This document shows, in pieces, positions 1 to 64,000 of a stretch of DNA of 64,000 nt; within the stretch, counting starts at the first letter, position 1, and every line of letters begins with the position of its first letter. This stretch comes from Hysterangium stoloniferum (Eukaryota; Basidiomycota; Agaricomycetes; Hysterangiales; Hysterangiaceae), in assembly GCA_015178975.1 (NCBI GenBank), contig WHVD01000123.1, positions 1 through 64,000 of the forward strand, written 5' to 3'. The notes under the pieces are model-generated. The model was not told the DNA's origin. It did not search any database and saw only the letters and a program-made list of their open reading frames with translations. The position numbers and the translations under genes were made by a program.

Positions 1-649
1 CAATCCGGCGAAGCAGAAAACGAACTAATGACGCTCAAGATGAAGGACAATCAACGAGTTTCCGATTATCTCGTCAAGTTCAATACCCTCGCCGCACGAT
101 GTGGATGGGACGATTCCGCCCTCAGGCACCATTTCTATATGGGACTTCCGTCACGCCTTAAAGACGAAATCTGCAAAGATGGGAAGCCAAAAACTCTCCA
201 ACTCATGCGGATGAAAGCTCAAACATCCGATGCCCGTTATTGGGAACGAAAAGCCGAGGTCTCTCGAGAGAACCCGACGGAACGTTCTCAGAACAACAAG
301 GCGTCGACTAGCAAGTCTTCCGGCAACAACTCAGGCAATAATACCGGCTCTGGCACTAATACTGGCAAATCAAATTCCGACCGGAAGAAAGACAAGAAAT
401 CCAACAAGGAAAAACAGTCAACTTCCGACAAACCCGACATTTCCCATTTGTTGGGTACCGACGGTAAACTAACCCTGAAGGAAAAACAACGGCGTATGGA
501 CAACGACCTCTGCCTTTTCTGCCGGAAAAGGCGGACAAAAGGTTTCCGACTGTACCGTTAAATCTAGCTCTTCCAAGGCTCGCGCGGCAACTTCCACTAC
601 GACTACAACGTCTAAGGATAAACCCGCCACGGAGTCGAAAAAAGAGTAA
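1..649 (+). pseudogene. Gag, N-terminally cut by window edge, frameshifted in the zinc knuckle
   Basis: The frame is open from base 1. It resembles a retrotransposon Gag: a helical part (residues around VSDYLVKFNTLAARCGW), a basic Ser/Asn-rich linker, then a CCHC-type knuckle. The knuckle starts CLFC at about 511-522, but the frame then changes. Reading one base later from about 523 gives GKGGQKVSDC and runs in frame to a TAA at 647-649. One extra base near 522-523 explains this. The knuckle has Gln where His is usual. The frame entered after the shift is the pol frame, so a programmed +1 shift is a less likely alternative; its position inside the knuckle argues for a mutation. Confidence 0.8.
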
Positions 650-3600
650 GCAACCCTCCTGGAATCTGCACGGACAGAGGGTTGCGTTGACTCTCTCCGT
701 GTCTCTGAGGTTGTCCGTCTCAACGCGTCCGCTCTCTCTAATCCCGATTCATTATTTGTAAAACTTGTCTCTGACTTTCTTGGAAATTTAGTGTTCCGAG
801 CTCTAATAGATTCCGGCTCCACACACTGTTTTGTAGATACCACCTTTGCCACGAAACATAATCTGAAACTCCATTCTGTTCCCGCAATTTCCTTGCGTTT
901 GTTTGACAGCACTAGCAATACGGCAATTACTCAAGCCTGCGACATGTCTATCCGGTTCCCTTGTGGAACATCCCAGACGGTTACATTTTTCGTAACACAG
1001 TTGGACTCTAGCTGTTCGGCAGTTCTTGGATACAACTGGCTCACCCGATATAATCCGTTGATTGACTGGGTATTGGGCAGTATTACTTTCCGGACTCCCG
1101 ACACTTCCGTTCCTCCTGCAGCGTCTTTTCCGGCCAACGCCTTTTCGGCATCAACGGCACCTCCGGCTTCTACCGAGACTTCCGAGCCTCCAAAAATCTC
1201 TCTCATCAACGCTTCGGCATTTGTTAGGGCGAGTAAACTGGATGGCTCGCAATGTTTTTCGATCAGCTTAAAAGTTGATGAAGCATCTGGATGTTTTGCG
1301 ACTCCAGAATTATCTGAGCTAAAAGCCGATCTGGAAGGAGTTCCCGAAAAATACCATGATTTCGCGGACATTTTCAGTAAGCAAAAAGCTGACAGGCTTG
1401 CACCACATAGGCCCTACGACTTAAAAATCGATATTGAGCCCGGTTCAAACCCTCCATTAGGACCTATTTACCCATTATCCCAATCGGAACTTTCGTCTAT
1501 TCGGGAGTTCCTGGATGAACATTTGTCGATAGGTTTTATCCGTCCCTCAAAGTCTCCGTATGGAGCACCCGTCCTTTTCGTCCGTAAAAAGGATGGCTCC
1601 CTTCGACTCTGTGTCAATTTCAGAGGGTTAAATTCCATCACACGGAAAGATAAGTATCCACTCCCACTCGTTACCGACTTACTCGACGCCCCACGGAAAG
1701 CTGGAATTTACACAAAAATAGACCTCAAACACGCCTATCATTTGGTCCGAATTGCCGAGGGTGACGAATGGAAAACTGCTTTTCGGACTCGCTATGGATC
1801 CTTTGAATGGTTGGTTATGCCGTTCGGCCTTACCAACGCCCCTTCCGCTTTTCAACGTTTTGTTAATGATATATTTTCCGACATGCTTGACGTATGTGTT
1901 ATAGTCTATTTGGATGACATTTTGGTATTTTCCGAGGATCCCGCTCTTCACGATGAACAGGTCCGTGAAGTCTTCCGAAGACTCCGTAAAAATGGTCTTT
2001 TCGCCAACGGTAAAAAATGTTATTTCGACATGGATTCTATTGAATACTTAGGTTTCATCATCGGCCCTGATGGTCTCCGTATGGATGAAACCAAGGTTCA
2101 AGTTGTCCGTGACTGGCCCGAACCACGGAAGGTCAAGGACATTCAATCATTTTTAGGTTTCGCCAACTTTTACCGTCGTTTTATTCGGAACTACTCGGAT
2201 ATTACAGTACCGCTCACTCGTCTTACCCGTAAAACTCAACCATGGGTTTTTGACGATAAATGCCGCTCCGCTTTCCAGACTTTGAAAAATGCTTTCACTT
2301 CGGCCCCAATTCTTTCCCATTGGAAACCTGATTTTCCGATTATTGTGGAAACCGATGCTTCCGATTATGCAATTGCCGCGATTCTTTCCATTCAAGAGTC
2401 CGACGGTGAAATTCATCCGGTCGCATTTCTTTCTCGGACACTTTCAGTATCCAAACTCAATTACGACGTTCATGATAAGGAACTTTTGGCAATTTTTGAA
2501 GCTTTCAAACATTGGTGCCATTATCTCGAAGGTTCCGCAACTCCCGTTGACGTCGTTACCGATCACAAAAATCTCGAATATTTTTCTACCACTAAACTTT
2601 TAACCCGCCGGCAGGCCCGTTGGTCTGAATTTCTTTCCGCTTTCAACATGATTATCCGTTTCCGACCCGGACGTCTTGGTGGAAAACCAGATGCCATGAC
2701 TCGACGATGGGACGTCTATCCTAAAGAGGGGGAAAGTAACTACGCTGTTGTTAATCCACATAACCTGAAACCGGTTTTTACAATGCAACAACTTTCCGCA
2801 TCTATCCGAGCAACTTCCCTTTACTATCCAATTATGCGTAGCGTCATGATTATGGACATTGAGCAATTACATCAAGATATCCTTTCCGCACTCACTTCCA
2901 ACCCGGCCCTCAAGCCACATTTAGACATTCCCGACAATCCCAACCAACCCCGATGGTCACAAGACTCTCAAGGTTTTATCCGTCTCGATGGACGTATCTA
3001 CGTTCCAGATTCCGACAATATCCGACTCCGCGTACTTCAGTATAAACACGATCATCCAATCTCCGGACATTACGGCATCAACAATACTCTTGGTTTAATC
3101 CGTAGAGAATATACTTGGCCCAACCTCCGAGATTTCGTAACTCAGTTCTGTAAGTCATGCACCACCTGCTTACACTCCAAAACCCAGAGGCATAAGCCGT
3201 ATGGCCTTCTCAAGCAACTCCCGATACCAGAAAAACCTTGGAATTCAATTTCCATGGATTTTATCGAACAACTCCCGACTTCCGAAGGCTTTACATCCAT
3301 TCTAGTCGTTGTGGACCGATTCTCGAAACAAGGCATTTTCATACCCACTCATGATACAATCACGTCCCTACAATTAGCGGAACTTTTCATTATTCACGTA
3401 TTTTCCAAACACGGAGTTCCATCTCACGTAACTTCCGATCGAGGCTCCAAGTTCGTCTCCCATTTCTTCCAGGCCCTCGGAAAAGCCCTCGACATGAAAC
3501 TACACTTCACCTCGGGATATCACCTGGAAGGTGATGGACAAACAGAACGCGTTAATCAAACACTGGAACAATATCTCCGCATCTATTGTAATTATCAACA

Positions 3601-4336
3601 GGACAACTGGAAATCCCTTCTTCTGATCGCGGAATTCGCCTACAATAACTCCCCGAATGCAACCACCGGCATATCTCCCTTCTTCGCCAATAAAGGCTAT
3701 AATCTGAATCTCACAGTACATTCTGAACGAGATTTGGCTTCGGTCCGTGCTCACGAATTTATTACCGATCTAGACGAATTACATCAAGAACTTCGGAAAG
3801 CTATTTCTTCCGCACAGGAACATTATCAACGTTCCGCGGACAAAAACAGGATCCCGCCTCCTAATTTTAAAGTTGGTGATCAGGTTTTTGTAAAAGCTCA
3901 ATTCTTCCGTACTACCCGACCTTCTAAAAAACTCGCTGAGAAATTCTTAGGACCTTTTGAAATTATAGCACAAGCCGGTTCACTTTCATGGACTCTCCGT
4001 CTTCCCGACAGTATGCGAGCAGTCCACCCCGTTTTCCACGTTTCCATGTTAGAACCTTGTGTTCCTAACTCATTCCCGGAACGTATTCAACCTCCGTCCC
4101 CTCCGGTCATCATTGATGGAGAACCCGAATTTGAAGTTTCTGAAATATTGGATTCTAAAATCGACAATCGCCGACGTACTTGTAAATTGCTCTATTTAGT
4201 TAAATGGGCAGGTTATGAAGGTACCGACGAGGAAACTTCATGGATATTGGCCACGGAACTTGGACATGCTATGGAAATTGTTACTGACTTCCACACGGCT
4301 TATCCAGGCAAACCCGGACCTTTATCATCACACTAA
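650..4336 (+). CDS. Pol polyprotein: protease, RT, RNase H, integrase, chromodomain
   Basis: The frame is open from just after the TAA at 647-649 to a TAA at 4334-4336. No ATG is apparent near its beginning, which suits expression as a Gag-Pol fusion. Residues are numbered from base 791. The protease motif LIDSGSTH is at the start. The RT active site YLDD is at 373-376. The RNase H Asp in ETDAS is at about 522. Integrase has an H-H-C-C finger followed by D823, D883 and E919 (spacing D-35-E). A GPF module with HPVFHVSML follows, then a chromodomain (YLVKWAGYE) at about 1110-1165. All key catalytic residues are present, so pol looks intact apart from its uncoupling from gag. It carries out reverse transcription and integration. 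Confidence 0.95.
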   Translation, partial: ATLLESARTEGCVDSLRVSEVVRLNASALSNPDSLFVKLVSDFLGNLVFRALIDSGSTHCFVDTTFATKHNLKLHSVPAISLRLFDSTSNTAITQACDMSIRFPCGTSQTVTFFVTQLDSSCSAVLGYNWLTRYNPLIDWVLGSITFRTPDTSVPPAASFPANAFSASTAPPASTETSEPPKISLINASAFVRASKLDGSQCFSISLKVDEASGCFATPELSELKADLEGVPEKYHDFADIFSKQKADRLAPHRPYDLKIDIEPGSNPPLGPIYPLSQSELSSIREFLDEHLSIGFIRPSKSPYGAPVLFVRKKDGSLRLCVNFRGLNSITRKDKYPLPLVTDLLDAPRKAGIYTKIDLKHAYHLVRIAEGDEWKTAFRTRYGSFEWLVMPFGLTNAPSAFQRFVNDIFSDMLDVCVIVYLDDILVFSEDPALHDEQVREVFRRLRKNGLFANGKKCYFDMDSIEYLGFIIGPDGLRMDETKVQVVRDWPEPRKVKDIQSFLGFANFYRRFIRNYSDITVPLTRLTRKTQPWVFDDKCRSAFQTLKNAFTSAPILSHWKPDFPIIVETDASDYAIAAILSIQESDGEIHPVAFLSRTLSVSKLNYDVHDKELLAIFEAFKHWCHYLEGSATPVDVVTDHKNLEYFSTTKLLTRRQARWSEFLSAFNMIIRFRPGRLGGKPDAMTRRWDVYPKEGESNYAVVNPHNLKPVFTMQQLSASIRATSLYYPIMRSVMIMDIEQLHQDILSALTSNPALKPHLDIPDNPNQPRWSQDSQGFIRLDGRIYVPDSDNIRLRVLQYKHDHPISGHYGINNTLGLIRREYTWPNLRDFVTQFCKSCTTCLHSKTQRHKPYGLLKQLPIPEKPWNSISMDFIEQLPTSEGFTSILVVVDRFSKQGIFIPTHDTITSLQLAELFIIHVFSKHGVPSHVTSDRGSKFVSHFFQALGKALDMKLHFTSGYHLEGDGQTERVNQTLEQYLRIYCNYQQDNWKSLLLIAEFAYNNSPNATTGISPFFANKGYNLNLTVHSERDLASVRAHEFITDLDELHQELRKAISSAQEHYQRSADKNRIPPPNFKVGDQVFVKAQFFRTTRPSKKLAEKFLGPFEIIAQAGSLSWTLRLPDSMRAVHPVFHVSMLEPCVPNSFPERIQPPSPPVIIDGEPEFEVSEILDSKIDNRRRTCKLLYLVKWAGYEGTDEETSWILATELGHAMEIVTDFHTAYPGKPGPLSSH

Positions 4337-4424
4337 TCCTTCTGTTCTTTTCTGTTCAGTTTCCGACACTTCCGTTTTCACACTCGTTTTAGGTTTTGCA
4401 AGTCAAAAAAAAATATTATTAAAT

Positions 4425-5579
4425 CTATCTCAAAGTCTCTGACACCCCAAATCCACCTTCCGTCCCAACCTCCGGCTCTTCAGCAATTTCCGCACTTTCC
4501 ACCATATCCTGTACCTCTTCATCTTCACTCTCTGATTCTTCCGGCTCTTTTCCCGACCCCCATCTCCGCTCCACACACTCCGCCAATGGATCGTTCGGCT
4601 GGTTTTTCGCCTTATCGGCAAATCGTTCGGATACCGCGATTACACCGATACTAACCATCATCTTCTCCAGGAAATCGTTTTGCCTCCGGAAATTCCGGAC
4701 CAATGAACGGAAACCTTTCTCCTGGATATCATTATGACGATCCATTGTATCCTTCATTTTTATGACTTCCGTCCCGATAAAAACCAATGCATCGACGGTT
4801 TCCTTGAGAAGCTCAATGCCTGTACTATCCGTTTTCGACGTTTCAGTTTCCGTAGCTTTGGCCGCTCCTGAACTTCCCGCGTCGTTAGTTTTCGGAGTCT
4901 TCTCACCTTTCGGAACCCTTTTTGAGGCAAGGGTGCACGGAAGTTTGAGAACCGCGCAGGGATAGCAAGTTCCGCCCCATTTTACCTTCTGTTTCCAACA
5001 CGTCATGTTCCGTATGGAACATCGATAACATGGAGTTTCATGGACGACTTCCATTCGTTCCGGAGCTTTGACTTTTGGTTTCTGTTTCGAAAGTTAAACG
5101 ACTACCGATCCCAGTACAGATACACTCACTTTAGGACTCGAAGGCCCAACTTCTCCCTCTACTTCCACCTCCATGGCTTTTCGCTGTACGCAACAGTTAT
5201 CGGTTGTAACCACGGAAATCTATGGAATCGGACTCACCTTTCCTTCCCTTACCTCCTTACGTTTTTCCGCCACCTCAGCTTCTTGTTGTTTCTTCACTTC
5301 TTCTTCCTTCAACCTCCGATCCTCCATCACTTTCCGTAACCTCGCCAACTCTTTTTCCTTTTCCACCTTCGCCCGCTCCAATTCCCGTTTTTCCGCCTCT
5401 TCCGCATCTTTCAACTCCTGCATCAACGCTCTTTCCTCCTCCTCCTGTCGTCGCTTCAACTCCTCCATTTTCTGGCGTTTTTGTTGAAGTTCTGCGACCT
5501 TCGACATCTTTGGAAGTACGGATATTTCGGTATCTGAGTCTTCCGGGGTAGTGATGAACAACGGCCGACGAATCGACAT
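4425..5579 (-). CDS. Antisense three-exon gene: coiled coil plus Zn2Cys6-spaced cluster
   Basis: Three ORF pieces join in frame through two consensus introns. Exon 1 is 5579-5238, exon 2 is 5183-5130 (54 nt) and exon 3 is 5081-4425. Intron 1 is 5237-5184 (54 nt) and intron 2 is 5129-5082 (48 nt); both begin GTGAGT and end CAG, and all splice phases are 0. The product is 350 aa. Residues ~25-114 are a Glu/Lys/Arg-rich coiled coil. Cysteines at 150, 153, 160, 171, 174 and 181 have the spacing C-X2-C-X6-C-X10-C-X2-C-X6-C, as in fungal Zn2Cys6 clusters. The C-terminus is acidic. It converges on pol with 88 bp between stop codons and would be transcribed from the LTR side. A role in DNA binding or dimerisation is inferred from the architecture; the family is not recognised by name. 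Confidence 0.8.
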
Positions 5580-5751
5580 ACAAGTTGTGGTTGAAGAAAC
5601 AAAAACGTTAAATTCGAATATTTGGAGGTTTTTATACTCAGAATAACAGCCGAAACTCTCACCTCCATATTTGCGTAAATTTCACGACACATAACAATCA
5701 GCCGTCGCTTCAAACACTTAGTACCTAATCGCCTCTATGGGATTTCGGCCT

Positions 5752-5761
5752 AACAGGGGGG
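5752..5761 (+). other. Probable polypurine tract
   Basis: AACAGGGGGG ends three bases before the LTR TG. Position and purine content fit the plus-strand primer of an LTR retrotransposon. Confidence 0.5.
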
Positions 5762-5764
5762 TAC

Positions 5765-6327
5765 TGTTACGACCCGTTCCCGGATGTTTCAATATCCGAC
5801 TTCCGATCTCCCACTTTCAATATCCGGTATCTGACTACAGAACATCATAGTTACCGTATCATCCGCGTTCTTCGTTTGTTCCGCATTTGGTAATTTGTCT
5901 GTTGACAAGTATTCACTCGTTTGTTGTTGTATTCCCGTCTCGGAATATTGTCTTCATAATATGTCTTATTGTATTTCCGTTTTAAGAACACTTCCGTTTC
6001 CGTCTTATTATGGTCTCAGTTTGTAGTACAATAATGAGTAGACTTATATTAGTTTCCGCGAATTTGTACTTTACTTTAGATCTGATATCGACTTAGTTTC
6101 TTATTCCTCCTCCCGTCTTTCTGTATGCTCGATATTCGGAACTCTTCGGAACTCTGAATATCCATATCTTCCGTTGTTAGTTCACTTCCGAAATTAAGGA
6201 CATTGAGCGTTTGTGTAGAGGCGCAGCACATAAGCTGAAGCTGACGTCCTGACCCTATCTACAAGTTTCCGACTTCCCGGTGACTTCCCGATAGTTCCCG
6301 AATAAGTTCCCGACACGGCACTTAACA
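5765..6327 (+). repeat. 3' LTR of the Ty3/gypsy element, 563 bp
   Basis: It begins TGTTACGACC and ends GGCACTTAACA. The edges are fixed by the inverted solo LTR at 6532-7094, which has the same length and ends. By eye the two differ at about nine sites, at least seven of them CpG to TpG or CpA. Confidence 0.93.
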
Positions 6328-9126
6328 GATAGGCATAATATTCACATTGGGTCACCTTCCGACTTTTATCTTCATCTTCACCTTCTTCATCCTGCTGTCC
6401 AGGCTGGGGCTGCCAATTTTGATTGGCATAGGGAATGTCCCATGACCAACCACACTCACCCCTGGGAAAGAGCATGACATAATGAAGGGGTGTATAAATG
6501 GCTTGTGCATCATGGACATGATGGAACTGGCTGTTAAGTGCCGTGTCGGGAACTTATTCCGGAACTATCGGGAAGTCACCGGGAAGTCGGAAACTTGTAG
6601 ATAGGGTCAGGACGTCGGCTTCAGCTTATGTGCTGCACCTCTACGCAAACGCTCAATGTCCTTAATTTCGGAAGTGAACTAACAACGGAAGATATGGATA
6701 TTCAGAGTTCCGAAGAGTTCCGAATATCGAGCATACAGAAAGACGGGAGGAGGAATAAGAAACTAAGTCGATATCAGATCTAAAGTAAAGTACAAATTCG
6801 CGGAAACTAATATAAGTCTACTCGTTATTGTACTACAAACTGAGACCATAATAAGACGGAAACGGAAGTGTTCTTAAAACGGAAATACAATAAGACATAT
6901 TAGGAAGACAATATTCCGAGACGGGAATACAACAACAAACGAGTGAATACTTGTCAACAGACAAATTACCAAATGCGGAACAAACGAAGAACGCGGATGA
7001 TACGGTAACTATGATGTTCCGTAGTCGGATACCGGATATTGAAAGTGGGAGATCGGAAGTCGGATATTGAAACATCCAGGAACGGGTCGTAACACTGGCC
7101 CCCTCTCCTCTGAACAATAATATCCCTTGGGTCACCAGGGAGAATGAGTGCAAGTTCATCACCAGTTGGAAGATTGTACCGTCTGGGATCATTAAAAGCT
7201 TTGTAGCTCAGCCTGACATGTAGCCTTGGAGTCTCTGCCTGTGTCCTCAATCGCTCATGTGCCTGGCGATAGAGTTGTATAAAGGGATTGTATTGCTCTA
7301 TCATATCTTGCAAGTCAGAAAAAGTTTGGTTATTTAAGTTTCTATTTGCCCTATGATTCTGCCTCTGCTGAAATGCCTGCCTCAGTCCATCCTCCTGTGC
7401 CAATGCAGGATCATGGATGTAAAGTTGAGCATAACTATGTGATACACCTTCTCCATAAGGAATCAAGGAACCATGCTGGTGATACAATTCACCATGAATT
7501 TTAAAGACATATGGACCACCACCACCTTGCAAGACAGACTCATCCAAATTGACACCCAGTGATGTAAATGCAAATGCATTATTATAGGCACGAATATTCT
7601 TGAGAAATTCTTTGCTATTGTCTGTATTACCCTCCAGGAGAGACCTTAAAGTGTGAGGGACTGGCTCAAGTATTGGGAGGGCCACCTTTCCTCACTTGCA
7701 ACACTTGCCAAATTTTGGATGTGTCTTAGAGCTATTTGAAACACACATCCATCCAGTGCAAAGCTCCACAGTCTGAACACTGTATGTCCATGCGTCCCAA
7801 GTCATGTCTTTGAAACCTATCCTCCACAACTGGTTGCCGTCCAATGGGTAATTGTGGAATGGGAGGTGGAGGTGGAGGCATGGCTGCAGGCTGTGGAATG
7901 GCTGGAGGTGGGGGCATGGCAGGAGGTGGAATAGCTGGAGGTGGGGGCATGGCAGGAGGTGGAACCCATTGTAGCTGTGGTTGTACAGCTGCATTTGCTG
8001 CTGGCTGTGGAATAGCTGGAGGTGGTGGCATGACAGCAGGTGGGGGAGGCATGGCAGGAGGTGGAACCCATTGCAGCTGTGGTTGTACAGCTGCATTTGC
8101 TGCTGGCTGACCATGCTGAATAGGTGGTCCTGGTTGCAGAGATGGATGGTGGTGGTGCTGTGGTGGTGCCAATTGCAATATAGGTACCTGTGGGGCTGCA
8201 TGCCTAGGTGGATGGTGGTGCTGTGGTGGTTCCCATTGTAAATTAGGCACCTGTGGAGCTACATGGCTGAGTGGATGGTGGTGCTGTGGTACCCATTGTA
8301 AATTAGGCACTTGTGGAGCTACATGGCTAGGTGGATGGTGGTGCTGTGGTGGTGCCAATTGTAAAATGGCTGTCTCTGGTTGTACAGCTATATTTACATT
8401 TGTATGTGCCTGTGGTTGTTGAAGTATATTTGCATTTACATGTGTATGCCCAGAAGGTTGCAAGGCTGCTTGTAGAGCTTGAGCCTGAGCACACATGGCA
8501 GCCACTGCAGCAGAGCCAAGTGGGGGCACAGCTTGATTTGCAGGTGCATGTGGATTCTGTGGAGGAGGCTGCAATGGTGGCAGAGGTGCAGGAGGATTTC
8601 TACCATGGTGAGACATTACTGCAGGATGCCCAGGAACCAACAATGGATTATTATGAGATGGGCCTGCAACCACTGGAGGTTGAGGAGGCAATGGTTGTTG
8701 AGTTATATTTTTATTTGCACATTTATGGTGAGAAGGTTGCAAGGTTGCTTGTAGAGCTTGAGCCTGAGCATGCATGGCAGCCACTACAGCAGAGCCAAGT
8801 GGGGGTGGCACAGCTTGATTTGCAGGTACATGTGGATTCTGTGGAGGAGGCTGCAATGGTGGCAGAGGTGCAGGAGGATGTCTACCATGGTGAGGCATTA
8901 CTGCAGGATGCCCAGGAACCAAAAATGGATCATCATGAGATGGGCCTGCAACTGCTGGAGGATGTAGGAATGGTTGAGGAGGTGGTGGGGGATACATATC
9001 ATGTAACTGATTCTGCATATCAGAACGCTCACGGCGGATAGTTGGAGAGGTCATTTGCAAACGCTGCCTACACTCTTCATCTCACTCCTGCTGACGATGA
9101 CACTCAGGTGTTTGAGGAGGGTCCAT
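6328..9126 (-). pseudogene. Helitron A Rep-helicase, N-terminal part, decayed
   Basis: The family start codon is at 9126-9124. A TGA follows 14 codons later (9084-9082), then a long open stretch from 9060 to 7732 encodes a Pro/His/Gln-rich region and the zinc module beginning CSDCGALHWMD. Relative to copy B, a small indel near 7740 shifts the frame, and a TGA replaces the Gln codon after KCCK near 7690. The Helitron_like_N region follows (LPILEPVPHTLRSL, then FKIHGELYHQ) to 7095. A solo LTR interrupts it at 6532-7094. The last fragment, 6531-6328, encodes the LFPRGE/WSWDIPYAN stretch. No Rep active site or helicase from this copy is in the window. Confidence 0.85.
6532..7094 (-). mobile_element. 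Solo LTR of the same Ty3/gypsy family, inverted
   Basis: The 563-bp sequence is the reverse complement of the LTR at 5765-6327. It is flanked by a perfect 5-bp target duplication, CTGGC, at 6527-6531 and 7095-7099. The uninterrupted site is seen in Helitron B near 16541-16560. No internal sequence remains, as expected after LTR-LTR recombination. Confidence 0.96.
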
Positions 9127-10230
9127 AATAGATGGTTCAGCTAAGCTGGGAGAGTAGACAGCTGGGGCAGAGGGAATGTGAAAAGCAGATGAGTCTATAA
9201 AAAAGAAGGTCCCAAAAGGTATTAACAATTGACAGCAGCATAAGCCAATGGCACAAACCCACTTATGAGCAATAGAATGATCTCAAGATGTGTGCAGCCA
9301 AATCAGGAGGCAAGACAAATACAGGAAATGCACTGGAAATGAATTATTTGATTGTTAAAATATAAAGATAAAAACTGGAATTCACCTTTAAAATCGTCCT
9401 GATTATTAGAAAGCAGTGACAAATAATAGGAGGAGTAGAAGAATGAGGAAATGGGAAGAGCAGATAAATCCAAAGAAAAGTCCAGTCAAATATTGGAGAG
9501 AATGAGTTCCTAAAATAAATATTAAACAATTTTATGCTAAGGAAGAGCACCCAAAATAACATACCGGGAGATTTCTCAAAGGGGAAAGAATAGGTGACAG
9601 GGCAAAAAGTGACCAACTATTATGAAATTTATTTTAATTTATTAAACAAACCAAACAATCAAGCCAAGACTCACCTCGTGCCTTAAAAAGCACTCAACAG
9701 CAGAGGAGGAATGTAGAAATTGAGCAGGGAGAGAGGGATTGAAGCAAAATATACTAAAATGGTCCAAAAAAGCATAGAAAAAGAGATTAAATATTGGATA
9801 GCAATGTAAACAGATCACAAACACACCTGAAGAGTCTATTCCCAAATTTAGAGCCAGAGAGAAGTGCAGAAAGAGGCCAATTGTGACTGCATATATATTA
9901 TTTAATGATTAAAGGAGCAGAAATTAATCAAAAGCCAGGACTCACCTTGTACCTTAAGAACAGAGGGAGAATACACCAATTGAGAAGTCAAAGGTAGATG
10001 GAGGGGGATTGAAGCAAAAGATACTAAAATGACCCAAAAAAGGATAGAAAAAGAGATTATATATACTGTATAACAGTGTAAACAGATCACAAACACACCT
10101 GAAGACAGTGTATATCCTTCAGAGATTCTATTTCCAAATTTAGAGTGAGAGAAAAGTGTGGAAAGAGATCAATTCCGGCTGTATATATATTATTTAATCA
10201 TTTAAAAAGCAAAATTATAATAAAATATGA
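9127..10230 (-). other. Helitron A 5' leader: AT-rich, internally repeated, no gene seen
   Basis: At least two diverged modules of roughly 250 bp (about 9650-9900 and 9930-10190) share words such as AAACAGATCACAAACACACC, GACTCACCT and TATATATTATTTAAT. On the minus strand they present repeated AGGTGAGTC-like splice donors. ORFs here are short and unconvincing. Confidence 0.6.
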
Positions 10231-10648
10231 TACAGGACTCAACTGCCTTTAATGAGGACCTAATACCTTACAGAATTAGTTCAAGAGGGGTCCCAAACAA
10301 TACAGGTAGCAGAGGGCCGGGCAGAGGGAGAGGGATGGGAGATAGGAGTGGCAGCCTTGAGGCTTACAGCGGACTTCCGTTGTTCCTCGGCACTTACTGG
10401 AATTGCTCCCGCGCACGTTAAATGACTTGGGTGCTTGCAGAAAAACTCCCACGGTGTCGAAAAAGCTCCTGCGATTGCAAAATTGCATCCACGCTGGCAC
10501 AGAAATGCCTCTGTGCTGACACATCACTTGGTGCTTATGTCATGGTGCCTAGCGGCACCATGACGGGGGCTCGGGCACCTGGCGGCACCCTTGCTCCCAA
10601 AAAAGGAAAACGGGACCCACCACCCACCGTACAACTTTACTTTATATG
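10231..10648 (-). other. Helitron A 5' terminal region
   Basis: A degenerate array of the CTCCCGCG/GCAAAATGC type (about 10390-10520) is followed by GGCACC/GGTGCC-type inverted repeats and the terminal stretch ending TTTATATGA at the junction with unit 1. Confidence 0.6.
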
Positions 10649-10777
10649 ACAAGCCTGGGAACCCTTGCTACGCTGTGGGGCGGTCCCTTCGTGACCTGCC
10701 CCCAAACCCCCCTGCATCCACAACTCTAAAGTATTTCAGAGGTCCTTGTTGTAAAAGAGAAACTGTTAGAACAGAAA

Positions 10778-11640
10778 GTGTTCGCAGAACGGAAAGTGTT
10801 CGCCGAACGGAAAGTGTTCACAGAACGGAAAGTTTTCACAGAAGGGAAAGTCCCCTTAGAAGGGAAAGTCCCATTAGAAGGGAAAGTCCTGTTAGAAGGG
10901 AAAGTCCCATTAGAAGGGAAAGTCCTGTTAGAAGGGAAAGTCCCATTAGAAGGGAAAGTCCCGTTAGAATGGAAAGTCCCGTTAAAGTCCCGTTAGAAGG
11001 GAAAGTCCCGTTAGAAGGGAAAGTCCCGTTAGAAGGGAAAGTCCCGTTAGAAGGGAAAGTCCCGTTAGAAGGGAAAGTCCCGTTAGAAGGGAAAGTCCCG
11101 TTAGAAGGGAAAGTCCCGTTAGAAGGGAAAGTCCCGTTAGAAGGGAAAGTCCCGTTAGAAGGGAAAGTCCCGTTAGAAGGGAAAGTCCCGTTAGAAGGGA
11201 AAGTCCCCTTAGAAGGGAAAGTCCCGTTAGAAGGGAAAGTCCCCTTAGAAGGGAAAGTCCCCTTAGAAGGGAAAGTCCCCTTAGAAGGGAAAGTCCCCTT
11301 AGAAGGGAAAGTCCCCTTAGAAGGGAAAGTCCCCTTAGAAGGGAAAGTCCCCTTAGAAGGGAAAGTCCCCTTAGAAGGGAAAGTCCCCTTAGAAGGGAAA
11401 GTCCCCTTAGAAGGGAAAGTCCCCTTAGAAGGGAAAGTCCCCTTAGAAGGGAAAGTCCCCTTAGAAGGGAAAGTCCCCTTAGAAGGGAAAGTCCCCTTAG
11501 AAGGGAAAGTCCCCTTAGAAAGGAAAGTCCCCTTAGAAAGGAAAGTCCCATTATAATGGAAAGTCCCGTTAGAATGGAAAGTCCTGTTAGAACAGAAAGT
11601 CCCCCTAGAATGGAAAGTCCCCCTAGAACGGAAAGTTGGC
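10778..11640. repeat. 18-bp minisatellite, unit 1 (about 43 copies)
   Basis: The consensus is AGAAGGGAAAGTCCCNTT. The left half mostly carries CCCGTT and the right half (from about 11206) almost only CCCCTT, so two variants have spread as blocks. A few AACGGAAAGTGTTC-type copies at 10778-10840 link it to the other unit arrays. The 18-bp period gives open frames on both strands; these are not genes. Confidence 0.95.
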
Positions 11641-12110
11641 AGTCACTTTGTGACCTGCCCCACTGCTTGCTGTGGGCTTCAGCTGTCACAAATGTACAAC
11701 TCAAATTTCGATAATATTCAATTTAATATTTCTTTGACATTTCTTTGATATTTCTTTCACATTTTCTTTGACAGTTCTTCAACATTCCTTTGACATTCCT
11801 TCAACTTTCCAACTTGACTTCCGAGTTGACTATTCTTCAACAATATCTTCGACAATCTCAAATATCTTTGACTTGGCTCTGTTTGATGTCATTGATGATT
11901 TCTGTTTTGATATTATATTATCATCAAGAAAACAACCGTGACAAAAGGAAACAACCGTGACAAAAGGAAACAACCGTGACAAAAGGAAACAACCGTGACA
12001 AAAGGAAACAGTTAGAAAGGAACAACAGTTACAAAAGGAATAAAGGTTCCAAAAGGAACAACAGTTTCAATGGTTGAATTGACTATCACTTGCAAGTAAT
12101 TACCATGGTC
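11640..12110. repeat. Array tail with 19-bp CAACCGTGACAAAAGGAAA repeats
   Basis: 11935-12005 holds about four copies of the 19-mer, then AACAGTTACAAAAGG-like copies to 12070. The stretch 11640-11935 is T-rich with repeated TTTGACATT/TTCAACATT words. No gene seen. Confidence 0.8.
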
Positions 12111-12345
12111 ACCTGATTTATTTATTTTGATTTCATAAATTTTATTCTGATTTATTGTATTCTATTGACTTCCTGCATTTTATTCTGTTTTATTGTATTT
12201 TATTTGGATTTATCATATTTTATTTAGATTTATTGCTATTTCTTCTTGATTTATCATATTGTATTTCGATTTATTCTATTTTATTTTAATTATTTGTATT
12301 TTATTTTACTTATTCTCGGATTTTATTATGATTTTCCCGGAAATC
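12110..12345. repeat. AT-rich TTTTATTTTGATTTATTG tract, unit 1
   Basis: Imperfect repeats of TATTTTATTTTGATTTATTG with almost no G+C. The same tract recurs at an equivalent place in most satellite units. Confidence 0.85.
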
Positions 12346-12389
12346 CTTGTAGACTTCCCCCAGGAATAAGGGATCCATGCCCGGGAGCT

Positions 12390-12720
12390 GGCCTCCATGA
12401 AGGGCGCAGGAAATGCTTCCATGAAGGCCGTGGGAACTGCTTCCATGAACCGCACGGGAATACTTCCATGGGGAGAGTCGTGGGAAACTTGTCCATTAGG
12501 GGCACGTGAAATGGTTCTGTGCACTTAAGAAATACTCCCGGGACATCACAAAAGCTCCGGCGGTGTCATAAATACTCCTGCGGTGTCGAAAAAGCTCCTG
12601 CGATTGCAAAATTGCATCTGCGCTGGCACAGAAATGCCTCCATGCTGACACATCATGCTTGTGTCATGGCGCTGCTAGGCGCCATGATGGGGGCTCGGGC
12701 TCCTGGTGGCGCCCTCACTA
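12390..12720. repeat. GC-rich 5' arrays and hairpins, unit 1
   Basis: Imperfect GGGAAATGCTTCCATGAA-type repeats (12390-12510) are followed by AAATACTCCCG-type repeats (12525-12650) and a GGCGCCATGATGG...GCTCCTGG hairpin area. Confidence 0.65.
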
Positions 12721-12969
12721 CCAAAAAAGGAAAACGGGACCCACCACCCACCATACAACTTTACTTTATATGACAAGCCTGGGAACCCTTGCTACACTGC
12801 GGGGCAGTTGCTTTGCGACTGGCCCCACAACTCCGCTGCGGGCTCCGGCTTGTTGGGGGGCGAAGCCCCCCAAACCCCCCCGCATCCATCACTCTGAAGT
12901 ATTTCTGTGTACTTCTAAGTATTTATCATACTCTTACAAATTTTCAATCAAACAAAATACATTAAATCT

Positions 12970-13287
12970 TCAATCTAATAATACATCTTTGTACACTATA
13001 TTCGCAGTTCTCTTTTTCTCCTTTAATAATATTTTTATCCTATTCCAACTTCTTCCTATTGAAAGTCCCACATACAATTGTCCATGTCCAAATACTGCCA
13101 TTCTCAAATCTATTCCCACCACTTTCAAAGACTGTCCCTGTGACTTGTTAATAGTCATTGCAAATGCTAACCGCACTGGAAACTGAATACGATGCAGTTT
13201 AAATGGCAGTTGATCATCATTTGTAATGATTTTCACCCGTGAAATAAATGCTGGTTGCCCAGTACAGGGTCCAGTTAGGATCCACAC
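12970..13287 (-). CDS. Helitron B helicase C-terminal piece
   Basis: Carries the late superfamily 1 helicase motifs: TINKSQGQSL (motif V-like) and YVGLSIGRSW (motif VI-like; Ile replaces the Arg of copies C, D and E). It ends at the conserved VLLD terminus. It is separated from the preceding piece by an in-frame stop near 13323. Confidence 0.9.
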   Translation of the reverse strand: MWILTGPCTGQPAFISRVKIITNDDQLPFKLHRIQFPVRLAFAMTINKSQGQSLKVVGIDLRMAVFGHGQLYVGLSIGRSWNRIKILLKEKKRTANIVYKDVLLD

Positions 13288-13322
13288 TGAAGCAAATTAT
13301 TTTCCATTTTCAACAGTTGCAA

Positions 13323-14090
13323 TCATGTCCCATTGAAAAGTCCCCTCTGTGGATCTATATTCTGTAACAGCATCAAAGGTACTCCTGGCTTCATCTCAAG
13401 TCGACTTGGAGAGATTCCACCAAAATTCAGGCTGTTCAAATACTCTACAGGATACATCTCTGTCTCACTGTCTCCCTCTGCAGTATCAGCACTGTGGTAC
13501 ATCTGACTCTCCCCTGGAAATTTATTCAGAAGTTCTGAATTAATCTCATCCACCTCTGAATTTCTTGGACACAGAATTGCCCGGTCTAAGAAGTCTCCAT
13601 CTTGCCAATCTCTTTGGTCTCTATCCACATGGATGTCTGGATATATCTCAGCAATCAGATCAGACATTTCTGGACCACAGATCATATGAGGAGGGATATC
13701 CATTGTATGATCCAAAGGTAAATCCTTTCCATGGCCTACATCCAAGAGCCACTGAGCAAACTGTTCACTTTCTGGATCATCCTGATCCACCCGCATATTC
13801 TTTTTCAAGAATAGTATCTTAATATGCTTCCAGAGTTCTGATTTCTGGATACATTGTCCAATGATCTGTTCTTTTGAACCCTTGGGTACAACAGGCAAAG
13901 TCTGATGGAAGTCACCTCCCCAGGCAACAGGAAGCCCTCCAAAGAGAAGATCCTCCTTGTCTAATAAATCCCTCAGGGTTCTGTCAACTGCCTCACATGT
14001 GAAATGTGACTGCATAGGAACTTCATCCCAGATAATCAGTCGCACTTCCTTCATGAGCTCTGCCTTTGTGATCCCTTTTTGATATGACAT
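13323..14090 (-). CDS. Helitron B helicase middle piece
   Basis: Contains Walker B LIIWDEVPM and the PIF1-like GGDFHQTLPV motif, with the conserved run through NSLNFGGISPSRLE. One frame break near 14080 separates it from the Walker A piece upstream. Confidence 0.9.
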   Translation of the reverse strand: MSYQKGITKAELMKEVRLIIWDEVPMQSHFTCEAVDRTLRDLLDKEDLLFGGLPVAWGGDFHQTLPVVPKGSKEQIIGQCIQKSELWKHIKILFLKKNMRVDQDDPESEQFAQWLLDVGHGKDLPLDHTMDIPPHMICGPEMSDLIAEIYPDIHVDRDQRDWQDGDFLDRAILCPRNSEVDEINSELLNKFPGESQMYHSADTAEGDSETEMYPVEYLNSLNFGGISPSRLEMKPGVPLMLLQNIDPQRGLFNGT

Positions 14091-14314
14091 AGAGCATCCT
14101 TCTCACAGGGAACAGGGATTGAAAATGTGCTGTGAGAAGTGCGACCACCCTTGAGAATCATTGATGCAATTCCAGAGGATGCCACACAAAGCACAATGTA
14201 GCCCTTGGCCCTACATGCATGTGCCAGAGTATTCCATACAAAGGACTTGCCAGTGCCTCCTGGACCATTGACAAAGAACAATTTGCCTTCTTGTTGCTCA
14301 TCCACTGCCTTCAT
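14051..14314 (-). CDS. Helitron B helicase Walker A piece
   Basis: Carries FFVNGPGGTGKSFVWNTL, the Walker A ATP-binding motif, then SSGIASMILKGGRTSH. The frame is lost just after KKGS. Confidence 0.9.
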   Translation of the reverse strand: MKAVDEQQEGKLFFVNGPGGTGKSFVWNTLAHACRAKGYIVLCVASSGIASMILKGGRTSHSTFSIPVPCEKDALCHIKKGSQRQSS

Positions 14315-14617
14315 GATAGTCTCAAAGGCAGCATGTTGTTCAGGATTGCACTTTTCAAGATTAGCTTGGGCACTGGCAAGCTCATGTTGAATATTATAAC
14401 TCTTTTGCTCTTTAATGAGATAGTTGCCAACAATGGCATCCTAATTATCAGTGCAGTTTGGCATGGTTGGATAGTGTGAGAGGGACTTTCCAGAATAGCA
14501 TAGGATCTTATCAATTTCATAGACCAAAGTCATAAACTTGGATTGGTGATGGATTCTCAATGCCATGTGTTTGCTGAAGTATGAACTCCAAATCATCACA
14601 AAGAAATACTTTGAAGT

Positions 14618-14903
14618 CATTCCAGAGTTCATGGAGTTGTGCAGGGGAGGACATTGTCAAAATGATGGCAAATAACCTTCGCAGTTGAAACCCAGATTGT
14701 ATACCACTGGCTTCTCTGAGGCACATATGCCACTGGCGGTCATCTTCAAGAAAACCACGTCATTCCAGAGTTCATGGAGTTGTGCAGGGGAGGACATTGT
14801 CAAAATGATGGCAAATAACCTTCGCAGTTGAAACCCAGATTGTATACCACTGGCTTCTCTGAGGCACATATGCCACTGGCGGTCATCTTCAAGAAAACCA
14901 CGT
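14618..14903 (-). repeat. 143-bp direct tandem duplication inside Helitron B
   Basis: The sequence starting CATTCCAGAG at 14618 recurs at 14761. 143 is not a multiple of three, so the copy shifts the frame between the Rep and helicase domains. Confidence 0.95.
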
Positions 14904-16135
14904 GCCACACAGGCTTGTTGAAATGTAGGATAAGTCTCACCCTGAAAGGTCCTGAGCTGTTCAAATGAAGTGGCACCTTTGACAACAGTGAGCAAAGTAT
15001 GTAGGTGGAATCTTTCCCCGCTGGCAATATTGACAAAATGAATATGCCCTATTGAAAACCCACTTTGACATGGCTTCCATGATTTCTTCTTGGGTACAAA
15101 TGTGAAATACTCAGGAAAATCCATATAAAATGTATCCTGGGCATGCTGTCCATTATAACCAATGAGACCTTTGGCATTAGCTTCAAAATAGGCCATGAGA
15201 GTTGTCCCTGAATACTCTGCCCTTTGTAAAGCCTCAGCAGGACCTTGATCACCATCAAAAAGTACAGTGTTTTCCCCAGGGAGATGGACTTTAAGTGCCA
15301 TTACTGCAGGAACCTGGGTGTGGAGTTCATTACACATTAACCACCAGACAGACTCATGTGCACTGACATAACGTGCATCAAGGTACTGTTGAATCTCATC
15401 TGGTGTCCTTCCAAATTCCATAGTTGTATGATCATGGCCCTTGTAGCAGTATTTATGCATGTACTTCATTGACCTATTGGTAAAGGTCAACTCTACATTG
15501 ATGTGGCATTCAAAGGTGATAATCAAAATAGGGGAGTAAGGGACAACATGTCTGGGGTCATATGTAAACTTGGGAGTTTCATAAACCCTTCCATTGTTGG
15601 GGCGAGCATATGTTGGATAGCCTTCCTCATTGACAATGGTGGCTTCACACCAATCCTTTGGATAGTATTTACTGCACTTCTTATCAACCATACAGGCAGC
15701 ATTTGGATGTTCATCTCCACAGGGGCCATGGGTCATTAGTTGTCCTACTAAATTAAATAGTCTGGGATGTGTTTCAGGATCTGGAAAACAGGCAGAAACA
15801 AATGAGTCAACATCTTCTGATGTCCTTGGCTTATTCTGGTCATCAAACCATATGAGGCAGTGCATGTGTGGAAGACCCCGCTTTTGGAATTCAATGACAT
15901 GGATATGGGCTACTGTTCTCCCAAAGATCTGGTCCTCTGTAATCATCTTGAGCAACTTAGCCTTCTTGGCAGCAAAGGCACGGGAGACCAAATCAGGACA
16001 ATCAGCAGCAGTCTGTCCAGGAAGCAATTCATCAGTAACCTCCTTCCACTTGGGATTGGCTGTCATGGTGATGAAGCAGCTGGCATTGCCATACTTGCGT
16101 GCAATTGCAAATGAATTTTGTAGACTTTGTCTCAT
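14657..16135 (-). CDS. Helitron B HUH Rep nuclease piece
   Basis: An open stretch of 492 codons. It contains the HUH metal site in GLPHMHCLIW and the twin-tyrosine region KYMHKYCYKG, which in Helitrons nicks and joins DNA at the element ends. CFITMTANPKW precedes it and matches Helitron Rep proteins. Its last 35 or so residues after HELWND come from the 143-bp duplication and are out of register. This is the best-preserved nuclease in the window. Confidence 0.93.
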   Translation of the reverse strand: MRQSLQNSFAIARKYGNASCFITMTANPKWKEVTDELLPGQTAADCPDLVSRAFAAKKAKLLKMITEDQIFGRTVAHIHVIEFQKRGLPHMHCLIWFDDQNKPRTSEDVDSFVSACFPDPETHPRLFNLVGQLMTHGPCGDEHPNAACMVDKKCSKYYPKDWCEATIVNEEGYPTYARPNNGRVYETPKFTYDPRHVVPYSPILIITFECHINVELTFTNRSMKYMHKYCYKGHDHTTMEFGRTPDEIQQYLDARYVSAHESVWWLMCNELHTQVPAVMALKVHLPGENTVLFDGDQGPAEALQRAEYSGTTLMAYFEANAKGLIGYNGQHAQDTFYMDFPEYFTFVPKKKSWKPCQSGFSIGHIHFVNIASGERFHLHTLLTVVKGATSFEQLRTFQGETYPTFQQACVARGFLEDDRQWHMCLREASGIQSGFQLRRLFAIILTMSSPAQLHELWNDVVFLKMTASGICASEKPVVYNLGFNCEGYLPSF

Positions 16136-16181
16136 ATCCCTTGAACTGCCAGTAAATGTAGAAGTGTACTGACATCCTGAT

Positions 16182-18008
16182 TTATAAATGCATCAACCAC
16201 CTGGTTGTAGAGTTCTGCACGTAACCTTGGTTGATATCCCTGAGAAATCTCAATCTGCGCTTCTCTGTTACTGCCCAGGCATTGACAATATACTGCTGGA
16301 ATAGCTTTTGTGCATAAAAAAGGGTTTCATATGCTCTGGGAAATAGGCGATAGGCATAATATTCACATTGGGTCACTTTCCGACTTTTTTCTTCATCTTT
16401 ACCTTCATCCTGCTGTCCAGGCTGGGGCTGCCAATTTTGATTTGCATAGGGAATATCCCATGACCAACCACGCTCACCCCTGGGGAAGAGCATGACATAA
16501 TGAAGGGGTGTATAAATAGCCTGTGCTTCATGGACATGATGGAACTGGCCCCCCCTCCTCTGAACAATAATATCCCTTGGATCACCACGACCTGTGTCAC
16601 CCTCTCCAGGAAGAATAACTGCAAGTTCATCACCAGTTGGAAGGTTGTACCATCTGGGATCATTAAAAGCCTTGTAGCTCAGCCTGACATGTAACCTTGG
16701 AGTCTCTGTCTGTGTCCTCAATCGCTCATGTGCCTGGCGATAGAGTTGTATAAAGGGATTATATTGCTCCATCATATCCTGCAAGTCAGAAAAGGTTTGG
16801 TTGTTTAGGCTTCTATTTGCCCTGTGATTCTGCCTCTGCTGCAATGCCTGCATCAGTCCCTCCTGTGCTAATGCAGGATCATGGATGTAAAGCTGAGCAT
16901 AACTACGTGTTACACCCTCTCCATAAGGAATCAAGGAACCATCCTGGTGATACAATTCTCCATGGATTTTGAAGACATATGGGCCACCACCACCCTGCAA
17001 GACAGACTCATCCAAATTGACACCCAGTGATGTAAATGCAAAAGCATTATTATAGGCACGAATATTCTTGAGAAATTCCCTGCTATTATCTGTATTACCC
17101 TCTATAAGAGACCTTAAAGTGTGAGGGACTGGCTCAAGTATTGGAAAAGCCACCTTTCCTTGCTTGCAACACTTGCCAAATTTTGGATGTGTCTTAGAGC
17201 TATTTGCCACACGCTCATCCATCCAGTGCAAAGCTCCACAGTCTGGACACTGTATGTTCATAGGTCCCAAGTTATGTCTTGAGAATCTCTCCTCCACAAC
17301 TGGTTTCCGTCCAATGGGTAATTGTGGAAAGGGAGGTGGCGGTGGAGGTGGAGGCATAGCTACAGGCTGTAAAATAGCTGGGGGTAGGGGAATAGCTGGA
17401 GGTAGGGCTAACTGTAGCTGTTGTTGTTGTGGAACAGGATTTCCAGGTGGATAGTAAATCTGTGGTGGTGCCCACTGCACAATAGGTGGTTGTTGCTGTT
17501 GTGGAACTGGATTTCCAGGTGGGTGGTGGGGCTGTGGTGGGGCTAACTGCAAAATGGGTACCTGTGCCTGAAGTTGTGGGACTGGATTTCCAGGTGGATG
17601 GTGGGGCTGTGGTGGAGCTAACTGCAGAACTGGATTTCCATGTGGATGGTGAAGCTGTGGTGGTGCCCACTGCAAAATAGGTAGTTGTTGTTGTGGAACT
17701 GGATTTCCAGGTAGATGGTGATGCTGTGGTGGGGCTAACTGCAAAATTGGTACCTGTGCCTGGAGTTGTGGCATGGCATTAACAGGTGGATGACCATGGT
17801 ACAGCTGTGGTGGTACCCACTGCAAAATAGGTTGTTGTTGTTGTGGTGGTGGTGGTGGAACTTGATTTCCAGGTGGTTGGTGAAGCTGTGGTGGTGCCCA
17901 CTGCAAAATAGGTTGTGGTGGTAGTCGTACAGCTGGATTTCCAGGTGGATGGTGATGCTGTGGTGGGGCTAACTGCAAAATGGGTACCTGTGCCTGGAGG
18001 TGTGGCAT
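16182..18008 (-). CDS. Helitron B N-terminal region: Pro/His/Gln repeats, zinc module, Helitron_like_N
   Basis: 608 open codons. The first ~240 residues are low-complexity repeats of PILQLAPPQHHHPPGNPVPQ type. Next is CPDCGALHWMDERV...FGKCCKQGKV, the CxxC...CC zinc module seen before Helitron Rep domains, and then FPILEPVPHTLRSL and FKIHGELYHQDGSL of the Helitron_like_N domain. The frame is lost at the end near 16200 by an indel. Confidence 0.9.
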   Translation of the reverse strand: MPHLQAQVPILQLAPPQHHHPPGNPAVRLPPQPILQWAPPQLHQPPGNQVPPPPPQQQQPILQWVPPQLYHGHPPVNAMPQLQAQVPILQLAPPQHHHLPGNPVPQQQLPILQWAPPQLHHPHGNPVLQLAPPQPHHPPGNPVPQLQAQVPILQLAPPQPHHPPGNPVPQQQQPPIVQWAPPQIYYPPGNPVPQQQQLQLALPPAIPLPPAILQPVAMPPPPPPPPFPQLPIGRKPVVEERFSRHNLGPMNIQCPDCGALHWMDERVANSSKTHPKFGKCCKQGKVAFPILEPVPHTLRSLIEGNTDNSREFLKNIRAYNNAFAFTSLGVNLDESVLQGGGGPYVFKIHGELYHQDGSLIPYGEGVTRSYAQLYIHDPALAQEGLMQALQQRQNHRANRSLNNQTFSDLQDMMEQYNPFIQLYRQAHERLRTQTETPRLHVRLSYKAFNDPRWYNLPTGDELAVILPGEGDTGRGDPRDIIVQRRGGQFHHVHEAQAIYTPLHYVMLFPRGERGWSWDIPYANQNWQPQPGQQDEGKDEEKSRKVTQCEYYAYRLFPRAYETLFYAQKLFQQYIVNAWAVTEKRRLRFLRDINQGYVQNSTTRWLMHL

Positions 18009-18400
18009 GGCATTAACAGGTGGATGACTATGCTGGACTGGTGCAGATTGGACAATTTGAGCAGCTGGATTTCCTCATCCACAACCCCACCTAAGAGGTT
18101 GTAATAGTCGTAAATATTCATACTGCCTACGCAAGAGAGCCATTGCATCAGCGCCACCTGCAGCAGAGCCACCTGCAGCAGAGCCACCTGCAGTAGAGCC
18201 ACTTAGCTGAGCAACCAAAAATGGATTATCAGATTAACCTCTACCAAAGGAAAATGGAGATCTCAAAATGGTTGAGCAGGGGGTGGTATATTAGAATTCA
18301 CAACTAAACACCAATGACAATCAGATGGAGATGTCATTTGAAATTGTGCCCTATGCTGCCTTCACTCTTCCTCCCAATTATGCTCAGGTGTTCGATCCAT

Positions 18401-19620
18401 AATAATGGAGGGATCCACTCAAGAGCAAAATGCCAGTGCAATATCACAAAGGGAGCTGTATGGCTTATCTAAAACAAAGGAACAGCAGCAGATGTAGAAA
18501 ACCTATTAAAGAAAGAGGGAGAGGAGTGACAGAGTAAGTTGAATTGAATTAGGTTAAAATCAATCAAACATGTGAAAAATAAAGTATAAATCAGTTTTCA
18601 CAGAATAAGGAAAGTTATCAATACTAACCTTGAGGAGCTTCTTATCTTCCAGCAAGAATAGAAACAGCAACAAAGCAAAAAAACCACACAATAGGAGTTA
18701 ATTCCACTGTATGAATAATCATTAAGCAAAGAAAGGTGAAATTAAACACAGGGATGGGACTTACCTTTAATACTCCACTCTACTCACAGAGAGTACTCAC
18801 AAAAGGAGTGGAAAGTGTGCGACAAAAAGAAATCAGACAAATAGGTCTAAAATAATCCAAAAACATGAAAAATAAAGCATTAATAACTTTTAATAACATG
18901 AGAGAGAATCAACACTAACCTGGAGGTGCTTTATATCTTCCAGGGAGAGTAGAAATAGCAATAAACCCAAAACACAACACAATGGGGGTCAATGGCAACT
19001 GTATGAATTATCCATAAGGATAAAAAGGTAAAATCAATTCAGAGACACAATTCACCTTCAATACTCCACCTATACCGATAGGGAGCACTCATAAAAGTAG
19101 GGGAGAGTGTGAGAGAAAAATGAGTTGCACAATTGGCTCTACAATAATCCAAAAATACAGAAAATAAAGCATAAATAATTTAAAACAGTATAAGGAAGCC
19201 CAAAGCCCACCTAAAAAATATAGGAAAGCCTTCAAACAGTGTATGGGAAAATAATAAATAAGAGGAAGTGCCAGAAAAAGGTAATTTGACTACAATTAAA
19301 TTATTTAATCAATCAAAAAAGCAAGAATTGATTAATAATTACTACAAACTTACCACACCTTTGATATAGCCCCAAGAGTCCAGAAATACTTCAGAGAAGG
19401 GCCACCTCTAATATGGGGAGCAGAGGGCCAGAAGAGAGGCAGATTCTGTCTGCATGATAACATGATAATAAATAATTATTAATTAGAAAAGCAACTTTAA
19501 ATGGGATTAAATACAGTCTTAACACACCTTGATAAAGGTTTAATATCTTGAGAAATAATTCCAGATGGCAACTCTGAGGAGGAGACGGCTGGGTGAGAGG
19601 GGGAAGGGAGATAAGAGTGG
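18401..19620 (-). other. Helitron B 5' leader: repeated modules, no gene seen
   Basis: Modules of about 280-300 bp (around 18600-18900, 18900-19190 and onward) share TATATCTTCCAG, AATACTCCAC, CAAATAGGTCTAAAATA and AAATAAAGCATAAATAA words. On the minus strand each module offers AGGTTAGT- or AGGTRAGT-like splice donors. The same leader recurs in copies C, D and E. I see no protein-coding gene. Confidence 0.7.
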
Positions 19621-19659
19621 CAGCCTTGAGGCTTGACCACGGGCTTCCTGCATTCCTGC

Positions 19660-20019
19660 GCCGGCAAAGAGAATGCTCCCACGGCGTTGAAAAAGCTCCC
19701 ACGCCGTTACAGTGTCACGAAAGTAATAGTCCCACGTTTTTCACAAATACTCCCGCGAGGTGAAGAATACTCCCGCGGTGCCACAAATGCTCCCGCGCTG
19801 TCACAAAAGCTCCTGCGGCACCATTAAATACTCCCGCGAGTGCAGAAATGCACCCACACTGACTAATTAAAGAGTTCGGGCGCTAACGTGCCCTCACCAG
19901 GACAGCTCGCCCTGATCGGGATTTCTGGGCCGGATCGGGAAAAACTCGGGCACTCCACACCCTCGGCCTGCAGCGCCTAAAAATGCCCACCACCCACCAT
20001 ACAACTTTACTTTATATGA
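19660..20019 (-). other. Helitron B 5' terminal GC arrays and hairpins
   Basis: AAATACTCCCGCG-type repeats occupy 19670-19860. The GGGCGCTAACGTGCCC inverted repeat lies at about 19878-19893. The end is ACTTTATATGA at the seam with unit 3. Confidence 0.75.
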
Positions 20020-20177
20020 CAAGCCTGGGAACCCTTGCTACGCTGCAGGGCGGTCACTTCGTGACCTGCCCCACAACTTTGCTGCGGGCTCCGGCTTGTT
20101 GGGGGGCGAAGCCCCCCAAAACCCCCCGCGTCCATGACTCATAAGTATTTTTGAGGCCCATTGTTCTAAAAGGGAAG

Positions 20178-20432
20178 CTGTTAGAACGGAAAGTCACTTT
20201 ACAACGGAAAGTCACTTTACAACGGAAAGTCACTTTACAACGGAAAGTCACTTTACAACGGAAAGTCACTTTACAACGGAAAGTCACTTTACAACGGAAA
20301 GTCACTTTACAACGGAAAGTCACTTTACAACGGAAAGTCACTTTACAACGGAAAGTCACTTTACAACGGAAAGTCACTTTACAACGGAAAGTCACTTTAC
20401 AACGGAAAGTCACATTAGACAGAAAGTGTTCA
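20178..20432. repeat. 18-bp minisatellite, unit 3 (about 13 copies)
   Basis: The consensus is AACGGAAAGTCACTTTAC, almost without variation. Confidence 0.97.
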
Positions 20433-20499
20433 GGGAATGGAAAGTGTTATAAAGGAAACAAAAGTTACGTAGAAAACCCCAGTTACAAAGGAAGGATAC

Positions 20500-22000
20500 A
20501 AAGGTTACAAAAGAAATCAACGGTTACAAAAGAAATCAAAGGTTAGAAAAGAAATCAAAGGTTACAAAAGAAATCAACGGTTACAAAAGAAATCAACGGT
20601 TACAAAAGAAATCAACGGTTACAAAAGAAATCAACGGTTACAAAAGGAATCAACGGTTACAAAAGAAATCAACGGTTAAAAAGAAATCAACGGTTACAAA
20701 AGAAATCAACAGTTACAAAAGGAATCAAAGGTTACAAAAGAATCAACGGTTACAAAAGAAATCAACAGTTACAAAGGAATCAAAGGTTACAAAGGAATCA
20801 ACGGTTACAAAAGAAATCAACAGTTACAAAGGAATCAAAGGTTACAAAAGAATCAACGGTTACAAAAGAAATCAACAGTTACAAAGGAATCAAAGGTTAC
20901 AAAGGAATCAACGGTTACAAAAGAAATCAAAGGTTACAAAAGAAATCAAAGGTTACAAAAGAAATCAACGGTTACAAAAGAAATCAAAGGTTACAAAAGA
21001 AATCAACGGTTACAAAAGGAATCAACGGTTACAAAAGAAATCAACGGTTAAAAAGAAATCAACGGTTACAAAAGAAATCAACAGTTACAAAAGGAATCAA
21101 AGGTTACAAAAGAAATCAACGGTTAAAAAGAAATCAACGGTTACAAAAGAAATCAACGGTTACAAAAGAAATCAACAGTTACAAAAGGAATCAAAGGTTA
21201 CAAAGGAATCAACGGTTACAAAGGAATCAACGGTTACAAAGGAATCAACGGTTACAAAGGAATCAACGGTTACAAAGGAATCAACGGTTACAAAAGGAAT
21301 CAAAGGTTACAAAAGAATCAACGGTTACAAAAGAAATCAACAGTTACAAAGGAATCAAAGGTTACAAAGGAATCAACGGTTACAAAAGAAATCAACAGTT
21401 ACAAAGGAATCAAAGGTTACAAAAGAATCAACGGTTACAAAAGAAATCAACAGTTACAAAGGAATCAAAGGTTACAAAGGAATCAACGGTTACAAAAGAA
21501 ATCAAAGGTTACAAAAGAAATCAAAGGTTACAAAAGAAATCAACGGTTACAAAAGAAATCAAAGGTTACAAAAGAAATCAACGGTTACAAAAGGAATCAA
21601 CGGTTACAAAAGAAATCAACGGTTAAAAAGAAATCAACGGTTACAAAAGAAATCAACAGTTACAAAAGGAATCAAAGGTTACAAAAGAAATCAACGGTTA
21701 AAAAGAAATCAACGGTTACAAAAGAAATCAACGGTTACAAAAGAAATCAACTGTTACAAAAGGAATCAAAGGTTACAAAGGAATCAACGGTTACAAAGGA
21801 ATCAACGGTTACAAAGGAATCAACGGTTACAAAGGAATCAACGGTTACAAAGGAATCAACGGTTACAAAGGAATCAACGGTTACAAAGGAATCAACGGTT
21901 ACAAAGGAATCAATGGTTACAAAGGAATCAACGGTTACAAAGGAATCAACGGTTACAAAGGAATCAACGGTTACAAAGGAATCAACGGTTACAAAAGAAA
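20500..22000. repeat. 17-19-bp ACGGTTACAAA array with higher-order repeat, unit 3
   Basis: Units are of the form AAATCAACGGTTACAAAAG with C/A and length variants. The ordered variant pattern starting at 20715 recurs from 21290 (575 bp apart) and stays in step for about 540 bp, so a large block was duplicated. The last ~230 bp are uniform 18-mers. Confidence 0.95.
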
Positions 22001-22019
22001 AGGAAAGAGTACATGCATC

Positions 22020-22260
22020 ACCTGGAGGAAAGAGAGAGGGTGCGCTGTGAATGGGAGTGGGTGCGCAGTGGTGGATGGGTGCGGGTGGATGGGTGCGCAG
22101 TGGATGGGTGCAGGTGCGCGGTGGATGGGTGCATGGTGGATGGGTGCACGGTGGATGGGTGCAGGTGCACCTTGGATGGGTGCAGGTGGATGGGTGTGCT
22201 GTGGATGGGAGCAGGTGTGTGGATGGGTGTGGGTGGATGGGTGCACGGTGGATGCAGTAT
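22020..22260. repeat. GTGGATGGGTGC minisatellite, unit 3
   Basis: Short GTGCGCGGTGGATGGGTGCAG-type repeats. The first ~80 bp are almost identical to 33230-33320 in unit 5. Confidence 0.92.
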
Positions 22261-22637
22261 AACAATACTCCCGTGGCATTGCAAAATACCTCCGCGCACC
22301 TGATATAATACTCCTGCGCATGTAAAAATACCTCCGCGTGTCATAAAATACCTCTGCGCACATGACAAAATCCTCTCGTGCTTTTATAAATACTTCCGCA
22401 TTAGTCACAAATACTCCCATGGCAGTAAAAATACCTCCACAAACGCAGAAATGCTCCCGTGAATGCCAAAAAGCCTCTGCATTTTCTCCCGTGCTGAGTA
22501 ATAAGGACCTTTGGGCGTCAATATTAGTCACACTCTCCCACACCTCCAGGTTCGGGTGCTCCGCGCCCTCACGCATTAGGGCGCCTTCAGCGCCTAAAAG
22601 TGCCCACCACCCACCAAGCAACTTTACTATATATTGA
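22260..22637 (-). repeat. CTCCCGCG-type array and 5' hairpins, unit 3
   Basis: AAAATACCTCCGCGCA-type repeats of about 20 bp lie at 22265-22500. The 5' hairpins are decayed relative to other units (GGGTGCTCCGCGCCC). Ends TATATATTGA. Confidence 0.85.
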
Positions 22638-22867
22638 CAAGCTTAGGAACCCTTGCTACGCTGCAGGGTGGTCGCTTTGCGACTGGCCCCACAACTTCGC
22701 TGTGGGCTCCAGCTTGTTGGGGGGCGAAGCCCCCCAAACCCCCCCGTGTCGACAACTCTTAAGTATTTATCACAATCAAAATGACCTACCCTACCACCGC
22801 ATCCACAACTCTTTACTATCTAATACAATCATTGTCAGGAAAAAAACAATCAAAATATATCAAATTC

Positions 22868-24208
22868 TCAATCTAATAATACATTTGACTCCTTCTCTAA
22901 TAATATTTTAACCCTATTCCAACTTCTTCCCCTTGAAAGTCCCACATACAATTGCCCATGTCCAAATACAGCCGTTCTCAAATCTAATCCTACTAATTTC
23001 AAAGATTGTCCCTGTGACTTGTTAATCGTCATTGCAAATGCCAGTCGTACTGGAAACTGAACCCGATGAAGTTTAAAAGGGAGTGCATCATCATTTGTAA
23101 TGATTTTAATCCTTGAAATAAATACCTCTTCCCCAGCACATGGTCCAGTTAAGATCCACACCAAAAGTAAATGATTTTCCATTTTGAGTAGTCGCAATTT
23201 TGTACCATTGAAAAGTCCCATCTGTGGATCTATGTTCCGTAGTAGCATTAAAGGTACTCCTGGCTTCATCTCAAGTCGACTTGGTGAAATTCCACCAAAG
23301 TTGAGACTATTTAAATATTCCACAGGATAGACTTCTGCCTCCATGTCACCCTCTGCAGTGTCAGCACTGTGGTAGATACGACTCACTCCAGGGAATCTAT
23401 TCAGAAGTTCTGAATTAATTTCTTCCACATCTGAATTCCTAGGACACAGAATAGCATGGTCTAAGAAGTCTCCATCTCGCCAATCTCTTTGGTCTCCATC
23501 CACATGGATGTCTGGATATATCTCAGCAATTAGATCAGACATTTCTGGACCACAGATCATATGAGGAGGGATATCCATTGTATGATCCAAAGGCAAATCC
23601 TTTCCATGGCGTACATCTAAGAGCCACTGAGCAAACTGATCACTGTGGGGATCATGCTGATCAACCCGCATATTCTTTTTCAAGAAAAGTACCTTGACAT
23701 GGTTCCAGAGTTGAGATTTTTGAATACATTCACCAATAATCTGTTCTTTAGAGGCACATTGTACAACAGGCAAAGTCTGCTGGAAGTCACCTCCCCAGGC
23801 AACAGGAATGCCTCCAAAGGGGAGAGCATCTTTGTCTAATACATCCCTTAGAGTTCTGTCGACTGCCTCACATATGAAACGTGACTGCATTGGAACTTCA
23901 TCCCAGATGATGAGGCGTACTTGCTTCATGAGCTCTGCCTTTTCTGAGCCCTTTTTGATGTGACATGAGGAGTTCTTCTCACAGGGAACAGGAATTGCAA
24001 ACATGCTATGAGAGGTGCGACCACCTTTCAGAATCATTGATGCAATTCCAGATGAGGCAATACAAAGGACAATGTAGCCTTTGGCATGACATGCATGTGC
24101 AAGAGTATTCCATACAAAGGACTTGCCAGTGCCACCTGGGCCATTGACAAAGAACATTTTGCCCTCCTGCTGCTCATCAACTGCCTTGATGATAGTGTCA
24201 AAAGCCAC
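22868..24208 (-). CDS. Helitron C PIF1-type helicase, open through all motifs
   Basis: About 446 codons with Walker A GPGGTGKS, Walker B LIIWDEVPM, GGDFQQTLPV, TINKSQGQSL and YVGLSRGRSW, ending VLLD. It unwinds DNA during rolling-circle transposition. The first codon lies inside the family frame and is not a natural start. Confidence 0.93.
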   Translation of the reverse strand: MAFDTIIKAVDEQQEGKMFFVNGPGGTGKSFVWNTLAHACHAKGYIVLCIASSGIASMILKGGRTSHSMFAIPVPCEKNSSCHIKKGSEKAELMKQVRLIIWDEVPMQSRFICEAVDRTLRDVLDKDALPFGGIPVAWGGDFQQTLPVVQCASKEQIIGECIQKSQLWNHVKVLFLKKNMRVDQHDPHSDQFAQWLLDVRHGKDLPLDHTMDIPPHMICGPEMSDLIAEIYPDIHVDGDQRDWRDGDFLDHAILCPRNSDVEEINSELLNRFPGVSRIYHSADTAEGDMEAEVYPVEYLNSLNFGGISPSRLEMKPGVPLMLLRNIDPQMGLFNGTKLRLLKMENHLLLVWILTGPCAGEEVFISRIKIITNDDALPFKLHRVQFPVRLAFAMTINKSQGQSLKLVGLDLRTAVFGHGQLYVGLSRGRSWNRVKILLEKESNVLLD

Positions 24209-24316
24209 TTGTTGTTCAGGATTGAACTTTTCAAGATTGGCTTGGGCACTGGCATGCTCATGATCAAGATTATAATTCTTCTGCTCCCCAATGAGACGAT
24301 TGCCAATGAACTGACC

Positions 24317-24931
24317 TCAATTTTCAGTGATTTGTGGCATGGTTGGATAGAGTGAAAGAGACTTTCCAGAATAGTGGAGGATTTTATCAATCTGATAGAG
24401 ACCAAAGTCATAAGTTGTGTGAGGTGCTGCATTGTCAATGTTATATGTAACCCTCAGGATCCAGTCCAAATCATCACAGATAAATTCTTTGAACTCATCC
24501 CAGAGTTCTTGAGGTTGTGCAGTGGAGGACATGGTCAAAATGATGACGAACAACCTGCGAAGTTGAAGGCCAGGCTGTATGCGACTGGCTTCTCTGAGGC
24601 ACATGTTCCACTGGCGATCATCTTCAAGCAAACCACATGCAACACAGGCTTGTTGAAATGTGGGATGGGTCTCACCCTGAAAAGTCCTTAGATTTTCAAA
24701 TGAGGTGGCACCTTGGACGACAGTGAGCAATGTACGGAGGTGGAATCTTTCACCACAGGCAGCATTGACAAAATGGATGCATCCTATGGAAAAACCACTT
24801 TGACGTGGCTTCCATGATTTAGTCCTAGCTACAAAAGTAAAATACTCGGGAAAATCCATATACAATGTGTCCTTGGCACGGCGACCATTGTAGGCAATAA
24901 GATCCTTGGCATTAGCTTCAAAATAAGCCAT
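24317..24931 (-). CDS. Helitron C region between Rep and helicase
   Basis: Open from YFEANAKDLIAYNG to PTMPQITEN, where a TGA breaks it. It holds the conserved FPEYFTFV and LRTFQGETHPTFQQAC stretches. Confidence 0.85.
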   Translation of the reverse strand: MAYFEANAKDLIAYNGRRAKDTLYMDFPEYFTFVARTKSWKPRQSGFSIGCIHFVNAACGERFHLRTLLTVVQGATSFENLRTFQGETHPTFQQACVACGLLEDDRQWNMCLREASRIQPGLQLRRLFVIILTMSSTAQPQELWDEFKEFICDDLDWILRVTYNIDNAAPHTTYDFGLYQIDKILHYSGKSLSLYPTMPQITEN

Positions 24932-25800
24932 TAAAGTTGTGCCAGCATGCTCTGCCCTTTGTAAAGCCTCAGCAGGACCCTGATCAGCATCAAAAATGAC
25001 AGTGTTTTCCCAGGGAGGTGGACACGAAGTGCCATTACTGCAGGAACCTGGGTGTGGAGTTCATTGCGCATTAATCGCCAGACAGACTCCTGTGCACTAA
25101 CATATCGTGCATCAAGATACTGTTTAATCTCATCTGGTGTCTTTCCAACCTCCATAGTTGTGCGATCGGGGCCTTTGTAACAGTATTTATGCATATACTT
25201 CATTGATCTATTGGTAAAGACCAACTCGACATTGATATGGCACTCAAAGGTGAGAAGCAGAATAGGAGAGTAAGGAACAACATATCTGTTGTCATATGTA
25301 AACTTGGGAGTTACATAAACCCTCCCATTGTTGGGACGAAGGTAGAATGGATAGCCTTCCTGATTGACAATGGTGGCTTCACACCAATCCTTTGGGAAGA
25401 ATTTACCACATGTACCATTGGCCATACAGGCAGCATTTGGATGATGAAGACCACAGGGGCCATGGGTCATGAGTTGACCTACTAAATTAAATAGTCTGGG
25501 ATGTGTTTCAGGATCTGGAAAACAGGCAGAAATAATTGAATCGACATCTGCAGGTGTCCTTGGCTTATCCTGCTCCTCAAACCATATAAGACAGTGCATG
25601 TGTGGAAGACCCCACTTTTGGAATTCAATGACATGGATATGTGCTACTGTTTTACCAAAGATATGGCCCTCTGTAATCATTTTCAGCATTTTAGCCTTCT
25701 TGATAGCAAAGACATGTGAGACCAAATCAGGGTGATCAGCAGGGGTCTGGCCAGGAAGCAATTCACGGGTGACCTCCTCCCAATTGGGATTAGCAGTCAT
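24931..25800 (-). CDS. Helitron C HUH Rep piece
   Basis: Starts MTANPNWEEV and holds the HUH site GLPHMHCLIW and the KYMHKYCYKG tyrosines. Relative to copy B, one base is lost in a C run near 25005, after which the frame is wrong. Confidence 0.92.
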   Translation of the reverse strand: MTANPNWEEVTRELLPGQTPADHPDLVSHVFAIKKAKMLKMITEGHIFGKTVAHIHVIEFQKWGLPHMHCLIWFEEQDKPRTPADVDSIISACFPDPETHPRLFNLVGQLMTHGPCGLHHPNAACMANGTCGKFFPKDWCEATIVNQEGYPFYLRPNNGRVYVTPKFTYDNRYVVPYSPILLLTFECHINVELVFTNRSMKYMHKYCYKGPDRTTMEVGKTPDEIKQYLDARYVSAQESVWRLMRNELHTQVPAVMALRVHLPGKTLSFLMLIRVLLRLYKGQSMLAQL

Positions 25801-26405
25801 GGTGATAAAGCAGCTGGCATTGCCATACTTGCGTGAGAGATTGCAAAAGAATTTTGCAGACCTTGCCTCATATCCCTTGAACTGCCAGGAAATGAAGAAG
25901 GGAGTATGACCCTCTGACCAATACTATTGGGATTGATATCATCATTTGAAAAAGCATCAACGACCTGGTTGTAGAGTTCTGCACGTATCCTTGGTTGATT
26001 TTCACTCAGAAACTTCAATCTGCTCTGTTCTGTGACTGCCCAGGCATCAACAATGTACTGCTGGAACAGCTTTTGTGCATAAAAAATGGTTTTGGCTTCA
26101 TTTGCTCTAAGAAATAGGCGATAGGCATAATATTCACGCTGGGTCACCTTACGACTTTTGTCTTCTTCTTCAGCTTGTTCATGCTGCTGTGCAGCCTGGG
26201 GCTGCCAATTGTTATTTGCATAGGGAATGTCCCATGACCAACCATGCTCACCCCTGGGAAAGAGCATGACATAATGAAGGGGTGTACAAATGGCCTGTCC
26301 TTCATGCAATGGATGGAAGCCCCCCCCCCCTTCTCTGAACAATAATATCCCTTGGATCACCCTGACCTGTATCACCATCTCCAGGCACAATGACTGCAAG
26401 TTCAT
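25797..26405 (-). CDS. Helitron C piece before Rep
   Basis: Encodes LHYVMLFPRGEHGWSWDIPYAN and the AELYNQVVDAF region that links Helitron_like_N to Rep. It is bounded by the poly-C frameshift near 26320 and an indel near 25840. Confidence 0.85.
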   Translation of the reverse strand: MNLQSLCLEMVIQVRVIQGILLFREGGGGFHPLHEGQAICTPLHYVMLFPRGEHGWSWDIPYANNNWQPQAAQQHEQAEEEDKSRKVTQREYYAYRLFLRANEAKTIFYAQKLFQQYIVDAWAVTEQSRLKFLSENQPRIRAELYNQVVDAFSNDDINPNSIGQRVILPSSFPGSSRDMRQGLQNSFAISHASMAMPAALSP

Positions 26406-26874
26406 CCCCGGTTGGAAGGTTGTACCGTCGGGGATCAGTAAAAACCTTGTAGCTCAGTCTAACATGTAACCTTGGAGTCTCTGCCTGTGTCCTCAATCGC
26501 TCATGTGCCTGGCGATAGAGTACTATAAAGGGATTATATTGCTCCATCATGTCCTGCAAGTCAGAAAAGGTTTGATTGTTTAGATTCTGATTTGCCCTGT
26601 GATTCTGCCTTATCTGCAATGCATTCCCCAGTGCATCCTCACGTGCCAGTGCAGGATCATGGATGTAAAACTGAGCATAACTGGGTGATACATCTTCCCC
26701 ATATGGGATTAAGGAACCATGCTCATGATACAATCCACCATGTATTTTAAAGACATATGGGCCCCAACCACCTTGCAAGACAGACTCATCTAATTTGACA
26801 CCAAGTGATATAAATGCAAATGCATTATTATATACACGAATATTTTTGCGAAATTCCTTGGCATTGTCTGTATT

Positions 26875-27941
26875 TGTTAAGTTGCTGAACAAATGCTCCA
26901 CGGATAGTCCCACGGAGGTTTCTCCGGTAACTATATTCCGAACACACACTCTCCGGGTAATAGTTCCACGGACTCCCCGGGCAATAGGTCCGGGGAGAGT
27001 TCCGGGGATATTAGTAGTACAAGACAGGTGTGTCAGAATAGTTACCAGAGAAAGGGTAACGACTGAGATGGACTTGGCTTCAGCTTATAGGCTGCGCCCT
27101 CGTACACTCATTTGGGTGTCCATATTTCAAACTGACAGAATGCATGCAAGGAGATATAGATTCCGGAGTTCCCGTGGGAGTTCTGGGAATCGAGTGTGCA
27201 GACAGACAAGAGGACTAGAGACTGGGATTGAAGGGAAACTTGTTCAAGAGTCAAACTTGTTCGGGGGAAAACTAGTTCGAGATTGAAACTGGATTCTAAG
27301 TACATGAATATAGCGGGCTTATATAGACTGTGAAATATAATAATACCAAATCCGGTATTAATGAGAGGCAGAACTATTCAAACGAGACAAGTAAATACTA
27401 AACTGGGAATTAGGGACGGAATGGAACGGGAGCGGAGAACGAATCATGACAGGTCATTTAACCATAACTGGAGCGGGGCTCAGTTAGGGGGGTTCCGGAA
27501 GTCCGGTCGGAGTCCGGTGACTTGGTGCACAAGATAGTGTCGCGTATAGACAGGCTTGATGTGCAGGAGGTCCAGTGGAGTCCGGTGGGTTTTCCAATGA
27601 CTGGTGTGAGACGCAGAGACAGGTCATAACAGGAGCAGGGTTCTATGCTCTGTTAGAGGGGTTCCAGGAGTCTGGTCGGAGTCCGGTGACTGGTACATAA
27701 GACACAGAGTGTCGGGTGTATGTCAGGTGGAGTCCGGAGTCCGGAGGAGTCCGAGGACTGGGGTATGAGACACAGAGAGTTAGGTGCAGACAGGTGGGTG
27801 CGTACAGAGAGTCAGGCATAAACAAGTTGATGTGTGGGGTCCGGCAGGAACTCCGGTTGTAACTATGCAATATAGAGGGTCGGGAGCATGTAGGATGGGG
27901 TCTGGGGGCCCGGAGGCCGCCGGGTTTTCCGGTTCCTGACA
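26875..27941 (-). mobile_element. 1067-bp solo LTR of a second gypsy-like family, in Helitron C
   Basis: On the plus strand it starts TGTTAAGTTGC and ends GGTTCCTGACA. Flanks are GTATT and GTATG, an imperfect 5-bp duplication. It splits Helitron C within the Helitron_like_N region. Its plus-strand start resembles the inverted 563-bp LTR start TGTTAAGTGCC, and CTTCAGCTTAT..GCTGC recurs in both, so the families are related. It holds two tandem blocks (about 27488 and 27656) with GGTCGGAGTCCGGTGAC. Confidence 0.82.
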
Positions 27942-29212
27942 GTATGATCCTCAAGAAGAGACTTTAAGGTATGAGGGACTGGTTCAAGTATTGGAAGGAT
28001 GATCTTTCCTTGCTTGCAACACTTGCCAAACTTTGGTGTTGTCCGAGAGCTAGCTGACAGATGCTCATCCATCCAGTGTAAAGCTCCACAGTGTGAACAC
28101 TGTATGTTCATATGTCCCACATCATGTCTTGGAAACCTGGCCTCCACAACTGGCTGCCTTCCAATGGGTAATTGTGCAACAGGAAGTGGAAGTGGAGGGA
28201 TGGCTACAGGATCTGGAATGGCTGGGGGTGGGGCATTGACTGCAGGTGGGGCAATAGCTGGGGGTGGGGCAAGTGGGAGAATAACTGGAGGTGGAGGAAT
28301 GGCTGGGAGTGGGGCCAACTGTAACTGTTGCTGTACATTTACTGCTCGATGAACAGGAGCATGGTGATGGTGTAGTGGTGCTAACTGCAACATGGGTACC
28401 TGTTGTTGTGGAGCTGGATTTCCAGGTGGATGGTGAAGCTGTGGTGATGCCCACTGCACAATAGGTGGGTGTTGCTGTTGTGGAACTGGATTTCCAGGTG
28501 GATGGTGTGGTGGTGCCCACTGCAAAATAGGCTGTTGTTGTTGTGGAACTGGATTTCCAGGTGGATTCTGTGGTACCCACTGCAAAATAGGTGGAAGTGG
28601 TAATTGTACAGCTGGATTTCCAGGTTGATGGTGATGCTGTAGTGGGGCTAACTGCAAAATGGGTACCTGTTCCTGGAATTGTGGAATGGCATCATGGTGC
28701 AGTGGTACAGATGGATGACCATGCTGGTCTGCTGCTAATTGGGCAATTGGTGCCTGTGACTGAACAGATACATTTACTGGTTGATGACCCTGTTGTATAT
28801 GTGGTGCTAACTGCAAAATCGGTCGCTGCAGTTGAGTAGCTACATTGCCTTGTGTATGACCTGGTGCCTGTGGCTGAGCAGCTTGTCCACGACCCTGCCT
28901 AATAGGTTTTCTTAATGGTGGCAAAGCTAAATACTGCCTATGCAAGGCAGCCACTGCATCAGAGCCAACTATATCAGAACCACCTGCAGCAGAACCACCT
29001 GCAGCAGAGCCACCTGGCTGAGCAACCAAAAATGGATTATCAGATTGACCTCTACCAACAGGAAGATGGAGATGTCTGAATGGTTGAGCAGGGGGTGGTA
29101 TATTAGGATTCACAGTTAAACGACGATGACGATCAGATGGAGATGTCATTTGCAATTGTGCCCTATGCTGCCTTCGCTCTTCCTCCCGATTACGCTCAGG
29201 TGTTCGATCCAT
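27942..29212 (-). CDS. Helitron C N-terminal region and zinc module
   Basis: Pro/Gln/His-rich repeats (PILQWAPP, PPGNPVPQQQ) follow MDRTPER. Then comes the zinc module CSHCGALHWMDEHL...FGKCCKQGKI and LPILEPVPHTLKSL. The reading frame runs on for a few codons into the LTR before stopping at 27863. Confidence 0.9.
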
Positions 29213-30420
29213 AATGATAGAGGGATCCACACAAAAGCAAAATGCCAGTGCAATGTCACAAAGAGAGCTATATGGGTTATTTAAAACCAAGTAGCAGCAG
29301 TAGCAGACACAGAAAACCTGGTATAAAGAGGGGGAGAGGAGTGAGAGGGTACGTTGGTTTGAATTAGGTTAAAATAAATCATTGATGTGAAAAATAAAGC
29401 ATAAATCAATTTTCACAGAATGAGGGAAGGTATCAATACTAACCTTGAGGAACTTTTTATCTTCCAGGGGGAATAGAAACAGCAACAAAGCAAAAGCCAC
29501 ACACTAGGAGTTAATTCTACTATATGAATAATCCTTAAGCAAAGAAAGGTGAAATTAAGCACAGGGGTAGGACTTACCTTCAATACTCCACTCTACTTAC
29601 AGGGAGTACTCACAAAAGCAGTGGAAAGTGCCAGGGAAAAAGAAATCAGACAAATAGGTCTAAAATAACAAAATACCAAAAATAAAGCATAAATAATTTT
29701 TTAATAATATGAAAGAGAGTATCAATACTAACCTGGAGGTGTTTTATATCTTCCAGAGAGAGTAGAAACAGCAATGAACCAAATAGGTCACACAATAGGG
29801 GTCAATGGCCACTGTATAAATTATCCTTAGGCAAAAAAAGGTAAAATTAATCCCAGACACAGGACTCACCTTCAGTACTCTACCTATACTCACAGGAAGC
29901 ACTCACAAAAGCAGTGGAGAGTGTCAGAGAAAAATAAGCTGGATAATGGGCTCTAAAATAATCCAAAAATACAAAGAATACAGCATAAATAATTTAAAAC
30001 AGCATCAGGAAGCCCAAAACACACCTGAAAATTATAGAATAGCCTTCAAACAGTGTATGGGGAAATTATGAATCAGAAGAAGTGCCGAGAAAAGGCAATT
30101 TGACTGCAAATAAATTATTTAATCAATCAAAAGGCAAGAATTGATTAATAATAACTACAGACTCACCACACCTATTATATATCCCCAAGAGTCCAGAAAT
30201 ACTTCAGAGAAGAGCCTCCTGTAATATGGAGAGTAGAGGGCCAGAAGGGAGGCAGATTCTATCTGCAGGATAATATGATAATAAATAATTATTAATTAAA
30301 AAAAGGAACATTAAATGGGATTGAATACAGTGTTAACACACCTTGACGAAGGTTTAATACCTTGATAAATAATTGCAGGTGGCAACTTTGAGTAGAAGAC
30401 GGCTGGGTGAGAGAGGGAAG
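29213..30420 (-). other. Helitron C 5' leader modules, no gene seen
   Basis: The same ~280-bp modules as in copy B, with AATACTCCACTCTACTTACAG, TATATCTTCCAG and AAATAAAGCATAAAT words. 30290-30420 is unique to copies A, B and C and carries GAGGGAAGGGAGATAAGAG. Confidence 0.7.
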
Positions 30421-30828
30421 GGAGATAAGAGTGGCAGCCTTGAGGCTTGACCACGGCCTTCCTGTGTTCCCATGCCGGCAAAGAGAAAGTTCCCACGGGG
30501 TTGACAAAGTTCCCACGCCAGCATGAAAGTACATCTACGCATCATGCGTGACAGAATACTTCCACGCATGTTCAAAAGTACTCCCACGGCGCCAAGAATA
30601 CTCCTGCAAGTGGAGAAAAACACCCGCAGCGTGATGAAATGCTCCTGCACTGAGGTAATAAGAGAATTCGGGCGCTAACGTACCCTCATCGGGGCGACTC
30701 ACCCCCATCGGGACAACTGAACCCGATCGGGACTTCTGGGACCTATCAGGGACAATTCGGGCGCTCCGCGCCCTCACGCCGCACCTAAAAGTGCCCACGG
30801 ACCCACCATGCTCCTTTCACTTATTTGA
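30421..30828 (-). other. Helitron C 5' terminal arrays and hairpins
   Basis: AAAGTTCCCACG/AAATACTCC repeats are followed by GGGCGCTAACGTACCC and GGGCGCTCCGCGCCC inverted repeats. Ends CACTTATTTGA. Confidence 0.75.
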
Positions 30829-30900
30829 CAAGCTTAGGAACCCTTGCTACACTGTGGGGCGGTCGCTTTGCGACCAGCCCCACAACTTCGCTGTGGGCTT

Positions 30901-31375
30901 GGAAAGTGTTTAGAGAACGGAAAGTGTTTAGAGAACTGAAAGTGTTTAGAGAATGGAAAGTGTTTAGAGAACGGAAAGTGTTTAGAGAACGGAAAGTGTT
31001 TAGAGAACGGAAAGTGTTTAGAGAATGGAAAGTGTTTAGAGAACGGAAAGTGTTTAGACAACAGAAGGTGTTCAGACAACAGAAGGTGTTCAGACAACAG
31101 AAGGTGTTCAGAGGACAGAAAACGTGGAAACCATGCAAAGAATGGAAAGTGTTTAGATAACAAAAATTGTGGAAACTGTGTAAAGAAAGGAAACTGTGTA
31201 AAGAACGGAAATTGTGTAAAGAACGGAAATTGTGTAAAGAACGGAAACTGTGTAAAGAATGGAAACTGTGTAAAGAACGGAAACTGTGTAAAGAATGGAA
31301 ACTGTGTAAAGAACGGAAACTGTGTAAAGAATGGAAACTGTGTAAAGAACAGAAAGTGTTTAGAGAATGGAAATA
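30901..31375. repeat. 18-bp minisatellites, unit 5
   Basis: About nine copies of GTTTAGAGAACGGAAAGT are followed by GTTCAGACAACAGAAGGT copies, then about eleven copies of GTGTAAAGAACGGAAACT. The related array at 42385-42475 in unit 9 has the same second form. Confidence 0.95.
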
Positions 31376-31560
31376 ACAGTTACAAATGGATCAATGGTTA
31401 CAAATGGAACAATGGTTACAAATGGATCAATGGTTACAAATGGATCAATGGTTACAAATGGATCAATGGTTACAAATGGATCAATGGTTACAAAGGAGTC
31501 AATGGTTACAAAGTAAACAACACTTATAAAAGAACAAACAGTTACAAAGGGAACAATGTA
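31376..31560. repeat. 18-bp ATGGATCAATGGTTACAA array, unit 5
   Basis: Seven or so copies, the unit-5 form of the ACGGTTACAAA array. Confidence 0.93.
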
Positions 31561-31639
31561 TAAAAGGATGAATCATTAGAAAAGGAAAAATGGTTACCAA
31601 AGGAAGAATGGTTCCAATGGTTGAATTGACAGTCAACTA

Positions 31640-31830
31640 ATTAATGTGGTCAGCTGATTTATTTATTTTGATTTACTTATTTCATTTTGATTCATGTATT
31701 TTATTTTGAGTTATTGTATTTTATCCTAATTTATTGAATTTCACTTTAATGTACTACACTTTATTTTAATTTATAGCATTGCATTGTATTTTTATTTAAT
31801 GGATATTATTTTTATTTTAGGATTGCTGTG
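31640..31830. repeat. AT-rich tract, unit 5
   Basis: TTTATTTTGATTTATTG-type imperfect repeats, as in other units. Confidence 0.85.
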
Positions 31831-33245
31831 ATCAGAGGACAAAGAGAGAAGGAAAGGGGACACGCACCTCCAGGAGGACAGACAGGAGGCTAATTAGATG
31901 GGGAGGAAGAGAGAAGGAAACGGCACAGGCATCCTGGAGGAAAGAGAGATGGGGCCGATCAGAGCATGATGGAGGAAGAAAGAAAGGGTACACGCACCAC
32001 TGGAGGAAAGAGAGAGAAGGCTGATCAGAGCAGGATGGAGAGAGAAAGAAATGGTACACGCACCATCTGGAGGAAAGAGAGAGGGGCCCGATCAGAGTAG
32101 GACGGAGAGTGAAGGAATGGTACATACACTGGCTGGAGGAAAGAGAGGAGGCCGATCATAGCAGGCCGGAGAGAGAAGGATGCACCGAGGAAAGAGGAGG
32201 CCAATCAGAGGAGGACAAAGGTAAAGGAAACGATACACACACTCGCTGGAGGAAAGAAAGAGGAGGCTGATCAGAGGAGGACGGAGGAAGAAGGAAACAG
32301 AACATGCACTGGCTGAAGGAAAGAGAGGGGGGGCCAATCAGCAATCAGAGGAGGATGGAGGAAGAAGGATATGGTAGATGCGCCAGCTGGAGGAAAGAGA
32401 GAGGAGGCCAGTCAGAGGAAGACAGAAAGAGAAGGAAACTGTACATGCACCTGCTGGAGGAAAGAGAGAGAGCCGGTCAGAGGAGAGAGGAAGAGGGAAA
32501 CAGTACACACACTGGAGGAAAGAGAGAGGAGGCCAGTCTAAGGAGGACAGAGAGAGAAGGAAAGGGAATGTACACTGGCTGGAGGAAAGAGAGGGGGCCA
32601 ATCAGAGGAGGACAGAGAGAGGGGGAAAATGAACACGCACCGGCTGGAGGAAAGAGGAGGCCGATCAGAGGAAGATAGAGAGTGGGAAACGGAACATGCA
32701 CAGCTGGAGGAAAGAGAGGGGGCCGATCAGAAGAGGACAGAGAGAGAGGTAAATGGAACGCGCACCGGGTAGAGGAAAGAGAGAGGAGGCAAATCAGCGC
32801 AGGACAGAGGAAGAAGGAAATGGCAGACGCACCGGCTGGAGGAAAGAGAGGGGGACAATCAGAGGAGGACCAAGAGAGGGGAAAGGGAGTGCGCACTGGC
32901 TCGAGGGAAATGGAACGCGCACTGGCTGGAGGAAAGAGAGAGGAGGCAAATCAGCGCAGGACAGAGGAAGAAGGAAATGGTAGACGCACCGGCTGGAGGA
33001 AAGAGAGAGGGTCCCCATGAGAGGAGGACGGAGAGAGAAGGAAATGGTACACGCACCTGGAGGAAAGAGAGGAGGATGATCAGAGGACAAAGAAAGAGGA
33101 AATGGTATACGCACCGGCTGGACAAAAGAGAGAAGAGGTCAATCAGAGGAGGACAGAGAGAGAAGGAAATGGTACACACACTCACTGGAGGAAAGAGAGA
33201 GGAGGTGGATTAGCACAGGACGGAGGGAGAAGGAAAGAGTACATG
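31830..33245. repeat. ~60-bp purine-rich minisatellite, unit 5
   Basis: Repeats of GGAGGAAAGAGAGAGGAGGC + CGATCAGAGGAGGACAGAG + AGAAGGAAANGGTACACGCA, about 55-65 bp each and variable. Strong purine-strand bias leaves open frames on both strands that are not genes. 32740-33245 closely matches 51900-52290 in unit 11. Confidence 0.93.
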
Positions 33246-33264
33246 CATCACCTGGAGGAAAGAG

Positions 33265-33702
33265 AGAGGGTGCGCTGTGAATGGGAGTGGGTGCGCAGTG
33301 GTGGATGGGTGCAGGTGGATGGGTGCACCATGGATGGGAGCAGGTGCGCCGTGGATGGGAGCAGGTGCGCCGTGGATGGGAGCAGGTGCACCGTGGATGG
33401 GAGCAGGTGCGCCGTGGATGGGAGCAGGTGCGCCGTGGATGGGAGCAGGTGCGCCGTGGATGGGTGCGCAGTGGATGGGTGTGCCGTGGATGGGAGCATG
33501 GTGGATGGGTGCGCTGTGGATGGTGCAGGTGCATGGTGGATGGGGTGCACAGTGGATGGGTGCACGGTGGATGGGTGCAGGTGCGCGGTGGATGGGTGCA
33601 GGTGCGCGGTGGATGGGTGCAGGTGCGCGGTGGATGGGTGTGGGTGGATGGGTGTGCAGTGGATGGGAGCAGGTGTGCTGTATGGGTGTGCAGTGGATGG
33701 GT
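33265..33702. repeat. GTGCGCCGTGGATGGGAGCAG minisatellite, unit 5
   Basis: 21-bp and 16-bp forms alternate. Interrupted at 33702 by an insertion; a short remnant continues at 34981-35000. Confidence 0.93.
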
Positions 33703-34980
33703 TGTAATGTATTCAGGGGATTCTCTTAGATAGCTCAATATATGCTATAGTGTCACAGAGCTTCAACAATAAAACAAGCAAAGGTCCAGTAATTTAAATA
33801 CTGATAGATTAATGAGCTGCGGTATGAAGCTTAAACAACTCAAATCAATGCTTATTTTGATTATTGAAAGGTTCAATAGAACTGTGTATGACTCTTTTAG
33901 CAAATACAAGAACTATTCCTTGAGAATAGGGGCTAGAAGCTGAATATATGCACAGTAACTTGGCAGAGACTTGATATAAGAGCTTCGGATTCTTGTATGC
34001 TTATTTGTAACTATTAATAGTTATTTAAAAAGGTGTTAAATAATTTATTAATAGAGAAAATAAATTGTATTGGATTATCTGAGTGCTTGTACTTGATTAA
34101 TTCAATAAACTTAGGGCTGGGCCTTGAGTAATCTAGTATTGGCAGGGATTTCAGTAAGGATACTTAGATACTTATTAGGTTTATTATCTAATTAATAAGC
34201 CTAAAGGGTAGCTGTGAGGCTGGGGAACTTAGATGATTAGCTAAGTCCAAGAGTTGCTGACAAAGATTCAAGATGCTGCAAGTGTAGGTGCTTGCAGTGA
34301 GTGTATCAGACTAAGGCTATTATTGTCCTTAGGATGATTAGATAAGCTGGTGCTGTGCTGCAAATATGTGTGTGATAAGATTTTATTGGAAACTTGGCCC
34401 TCCTTATATACATTTTGACAACTCAATGATTAGCTAACTATTTAGTTTATGAGGTCATTAGTGAGATCATAATGACCTCATATTCTACTCATTATTTACC
34501 CTTTGTTTAACATGTGATTCCCTTCTCTGAGACAAGGGTTCTAACCTCTTGCTTGAACATGAAGGTTCAAGGCCGCGGTCCCGGGACGGAAGCAAACGAT
34601 GAGTCGGCGGAACCTAATAATGACTCGGGTAGTCACGTTCGTGACTTCTGTGACTCGGGTAGTCACATTCGTGACTCGTGTGACATCCCGACACTGGAGG
34701 CTTATGTAATACGTCACATGACTCCAAAAATGCGCAAACTAGGTGCCGAAAGGTAATAACTAAGTAAATAAAATATAAATAATTAGTTAAAAATTATAAT
34801 AAATTAACTAAGATATAATAGCATAATATGAGTTCATATATGCTATTATTTATGCGAAGTTAAAAGGAATAAGGCCTATTTTTCACAATAAACATAATAA
34901 AAATACAATAGAAATTAAAGAAAATATTAAATAATTCAAAGAAAATTAAGAGAATATTATGAGATAATGCTGATACATCA
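33703..34980. mobile_element. 1278-bp TG..CA-bounded insertion, possible solo LTR
   Basis: The sequence changes sharply from minisatellite to unique AT-rich DNA and back. Ends are TGTAATGTAT and ATACATCA, a short imperfect inverted pair as in LTRs. It contains TATATA near 34405, a perfect 12-bp inverted repeat ATGAGGTCATTA/TAATGACCTCAT (about 34449-34482), and a tandem GTGACTCGGGTAGTCAC motif at 34622-34675. No convincing target duplication or coding gene was found. It could be another element class. Confidence 0.6.
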
Positions 34981-34999
34981 CGGTGCGCGGTGGATGGGG

Positions 35000-35250
35000 T
35001 GCGCGATTTGTGCCAATGCAGGTGCGTGACACCTCATCCGTTACTCCCGCAAGTGGAGAAATGCTCCCGTGCTGAGGTAATAAGAGAATTCGGGCGCTAA
35101 CGTGCCCTCATCGGAGCAACTCACCCCCATTGGGACAACTGACCCCGATCGGGATTTCTGGGACCTATCAGGGACAATTTGGGCGCTCTGTGCCCTCATG
35201 CCGCGCCTAAAAGCGCCCATGGACCCACCATGCTCCTTTCACTTATTGGA
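35000..35250 (-). other. Unit 5 5' terminal hairpins
   Basis: GGGCGCTAACGTGCCC and GGGCGCTCTGTGCCC inverted repeats and AAGCGCCCATGGACC lead to the CACTTATTGGA seam. Confidence 0.75.
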
Positions 35251-35403
35251 CAAGCCTGGGAACCCTTGCTACGCTGCGGGGCGGTCACTTCGTGACCTGC
35301 CCCACAACTTCGCTGCGGGCTCGGGCTTGTTGGGGGGCTTCGCCCCCCAAACCCCCCCGCATCGACAACTCTTAAGTATTTCTGAGACTCATTGTCAGAG
35401 ACC

Positions 35404-35999
35404 AAGGAAAGTCTCGTAGAACGTAAAGTCTCGTAGAACGTAAAGTCTCGTAGAACGTAAAGTCTCGTAGAACGTAAAGTCTCGTAGAACGTAAAGTCTC
35501 GTAGAACGTAAAGTCTCGTAGAACGTAAAGTCTCGTAGAACGTAAAGTCTCGTAGAACGTAAAGTCTCGTAGAACGTAAAGTCTCGTAGAACGTAAAGTC
35601 TCGTAGAACGTAAAGTCTCGTAGAACGTAAAGTCTCGTAGAACGTAAAGTCTCGTAGAACGTAAAGTCTCGTAGAACGTAAAGTCTCGTAGAACGTAAAG
35701 TCTCGTAGAACGTAAAGTCTCGTAGAACGTAAAGTCTCGTAGAACGTAAAGTCTCGTAGAACGTAAAGTCTCGTAGAACGTAAAGTCTCGTAGAACGTAA
35801 AGTCTCGTAGAACGTAAAGTCTCGTAGAACGTAAAGTCTCGTAGAACGTAAAGTCTCGTAGAACGTAAAGTCTCGTAGAACGTAAAGTCTCGTAGAACGT
35901 AAAGTCTCGTAGAACGTAAAGTCTCGTAGAACGTAAAGTCTCGTAGAACGTAAAGTCTCGTAGAACGTAAAGTCTCGTAGAACGTAAAGTCTCGTAGTG
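35404..35999. repeat. 17-bp minisatellite, unit 6 (35 copies)
   Basis: GTCTCGTAGAACGTAAA repeats essentially without change. It is the only family member with a 17-bp period and so has no long open frame. Confidence 0.98.
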
Positions 36000-36720
36000 T
36001 TCAGAAAGTCTTTAAAGGATGGGAAGTCACTTTAGAATGGAAAGTCACTTTAGAATGGAAAGTCACATTAAAATGGAAAGTCACCTTAGAAAGGAAAGTT
36101 AGCTTAGAATGGCACCCATTATTACAACAGAAACACCTGTTATTACAACGCAAACACCCGTTACAATGCAAACACCCGTTACAATGCAAACACCTGTTAC
36201 AATGGAAACACCCGTTACAATGGAAACACCCGTTACAATGGAAACACCCATTATTACAACGGAACACCCGTTATTACAATGGAACACCCATTATTACAAT
36301 GTAAAGTCTCATAGAATGTAAAGTCTAACGGAAACACCCGTTACAACGGAAACACCCGTTACAAAGTACATCCCAGTTACAAAGGAACGGAACAAAGGTT
36401 ACAAAGAACATACTGGTTACAAAGGAACGAAACAAAGGTTACAAAAGAAAACAACAGTTACAAAGGAATACAACCATGACAAAAGAAAACAATGATCACA
36501 AAAGAAAACAAAGGTCACAAAAGAAAACAAACAGTCACAAAAGAAAACAACGGTTACAAAAGAAAACAACAGTCACAAAAGTGTAAGAATGCAAACTGTT
36601 TAAAGAACAGAAACCATTACAAAAGATATTACAAAAGACAGAAAGAAATATCACAAATGGAACAATGGGTACAAAAGGAGCAACAGTTTCAAAAGGAGTA
36701 ATGGTTTCAAAAGGAGTAAT
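36000..36720. repeat. Mixed arrays, unit 6
   Basis: A few AATGGAAAGTCACTTTAG copies, then ACACCCGTTACAATGGAA repeats (36115-36360), then GGTTACAAAAGAAAACAAC-type repeats to 36720. Confidence 0.88.
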
Positions 36721-36929
36721 GGTTTCAAAAGGAGTAATGGTTTCAGATGGAGTAACTGTACAGTTCTGAATAGAAATTGATTTGATTCAACTGGAAATGA
36801 TGTGCAATTGACACAGCATTGATATGATATAGCATTGATTGAGAAGAGGAGAACATTCATTAAGCATTCATGGAACATTGATTGAGAATTGATAAGCATT
36901 GAAGAAACATTAATAGACCATGCATTGAG

Positions 36930-37170
36930 CATTGATATATTGTATTGTATTTTGACATATTTATTGTATTTTAATTTATTGCATTTTATTTTGATTTATT
37001 TTATTCTATTTTTAAATATTTTATTTTGATTTATTGTATTTTATTTTGATTTTTCCGATTTTATTTAATTTTGAAGCATTTTATTTTCATTTACTGTATT
37101 TTATTTCGATTTATTCTATGTTATTTTATTTTTAAACATTTTATTTTCATTTATTGTATTTTATCGAATG
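36930..37170. repeat. AT-rich tract, unit 6
   Basis: TATTTTATTTTGATTTATTG-type repeats. Confidence 0.88.
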
Positions 37171-37520
37171 CTTCCGTGAGGGGCGCGGGAAATACTCCCC
37201 CAAAACGGCGCGGGGACTTCATCCGGAAACGTCGTGGGAAATGTGTCCCTGAGGGGCGCGGGAAATAGTCCGGTGAAGGGCGTGGGAAATTCGTACGTGA
37301 ACCGCACGGGAAATGCTGACATGAAGGGCGCGGGGAATTCTCTTGGAGGTGCGTGGGAAATGTTTCCATTAGGGCGCGGGAAATGGTCGGGTGAAGGGCG
37401 TGGGAAATGGCTATGTGAAGTGCGCGGGAAATGCTTACGTGAACGCCATGCTGACATGAAGGGCGTGGGAAATTCTATTGGAGGTGCGTGGGAAATGTTT
37501 CCATTAGGGCGTATGAAATG
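37170..37520. repeat. GCGCGGGAAATG array, unit 6
   Basis: Imperfect ~24-27-bp repeats around GGCGCGGGAAATGCTNACATGAAG. The shared GCGCGGGAAA core matches a textbook E2F-type site; function unknown. Confidence 0.88.
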
Positions 37521-37951
37521 GTTCCGCGCATGTGACAAATACTCCCCGCGCGTTTCAAAAATGCTCCCACGGCATGGGAAAATACCTCCGTGCATGTAAC
37601 ATAATACTTCCGCGCACGTGACAAAATACTCCCGCGCGTGGGACAAATACTTCCGCGCGTCACAAAATACCTCCGCGCGTTAAAGATACTTCCGTTCGCG
37701 TCACAAAATACTCCCGCGGCGCCACAAATGCTCCCGCGCTGTCAGAAAAGCTCCCGCGGCGCCATTAAATACTCCCGCGAGTGCAGAAATGCACCCGCGC
37801 TGACTAATTGAAGAATTCGGGCGCTAACGCGCCCTCATTTCTGGGCGGCCTAATCGGGGTAGGGTTCGGGCGCTCCGCGCCCTCACGGATTGGGGCTCCT
37901 TCGGCGCCCAAAAACGCCCACCACCCACCGTACAACTTTACTATATATTGA
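37520..37951 (-). repeat. CTCCCGCG array and 5' hairpins, unit 6
   Basis: About 15 copies of a ~20-bp ACAAAATACTCCCGCGNG repeat, then GGGCGCTAACGCGCCC and GGGCGCTCCGCGCCC inverted repeats, ending TATATATTGA. Confidence 0.9.
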
Positions 37952-38187
37952 CAAGCCTGGGAACCCTTGCTACGCTGCGGGGCGGTCACTTTGTGACCTG
38001 CCCCACAACTTCGCTGCGGGCTCCGGCTTGTTGGGGGGCTTCGCCCCCCAAACCCCCCCGCATCCATCACTTTTAAGTATTTCTCAGCACTTCTAAGTAT
38101 TTCTGAGCATTTCTAAGTATTTACATATCACAATCACCATTAGAAGTTAGAAAAGTTAGAAACAATCAATCAAAATACATTAAAACT

Positions 38188-38634
38188 TCAATCTAATAAT
38201 ACATCTTTGTACACTATATTTGTTGTTCTCTTTGTCTCCTTTAATAATATTTTTATCCTATTCCAACTTCTTCCCCTTGAAAGTCCCACATACAATTGCC
38301 CAACAGGTATTAATGGTGGCAAATCTCTATACTGATTAAGCAAGTCAGTCATTGCATCAGAGCCAACTGGAGCAGAGTGATTTGTAGCAGAGCCACTTGC
38401 AGCAGAGCCACCTGCAGCAGAACCACCTGCAGTAGAGCCACCTGGCTGAGCAACCAAAAATGGATTATCAGGTTGACCTCTACCAACAGGGAGATCTCCA
38501 AATGGTCGAGGAGGGAGTGGTATATTAGAATTCACAGCTAAACGTCGATGACGATCAGATGGAGATGTCATTTGCAATTGTGCCCTACGCTGCCTTCGCT
38601 CCTCCTCCCGATCACGCTCAGGTGTTCGATCCAT
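38188..38634 (-). CDS. Helitron D fused mini-ORF, 148 aa
   Basis: Begins at the family start MDRTPERDREEERR. It runs through the Pro-poor N-terminus to PPLIPV, then joins in frame to GQLYVGLSRGRSW and the normal VLLD end. The join is near 38303. Zinc, Rep and nearly all helicase motifs are absent, so it cannot be a transposase. Unlike copies A, B and E it has no stop codon. Whether it is expressed is unknown. Confidence 0.85.
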   Translation of the reverse strand: MDRTPERDREEERRQRRAQLQMTSPSDRHRRLAVNSNIPLPPRPFGDLPVGRGQPDNPFLVAQPGGSTAGGSAAGGSAASGSATNHSAPVGSDAMTDLLNQYRDLPPLIPVGQLYVGLSRGRSWNRIKILLKETKRTTNIVYKDVLLD

Positions 38635-39720
38635 AATAATACAGCAATGACAACAGTAGCAGCAGAGACAGAAAGCGTGCAAAAGAGGGGGGAAGAGAGC
38701 AGGGGGAGTGAGCTGGAGTGGATTAGGCAAAAGGAAATCATGAATAATCTTTTATAGTCTCAGAGAAGGTATTAATACTAACCTGGAGTTGTTTCAAAAG
38801 CCACAAAACGGAAGGTCAATTTTAACTGTTTAAATTATATCTAAGTAGAAAATAGTGAAACCAATTACAGGGAAAGAACACACTTTCAATACTCCACCTA
38901 TACTTATAGGGAGCAGTCACAAAAACAGTAGAGAGTGCCAGAGAAAGGGAGTTCAGACAAATAGGTCTAAAATAGCCCAAAAACGCGAAAAATAATGCAT
39001 AAATAATTTTTCTTAACAGCATGAGAGAAAGTACTAATACTAACCTGGAAGTATGTTATATCTTCCAGTAAGAATGGAAACACAAAAAGGCACAGAATAG
39101 AGGGTCAACTTCACTGTATGAATAATAATCAAGTCAAAAAAAGACAAAATAAATTACAGGGACAGGACCCACCTTCAGTACTCCACCTATACTCACAGAG
39201 AGGACTCAAAGAAGTAATGGAAAGTCCCAGGGAACCAAAATTCAGAGAAATAAGTCTAAAATAGCCCAAAGGCGTGAAGAATAATGCATAAATAAATTAA
39301 AACAGCATGATAAAGCCCAAAACATACCTGGGATTGTAGGGGAGCCTTCAGACTGTATATTCCAATGAAAATAATACCCAGGAAAGGGTAATTTGACTGC
39401 AAATAAATTATTTAATCATTAAAAAAAGCGAAAATTAATTAATAATAGATAGGAGCTCACCACAGCTTTTATATTGCCTGAGGAGTTGAGGAAGGCTTAA
39501 GAGATGATAAAGGCTCAATATGGAGGGTCCAGGGCCAGTGGATGGCCAGACTCTAACTGCAGAATAATATATTTAATTATTAAAAAAGCAAAGTTTAATA
39601 CAATTAAATAGAGGCCTCAACACACCTTGGTATGAGCCTCCCTTGAGAAATATTCCAAAAGGTAACCCCTCACAAATTAAGGAGCAAAAAGCTGGGGGAG
39701 GGAGAGGGGAAAGGAGAAGC
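38635..39720 (-). other. Helitron D 5' leader modules, no gene seen
   Basis: Modules near 38760-39050, 39050-39330 and 39330-39620 repeat ACTAACCTGGA, TTATATCTTCCAGTAAGAA and AATACTCCACCTATACT. Minus-strand donor-like AGGTTAGTAT recurs. Confidence 0.7.
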
Positions 39721-39769
39721 TGTGGCAGCCTCAAGGCTTTGCAGCGGGCTTCCGGGCTTCCCGCGGCTA

Positions 39770-40064
39770 AGGTTCCCACGCGCCAGGAATACTCCCGTGG
39801 CGCCAAGAAAGCTCCCGCGAGTGCAGAAATGCTCCCGCGAATGCCAAAAAGGCTCCGTATTTGCTCCCGTGATGACTAATAACGTTCCGGCGCTAATATT
39901 AGTCAGACTCTCCCACACAGAAGCTTCGGGCGCTGACGCGCCCTCATCGGGATTTTTCGACCCTGATGGGGGAAGAAGCTCGGGCGCTCCGCACCCTCAC
40001 GAATTGGGGCGCCTGCGGCGCCTAAAAGTGCCCACCGCCCACCAAGCAACTTTACTTTATTTGA
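39770..40064 (-). repeat. CTCCCGCG array and 5' hairpins, Helitron D
   Basis: Short CTCCCGCGA repeats (39785-39870), GGGCGCTGACGCGCCC near 39928 and GGCGCCTGCGGCGCC near 40009, ending ACTTTATTTGA. Confidence 0.85.
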
Positions 40065-40189
40065 CAAGCCTGGGAACCCTTGCTACGCTGCGGGGCGGTC
40101 ACTTCGCTGCGGGCTCCGGCTTGTTGGGGGGCTTCGCCCCCCAAACCCCCCCACGTCGACAACTTCTAAGTATTTCTGAGACTCATTGT

Positions 40190-40790
40190 TTGAACGGAAA
40201 GTGTTCGCAGAACGGAAAGTGTTCGCAGAACGGAAAGTGTTCGCAGAACGGAAAGTGTTCGCAGAACGGAAAGTGTTCGCAGAACGGAAAGAACGGTCGC
40301 AGAACGGAAAGAACGGTCGCAGAACGGAAAGAACGGTCGCAGAACGGAAAGAACGGTCGCAGAACGGAAAGAACGGTCGCAGAACGGAAAGAACGGTCGC
40401 AGAACGGAAAGAACGGTCGCAGAACGGAAAGAACGGTCGCAGAACGGAAAGAACGGTCGCAGAACGGAAAGAACGGTCGCAGAACGGAAAGAACGGTCGC
40501 AGAACGGAAAGAACGGTCGCAGAACGGAAATCGAACGGTCGCAGAACGGAATCAACGGTCGCAGAACGGAATCAACGGTCGCAGAACGGAATCAACGGTC
40601 GCAGAACGGAATCAACGGTCGCAGAACGGAATCAACGGTCGCAGAACGGAATCAACGGTCGCAGAACGGAATCAACGGTCGCAGAACGGAATCAACGGTT
40701 ACAAAAGGAGTCAAAGGTTACAAAAGGAGTCAAAGGTTACAAAAGGAGTCAACAGGTACAAAGGAGTCAATGGTTACAAAGGACAAAGGT
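40190..40790. repeat. 18-bp to 20-bp graded minisatellite, unit 8
   Basis: Five copies of GTTCGCAGAACGGAAA with GT, then about thirteen 20-mers AGAACGGAAAGAACGGTCGC, then eight 20-mers AGAACGGAATCAACGGTCGC, then GGTTACAAAAGGAGTCAAA copies. Each block is uniform and differs from the next by a small step. Confidence 0.95.
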
Positions 40791-40849
40791 TACAAAAGAA
40801 ATAACAGTTCCAATGGTTGAATTGAATTATTGTGGTCACCTGAATTATT

Positions 40850-41160
40850 CATTCAACTTAATGTATTTTATTTTCATTTTAAGTATCTTATTTTGATTTA
40901 TTGTATTTTATTTTGATTTAATATATTTTATTTTAATTTATTGTATCCCATTTTGATTTACTGTATCTTATTTTGATTTATTGTATTTTATTTTATGTAC
41001 TATATTTTATTCTGATTTATTATATTGTTTTTGGATTCATTGAATTTGAATTTGAATTATCTTATTTTATTTTCAATTATTATTTTTTCTTCTTGATTTA
41101 TCACATTTTATTTTCATTTATTCTATTTTATTTGAATTATTATCATTTTATTGAGATTTT
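40850..41160. repeat. AT-rich tract, unit 8
   Basis: TATTTTATTTTGATTTATTG-type repeats. Confidence 0.88.
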
Positions 41161-41204
41161 CCCGGAAATCCTTATAGACCTCCAATCCTTCTCCGGAGAA
41201 CTGG

Positions 41205-41868
41205 CTCCATTGAAGGCCGTGGGAAATGTGCCCATGTGTAGCGCGGGAAATGCTGATATGAAGGGCGCGGGAAATGGTCCTGTGAGCAGCGTGGGAAACG
41301 GTTACGTCAACAGCGCGGGAAATGGTTACGTCAACAGCGCGGGAAATGGTTATGTCAACGGTGCGGGAAATGCTTATGTGAACGGCGGGGGAGAGAGTCG
41401 TGGGAAATATCTCCATTAGGGCGTGTGAACTGGCTCCACGAATGTGAGAAATACTCCCGCCTCTGTCAAAATACTCCCGCGGCATTACAAAATACCTCCG
41501 CAAGTCACAAAATACTTCCGCGAGTCACAAAATACTTCCGCGTGTCACATAATACTTCCGTGCCTGTTACAAAATACTCCCGCGAGTGCAGGAATACTCC
41601 CGCGGCGCTATGGAATACTCCCGCGAGTGTAGAAATGCTCCTGCGAATGCCTGTATTTGCTCCCGTGATGACTAATCACGTCCCGGCGCTAATATTAGTC
41701 AGACTCTCCCACACAGAAGCTTCGGGCGCTGACGCGCCCTCATCGGGATTCTTCGACCCTGATGGGGAAGAAGCTCGGGCGCTCGGGCGCTCCGCGCCCT
41801 CACGCATTGGGGCGCCTGCGGCACCTAAAAGCGCCCACCGCCCACCAAGCAACTTTACTATATATTGA
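41205..41868 (-). repeat. GCGGGAAATG and CTCCCGCG arrays, 5' hairpins, unit 8
   Basis: About nine GCGCGGGAAATGGTTACGTC-type copies (41205-41410), then CTCCCGCG-type copies (41440-41660), then GGGCGCTGACGCGCCC and GGGCGCTCCGCGCCC hairpins. Confidence 0.87.
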
Positions 41869-42013
41869 CAAGCTTAGGAACCCTTGCTACGCTGCGGGGC
41901 GGTCGCTTCACGACCGGCCCCACAACTTCGCTGCGGGCTCCAGCTTGTTGGGGGGCTTCGCCCCCCAAACCCCCCCGCGTCAACAACTTTTAAGTATTTC
42001 TGAGACTCATTGT

Positions 42014-42480
42014 TTGAACGGAAAGTGTTCAGAGAACGGAAAGTGTTCAGAGAACGGAAAGTGTTCAGAGAACGGAAAGTGTTCAGAGAACGGAAAGTGT
42101 TCAGAGAACGGAAAGTGTTCAGAGAACGGAAAGTGTTCAGAGAACGGAAAGTGTTCAGAGAACGGAAAGTGTTCAGAGAACGGAAAGTGTTCAGAGAACG
42201 GAAAGTGTTCAGAGAACGGAAAGTGTTCAGAGAACGGAAAGTGTTCAGAGAACGGAAAGTGTTCAGAGAACGGAAAGTGTTCAGAGAACGGAAAGTGTTC
42301 AGAGAACGGAAAGTGTTCAGAGGACAGAAAATGTGGAAACCATGTAAAGAATGGAAAGTGTTTAGAGAACAAAAAATGTGGAAACTGTAAAGAAAGGAAA
42401 CTGTGTAGAGAATGGAAACTGTGTAAAGAACGGAAACTGTGTAAAGAATGGAAACTGTGTAAAGAACGGAAATAACAGTT
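42014..42480. repeat. 18-bp minisatellites, unit 9
   Basis: About 17 copies of AACGGAAAGTGTTCAGAG, then GTGTAAAGAACGGAAACT copies as in unit 5. Confidence 0.96.
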
Positions 42481-42880
42481 ACAAATGGATCAATGGTTAC
42501 AAAGGAAACAATGGTTACAAAGTAAACAACACTTATAAAAGAACAAACAGTTACAAAGGGAACAATGTATAAAAGGATGAATCATTACAAAAGGATGAAT
42601 CATTACAAAAGGAAAAATGGTTACCAAAGGAACAATGGTCACAAATGGAACAATGGTTACCAAAGGAAGAATGGTTCCAATGGTTGAATTGACAGTCAAC
42701 TAATTAATGTGGGTAGCTGATTTATTTATTTTGATGTAGTTATTTCATCATGATTCATGTATTTTATTTTGATTTATTGTATTTTATTCTAATTTATTGA
42801 ATTTCACTTTAATTTACTGCATTTTATTTTAATTTATTCCATTGTATTTTTATTTAATGTATATTATTTTTATTTTAGGA
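42480..42880. repeat. GGTTACAAA array and AT-rich tract, unit 9
   Basis: 42480-42690 is nearly identical to unit 5 (31376-31640) with fewer copies. 42710-42880 is the AT-rich tract. Confidence 0.88.
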
Positions 42881-43530
42881 TTGCTGTGATCAGAGGACAA
42901 AAAGAGAAGGAAAGGGGACACACACCTCCAGGAGGACAGACAGGAGGCCAATCAGATGGGGAGGAAGAGAGAAGGAAACAGTACACACATTCGTTGGAGG
43001 AAAGAGAGAGGATGTCAATCAGAGGATGAAGAGAGAAGGAAACAGCACAGGCACCCCCTGGAAGAAAGAGAGATGGGGCTGATCAGAGCAGGATGGAGGA
43101 AGAAGGAAATGGTACATGCACCACCTGGAGGAAAGAGAGGCCAATGAGAGCAGGATGGAGAGAGAAAGAAATGGTACACGCACCATCTGGAGGAAAGAAA
43201 GATGGGCCCATTCAGAGCAGGACGGAGAGAGAGGAGGCCATCAGAGGACAAAGAGAGAAGGAAAGGGTACATGCACTTCCTGGAGGAAAGAGAGCAGGCC
43301 CATGAGTGGAGGACGAAGAGAGAAAGAAAGCGTACACACGTCCTGGAGGAAAGAGAGAGGAGGCAATCAGAGGAGGACGAAGAGAGAAGAAAAGGGGACA
43401 CGCACCAACTGGAGGAAAGACAGACGGACAAAGAGAGAAGGAAAGGGGACACACATCCTGGAGGAAAGAGATGAGGACGATCAGAGGAGGATGAAGAGAG
43501 AAGGAAAGGGGACACGCACCAACTGGAGGG
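42880..43530. repeat. ~60-bp purine-rich minisatellite, unit 9
   Basis: GGAGGAAAGAGAG repeats as in units 5 and 11. Confidence 0.92.
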
Positions 43531-43659
43531 GCCGAATCAGAGCAGGGTGCACGCCCAATCGGGCACAAATGGGCACAGCGCGTTGGGAACAGGCGCGGCG
43601 CGTGCGTTGGCAAACGGGAACGCGCTTTGCCGGTTTGTGCCCGAGTGGGCGGGCAGGCA

Positions 43660-44600
43660 TGTGCCCATGGATGGGAGTGTGTGCGCGGTGGATGGGAGTG
43701 GGTGCGTCGTGGATGGGTGCGCGGTGGATGGGTGCGCGGCGGATGGGTGCGCGGCGGATGGGTGCGCGGTGGATGGGAGCGGTGCGCGGTGGATGGGTGC
43801 GCGGTAAATGGGTGCAGGTTCGCGGTGGATGGGTGCATGTGCGCGGTGGATGGGTGCGCGGTGGATGGGTGCGGGTGGATGGGTGTGCGGTGGATGGGAG
43901 CAGGTGCGCGGTGGATGGGGTGCGCGGTAGATGGGGTGCGCGGTGGATGGGGTGCGCGGTGGATGGGGTGCGCGATGGGTGCGCTGTGGATGGGTGCGCT
44001 GTGGATGGGAGTGGGTGCGCCGTAGATGGGGTGCGCGGTGGATGGGGTGCGCGGTGAATGGTGCGCGGTGGATGGTGCGCGGTGGATGGTGCGCGGTGGA
44101 TGGGGTGCGCGGTGGATGGGGTGCGCGATGGGTGCGCTGTGGATGGGAGTGGGTGCGCCGTAGATGGGGTGCGCGGTGGATGGGGTGCGCGGTGGATGGT
44201 GCGCGGTGGATGGTGCGCGGTGGATGGGGTGCGCGATGGATGGGTGCGCCGTGGATGAGTGCGCCGTGGATGGGTGCGCGGTGGATGGGAGTGGGTGCGT
44301 CGTGGATTGGCGCGCGGTGGATAGGTGCGTGGATGGGCGCGCGGTGGATGGGCGCGCGGTGGATGGGCGCGCGGTGGATGGGTGCGCGGTGGATGGGCGC
44401 GTCGTGGATGGGCGCGTCGTGGATGGGCGCGTCGTGGATGGGCGCGTCGTGGATGGGCGCGTCGTGGATGGGCGCGCGGTGGATAGGTGCGTGGATGGGT
44501 GCGCGGTGGATGGGTGCGCGGTGGATGGGTGCGTCGTGGATGGGCGCGCGCGGTTGATAGGTGCGTGGATGGTGCGCCGTGGGATGGGTGCGCCGTGAAA
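43660..44600. repeat. 16-bp GTGCGCGGTGGATGGG minisatellite, unit 9
   Basis: Roughly 55 copies with GTGC/GCGC variants. A ~130-bp subset (about 43935-44060) recurs at 44105-44240. Confidence 0.95.
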
Positions 44601-44942
44601 TGGGTGCGCTGACTAAGGAGGTGACTAAGCTGATGGTACCTTTTACCTGCCTTTTACAGAGGGAGTTCGGGCGCTCCGCGCCCTCACAGCGCCTAAAAGC
44701 GCCCACGGACCCACCATGCTCCTTTCACTTATTTGACAAGCCTGGGAACCCTTGCTACGCTGCGGGGCGGTCACTTCGTGACCTGCCCCACAACTTCGCT
44801 GCGGGCTCCGGCTTGTTGGGGGGCTTCGCCCCCCAAACCCCCCGCATCCATGACTCTTAAGTATTTCTGAGCACTTCTAAGTATTTACATATCACAATCA
44901 CTGTTCAAAAAATTTAATCAAAACAATAAATACTTTAAAACT

Positions 44943-46690
44943 TCAATCTAATAATACATCTTTGTACACTATATTTACTGTTCTCTTTGTCTCCTTTAAT
45001 AATATTTTTATCCTATTCCAACTTCTTCCCCTTGAAAGTCCCACATACAATTGCCCATGTCCAAACACTGCCATTCTCAAATCTATTCCTACCACTTTCA
45101 ATGACTGTCCTTGTGACTTGTTAATTGTCATTGCAAATGCCAACCGCACTGGAAACTGAATACGATGCAGTTTAAATGGCAGTTGATCATCATTTGTAAT
45201 TATTTTGATCCGTGAAAGAAATGCCATTTTTCCAGTACATGGTCCAGTTAGGATCCGCACTTGAAGCAAATGATTTTCCATTTTCACCAATCGCAATCGT
45301 GTCCCATTGAAAAGCCCCCTCTGTGGATCTATATTCCGTAATAGCATCAATGGCACTCCTGGCTTCACCTCAAGTCGACTCGGTGAGATTCCACCAAAAT
45401 TCAGGCTGTTCAAATACTCTACAGGATACATCTCTGTCTCACTGTCTCCCTCTGCAGTATCAGCACTGTGGTATACACGACTCTCCCCAGGGAATTTATT
45501 CAGAAGTTCTGAATTAATCTCATCAACCTCTGAATTCCTTGGACACAGAATTGCCCGGTCTAAGAAGTCTTCATCTTGCCAATCTCTTTGGTCTCTATCC
45601 ACATGGATGTCTGGATATATCTCAGCAATTAGATCTGACATTCCTGGACCACAGATCATATGAGGAGGGACATCCATTGTATGATCCAAAGGCAAATCCT
45701 TTCCATGGCCTATATCCAATAGCCACTGAGCAAACTGTTGACTGTCTGGATCATCCTGGTCCACCCGCATATTCTTTTTCAAGAAGAGTACCTTGATATG
45801 CTTCCACAGTTCTGATTTCTGGATACATTGTCCAATGATCTGTTCTTTTGAACCCTTTGGTACAACAGGCAAAGTCTGCTGAAAGTCACCTCCCCAGGCC
45901 ACAGGAATCCCTCCAAAGGGAAGATCCTCCTTGTCTAATAAATCCCTCAGGGTTCTGTCAACTGCCTCACATGTGAAACGTGACTGCATTGGAACTTCAT
46001 CCCAGATAATCAGTCGGACATTCTTCATGAGCTCTGCTTTTTCTGAACCCTTTTTGATATGACATAGAGCATCCTTCTCACAGGGAACAGGGATTGAAAA
46101 TGTACTGTGAGAAGTGCGACCACCCTTGAGAATCATTGATGCAATTCCAGAAGATGCCACACAAAGCACAATGTAGCCCTTGGCCCTACATGCATGTGCC
46201 AGAGTATTCCATACAAAGGACTTGCCAGTGCCTCCTGGACCATTGACAAAGAACAATTTGCCTTCTTGTTGCTCATCCACTGCCTTCATGATAGTCTCAA
46301 AGGCAGCATGTTGTTCAGGATTGCACTTTTCAAGATTAGCTTGGGCACTGGCAAGCTCATGTTGAATATTATAACTCTTTTGCTCCTTAATGAGACGGTT
46401 GCCAACAATGGCATCCCAATTATCAGTGCAGTTTGGCATGGTTGGATAGTGTGAGAGGGACTTTCCAGAATAGCGTAGGATCTTATCAATTTCATAGAGA
46501 CCAAAGTCATAAACTTGGATTGGTGATGGATCATCAATGCCATGTGTTTGCCGAAGTATGAACTCCAAATCATCACAAAGAAATACTTTAAAGTCATTCC
46601 AGAGTTCATGGGGTTGTGCAGGGGAGGACATGGTCAAAATGATGGCAAACAACCTGCGAAGTTGAAACCCAGAGTCTATCCGACTGGCTT
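44943..46690 (-). CDS. Helitron E PIF1-type helicase, intact
   Basis: Open from the deletion joint to the VLLD terminus. It contains Walker A GPGGTGKS, Walker B LIIWDEVPM, GGDFQQTLPV, TINKSQGQSL and YVGLSRGRSW without breaks, the only fully intact helicase with its upstream linker in the window. The first Met in frame is at 46652. It lacks a natural start because the N-terminal part joins in a different frame. Confidence 0.92.
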
Positions 46691-47754
46691 CGTGCCCACT
46701 GCAAAATAGGTAGTTGTTGTTGTTGTGGAGCTGGATTTCCAGACGGATGATGATGCTGTGGTGGTGCTAATTGCAAAATGGGTACCTGTGGCTGGAGTTG
46801 TGGAACTGCATTAATCAAAGCATGACTATGTTGCAGTAGTGCAGATGGATGACTTTGCTGTACTGGTGGAGGTACATTTCCTGGTTGATGACCATGCTGT
46901 GGATGTGGTGCTGACTGTAAAATTTGTGGCTGCAATTGAGCAGGTTGGTCTAATGGTGGTAAAGCAGCATACTGAGCATACAGAGCAGCTACTCCAGCAG
47001 AGCCAACTGCAGGCTGGAGAGCTTCATCTGCAGGTGCACCCTGTTGTATATAAAGTGGTTGCTGAGGTTGAGCAGCTACATTGCCTCGTACATGACCTGG
47101 TGCCTGTGGCTGAACAGGTGCATTTGCTGGTTGATGACCCTGCTGGATATGTGGTGCTAACTGCAAAATTGGTTGCTGCAATTGAGCAGCTACATTGCCT
47201 TGTACATGACCTGGTGGCTGTGGCTGAACAGGTGCATTTGCTCGTTGATTACCCTGCTGGATATGTGGTGCTAACTGCAAAATTGGTCGCTGCAATTGAG
47301 CAGCTGGATTTCTCCGTCCACGACCCTGCCTAAGAGGTTGTAATGGTGGCAAATTTTCATACTGCCTACGCAAAAGAGCCACTGCATCAGAGCCAACTAT
47401 AGTAGAGCCACTTGCAGCAGAGCCACTTGCAGCAGAGCCACTTGTAGCAGAGCCACTTGCAGCAAAGCCACTTGCAGCAGAGCCACTTGCAGCAGAGCCT
47501 CTTGTAGCAGAGCCTCTTGCAGCAGAGCCACCTGCAGCAGAGCTACCTGCAGTAGAGCCATCTGGCTGAGCAACCAAAAATGGATTATCAGGTTGACCTC
47601 TACCAACAGGGAGATCTCCAAATGGTCGAGGAGGGAGTAATATATTAGAATTCACAGCTAAACGTCAATGACGATCAGATGGAGATGTCATTTGCAATTG
47701 TGCCCTACGCTGCCTTCGCTCCTCCTCCCGATTACGCTCAGGAGTTCGATCCAT
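46691..47754 (-). pseudogene. Helitron E N-terminal region, joined out of frame
   Basis: The family start MDRTPERNREEE is at 47754-47752. Codon 30 is TGA (47667-47665) where copy D has CGA. After it the frame is open through a Ser-Ala-Ala-Ser-Gly repeat region (47398-47560) and Pro/Gln repeats to PILQWA, then it meets the helicase part at about 46692 in the wrong frame and ends at 46606. Confidence 0.87.
47398..47560 (-). repeat. 15-bp coding minisatellite in Helitron E
   Basis: About eleven copies of AGCAGAGCCACTTGC encode repeated ATSGS/AASGS pentapeptides. Copies C and D have only two to four, so the array expanded in E. Confidence 0.93.
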
Positions 47755-47789
47755 ACTAATATAGCAATCACAGCAGTAGCAGCAGAGAG

Positions 47790-48730
47790 AGAAACCCTGC
47801 AAGAGAGGGGGAAGAGAGGAGGGGCAGAAAGTTGTAGTGAATTAGGCTAAAATAATCCAAAGAAAATTACAGGGAAAGGACTCACTTTCAATACTCCACT
47901 TATACTTATAGGGAGTGGTCACAAACACAGTAGAGAGTGGCAGGGAAAAGAAATGCAGCCAAATGGGTCTAAAATAGCCTAAAAACACGAAAAATAATGT
48001 ATAAATATTTTTTAATAGCATGAGGGAAGGTACCAATACAAACCTGGAGATATGCTATATCTTCCAGTAACAATAGAAACAGCAATCAAGGTAAAACGGC
48101 CCAGAATAGAGGGTCAATCTCACTGTAAGAACAATATTTGAGCAAAAAAAGGTAAGATTAATTACAGGGACAGGAATCACCTTCAATACTCGACTTATAA
48201 TCACAGAGAAAACTCAAAAAGCAGTGGAGAGTCCCAGGGAAAGGAAATTCAGACAAATAGGTCTAAAATAACCCAAAAATGGGAAAAATAATTCATAAAT
48301 ATATTACAACAGCATGAGAAAGCTCAAAACATACCTGGTATTATAGGGTAGCCTTCAGACTGTGTATTCCAATGAGAAGAACACCCAGGAAAGGGTAATC
48401 TGACTGCAAATAAATTATTTAATCATTAAACAAAGTGAAAATTAATTAATAATAGGTAGGAGCTCACCACACCTTTTATATTGCCTGAGGAGTTGAAGAA
48501 GGCTTCAGAGATGATAAATGATCAATATGGGGGTCCAGGGCCAGTGGATAGCCAGACTCTAACTGCAGGATAATATATCTAACTATTAAAAAAGCGAAAT
48601 TTAATACAATTAAATAGAGCCCTCAACACACCTTGGTCTGGGCCCAGGTACCCTGAGAAATATTCCAGAGAGGATCCCCTCACAATTTACAGAGGACAAA
48701 GCCGGGGGAGGGAGAGGGGAAGGGAGAAAG
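47790..48730 (-). other. Helitron E 5' leader modules, no gene seen
   Basis: The same modules as copy D; high identity around 48320-48600 and 39310-39580. No convincing ORF. Confidence 0.7.
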
Positions 48731-48779
48731 TGTGGCAGCCTCAAGGCTTTACAGCGGGCTTCCGGGCTTCCCGCGGCTA

Positions 48780-49076
48780 TGGCCGACGATGTTGCCACGC
48801 GTCCCAAAATAGTTCCGGGTATGTCACAAATGTCACGGGAAAAGCTCCCGCGGCGGCACAAATACTCCCGCGGCGCTAAAATGCTCCCGCGAACGCCAAA
48901 AAGCATCCGAATTTGCTCCCGCGCTGACTAATAAGAGACTTCGGGCGCTAACGCGCCCTCAGCTGAGTCACACACTCCCACCCCTGAGGGTTCGGGCGCT
49001 CCGCGCCCTCACGGATTAGGGCGCCTTCGGCGCCAAAAAGCGCCCACCACCCACCAAGCAACTTTACTTTATTTGA
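48780..49076 (-). repeat. CTCCCGCG array and 5' hairpins, Helitron E
   Basis: CTCCCGCGGCG repeats (48840-48920), GGGCGCTAACGCGCCC, GGGCGCTCCGCGCCC and GGCGCCTTCGGCGCC inverted repeats, ending ACTTTATTTGA. Confidence 0.87.
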
Positions 49077-49239
49077 CAAGCCTGGGAACCCTTGCTACGC
49101 TGCGGGGCGGTCACTTCGTGACCTGCCCCACAACTTCGCTGCGGGCTCCAGCTTGTTGGGGGGCTTCGCCCCCCAAACCCCCCCGCATCCATGACTCTTA
49201 AGTATTTCTGAGGCCCATTGTTCTAAAAGGGAAGCTGTT

Positions 49240-49845
49240 AGAACGGAAAGTCACTTTAGAACGGAAAGTCACTTTAGAACGGAAAGTCACTTTAGAACGG
49301 AAAGTCACTTTAGAACGGAAAGTCACTTTAGAACGGAAAGTCACTTTAGAACGGAAAGTCACTTTAGAACGGAAAGTCACTTTAGAAAGGAAAGTGGCAT
49401 TAGAACGGAAAGTCACTTTAGAACGGAAAGTCACTTTAGAACGGAAAGTCACTTTAGAACGGAAAGTCACTTTAGAACGGAAAGTCACATTAGAAAGGAA
49501 AGTTGCATTAGAACAGAAAGTCACATTAGAACGGAAAGTCATTTAGAATGGAAAGTCACTTTAGAATGGAAAGTCACTTTGGAATGGAAAGTCACATTAG
49601 AATGGAAAGTTGCATTAGAAAGGAAAGTTGCATTAGAACAGAAAGTCATGTTAGAACAGAAAGTCGTGTTAGAGCAGAAAGTCACTTTAGAAAGGAAAGT
49701 TGCATTAGAACGGAAAGTCATTTAGAATGGAAAGTCATGTTAGAATGGAAAGTCACATTAGAAAGGAAAGTTGCATTAGAACAGAAAGTCACATTAGAAT
49801 GGAAAGTCATGTTAGACAGAAAGTGTTCAGGGAATGGAAAGTGTT
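49240..49845. repeat. 18-bp minisatellite, unit 11
   Basis: AACGGAAAGTCACTTTAG copies, uniform at the left and degenerate at the right (CATTAGAAAGGAAAGTTG variants after 49490). Confidence 0.95.
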
Positions 49846-49879
49846 ATAAAGTAAACAACAGTAACATAGAAAACAGTAG

Positions 49880-50420
49880 TTACAAAGGAAGGATACAAAG
49901 GTTACAAAGAAATCAACGGTTACAAAAGAAATCAAAGGTTACAAAAGAAATCAAAGGTTACAAAAGAAATCAAAGGTTACAAAAGAAATCAACGGTTACA
50001 AAAGAAATCAACGGTTACAAAGGAATCAACGGTTACAAAGGAATCAACGGTTACAAAGGAATCAACGGTTACAAAGGAATCAACGGTTACAAAGGAATCA
50101 ACGGTTACAAAGGAATCAACAGTTACAAAGGAATCAACAGTTACAAAGGAATCAATGGTTACAACGGTTACAAAAGAAATCAATGGTTACAAAGAAATCA
50201 ACGGTTACAAAGGAATCAACGGTTACAAAGGAATCAACCATTACAAAAGGGAACAACCATTACATAACTTCTAAGTATATCTGGGGCTTTGCTGTTTTAG
50301 AACTAAAGCCATTTAAAGAATGGAAAGTGTTCTAAGAACGGAAAGTGTTCTAAGAGTGGAAAGTGTTCTAAGAATGGAAAGTGTTCCAAGAACGAAAAGT
50401 GTTCCAAAAATGGAAAACAA
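49880..50420. repeat. GGAATCAACGGTTACAAA array and second AACGGAAAGTGTTCTAAG array, unit 11
   Basis: 18-mers to 50250, then GGAAAGTGTTCTAAGAA copies at 50325-50410. The second array suggests a fusion of two satellite units. Confidence 0.9.
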
Positions 50421-50574
50421 TAGAAAAGCAAACATCAGTCACAAATGGAAGCCACAGCCACAAAAGGGCACAATGGTTACAAAAGGAGACACAGGTTACA
50501 AATGGAAACAATGGTTACAAATGGAAAGAGTGGTTAAATTGACTCTCAACTGCAAGTAATTACTGTGGTCACTC

Positions 50575-50715
50575 AATTTATTTATTTTGATTTAGCATTT
50601 TATTTTGATTTATTGAATTTTATTTTATTTTATTGTTTTTCATTTCAATTTATTTTATTTTAAAACATTTTATATTCACTTATTATATTTTATTTGAATT
50701 ATTCTGATTTTATTG
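50575..50715. repeat. AT-rich tract, unit 11
   Basis: Short version of the TTTTATTTTGATTTATTG tract. Confidence 0.82.
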
Positions 50716-52300
50716 AGGCCAATCAGATGGGGACGGAGGAAGAAGGAAACAGTACACACAGCAGCTGGACAAAGAGAGAAGGAAACAGTACACACACTCA
50801 CTGAAGAAAGGGTACACACACCACCTGGAGGAAAGAGAGGGCTGGTCAGAGGAGGATGGTGGAAGAAGGAAATGGTAGACATACTTTAGGAAAGAGAGAG
50901 TAGGCCAATCAGAGGAACACGCACTGGCTGGAGGAAAGAGAATGGAGGCCAATGAGGGCAGGATGAAGAGAGAAGGAAAGGGTACACAAACCACCTGGAG
51001 GGAAGAGAGAGGGCAGATCAGAGCAGGATGGAGAGAGAATGAAATAGTACACGCACTCGCTGGGGGAAGGAGAGAGGAGGAAAGGGGACATGGACCTCCT
51101 GGAGAAAAGAGAGAGGACGAAGGGAGAAGGAAACGGTACAGGCAGTGGCTGGAGGAAAGAGAGAGGAGGCCGATCAGAGAATGAAGAGAGAAGGAAACGG
51201 TACACACACCTCCTGGAGGAAAGAGAGAGGACGAAGGGAGAAGGAAACGGTACACACAGAGGCTGGAGGAAAGAGAGAGGAGGCCGATCAGAGGACGAAG
51301 AGAGAAGGAAACGGTACACACACCTCCTGGAGGAAAGAGAGAGGACGAAGGGAGAAGGAAACGGTACACGCAGAGGCTGGAGGAAAGAGAGAGGAGGCCG
51401 ATCAGAGGACAAAGAGAGAAGGAAACGGTACACGCACCTCCTGGAGGAAAGAGAGAGGACAAATGGAGAAGGAAATGGTACATGCACCGGCTGGAGGAAA
51501 GAGAGAGGAGGCCAATTAGAGGAGGATGAAGAGAGAAGGAAATGGTACACACACCTCCTGGAGGAAAGAGAGAGGAGGCCGATCAGAGGAGGACAAAGGG
51601 AGAAAGAAACAGTACACCCACCGGCTGGAGGACAAAGGGAGAAAGAAACAGTACACACACCGGCTGGAGGAAAGAGAGGGGAGGTAAATCAGCACAGGAC
51701 AGAGGAAGAAGGAAATGGTAGACGCACCGGCTGTAGGAAAGAGAGGGGACAATCAGAGGAGGACAAAGAGAGGGGAAAGGGAATGCGCACCGGCTGGAGG
51801 AAAGAGAGGGGCCAATCAGAAGAGGACAGAGAAAGAGGGAAAGGGGGACAATCAGAGGAGGACAAAGAGAGAGGGGAAAGGGAATGCGCACCGGCTGGAG
51901 AAAGAGAGGGGGCCAATGAGAAGAGGACAGAGAGAGAGGGAAATGGAACGCGCACCGGCTGGAGGAAAGAGAGAGGAGGCAAATCAGCGCAGGACAGAGG
52001 AAGAAGGAAATGGTAGACACACCGGCTGGAGGAAAGAGAGAGGGTCCCAATGAGAGGAGGATGGAGAGAGAAGGAAATGGTACACACACCTGGAGGAAAG
52101 AGAGGAGGATGATCAGAGGACAAAGAGAGAGGAAATGGTACACGCACCAGCTGGACAAAAGAGAGAAGAGGTCAATCAGAGGAGGACGGAGAGAGAAAGA
52201 AACAGTACACACACTCGCTGGAGGAAAGAGAGAGGAGGCGGATTAGCGCAGGACGGAGGGAGAAGGAAAGAGTACACACATCACCTGGAGGAAAGAGAGA
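50715..52300. repeat. ~60-bp purine-rich minisatellite, unit 11
   Basis: A ~117-bp double unit is repeated near-exactly at about 51110-51450, showing recent local amplification. Confidence 0.93.
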
Positions 52301-52873
52301 GGACGCGCCGTGAATGGGAGAGGGCGCGCCGTGAATGGGAGTGGGTGCGCCGTGAATGGGAGTGGGTGCGCCTTGGATGGGTGCGGGCGGATGGGTGCGC
52401 CGTGGATGGGAGCGGGTGGATGGGTACACCGTGGATGGGAGCAGGTGCGCCGTGGATGGGTGCGCCGTGGATGGGTGCGCCGTGGATGGGTGCGGGCGGA
52501 TGGGTGCACGGTGGATGCAGTATAACAATACTGCCGCGGCATTGCAAAATACCTCCGCGCACCTGATATAATACTCCCGCGCATGTAAAAATACCTCCGC
52601 GCGTCATAAAATACCTCCGCGCACGTGACAAAATACTCTCGCGCTTGCATAAATACTTCCGCGTTAGTCACAAATACTCCCGCGAGCGCAGAAATGCTTC
52701 CGCGAATGGCAAAAAGCCTCCGCATTTGCTCCCGCGCTGAGTAATAAGGAGCTTTGGGCGTCAATATTAGTCACACTCTCCCACACCTCCAGGTTCGGGC
52801 GCTCCGCGCCCTCACGAACAGGGCCTGCGGCGCCTAAAAACGCCCACCGCCCACCAAGCAACTTTACTATATA
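52300..52873 (-). repeat. GTGGATGGG and CTCCCGCG arrays, 5' hairpins, unit 11
   Basis: GTGCGCCGTGGATGGG copies (52310-52515), CTCCGCG-type copies (52520-52730), then GGGCGCTCCGCGCCC. 52500-52800 closely matches 22240-22560 in unit 3 but with fewer CpG losses. Confidence 0.88.
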
Positions 52874-53037
52874 CAAGCCTGGGAACCCTTGCTACGCTGC
52901 GGGGCGGTCGCTTCGCAACCTGCCCCCCAACTTCGCTGCGGGCTCCGGCTTGTTGGGGGGCTTCGCCCCCCAAACCCCCCCGCGTCGACAACTCTAAAGT
53001 ATCTCTGAGGTCCATTGTTGTAAAAGAGAAACTGTTA

Positions 53038-53515
53038 GAACGGAAAGTGTTCGCAGAACGGAAAGTGTTCGCAGAACGGAAAGTGTTCGCAGAACGGAAA
53101 GTGTTCGCAGAACGGAAAGTGTTCGCAGAACGGAAAGTGTTCGCAGAACGGAAAGTGTTCGGAAAGTGTTCGCAGAACGGAAAGTGTTCGCAGAACGGAA
53201 AGTGTTCGCAGAACGGAAAGTGTTCGCAGAACGGAAAGTGTTCGCAGAACGGAAAGTGTTCGCAGAACGGAAAGTGTTCGCAGAACGGAAAGTGTTCGCA
53301 GAACGGAAAGTGTTCGCAGAACGGAAAGTGTTCGCAGAACGGAAAGTGTTCGCAGAACGGAAAGTGTTCGCAGAACGGAAAGTGTTCGCAGAATGGAAAC
53401 GGAATCAACGGTCGCAGAACGGAATCAACGGTCGCAGAACGGAATCAACGGTCGCAGAACGGAATCAACGGTCGCAGAACGGAATCAACGGTCGCAGAAC
53501 GGAATCAACGGAAAC
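53038..53515. repeat. 18-bp to 20-bp minisatellite, unit 12
   Basis: About twenty GTTCGCAGAACGGAAAGT copies (one shortened at 53160), then six AGAACGGAATCAACGGTCGC copies. The order is as in unit 8. Confidence 0.96.
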
Positions 53516-55011
53516 ACCCGTTACAAAGTACATCCCAGTTACAAAGGAACGGAACAAAGGTTACAAAGAACATACTGGTTACAAAGGAACGAAACAAAGG
53601 TTACAAAAGAAAACAACAGTTACAAAGGAATACAACCATGACAAAAGAAAACAATGATCACAAAAGAAAACAAAGGTCACAAAAGAAAACAAACAGTCAC
53701 AAAAGAAAACAACGGTTACAAAAGAAAACAACAGTCACAAAAGTGTAAGAATGGAAACTGTTTAAAGAACAGAAACCATTACAAAAGATATTACAAAAGA
53801 CAGAAAGAAATATCACAAATGGAACAATGGGTACAAAAGGAGCAACAGTTTCAAAAGGAGTAATGGTTTCAAAAGGAGTAATGGTTTCAGATGGAGTAAC
53901 TGTACAGTTCTGAATAGAAATTGAGTTGATTCAACTGGAATTGATGTGCAATTGACACAGCATTGATATGATATAGCATTGATTGAGAAGAGGAGAACAT
54001 TCATTAAGCATTCATGGAACATTGATTGAGAATTGATAAGCATTGAAGAAACATTAATAGACCATGCATTGAGCATTGATATATTGTATTGTATTTTGAC
54101 ATATTTATTGTATTTTAATTTATTGCATTTTATTTTGATTTATTTTATTCTATTTTTAAATATTTTATTTTGATTTATTGTATTTTATTTTGATTTTTCC
54201 GATTTTATTTAATTTTGAAGCATTTTATTTTCATTTACTGTATTTTATTTCGATTTATTCTATGTTATTTTATTTTTAAACATTCTATTTTCATTTATTG
54301 TATTTTATCGAATGCTTCCGTGAGGGGCGCGAGAAATACTCCCCCAAAACGGCGCGGGGACTTCATCCGGAAACGTCGTGGGAAATGTGTCCCTGAGGGG
54401 CGCGGGAAATAGTCCGGTGAAGGGCGTGGGAAATCCGTACGAAAATGCTTACGTGAACGGCGCGGGAAATGCTGACATGAAGGGCGCGGGGAATTCTATT
54501 GGAGGTGCGTGGGAAATGTTTTTATTAGGGCGTATGAAATGGTTCCGCGCATGTGACAAATACTCCCGCGCGTTTCAAAAATGCTCCCACGGCATCGGAA
54601 AATACCTCCGCGCATGTGACATAATACTTCCGCGCACGTGACAAAATACTCCCGCGCGTGGGACAAATACTTCCGCGCGTCACAAAATACCTCCGCGCGT
54701 TGAAAATACTTCCGTTCGCGTCACAAAATACTCCCGCGGCGCCACAAATGCTCCCGCGCTGTCAGAAAAGCTCCCGCGGCGCCATTAAATACTCCCGCGA
54801 GTGCAAAAATGCACCCGCGCTGACTAATTGAAGAATTCGGGCGCTAACGCGCCCTCATTTCTGGGCGGCCTAATCGGGGTAGCGTTCGGGCGCTCCGCGC
54901 CCTCACAAATTGAGGAAATATTCGGGCGCTCCGCGCCCTCACGGATTGGGGCGCCTTCGGCGCCCAAAAACGCCCACCACCCACTGTACAACTTTACTAT
55001 ATATTGATTGA
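53515..55011 (-). repeat. Mixed, AT-rich and GC arrays and hairpins, unit 12
   Basis: GGTTACAAAAGAAAACAAC repeats (to 53880), AT-rich tract (54080-54310), GCGCGGGAAATG array (54315-54540), CTCCCGCG array (54555-54820), then hairpins including two GGGCGCTCCGCGCCC copies. Confidence 0.9.
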
Positions 55012-57240
55012 CAAGCCTGGGAACCCTTGCTACGCTGCGGGGCGGTCACTTCGTGACCTGCCCCACAACTTCGCTGCGGGCTCCGGCTTGTTGGGGGGCT
55101 TCGCCCCCCAAACCCCCCCGCATCAACAACTCTTAAGTATTTCTGAGGCCCATTGTTCTAAAAGGGAAGCTGTTTGAATGGAAGTCACATTAGAACGGAA
55201 AGTCATGTTAGAACGGAAAGTCACGTTAGAACGGAAAGTCACGTTAGAACGGAAAGTCACATTAGAACGGAAAGTCACGTTAGAACGGAAAGTCACGTTA
55301 GAATGGAAAGTCACGTTAGAACGGAAAGTCACGTTAGAACGGAAAGTCACGTTAGAACGGAAAGTCACGTCAGAACGGAAAGTCACGTTAGAACGGAAAG
55401 TCACGTTAGAACGGAAAGTCACGTTAGAACGGAAAGTCACGTTAGAACGGAAAGTCACGTTAGAACGGAAAGTCACGTCAGAACGGAAAGTCACGTCAGA
55501 ACGGAAAGTCACGTTAGAACGGAAAGTCACCTTAGAAAGGAAAGTCACTTTAGATGGAAAGTGTTCAGGGAATGGAAAGTGTTATAAAGGAAACACCCAT
55601 TACAAAGGAAGGAAACAACAAAGGAAGGAAACAATGGTTACAAAGAAAACACCGGTTACAAAGGAATCAATGGTTACAAAGGAATCAATGGTTACAAAGG
55701 AATCAATGGTTACAAAGGAATCAACGGTTACAAAGGAATCAACGGTTACAAAGGAACTCAATGGTTACAAAGGAACTCAATGGTTACAAAGGAACTCAAT
55801 GGTTACAAAGGAGTCAATGTTTGCAAAGGAGTCAATGGTTACAACACGAAATGAAAGGAAACAATTGTGATAAAGAGAAACAAAAGGAAACAAACATTAC
55901 AAAGGAAACACCCTTTACAATGGTCACAAAAGAAAAGAATGGTCACAAAAGAAAACAACAGTGACAAAAGAAAACAACAGTTACAAAAGAAAACAACAGT
56001 GACAAAAGAAAACAACAGTGACAAAAGTGTAAGAATGGAAACTGTTTAAAGAACAGAAACCATTACAAAAGGTATTACAAAAGACAGAAAGAAATATTAC
56101 AAATGGAACAATGGTTTCAAAAGGAACAATGGGTACAAAAGGAGCAACAGTTTCAAAAGGAGCAATGGTTGCAAAAGGAGTAATGGTTTCAAAAAAGCAA
56201 TGGTTTCAGATGGAGTAACTGAATAGAGATTGAGTTGATTCAACTGGAATTGATGTACAATTGAGACAGCATTGATATGATATAGCATTGATTGAGAATT
56301 GATAAGCATTGAAGAAACATTAATAGAGCGTGGATAGAGCATTGATATATTGTATTGTATTTTGATATATTTTATTGTATTTCAATAAAATGGAAAAATG
56401 ATATATTGTATTGTATTTTGATATATTTTATTGTATTTCAATTTATTCCATTTTATTTTGATTTATTTTGTTCTATTTTTAAACATTTTATTTTGATTTA
56501 TTGTATTTTATTCTGATTTTTCCGATTTTATGTAATTTTGAAGCATTTTATTTTCATTTACTGTATTTTATTTCGATTTATTCTATTTTACTTTATTTCT
56601 AAACATTTTATTTTCATTTATTGTATTTTATCGAATGCTTCCGTGAGGGCGTGGGAAAGACTCCCAAAAGGGGGCGGGCAATTCTCCCGGAAAGGTCGTG
56701 GGAATGTGTTCTTGAGGGGCGCGGGAAATGGTCCGGTGAAGGGCGTGGGAAATGGCTATGAGAACTGCGCGGGAAATGCTTACGTGAACGGCGCGGGAAA
56801 TGCTGACATGAAGCGGGAAATTCTACTGGAGGTTCGTGGGAAATGTGTCCGGTGTATGAAATGGTTCCGCGCATGACAAATACTCCCGCGCGTTCCGGAA
56901 AATACCTCCGCGCACATGACATAATACTTCCGGGCATGTAAAAATACCTCCGCGCACGTAATGAAATACTCCCGCGCGTAGACAAATACTTCCGCGCGTC
57001 ACAAAATACCTCCGCGCGTTAGGAAATACTTCCGCGCCCGTCACAGAATACTCCCGCGGCGTCACAAATGCTCCCGCGCCGTGAGAAAAGCTCCCACGGC
57101 GTCATTAAATACTCCCGCGTGTGCAAAAATGCCCCCGGGCTGACTAATAAGAGACTTCGGGCGCTAACGCGCCCTCACGCATTGGGGCGCCTTCGGCGCC
57201 TAAAAACGCCCACCACCCACCAAGCAACTTTACTATATAT
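55012..57240 (-). mobile_element. Unit 13: satellite unit, right end of the concatemer
   Basis: The 3' block (55012-55124) has GGTCAC-TTC-GTGACC and GGGGGGCTTCGCCCCCC. Arrays: 18-bp AACGGAAAGTCACGTTAG (55185-55555), GGTTACAAAGGAATCAATG (55600-55850), AT-rich (56340-56640), GCGGGAAATG (56650-56830) and CTCCCGCG (56870-57130). The 5' end, ACTATATATTGA, meets a microsatellite instead of another unit. Confidence 0.88.
55185..55555. repeat. 18-bp minisatellite, unit 13 (about 20 copies)
   Basis: The consensus is AACGGAAAGTCACGTTAG with rare TCAG variants. Confidence 0.97.
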
Positions 57241-57284
57241 TGATGATGATTGATGATGATGATGATTTGATTGATTTGATGATG

Positions 57285-57317
<33 letters not shown>

Positions 57318-57325
57318 GATGATAC
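57239..57325. repeat. TGA/TTGA microsatellite at the concatemer edge
   Basis: An irregular run of TGATGAT and TTGATTGA between unit 13 and host sequence. The paralogous host site at 63628-63640 contains only ATTGATGATACC, so the run likely expanded from it. Confidence 0.9.
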
Positions 57326-57560
57326 CTTTGGCCTTGTAGGACTTTGTGTTTTGTGACTAATAATTAAATATATTGTAAGACTATATATATACGTCTCATG
57401 GTAGTAAATATTCCTGGACTGTTTTTAAACGGATCGGAGACTGGTGTCTTTGAAAGGAATTGCTGTCGGTTTTGGTCCGGTACCAGCATACCGAAGTATA
57501 ATTGTCGCCAAGAGTGATCCAAATGGTATTCCCAAGACATAATCCTTTTGTTGTCCTGCT
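57311..57560 (+). pseudogene. 3' remnant of a host gene cut by the Helitron concatemer
   Basis: GATGATACCTTTGGCCTTGTAGG and the following ~230 bp match 63634-63860 at perhaps 70-75% by eye, including the end of the ORF (DDTFGLVGL versus DDTFEFVGL, each followed closely by a stop). Only the last residues and the 3' flank survive here. Confidence 0.6.
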
Positions 57561-58343
57561 GCACTTGAGATTATCTGAGAGCCACTATGATGTATTGCCG
57601 TGGCAAGCGTCGCATGTTCCGCCCATTTTTTGACGACAATAGCCGATTATCAGCTCGGAAGTATGTTAAGACTCAGGATACCTCGTCCATTCCTTGACTA
57701 ACACATTAGCCAAAACGAGAAAATGAAGGATCGATTGTGGTGAGAAACCCAGGGCTGCGATGAATGGCTATCGTGTGGGAACGAAGAGGGATTGCTACGG
57801 TGACCTATGTGGAGCTCCGAGGGCACAGTGGAATTGGAAGCACCGAAGGGGGTAGAAAGATGGCAGAAAATGGGAATGTAAATTAGCATAGCCAGCATGG
57901 TGAATCTTTACATACCGCAAGAGCTGAAATAGGTCAAACTACCGGTGGGTCACGATGCTTGATCTACCTTGTCATTGTCGCTTTGGAGAGCAATGTCCAC
58001 GCATCAATCGTCTGAGCGTGGGGCGAAACATTCCACTCAGACAGAGAGATAATAATAAGGCTAGCTGTCAGTGTCGCCTGAGACGATATTATATTTAGAA
58101 TGTGTTAATACACACCCGGATGGATTCGTCACAACCAAGGATATGGCGAGGGCGAATGAAAAAATCACGTTGCTTAGCATTAATGGGACTAGGTCATCAC
58201 TGGCCCCGGGTTTCTCCTCGGTGAAAGTTTGCAAAATTAAAAACGGGAAGTGTGCAATCTCTCTGGACAAAGCCTGAGGCTGACAGCGGCAACTTGAAGG
58301 CAGCAACCATTGGGTATCGCTTTGGACTGCATTTATAAGTTAC
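57561..58343. other. Intergenic; block duplicated at 62040-62330
   Basis: No supported gene. 57950-58290 is a diverged copy of 62050-62330 (shared GGGGCGAA, CACTCAGACAGAGAG/CACTGAGCAAGACAGAGA and ATGGCRAGGGC words). It lies upstream of the gene or gene remnant in both places. Confidence 0.55.
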
Positions 58344-58655
58344 ATGGCAATGTCACTTCTCGATATCAAAAAAGCGGTTTTGCTTTCAACTCTGACGTTG
58401 AGAAATGCTGTACTATGTGACAATCGACTGAACCATTATTATATGCTGTGTGAGCCTTCAGTGGAAGGTGCAAGAAGTAGTGACCTCATTACGGTGGAGC
58501 CTATAAGGTTCAAGGAAGGTGAAGGAACCTTATGGACGAAGGCAGGAATAAAATGCTGTGTATCCCGTGTAAGTACAGCCATAACGCTGTACCTTCATGG
58601 AATTAGCTCTCCGACTGGTGGCGGCATAAAAGCAAGGCACCCCCTTCTAGTGTAG
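58344..58655 (+). CDS. Hypothetical ORF, 103 aa
   Basis: Uninterrupted ORF with mixed composition (MAMSLLDIKK start). No recognised domain. It lies just upstream of the five-exon gene and in the same direction; it could be an upstream exon of that gene, but no in-frame splice was established. No copy was noticed in the duplicated block. Confidence 0.3.
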   Translation: MAMSLLDIKKAVLLSTLTLRNAVLCDNRLNHYYMLCEPSVEGARSSDLITVEPIRFKEGEGTLWTKAGIKCCVSRVSTAITLYLHGISSPTGGGIKARHPLLV

Positions 58656-58674
58656 GTGAGACTACTACCCACTA

Positions 58675-60533
58675 ATGTCTACTTTCAAAGAGACGACTCT
58701 GGGGAATGATGATCCGGCAACGGCTGGGATGTACCTTGAAGACATTGAAGACCTACCACCCTTAGTTTCCCCTGGTGTATTGAAACGGGACGAGATCGTG
58801 AAAGGGATCAGAGATGTATTCAAGGAGAAGCTTCGAAAACGATGGGGTTGTAACGAACCCGGCCATGATTTATGTTATCGGGCCCCGGATGGTAGGCAAC
58901 ACATACAGCTGTCTGCAAACCATATAGAGATTTGGGTTGACAAGTGGGTGAGTAAAGTGTAATGCTATTTCCACGCGATGTGTGTCACATGCTGCGCATT
59001 CAGTGTCAAGGAGAAACGGGCTATCATGACCCACCGAATGTTGTTAAGAGATTCACCAACACGGCATCCAAGCTCAGCCCCTATTCCAGTCATGCCGATG
59101 ACTGGGGAATGATCTCGCGGAGTCAGGGGACAATGTCAAGTATTGACATTGGCCCCGGATATTACTGTGGTGTCGGTTTGGAAAGGGTTGGGTTGAAAGT
59201 CCTTCACGGTGCTAAGACAGCTTCGCTGATCGCAAAGCTGACAATATACCGGGAAATCACCCGTTTGTTACGAGACCATGGTGCCTTGGGCAAGTTTCTA
59301 CAAAAGCATCTTACGCTGCCAAAACTGGGAAGACTAGTTCAGGATAGTGCTGATTTAACGAGGTAGGGATACCTCAATCATTTGATACACTGGAAATACT
59401 CATATCTGAGTCGTAGACCTATATACCCGCCTCAAATTCGGAGAAGAGCGAGGAAAGTTTTAAAGAGTTTCTCGATATGTCCAGGGAGCGGCAAAGGTCA
59501 CACTACCGAGCTTATGATATTCTTCGCTTGGGCCTTCTCTTACTGCCCCGGCGTCCATTGGTCAGATAGAGACGCGTCAACTGCGATTACGTCATCACTG
59601 TACAACGTTTTAGTCAAGTCACCGCTGCACACCAACTTTGATGAGGTTGCATCAACATTTATCATATACATCGCCGGTCATTGCTCAGAATCTCATTATG
59701 TCTCAGAATTTGATCGGCCCTTACCCCTTTTCGGCTTTATGTATATCGTGCAAGCGATCTGCCACATGCGTCCACTATCTGTAAAGGAGCTCATGGCGAT
59801 CAGAGGTTGCATTGAATTTGGGTTACAACCGTGCGTCGTACCATCACACCATTTCATCCTTCCCACCAAAACCATAACAGAGAATATCAGACACTACGAC
59901 TTCCATTTTATGAATATCCGATCCGGCTTCTCGTGTGTTGCATGCACCAAGATCCATGGTTTCGAGATATCGCTGGAGCTGTATTGAGGGTTTTATTGGA
60001 CGACATACCCATGCATATAGCCTCATTTACACTTCATCTTTATTGGTACACGTCGAATACACTGTCTCGGAGTATTGACTCCTTGGAAACCTTCATCAAC
60101 GACAGCACGCTTCTCACCGATCACATCAACCAGCTGAATGTCGTTTCTTCGTTCATTGGGCCCATCGTACGGTACGTTCACTATATTTTATCTTCCAGCA
60201 CCGTCTTACATCCACCCACGAATCTGTCCTACCAGTCTCATTCTGACCCACAAGAGTCCTCATCGGGATCTCCTTGGGTATGGTGAGCGAATAATGGCAT
60301 TGACTCTGAAGCTGATAGCTGGATCTTCCGAGCCCGAATCTGCGTTGACCACGGTGCGCAGCCACGATACCATCCTCATTCTCGTTTCTCTTCTCCTACA
60401 TTGTGACATTTTGCGCGGCACGACCAACGACAAATTCTCCAATTACTCGGTTAAAAGATTAGATTCCACCGCGCGTTCCTTCCTTTGCGTGGTCGCCACA
60501 CCTTCCACTTGTGTGTCAGCACGGTCTAATTAG
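58675..60533 (+). CDS. Five-exon gene of unknown function, 546 aa
   Basis: Exons are 58675-58947, 59004-59362, 59411-59830, 59881-60171 and 60236-60533. Introns of 56, 48, 50 and 64 nt are all GT..AG (donors GTGAGT, GTAGGG, GTGCGT, GTACGT) and every phase matches, giving one 1,641-nt frame. A 27-nt intron ending at 60198 is a poorer alternative for the last one. No motif is recognised. Visible features are CNEPGHDLCYRAPDG near the N-terminus, DIGPGYYCGVG, and HQDPWFRDIAGAV, which is conserved in the paralogue at 63490-63550 in the same frame. The protein looks soluble and helical. Exon 1 could be incomplete. I cannot assign a function. Confidence 0.68.
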
Positions 60534-61496
60534 ACCCCTATCAGTGCTGAAGGCACATGGTTGCCCTGACAAAGGTCTCACACCATCGATTGGACACACT
60601 TTCTAATTATTCCTCTTCGATGATGCCGACACATCTCAACCAAACCAGGGTTGCAGATGTTATAAATCTATATGGTTTGAACCTATGTAAGAATTATATA
60701 GTCACTTTTCATTATCGCCGCGAGCTCCTCAGTTGTCCCCATAAATGTGTTGAATACATTTGCACTAGCCGTGATTAGACTAACATTCGCATTTTAAAGT
60801 AAGGTATCACTGGAGGTCTGAAAAAGGTCTCCCCACCCCCAATTCGACGCATGTCTCGTTCAGGCTCATCATACCTTCAGGGTAATAATGTTCAATCGAC
60901 AAGATCCATAATCTTCCCACCAAGGGCCTCCACACCGTGCGAGTCAATGTGCTGGGCGAATTCCTTAAAATAATTCTCTTCCATTGAAAACTTGACAATA
61001 AAGCTGCCATAGGCCGAAGAAATATAAGAGCGCATACAGTCACCTTTCGCCGCGGCCGCGCGCTCTGCATGTTGCACGCCTTGATGCCATACATGCATTG
61101 AATACACTCGCGGCCACCACCAGCGGCTAGACTGATATTTATCAATGACAATCATTTCAAACAGGACACGAACTTGAGAGTTGCGATCCTACATAATTTG
61201 ATACAATTTAAAAGCGGACATAGTCACTTGTAATTGTTGCTGCGAGGTTCTCTAAATTGGTGTTGAATATACTCCAATGACTACTCTCTTAATATCACAT
61301 CGCATATACTAGTAGTAACAACGTCAATCGAATACCACTACGGCGTCTCAAAGCAGGTGGTCTCACCATTCTTCTCGTGTCCATTGTTTGAGAGAACAGG
61401 AAGCCAGGGCCAAACCAATGGACAACACCATGATCAAGACACCGACATTTCTTCACATGTTGTGAGATTTCACCTTGTATAAGAGAAAGGTAGCTC
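60534..61496. other. Intergenic with a small diverged repeat
   Basis: 60690-60770 and 61210-61280 share TAGTCACTTNT, GCNGCGAG and GTGTTGAATA. A minus-strand ORF is listed separately. Otherwise nothing seen. Confidence 0.45.
60892..61155 (-). CDS. Hypothetical C-terminal exon, 87 codons
   Basis: Open frame with protein-like composition (QGVQHAERAAAAKGDC, then FSMEENYFKEFAQHIDSHGVEALGG) ending at a stop. Upstream of it, ATCAGTCTAG could be a splice acceptor. A 40-nt GT..AG intron inside it would give a competing frame that ends at 60807. No family recognised. Confidence 0.28.
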   Translation of the reverse strand: MIVIDKYQSSRWWWPRVYSMHVWHQGVQHAERAAAAKGDCMRSYISSAYGSFIVKFSMEENYFKEFAQHIDSHGVEALGGKIMDLVD

Positions 61497-62039
61497 GTGG
61501 TCATGTCAGCCGGAATCCCATATCAACGACGAGCTGAAGAATACCCACGACCCGCCGCGTCGAGCAGTCATTCCCCGAGATTTTCTGATTTATGGTCTGT
61601 TTCAATCTTTCAGTCGTTAGCGTCAAACTACACGCCACGACGATTTATTTACTCCCCATCCCGACAGTTCCCTGCTGCTTCCATGCCAGTTGACTGGCGT
61701 TCATTCCACCAATTGGTATGTTTGAATTATTTCATTGCGAATAGTAGGGAAAAATTCATTTGATTCAATCTAATATCAATGAACCATTTGACTGGATCCG
61801 TGTGCCTTGAACGTTAGTTGTCGACCCCTGTTCCTTCCCATGCGTTATTCTCTACACCTTTCACTGCTGTGTCGACACCGTTGAGAATTCGAATTACGTC
61901 TTCGTTTTCCGGAAAATACCCCCCGAAACATAATTATGTGTCTTTCGAACTGTTTCATCAAAACAATGCTAGTGAGTTCGTCGCCATAAAGGTGCTCGCC
62001 AAGGAGACACCGGCTAGATGTCAGCTTTGACATTCGCAA
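61497..62039. other. No supported gene
   Basis: Short ORFs only (the longest is 88 codons from 61497). None shows a domain or a copy in the duplicated block. Confidence 0.4.
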
Positions 62040-62601
62040 GGACGTATATTGCCTCACAATCCTTAATCTATCTTGCCATCGTCACATCTCACAGCTACAG
62101 CAATGTATGAATAGTATGAGCCTGGGGCGAACAGTTCACTGAGCAAGACAGAGAACACAATATATTCACGTTCGACGGTCAGCCACCTCGTGAAAAATTG
62201 TCCTGAACCCCTCTTGGATATTGCCGCGGACGCGTCAACTATAGTCATCTTTCTTGCTTTTCCCAGACCTTTCGGAAGATGCAAGCCCTTTGATATGGCA
62301 AGGGCACACGAGGAATACAGTCCTCATTGGGGTGATAAAAAAATGTTTTAACTAGAAATCGTGTGGTGGGATTATGATAGAATTGAATACAGATCGCCAT
62401 TATTCAGGCAACAGCTGGCTTGATTTTAATTCTCGGTGCACGACTGTTGACAACCTTGGATGTTTCACTGAAAAATATGTTAAATTTGATGATGAAACAC
62501 ACCTTTTTATAGGGGGAGTCCACCAATTATTGCAACTTTTCATATGAAGATGCTAATTGTGGACCATGAATTTGGAGGTTAATGGGTGTCAGAACCACTA
62601 T

Positions 62602-62757
62602 ACACCTCCCAGAGCATCCAACCTATATTGTCAGGAGGTGCTACACTAACTGACACAAGATATTGAGACACAAGTACTTTTATTACAAGCTTATTAAACT
62701 CTTGTATATTGTGTATTGCAATAGAGTCAACTCATACTATTTTTAATAAAATAGAGA
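62602..62757 (+). repeat. Left arm of a ~150-bp inverted repeat
   Basis: Runs from ACACCTCCCAGAGC to TTTTTAATAAA. The reverse complement of 63848-64000 matches at roughly 75-80% by eye, including CACTAACTGACAC, ACTTTTATTACAAG and AACTCATACTATTTTTAATA. Confidence 0.82.
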
Positions 62758-62779
62758 CAAATTACCGTGACCCCCTGAC

Positions 62780-63675
62780 TATGGTTGGGATGCCAGGGAG
62801 TCCACGAAGGCCACATCCTGCCTCACCCCGTATCTCAGTCATACCGCGGACTGGGGAATGGTCTCACAGCAGCCCGGTTTGACAGGTTCCTGACCTAGAA
62901 TTACACTCTGGTAAGACTTGGCAGACTAATTCAACAGAGCATTGATTGAATGAGGTAGGGATAGCTCAGCGTCAATCATTGAATACACTCGAAATACTCA
63001 CGCCTTCGTAGACCCACGAAATTCCGGAGCAAGCGTGGATTATTTTATCCCTGTTCTGGTGGTGTTCACTCTATCGACAGCGGAGAGATCACTCTGCCAA
63101 GCTCCTGACATCTTTGGGTTTTACCTTCATATGGTGCCCCAGTGTCGATTATCTTGACGATCAAATGTTGATACATGTTAGGCAAATTGTATGATAAATG
63201 TCGATACAACATCATCAAAGTTGATGTTTAGTGCTGGTATGGCAGCACTATTATAAAATGATAATCTGATTGCTATTACTTCACTCATTGGCAGGCTTGA
63301 GTATTTCATGGAAACCATCTACCACACGCGTCAGGGGTGTGTAGAAGAGCTCACTGCGATCAGAGGCTACTTGAATTCTCGTTATAACAATGTATCACGC
63401 CACCACACCTCATCCTGCTGACGAAAACCATTGTCGCCAGAATAGCCAGCAACGACATTGAGTTAACCAGGATCCTATTCAGCTATTTGTGGGTTGCATC
63501 CACCAAGATTTATGGTTTCGACATGTTGCTGGAGTTGTATTCAAGATTATCGTGTGAAGCAATTTCAGAGCACATCCAATTACTTCTTATTGTTCATGCA
63601 GCTCTGTGCGGAGTCCGTGACGAAAACTGGATTGATGATACCTTTGAATTTGTAGGGCTCATGTTTTGTGATTAA
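62780..63675 (+). pseudogene. Decayed paralogue of the five-exon gene
   Basis: 62840-62880 matches the exon 2 region (GACTGGGGAATG), and 62910-63100 matches the exon 2 end, intron 2 (AGGTAGGGATA) and the exon 3 start. 63300-63550 matches exon 3 end and exon 4, with HQDLWFRHVAG in place of HQDPWFRDIAG. The intron is kept, so this was a DNA-level copy. The middle is deleted and frames are broken. It ends with DDTFEFVGLMFCD and a stop at 63675. Confidence 0.68.
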
Positions 63676-63847
63676 TAACTCAAACTAGATATATATATCT
63701 CACAGGCAATGGTTATTCCCGCACCATTCCTGAACCGAACCGTGACGACTTCATTAGGAATTCTTGAACCAGTCCAAGACTAAGTGCAGCCTCTGCCCCT
63801 GTCTTTGAAGGGAATTTCTACCCTTTTCGGACTGGTACTAGCATACT

Positions 63848-64000
63848 GAAGTTTCTATTAAAAATAGTATGAGTTGGCTTATTGTAATACACAATCTATA
63901 AGGGGGTAATAGTCTTGTAATAAAAGTGTTTATTTGTCAATCAATGTGTCAGTTAGTGAATCACCTTCTGACATGATAGGTAGGGTGCTAGTTTAGGTGT
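63848..64000 (-). repeat. Right arm of the inverted repeat, cut by window edge
   Basis: Reverse complement matches 62602-62757. The last six bases of the window (AGGTGT) pair with ACACCT at 62602, so the arm probably continues beyond the window. Confidence 0.8.

Follow-up and report, generated by a model that had tools for sequence, protein, structure and literature searches.

Helitrons stacked head to tail in Hysterangium stoloniferum: an array probably built by successive insertions at resident 5' ends

The 64-kb window analysed here (Hysterangium stoloniferum GCA_015178975.1, contig WHVD01000123.1, positions 1-64,000, forward strand) contains a 51-kb array of head-to-tail Helitron units, which probably arose as a succession of separate transpositions, each landing no more than a few bases from the 5' end of whichever element was then 5'-most. 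The array is real; as a preliminary description had it, coding and satellite-like units are mixed. Between 10650 and 57243, 13 Helitron 3' ends (CTTG, minus strand) lie in one orientation, each adjoining the next unit's 5' end (Table 1). Fourteen units had been counted; 13 have both ends, but the leftmost, U1, is truncated, having lost its 3' end where it meets, at 6328, a 574-bp inverted duplication (5755-6328 versus 6531-7104, 97.9%). The right end is at 57243 and not, as first placed, at 57240. The single orientation claimed for all units held up, as CAAGCYTRGGAACCC occurs in 13 exact copies on the plus strand and none on the minus strand of the window (up to three mismatches allowed), and so did that of the five coding units, with the RepHel ORFs of U1, U3, U5, U8 and U11 all on the minus strand.

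Table 1. Features of the array. Relatives over long pieces were sought with 40065-57243 as one query and with U1, U2, U3, U5 and U14 singly.
Feature	Position	Strand	Remarks	Relatives (identity)
U1, truncated Helitron unit (5' part and Rep region)	6328..10649	-	5' end TCATATAAAG at 10649	Best long relatives 92-93%
U2, non-coding, internal minisatellites	10650..12773	-		Best elsewhere 78% over 0.9 kb; 91% over 374 bp
U3, coding-derived, RepHel split over several ORFs	12774..20019	-	Helitron_like_N and PIF1 matches	At most 97% over 3' 2 kb; 90-94% over next 3 kb
U4, non-coding, minisatellites	20020..22637	-
U5, coding-derived, RepHel split over several ORFs	22638..30828	-	Helitron_like_N and PIF1	95-98% over 3' 4.2 kb
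U6, non-coding, minisatellites	30829..35250	-
U7, non-coding, minisatellites	35251..37951	-
U8, short deletion derivative of coding element	37952..40064	-	RepHel start and end in one 180-aa ORF	87% covered by U11 at 87%
U9, non-coding, minisatellites	40065..41868	-
U10, non-coding, minisatellites	41869..44736	-
U11, coding unit with internal deletion	44737..49076	-	PIF1 3.7e-73; junction 46691/46692; 569-aa PIF1-helicase ORF open, 44943-46652	C63, C1 and C112, 98-99%
U12, non-coding, 5' tip without TCAA (starts TATATAG)	49077..52873	-		C528, 94%
U13, non-coding, read as inserted 4 bp inside U12's 5' tip	52874..55007	-	Seam CTTG|TATATAGTAAAG
TCAA between U14 and U13, read as U12's displaced 5' tip	55008..55011	-	Seam CTTG|TCAA|TCAATATATAG
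U14, 5'-most unit, probably the youngest	55012..57243	-	5' end A|TCAATATATAG against (TCA/TCAA)n DNA	C113 and C69, 89-90%
Array 5' flank, TGA/TTGA microsatellite	57244..57317	.	Multi-copy repeat begins at 57318

The seams had been described as sharing one sequence. Their 3' half is indeed constant, but the 5' half falls into several subtypes (TCAATATATAG, TCATATAAAG, TCAAATAAAG and TC[AC]AATAAGTG), and the 30-mer given for the seam occurs in the window only three times even with three mismatches (no matches in 100 shuffles, as a chance control). Eleven of the 13 window seams read exactly CTTG|TC; of the other two, that at 55008-55011 has four additional bases, TCAA, and that at 52873/52874 is missing the tip of the resident. 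That no host DNA separates the units is true of the window, where the sole extra bases are this TCAA, probably U12's displaced tip, but outside it 13 of 52 seams have a short spacer. Over all 65 seams (52 outside plus 13 in the window), 45 are exact, 14 have spacers and six are without a canonical start; non-exact seams make up 2/13 in the window and 18/52 outside. Spacers begin with T and end with A in 13 of 14 cases, as expected of a remnant between two A|T sites. The 5' end of U12 begins TATA, and that of the partner at L012 begins CC rather than TC.

The Helitrons here insert between A and T (A|T) without target-site duplication. Host-flanked 5' ends read A|TC in 12 rows (11 distinct) accepted by eye from a loose search, from which many chance rows were dropped by eye and one doubtful 5' end (L048) was set aside; three rows labelled as host (in L039, L042 and L057) were counted as seams, since each follows a 3' end of slightly divergent sequence. 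At host-flanked 3' ends, the next base is T in 18/18. The empty site, represented by the joined flanks of a solo element at C1:2788388, was found four times elsewhere (mismatches 1, 3, 3 and 3; no hit with the reversed control).

RepHel is present in the array (Helitron_like_N 6.7e-32 in U3, PIF1 3.7e-73 in U11); all seven scanned ORFs are pieces, and a complete, uninterrupted RepHel was not seen in the window. The 12 accepted host-flanked 5' ends begin with TC, and A|T insertion without duplication is that of a canonical Helitron1-type Helitron. The 3' end is CTTG and not the canonical CTRR, a departure also found in HELPO2 of Pleurotus ostreatus (PMC4289320). A hairpin close to the 3' end of U14, with GGTCACGAAGTGACC at its stem, has a fold z-score of -6.6 and lies, by our count, ~27 nt from that end; the distance of the hairpin from a Helitron 3' end is given as 10-15 bp (PMC13286980). 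HELPO2, like the elements here, is a basidiomycete RepHel element with A|T insertion, a CTTG 3' end and a subterminal hairpin (PMC4289320), and the best explanation, from the CTTG end and A|T insertion as matched to its description, is that these are HELPO2-like fungal Helitrons. Unlike the arrays here, the word "tandem" is absent from the main text on HELPO2 (PMC4289320).

Of 70 3' ends sampled outside the window, 52 adjoin another Helitron's 5' end, and in the window 13 of 13 do, a large excess; chance joining is expected at ~0.1% by our own estimate. The figure of 52 comes from a seam rule covering all subtypes (a narrower rule that missed subtypes gave 41/70), with the 18 "host" flanks of the 70 ends checked by eye; some ends are not independent (L064 and L073 have the same host flank, and L023 and L024 are an inverted duplicate). 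L033 and L084 have a common flank beginning TC that may represent a further Helitron-like family, so that 52 may be a lower bound. Joining in about three quarters of sampled ends looks like a targeting habit and not an accident. Among 87 listed ends outside the window, 41 have a same-strand neighbour within 10 kb and two an opposite-strand one. The host-flanked 3' end is that of the 3'-most unit in seven of the eight sampled arrays having one, the exception being the C68 array (L082), where an inner unit is host-flanked. When the 3' partners of other seams were compared for a different 3' end, the matches were long, repetitive and mutual, and none was reached.

The same distribution might arise with no specific targeting, from a mere preference for AT-rich A|T sites: Helitron 5' tips are AT-rich, and the spacer and inside-tip seams use several A|T sites near the tip. 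We consider this unlikely, if still a serious alternative, because 52/70 ends lie at resident tips, 45/65 seams lie at the exact terminus, and the 18 host 3' flanks, judged by eye, bear no likeness to a 5' tip beyond the T.

The units are heterogeneous. Where a match covers 15% of a unit or more, identity is 74-91%; in 9 of 13 neighbouring pairs, less than 15% of the length is shared. C550, C334 and C153 each carry a 5' region resembling that of U10 next to a 3' region resembling that of U11 (90-92%), as would be expected if stacked Helitron pairs or blocks moved together, and Helitrons with multiple 5' termini have been reported in Fusarium (PMC5148889). The three nearest kin of U11 (98-99%), however, have other neighbours, with only ~70 bp of the adjoining unit in common, albeit with only part of the array searched as long pieces; block transposition of unit pairs was not adopted and seems improbable. 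Homologous recombination between end blocks held in common could have joined Helitron circles to the array with no transposase at the target. In favour of this are a 3' block of ~130 bp present in most units and reports of circles as Helitron intermediates (PMC5876387, PMC5148889), but it leaves the T...A spacers, the seams inside a resident tip and the A|T insertion unexplained, and we give it little credence. We doubt just as strongly that the assembly mis-joined repeats into an array: assembly of repeats is difficult, and this array, palindromic at its left end, lies close to where the contig starts, but the same-orientation neighbours recur on many contigs (41/87 against 2, as above). Least credible, and rejected, is a rolling-circle concatemer, proposed for bat and plant arrays, in which one transposition reads past its 3' terminator and many copies insert at once, since, despite the one orientation throughout and CTTG|TC seams resembling a circle junction, the units are different elements and not near-identical, close U11 kin have other neighbours, not every junction is exact, the seams use separate A|T sites, and T...A spacers and a displaced tip are unexpected from circle junctions. 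Where the preliminary description spoke of a concatemer and of Helitrons inserting into each other, only the insertion is retained, specifically at the resident's 5' terminus.

Under successive 5'-end insertion, the array would represent 13 transpositions by TC...CTTG Helitrons that insert at A|T, the number being lower if any two units came in at once. The CTTG|TC seam then probably marks a newcomer at the A|T that the resident's initial T makes with the A next to it. Each arrival would bring a new 5' terminus with an A before it, while the buried seam would read G|T and so have lost its A|T target; growth would consequently occur only at the 5' (right) end, making U1 the oldest unit and U14 the youngest. 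The targeting may be caused by RepHel, which would bind and nick the resident's left terminal sequence (LTS) as when starting transposition, with the nick then accepting the incoming strand.

From the seams themselves, the order of the last arrivals may be read as U12, then U13, then U14, because TCAA, missing from the tip of U12, is found on the far side of U13, at U14's landing site. A similar case, with TCA, is L027/L057. Pairing tip-lacking (C90, C124, C544) with TCAA- or near-TCAA-spacer seams (C1, C153, C399, C529) genome-wide gave no second same-contig pair outside the window. For the four tip-lacking seams with a readable next junction (that of C90 and C544 being unreadable), a matching tip was present there in two; at C2 it appeared only at the second junction outward, and at C124 it was absent from the stretch seen. 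In the window, CpG decay of the 3' block is less in units further 5' (rho -0.75, p 0.003, 13 units, 9 CpG columns), using a consensus that leans on right-hand units, as it does for other substitutions, which had no significant trend in the window (rho -0.44, p 0.14). Neighbouring pairs outside, with short 3' blocks, had no trend in CpG decay (three for, three against, 11 ties). Nearest-relative identity is not monotonic for the non-coding units (U2 78%, U12 94%, U14 90%), and over the shared 3' part it hardly separates the coding units (U3 97%, U5 97%, U11 98-99%). The null pairing test and the weak coding-unit gradient lower our confidence in sequential 5'-end insertion. The 5' flank of the array, being itself a multi-copy repeat, was uninformative when an allelic copy was sought.

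Comparable arrangements are known. Back-to-back maize Helitrons are likewise two different elements head to tail with a G/T junction, for which insertion at the A|T of a host A and resident T was considered; this is one pair of unsettled order (PMC2267711), whereas here there are 13 seams plus 52/70 ends elsewhere. Possible repeated 5'-end insertion is also described for three tandem Helitrons in a fungus, Metarhizium acridum, and for FoHeli4, 2 bp upstream of another Helitron, but these are Helitron2-like, single cases with the mechanism left open (PMC5148889). Plant centromeric Helitrons (Xiong et al. 2016, via PMC12628747) also form tandem arrays, for which rolling-circle amplification was proposed; those contain truncated copies, and many of the arrays have several 5' ends but only one 3' end, whereas 13 of 14 units here have their own 3' end and the units differ. 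Bat clusters, as mentioned in two reports, have head-to-tail junctions, sometimes with distantly related Helitrons directly adjacent, and those mentions describe no systematic 5'-end targeting (PMC4067079, PMC2267711). For both maize and bat, rolling-circle read-through versus repeated insertion was left open (PMC2267711). We found no report of systematic 5'-end targeting in the open-access literature on tandem or adjacent Helitrons. To our knowledge, little is established on Helitron target choice beyond the A|T dinucleotide.

The seams here favour a history in which resident 5' ends received insertions repeatedly. That resident 5' termini are the preferred Helitron landing site, with the RepHel start nick as acceptor and arrays as stratified records of transposition, we regard as an evenly balanced proposition. 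Unit order probably records the timing of each arrival and might serve as a relative clock of Helitron lineages, and the arrangement points to a means by which a transposon can accumulate on its own kin without doing harm.

The window is the initial 64 kb of contig C28 in a genome of 111 Mb and 554 contigs. Its Helitron units (U1 to U14, left to right; 1.8 to 8.2 kb as delimited by their 3' ends) have their termini on the minus strand, with TC at the start and CTTG at the end. All 13 copies of the 15-base 3' end in the window point the same way, bearing out the single orientation given in the preliminary description; the mixture of coding and satellite-like units also holds, five units (U1, U3, U5, U8, and U11) being derived from an element coding for RepHel (Rep plus PIF1 helicase) and the remainder being non-coding with minisatellites. 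Bondarzewia (one entry, 49%) and plants were represented among the best 120 protein matches to the U11 helicase, along with numerous metagenome sequences; taken with the resemblance of the Helitron ends to those of HELPO2, this points to a probable basidiomycete source. The inverted duplication that breaks U1 could be either a genuine foldback or a mis-assembly close to the contig start.

Coordinates of features within and beside the Helitron array
Feature	Position	Details
Ty3/gypsy-type retrotransposon ORFs, left of array	28-4336	RT, RNase H, integrase, chromodomain
Inverted duplication breaking U1	5755-7104	574 bp, 97.9%; 202-bp spacer
Minisatellite arrays, own to each non-coding unit	10840-11636, 20181-22000, 35408-35997, 40205-40699, others	17-20-bp repeats, some highly regular (at 35408-35997, a 17-mer repeated ~35 times without mismatch)
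Internal deletion junction in U11	46691/46692	many relatives' matches stop or begin exactly here; parts ~2.9 kb apart in a C63 copy
Multi-copy repeat next to the TGA/TTGA microsatellite holding the array 5' end	57244-64000	copies elsewhere 78-92%; matches of 5 copies begin at 57318

The elements are Helitrons that insert at A|T without target duplication, because A|TC was present at 12/12 host-flanked 5' ends (11 distinct; accepted by eye from the search listing), T directly followed all 18 host-flanked 3' ends, and the empty site of one solo element was found, its joined flanks being uninterrupted at four other places (1, 3, 3, and 3 mismatches; the reversed control gave 0 matches). Their CTTG end differs from the canonical Helitron CTRR, a departure also known from HELPO2 of Pleurotus ostreatus (PMC4289320), a family whose ends those of the array elements resemble. 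The 3' end falls into two subtypes, CCAGGCTTG and CTAAGCTTG (L009-L038, L059-L098); counted by eye, the CTAAG subtype makes up 11/18 host-flanked ends and 17/52 seams. Two 3' ends, L064 (C38:4367) and L073 (C41:2747), share an identical host flank, possibly as two nuclear haplotypes retained in the assembly or as a duplication.

Of 87 3' ends listed outside the window, 70 were read, and 52 of these adjoined another Helitron-type 5' end, whereas 18 did not; an estimated ~0.1% of random insertions would fall near such ends, assuming 2,000 Helitron 5' ends in the genome and a 60-bp neighbourhood. A same-strand neighbour lay within 10 kb of 41/87 ends, versus 2/87 for the opposite strand. With the 13 in the window, there are 65 seams, each joining one element's 3' end to another's 5' end: 45 exact, 14 with a short spacer, and six lacking a canonical start. 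Spacers start with T and end with A in 13/14 cases, which is what would be left if an incoming element (the newcomer) had entered at an A|T lying slightly upstream of the element already there (the resident). Among the six irregular seams, four (that of U12, L019, L027, and L062) look like insertions into an A|T within the tip; the other two, L022 and L096, are AT-rich. At the U13 seam, U12 is missing its TCAA, and precisely these four bases separate U14 from U13; most simply, U12 came first, U13 entered at TCAA|TATATAG, and U14 followed at A|TCAA. The pair L027 and L057 is similar, with TCA, and an array on C2 (L019, L020, L021) fits a displaced tip, but at the second junction outward; none was seen in the C124 sequence inspected. 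Genome-wide pairing of tip-lacking seams (C90, C124, C544) with spacer seams (C1, C153, C399, C529) gave no further same-contig pair, an outcome that neither supports nor refutes displaced tips, because spacers can be host remnants and tips can shift farther out or to the array edge.

Insertion takes place at A|T, with strong enrichment at resident 5' termini. RepHel would recognise the resident's left terminal sequence, its presumed nick site for starting transposition, and join the incoming element there; the exact-terminus seams (45/65) fit a nick at that point. As the seams with spacers and those inside tips show, neighbouring A|T sites also serve, so that the AT-rich tip may attract newcomers in a looser way. 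Amplification of a single template, the concatemer of the preliminary description, would predict the opposite of what was found: units are 74-91% identical where at least 15% of the unit matched (low-complexity sequence filtered), 9/13 neighbouring pairs share <15%, and the closest long match joins the non-neighbours U7 and U13 (89-91%; neighbours U13 and U14, 80-81%). Relatives of U11 on C63, C1, and C112 (98-99%) match only ~70 bp into the next unit; the same element therefore sits on different neighbours, and arrivals were independent for at least U11.

With successive insertions at resident 5' ends, each new 5' end would again be preceded by A and each buried seam would read G|T, so that only the outer 5' end would keep the canonical target. 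The host-flanked 3' end belongs to the 3'-most unit in 7/8 sampled arrays having one (exception, C68). In the window, the closer a unit lies to the array's 5' end, the less CpG decay its 3' block shows (rho -0.75, p 0.003), with a consensus that leans on the right-hand units; identity to the best relatives, over differing stretches, is 92-93% (U1), at most 97% (U3), 97-98% (U5), and 98-99% (U11), U3 equalling U5 (97%) in their common 3' part. Counting against strict order are this right-leaning consensus, the non-monotonic non-coding units (U2 78%, U12 94%, U14 90%), the absence of a significant trend in other substitutions in the window, and neighbouring pairs outside it, whose CpG decay is trendless (three for, three against, 11 ties). 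Strict growth at the 5' end is nevertheless likely, chiefly on account of the seams between U12 and U14 and of the A|T argument above.

Adjacent or tandem Helitrons have been described in maize (PMC2267711), bats and silkworm (mentioned in PMC4067079), Metarhizium (PMC5148889), and plant centromeres (as summarised in PMC12628747), and the maize authors already weighed insertion at an A|T formed by host A and resident T. As far as our searches show, the novelty lies in the scale, in an array both long and mixed, and in seams whose anatomy suggests which unit inserted when.
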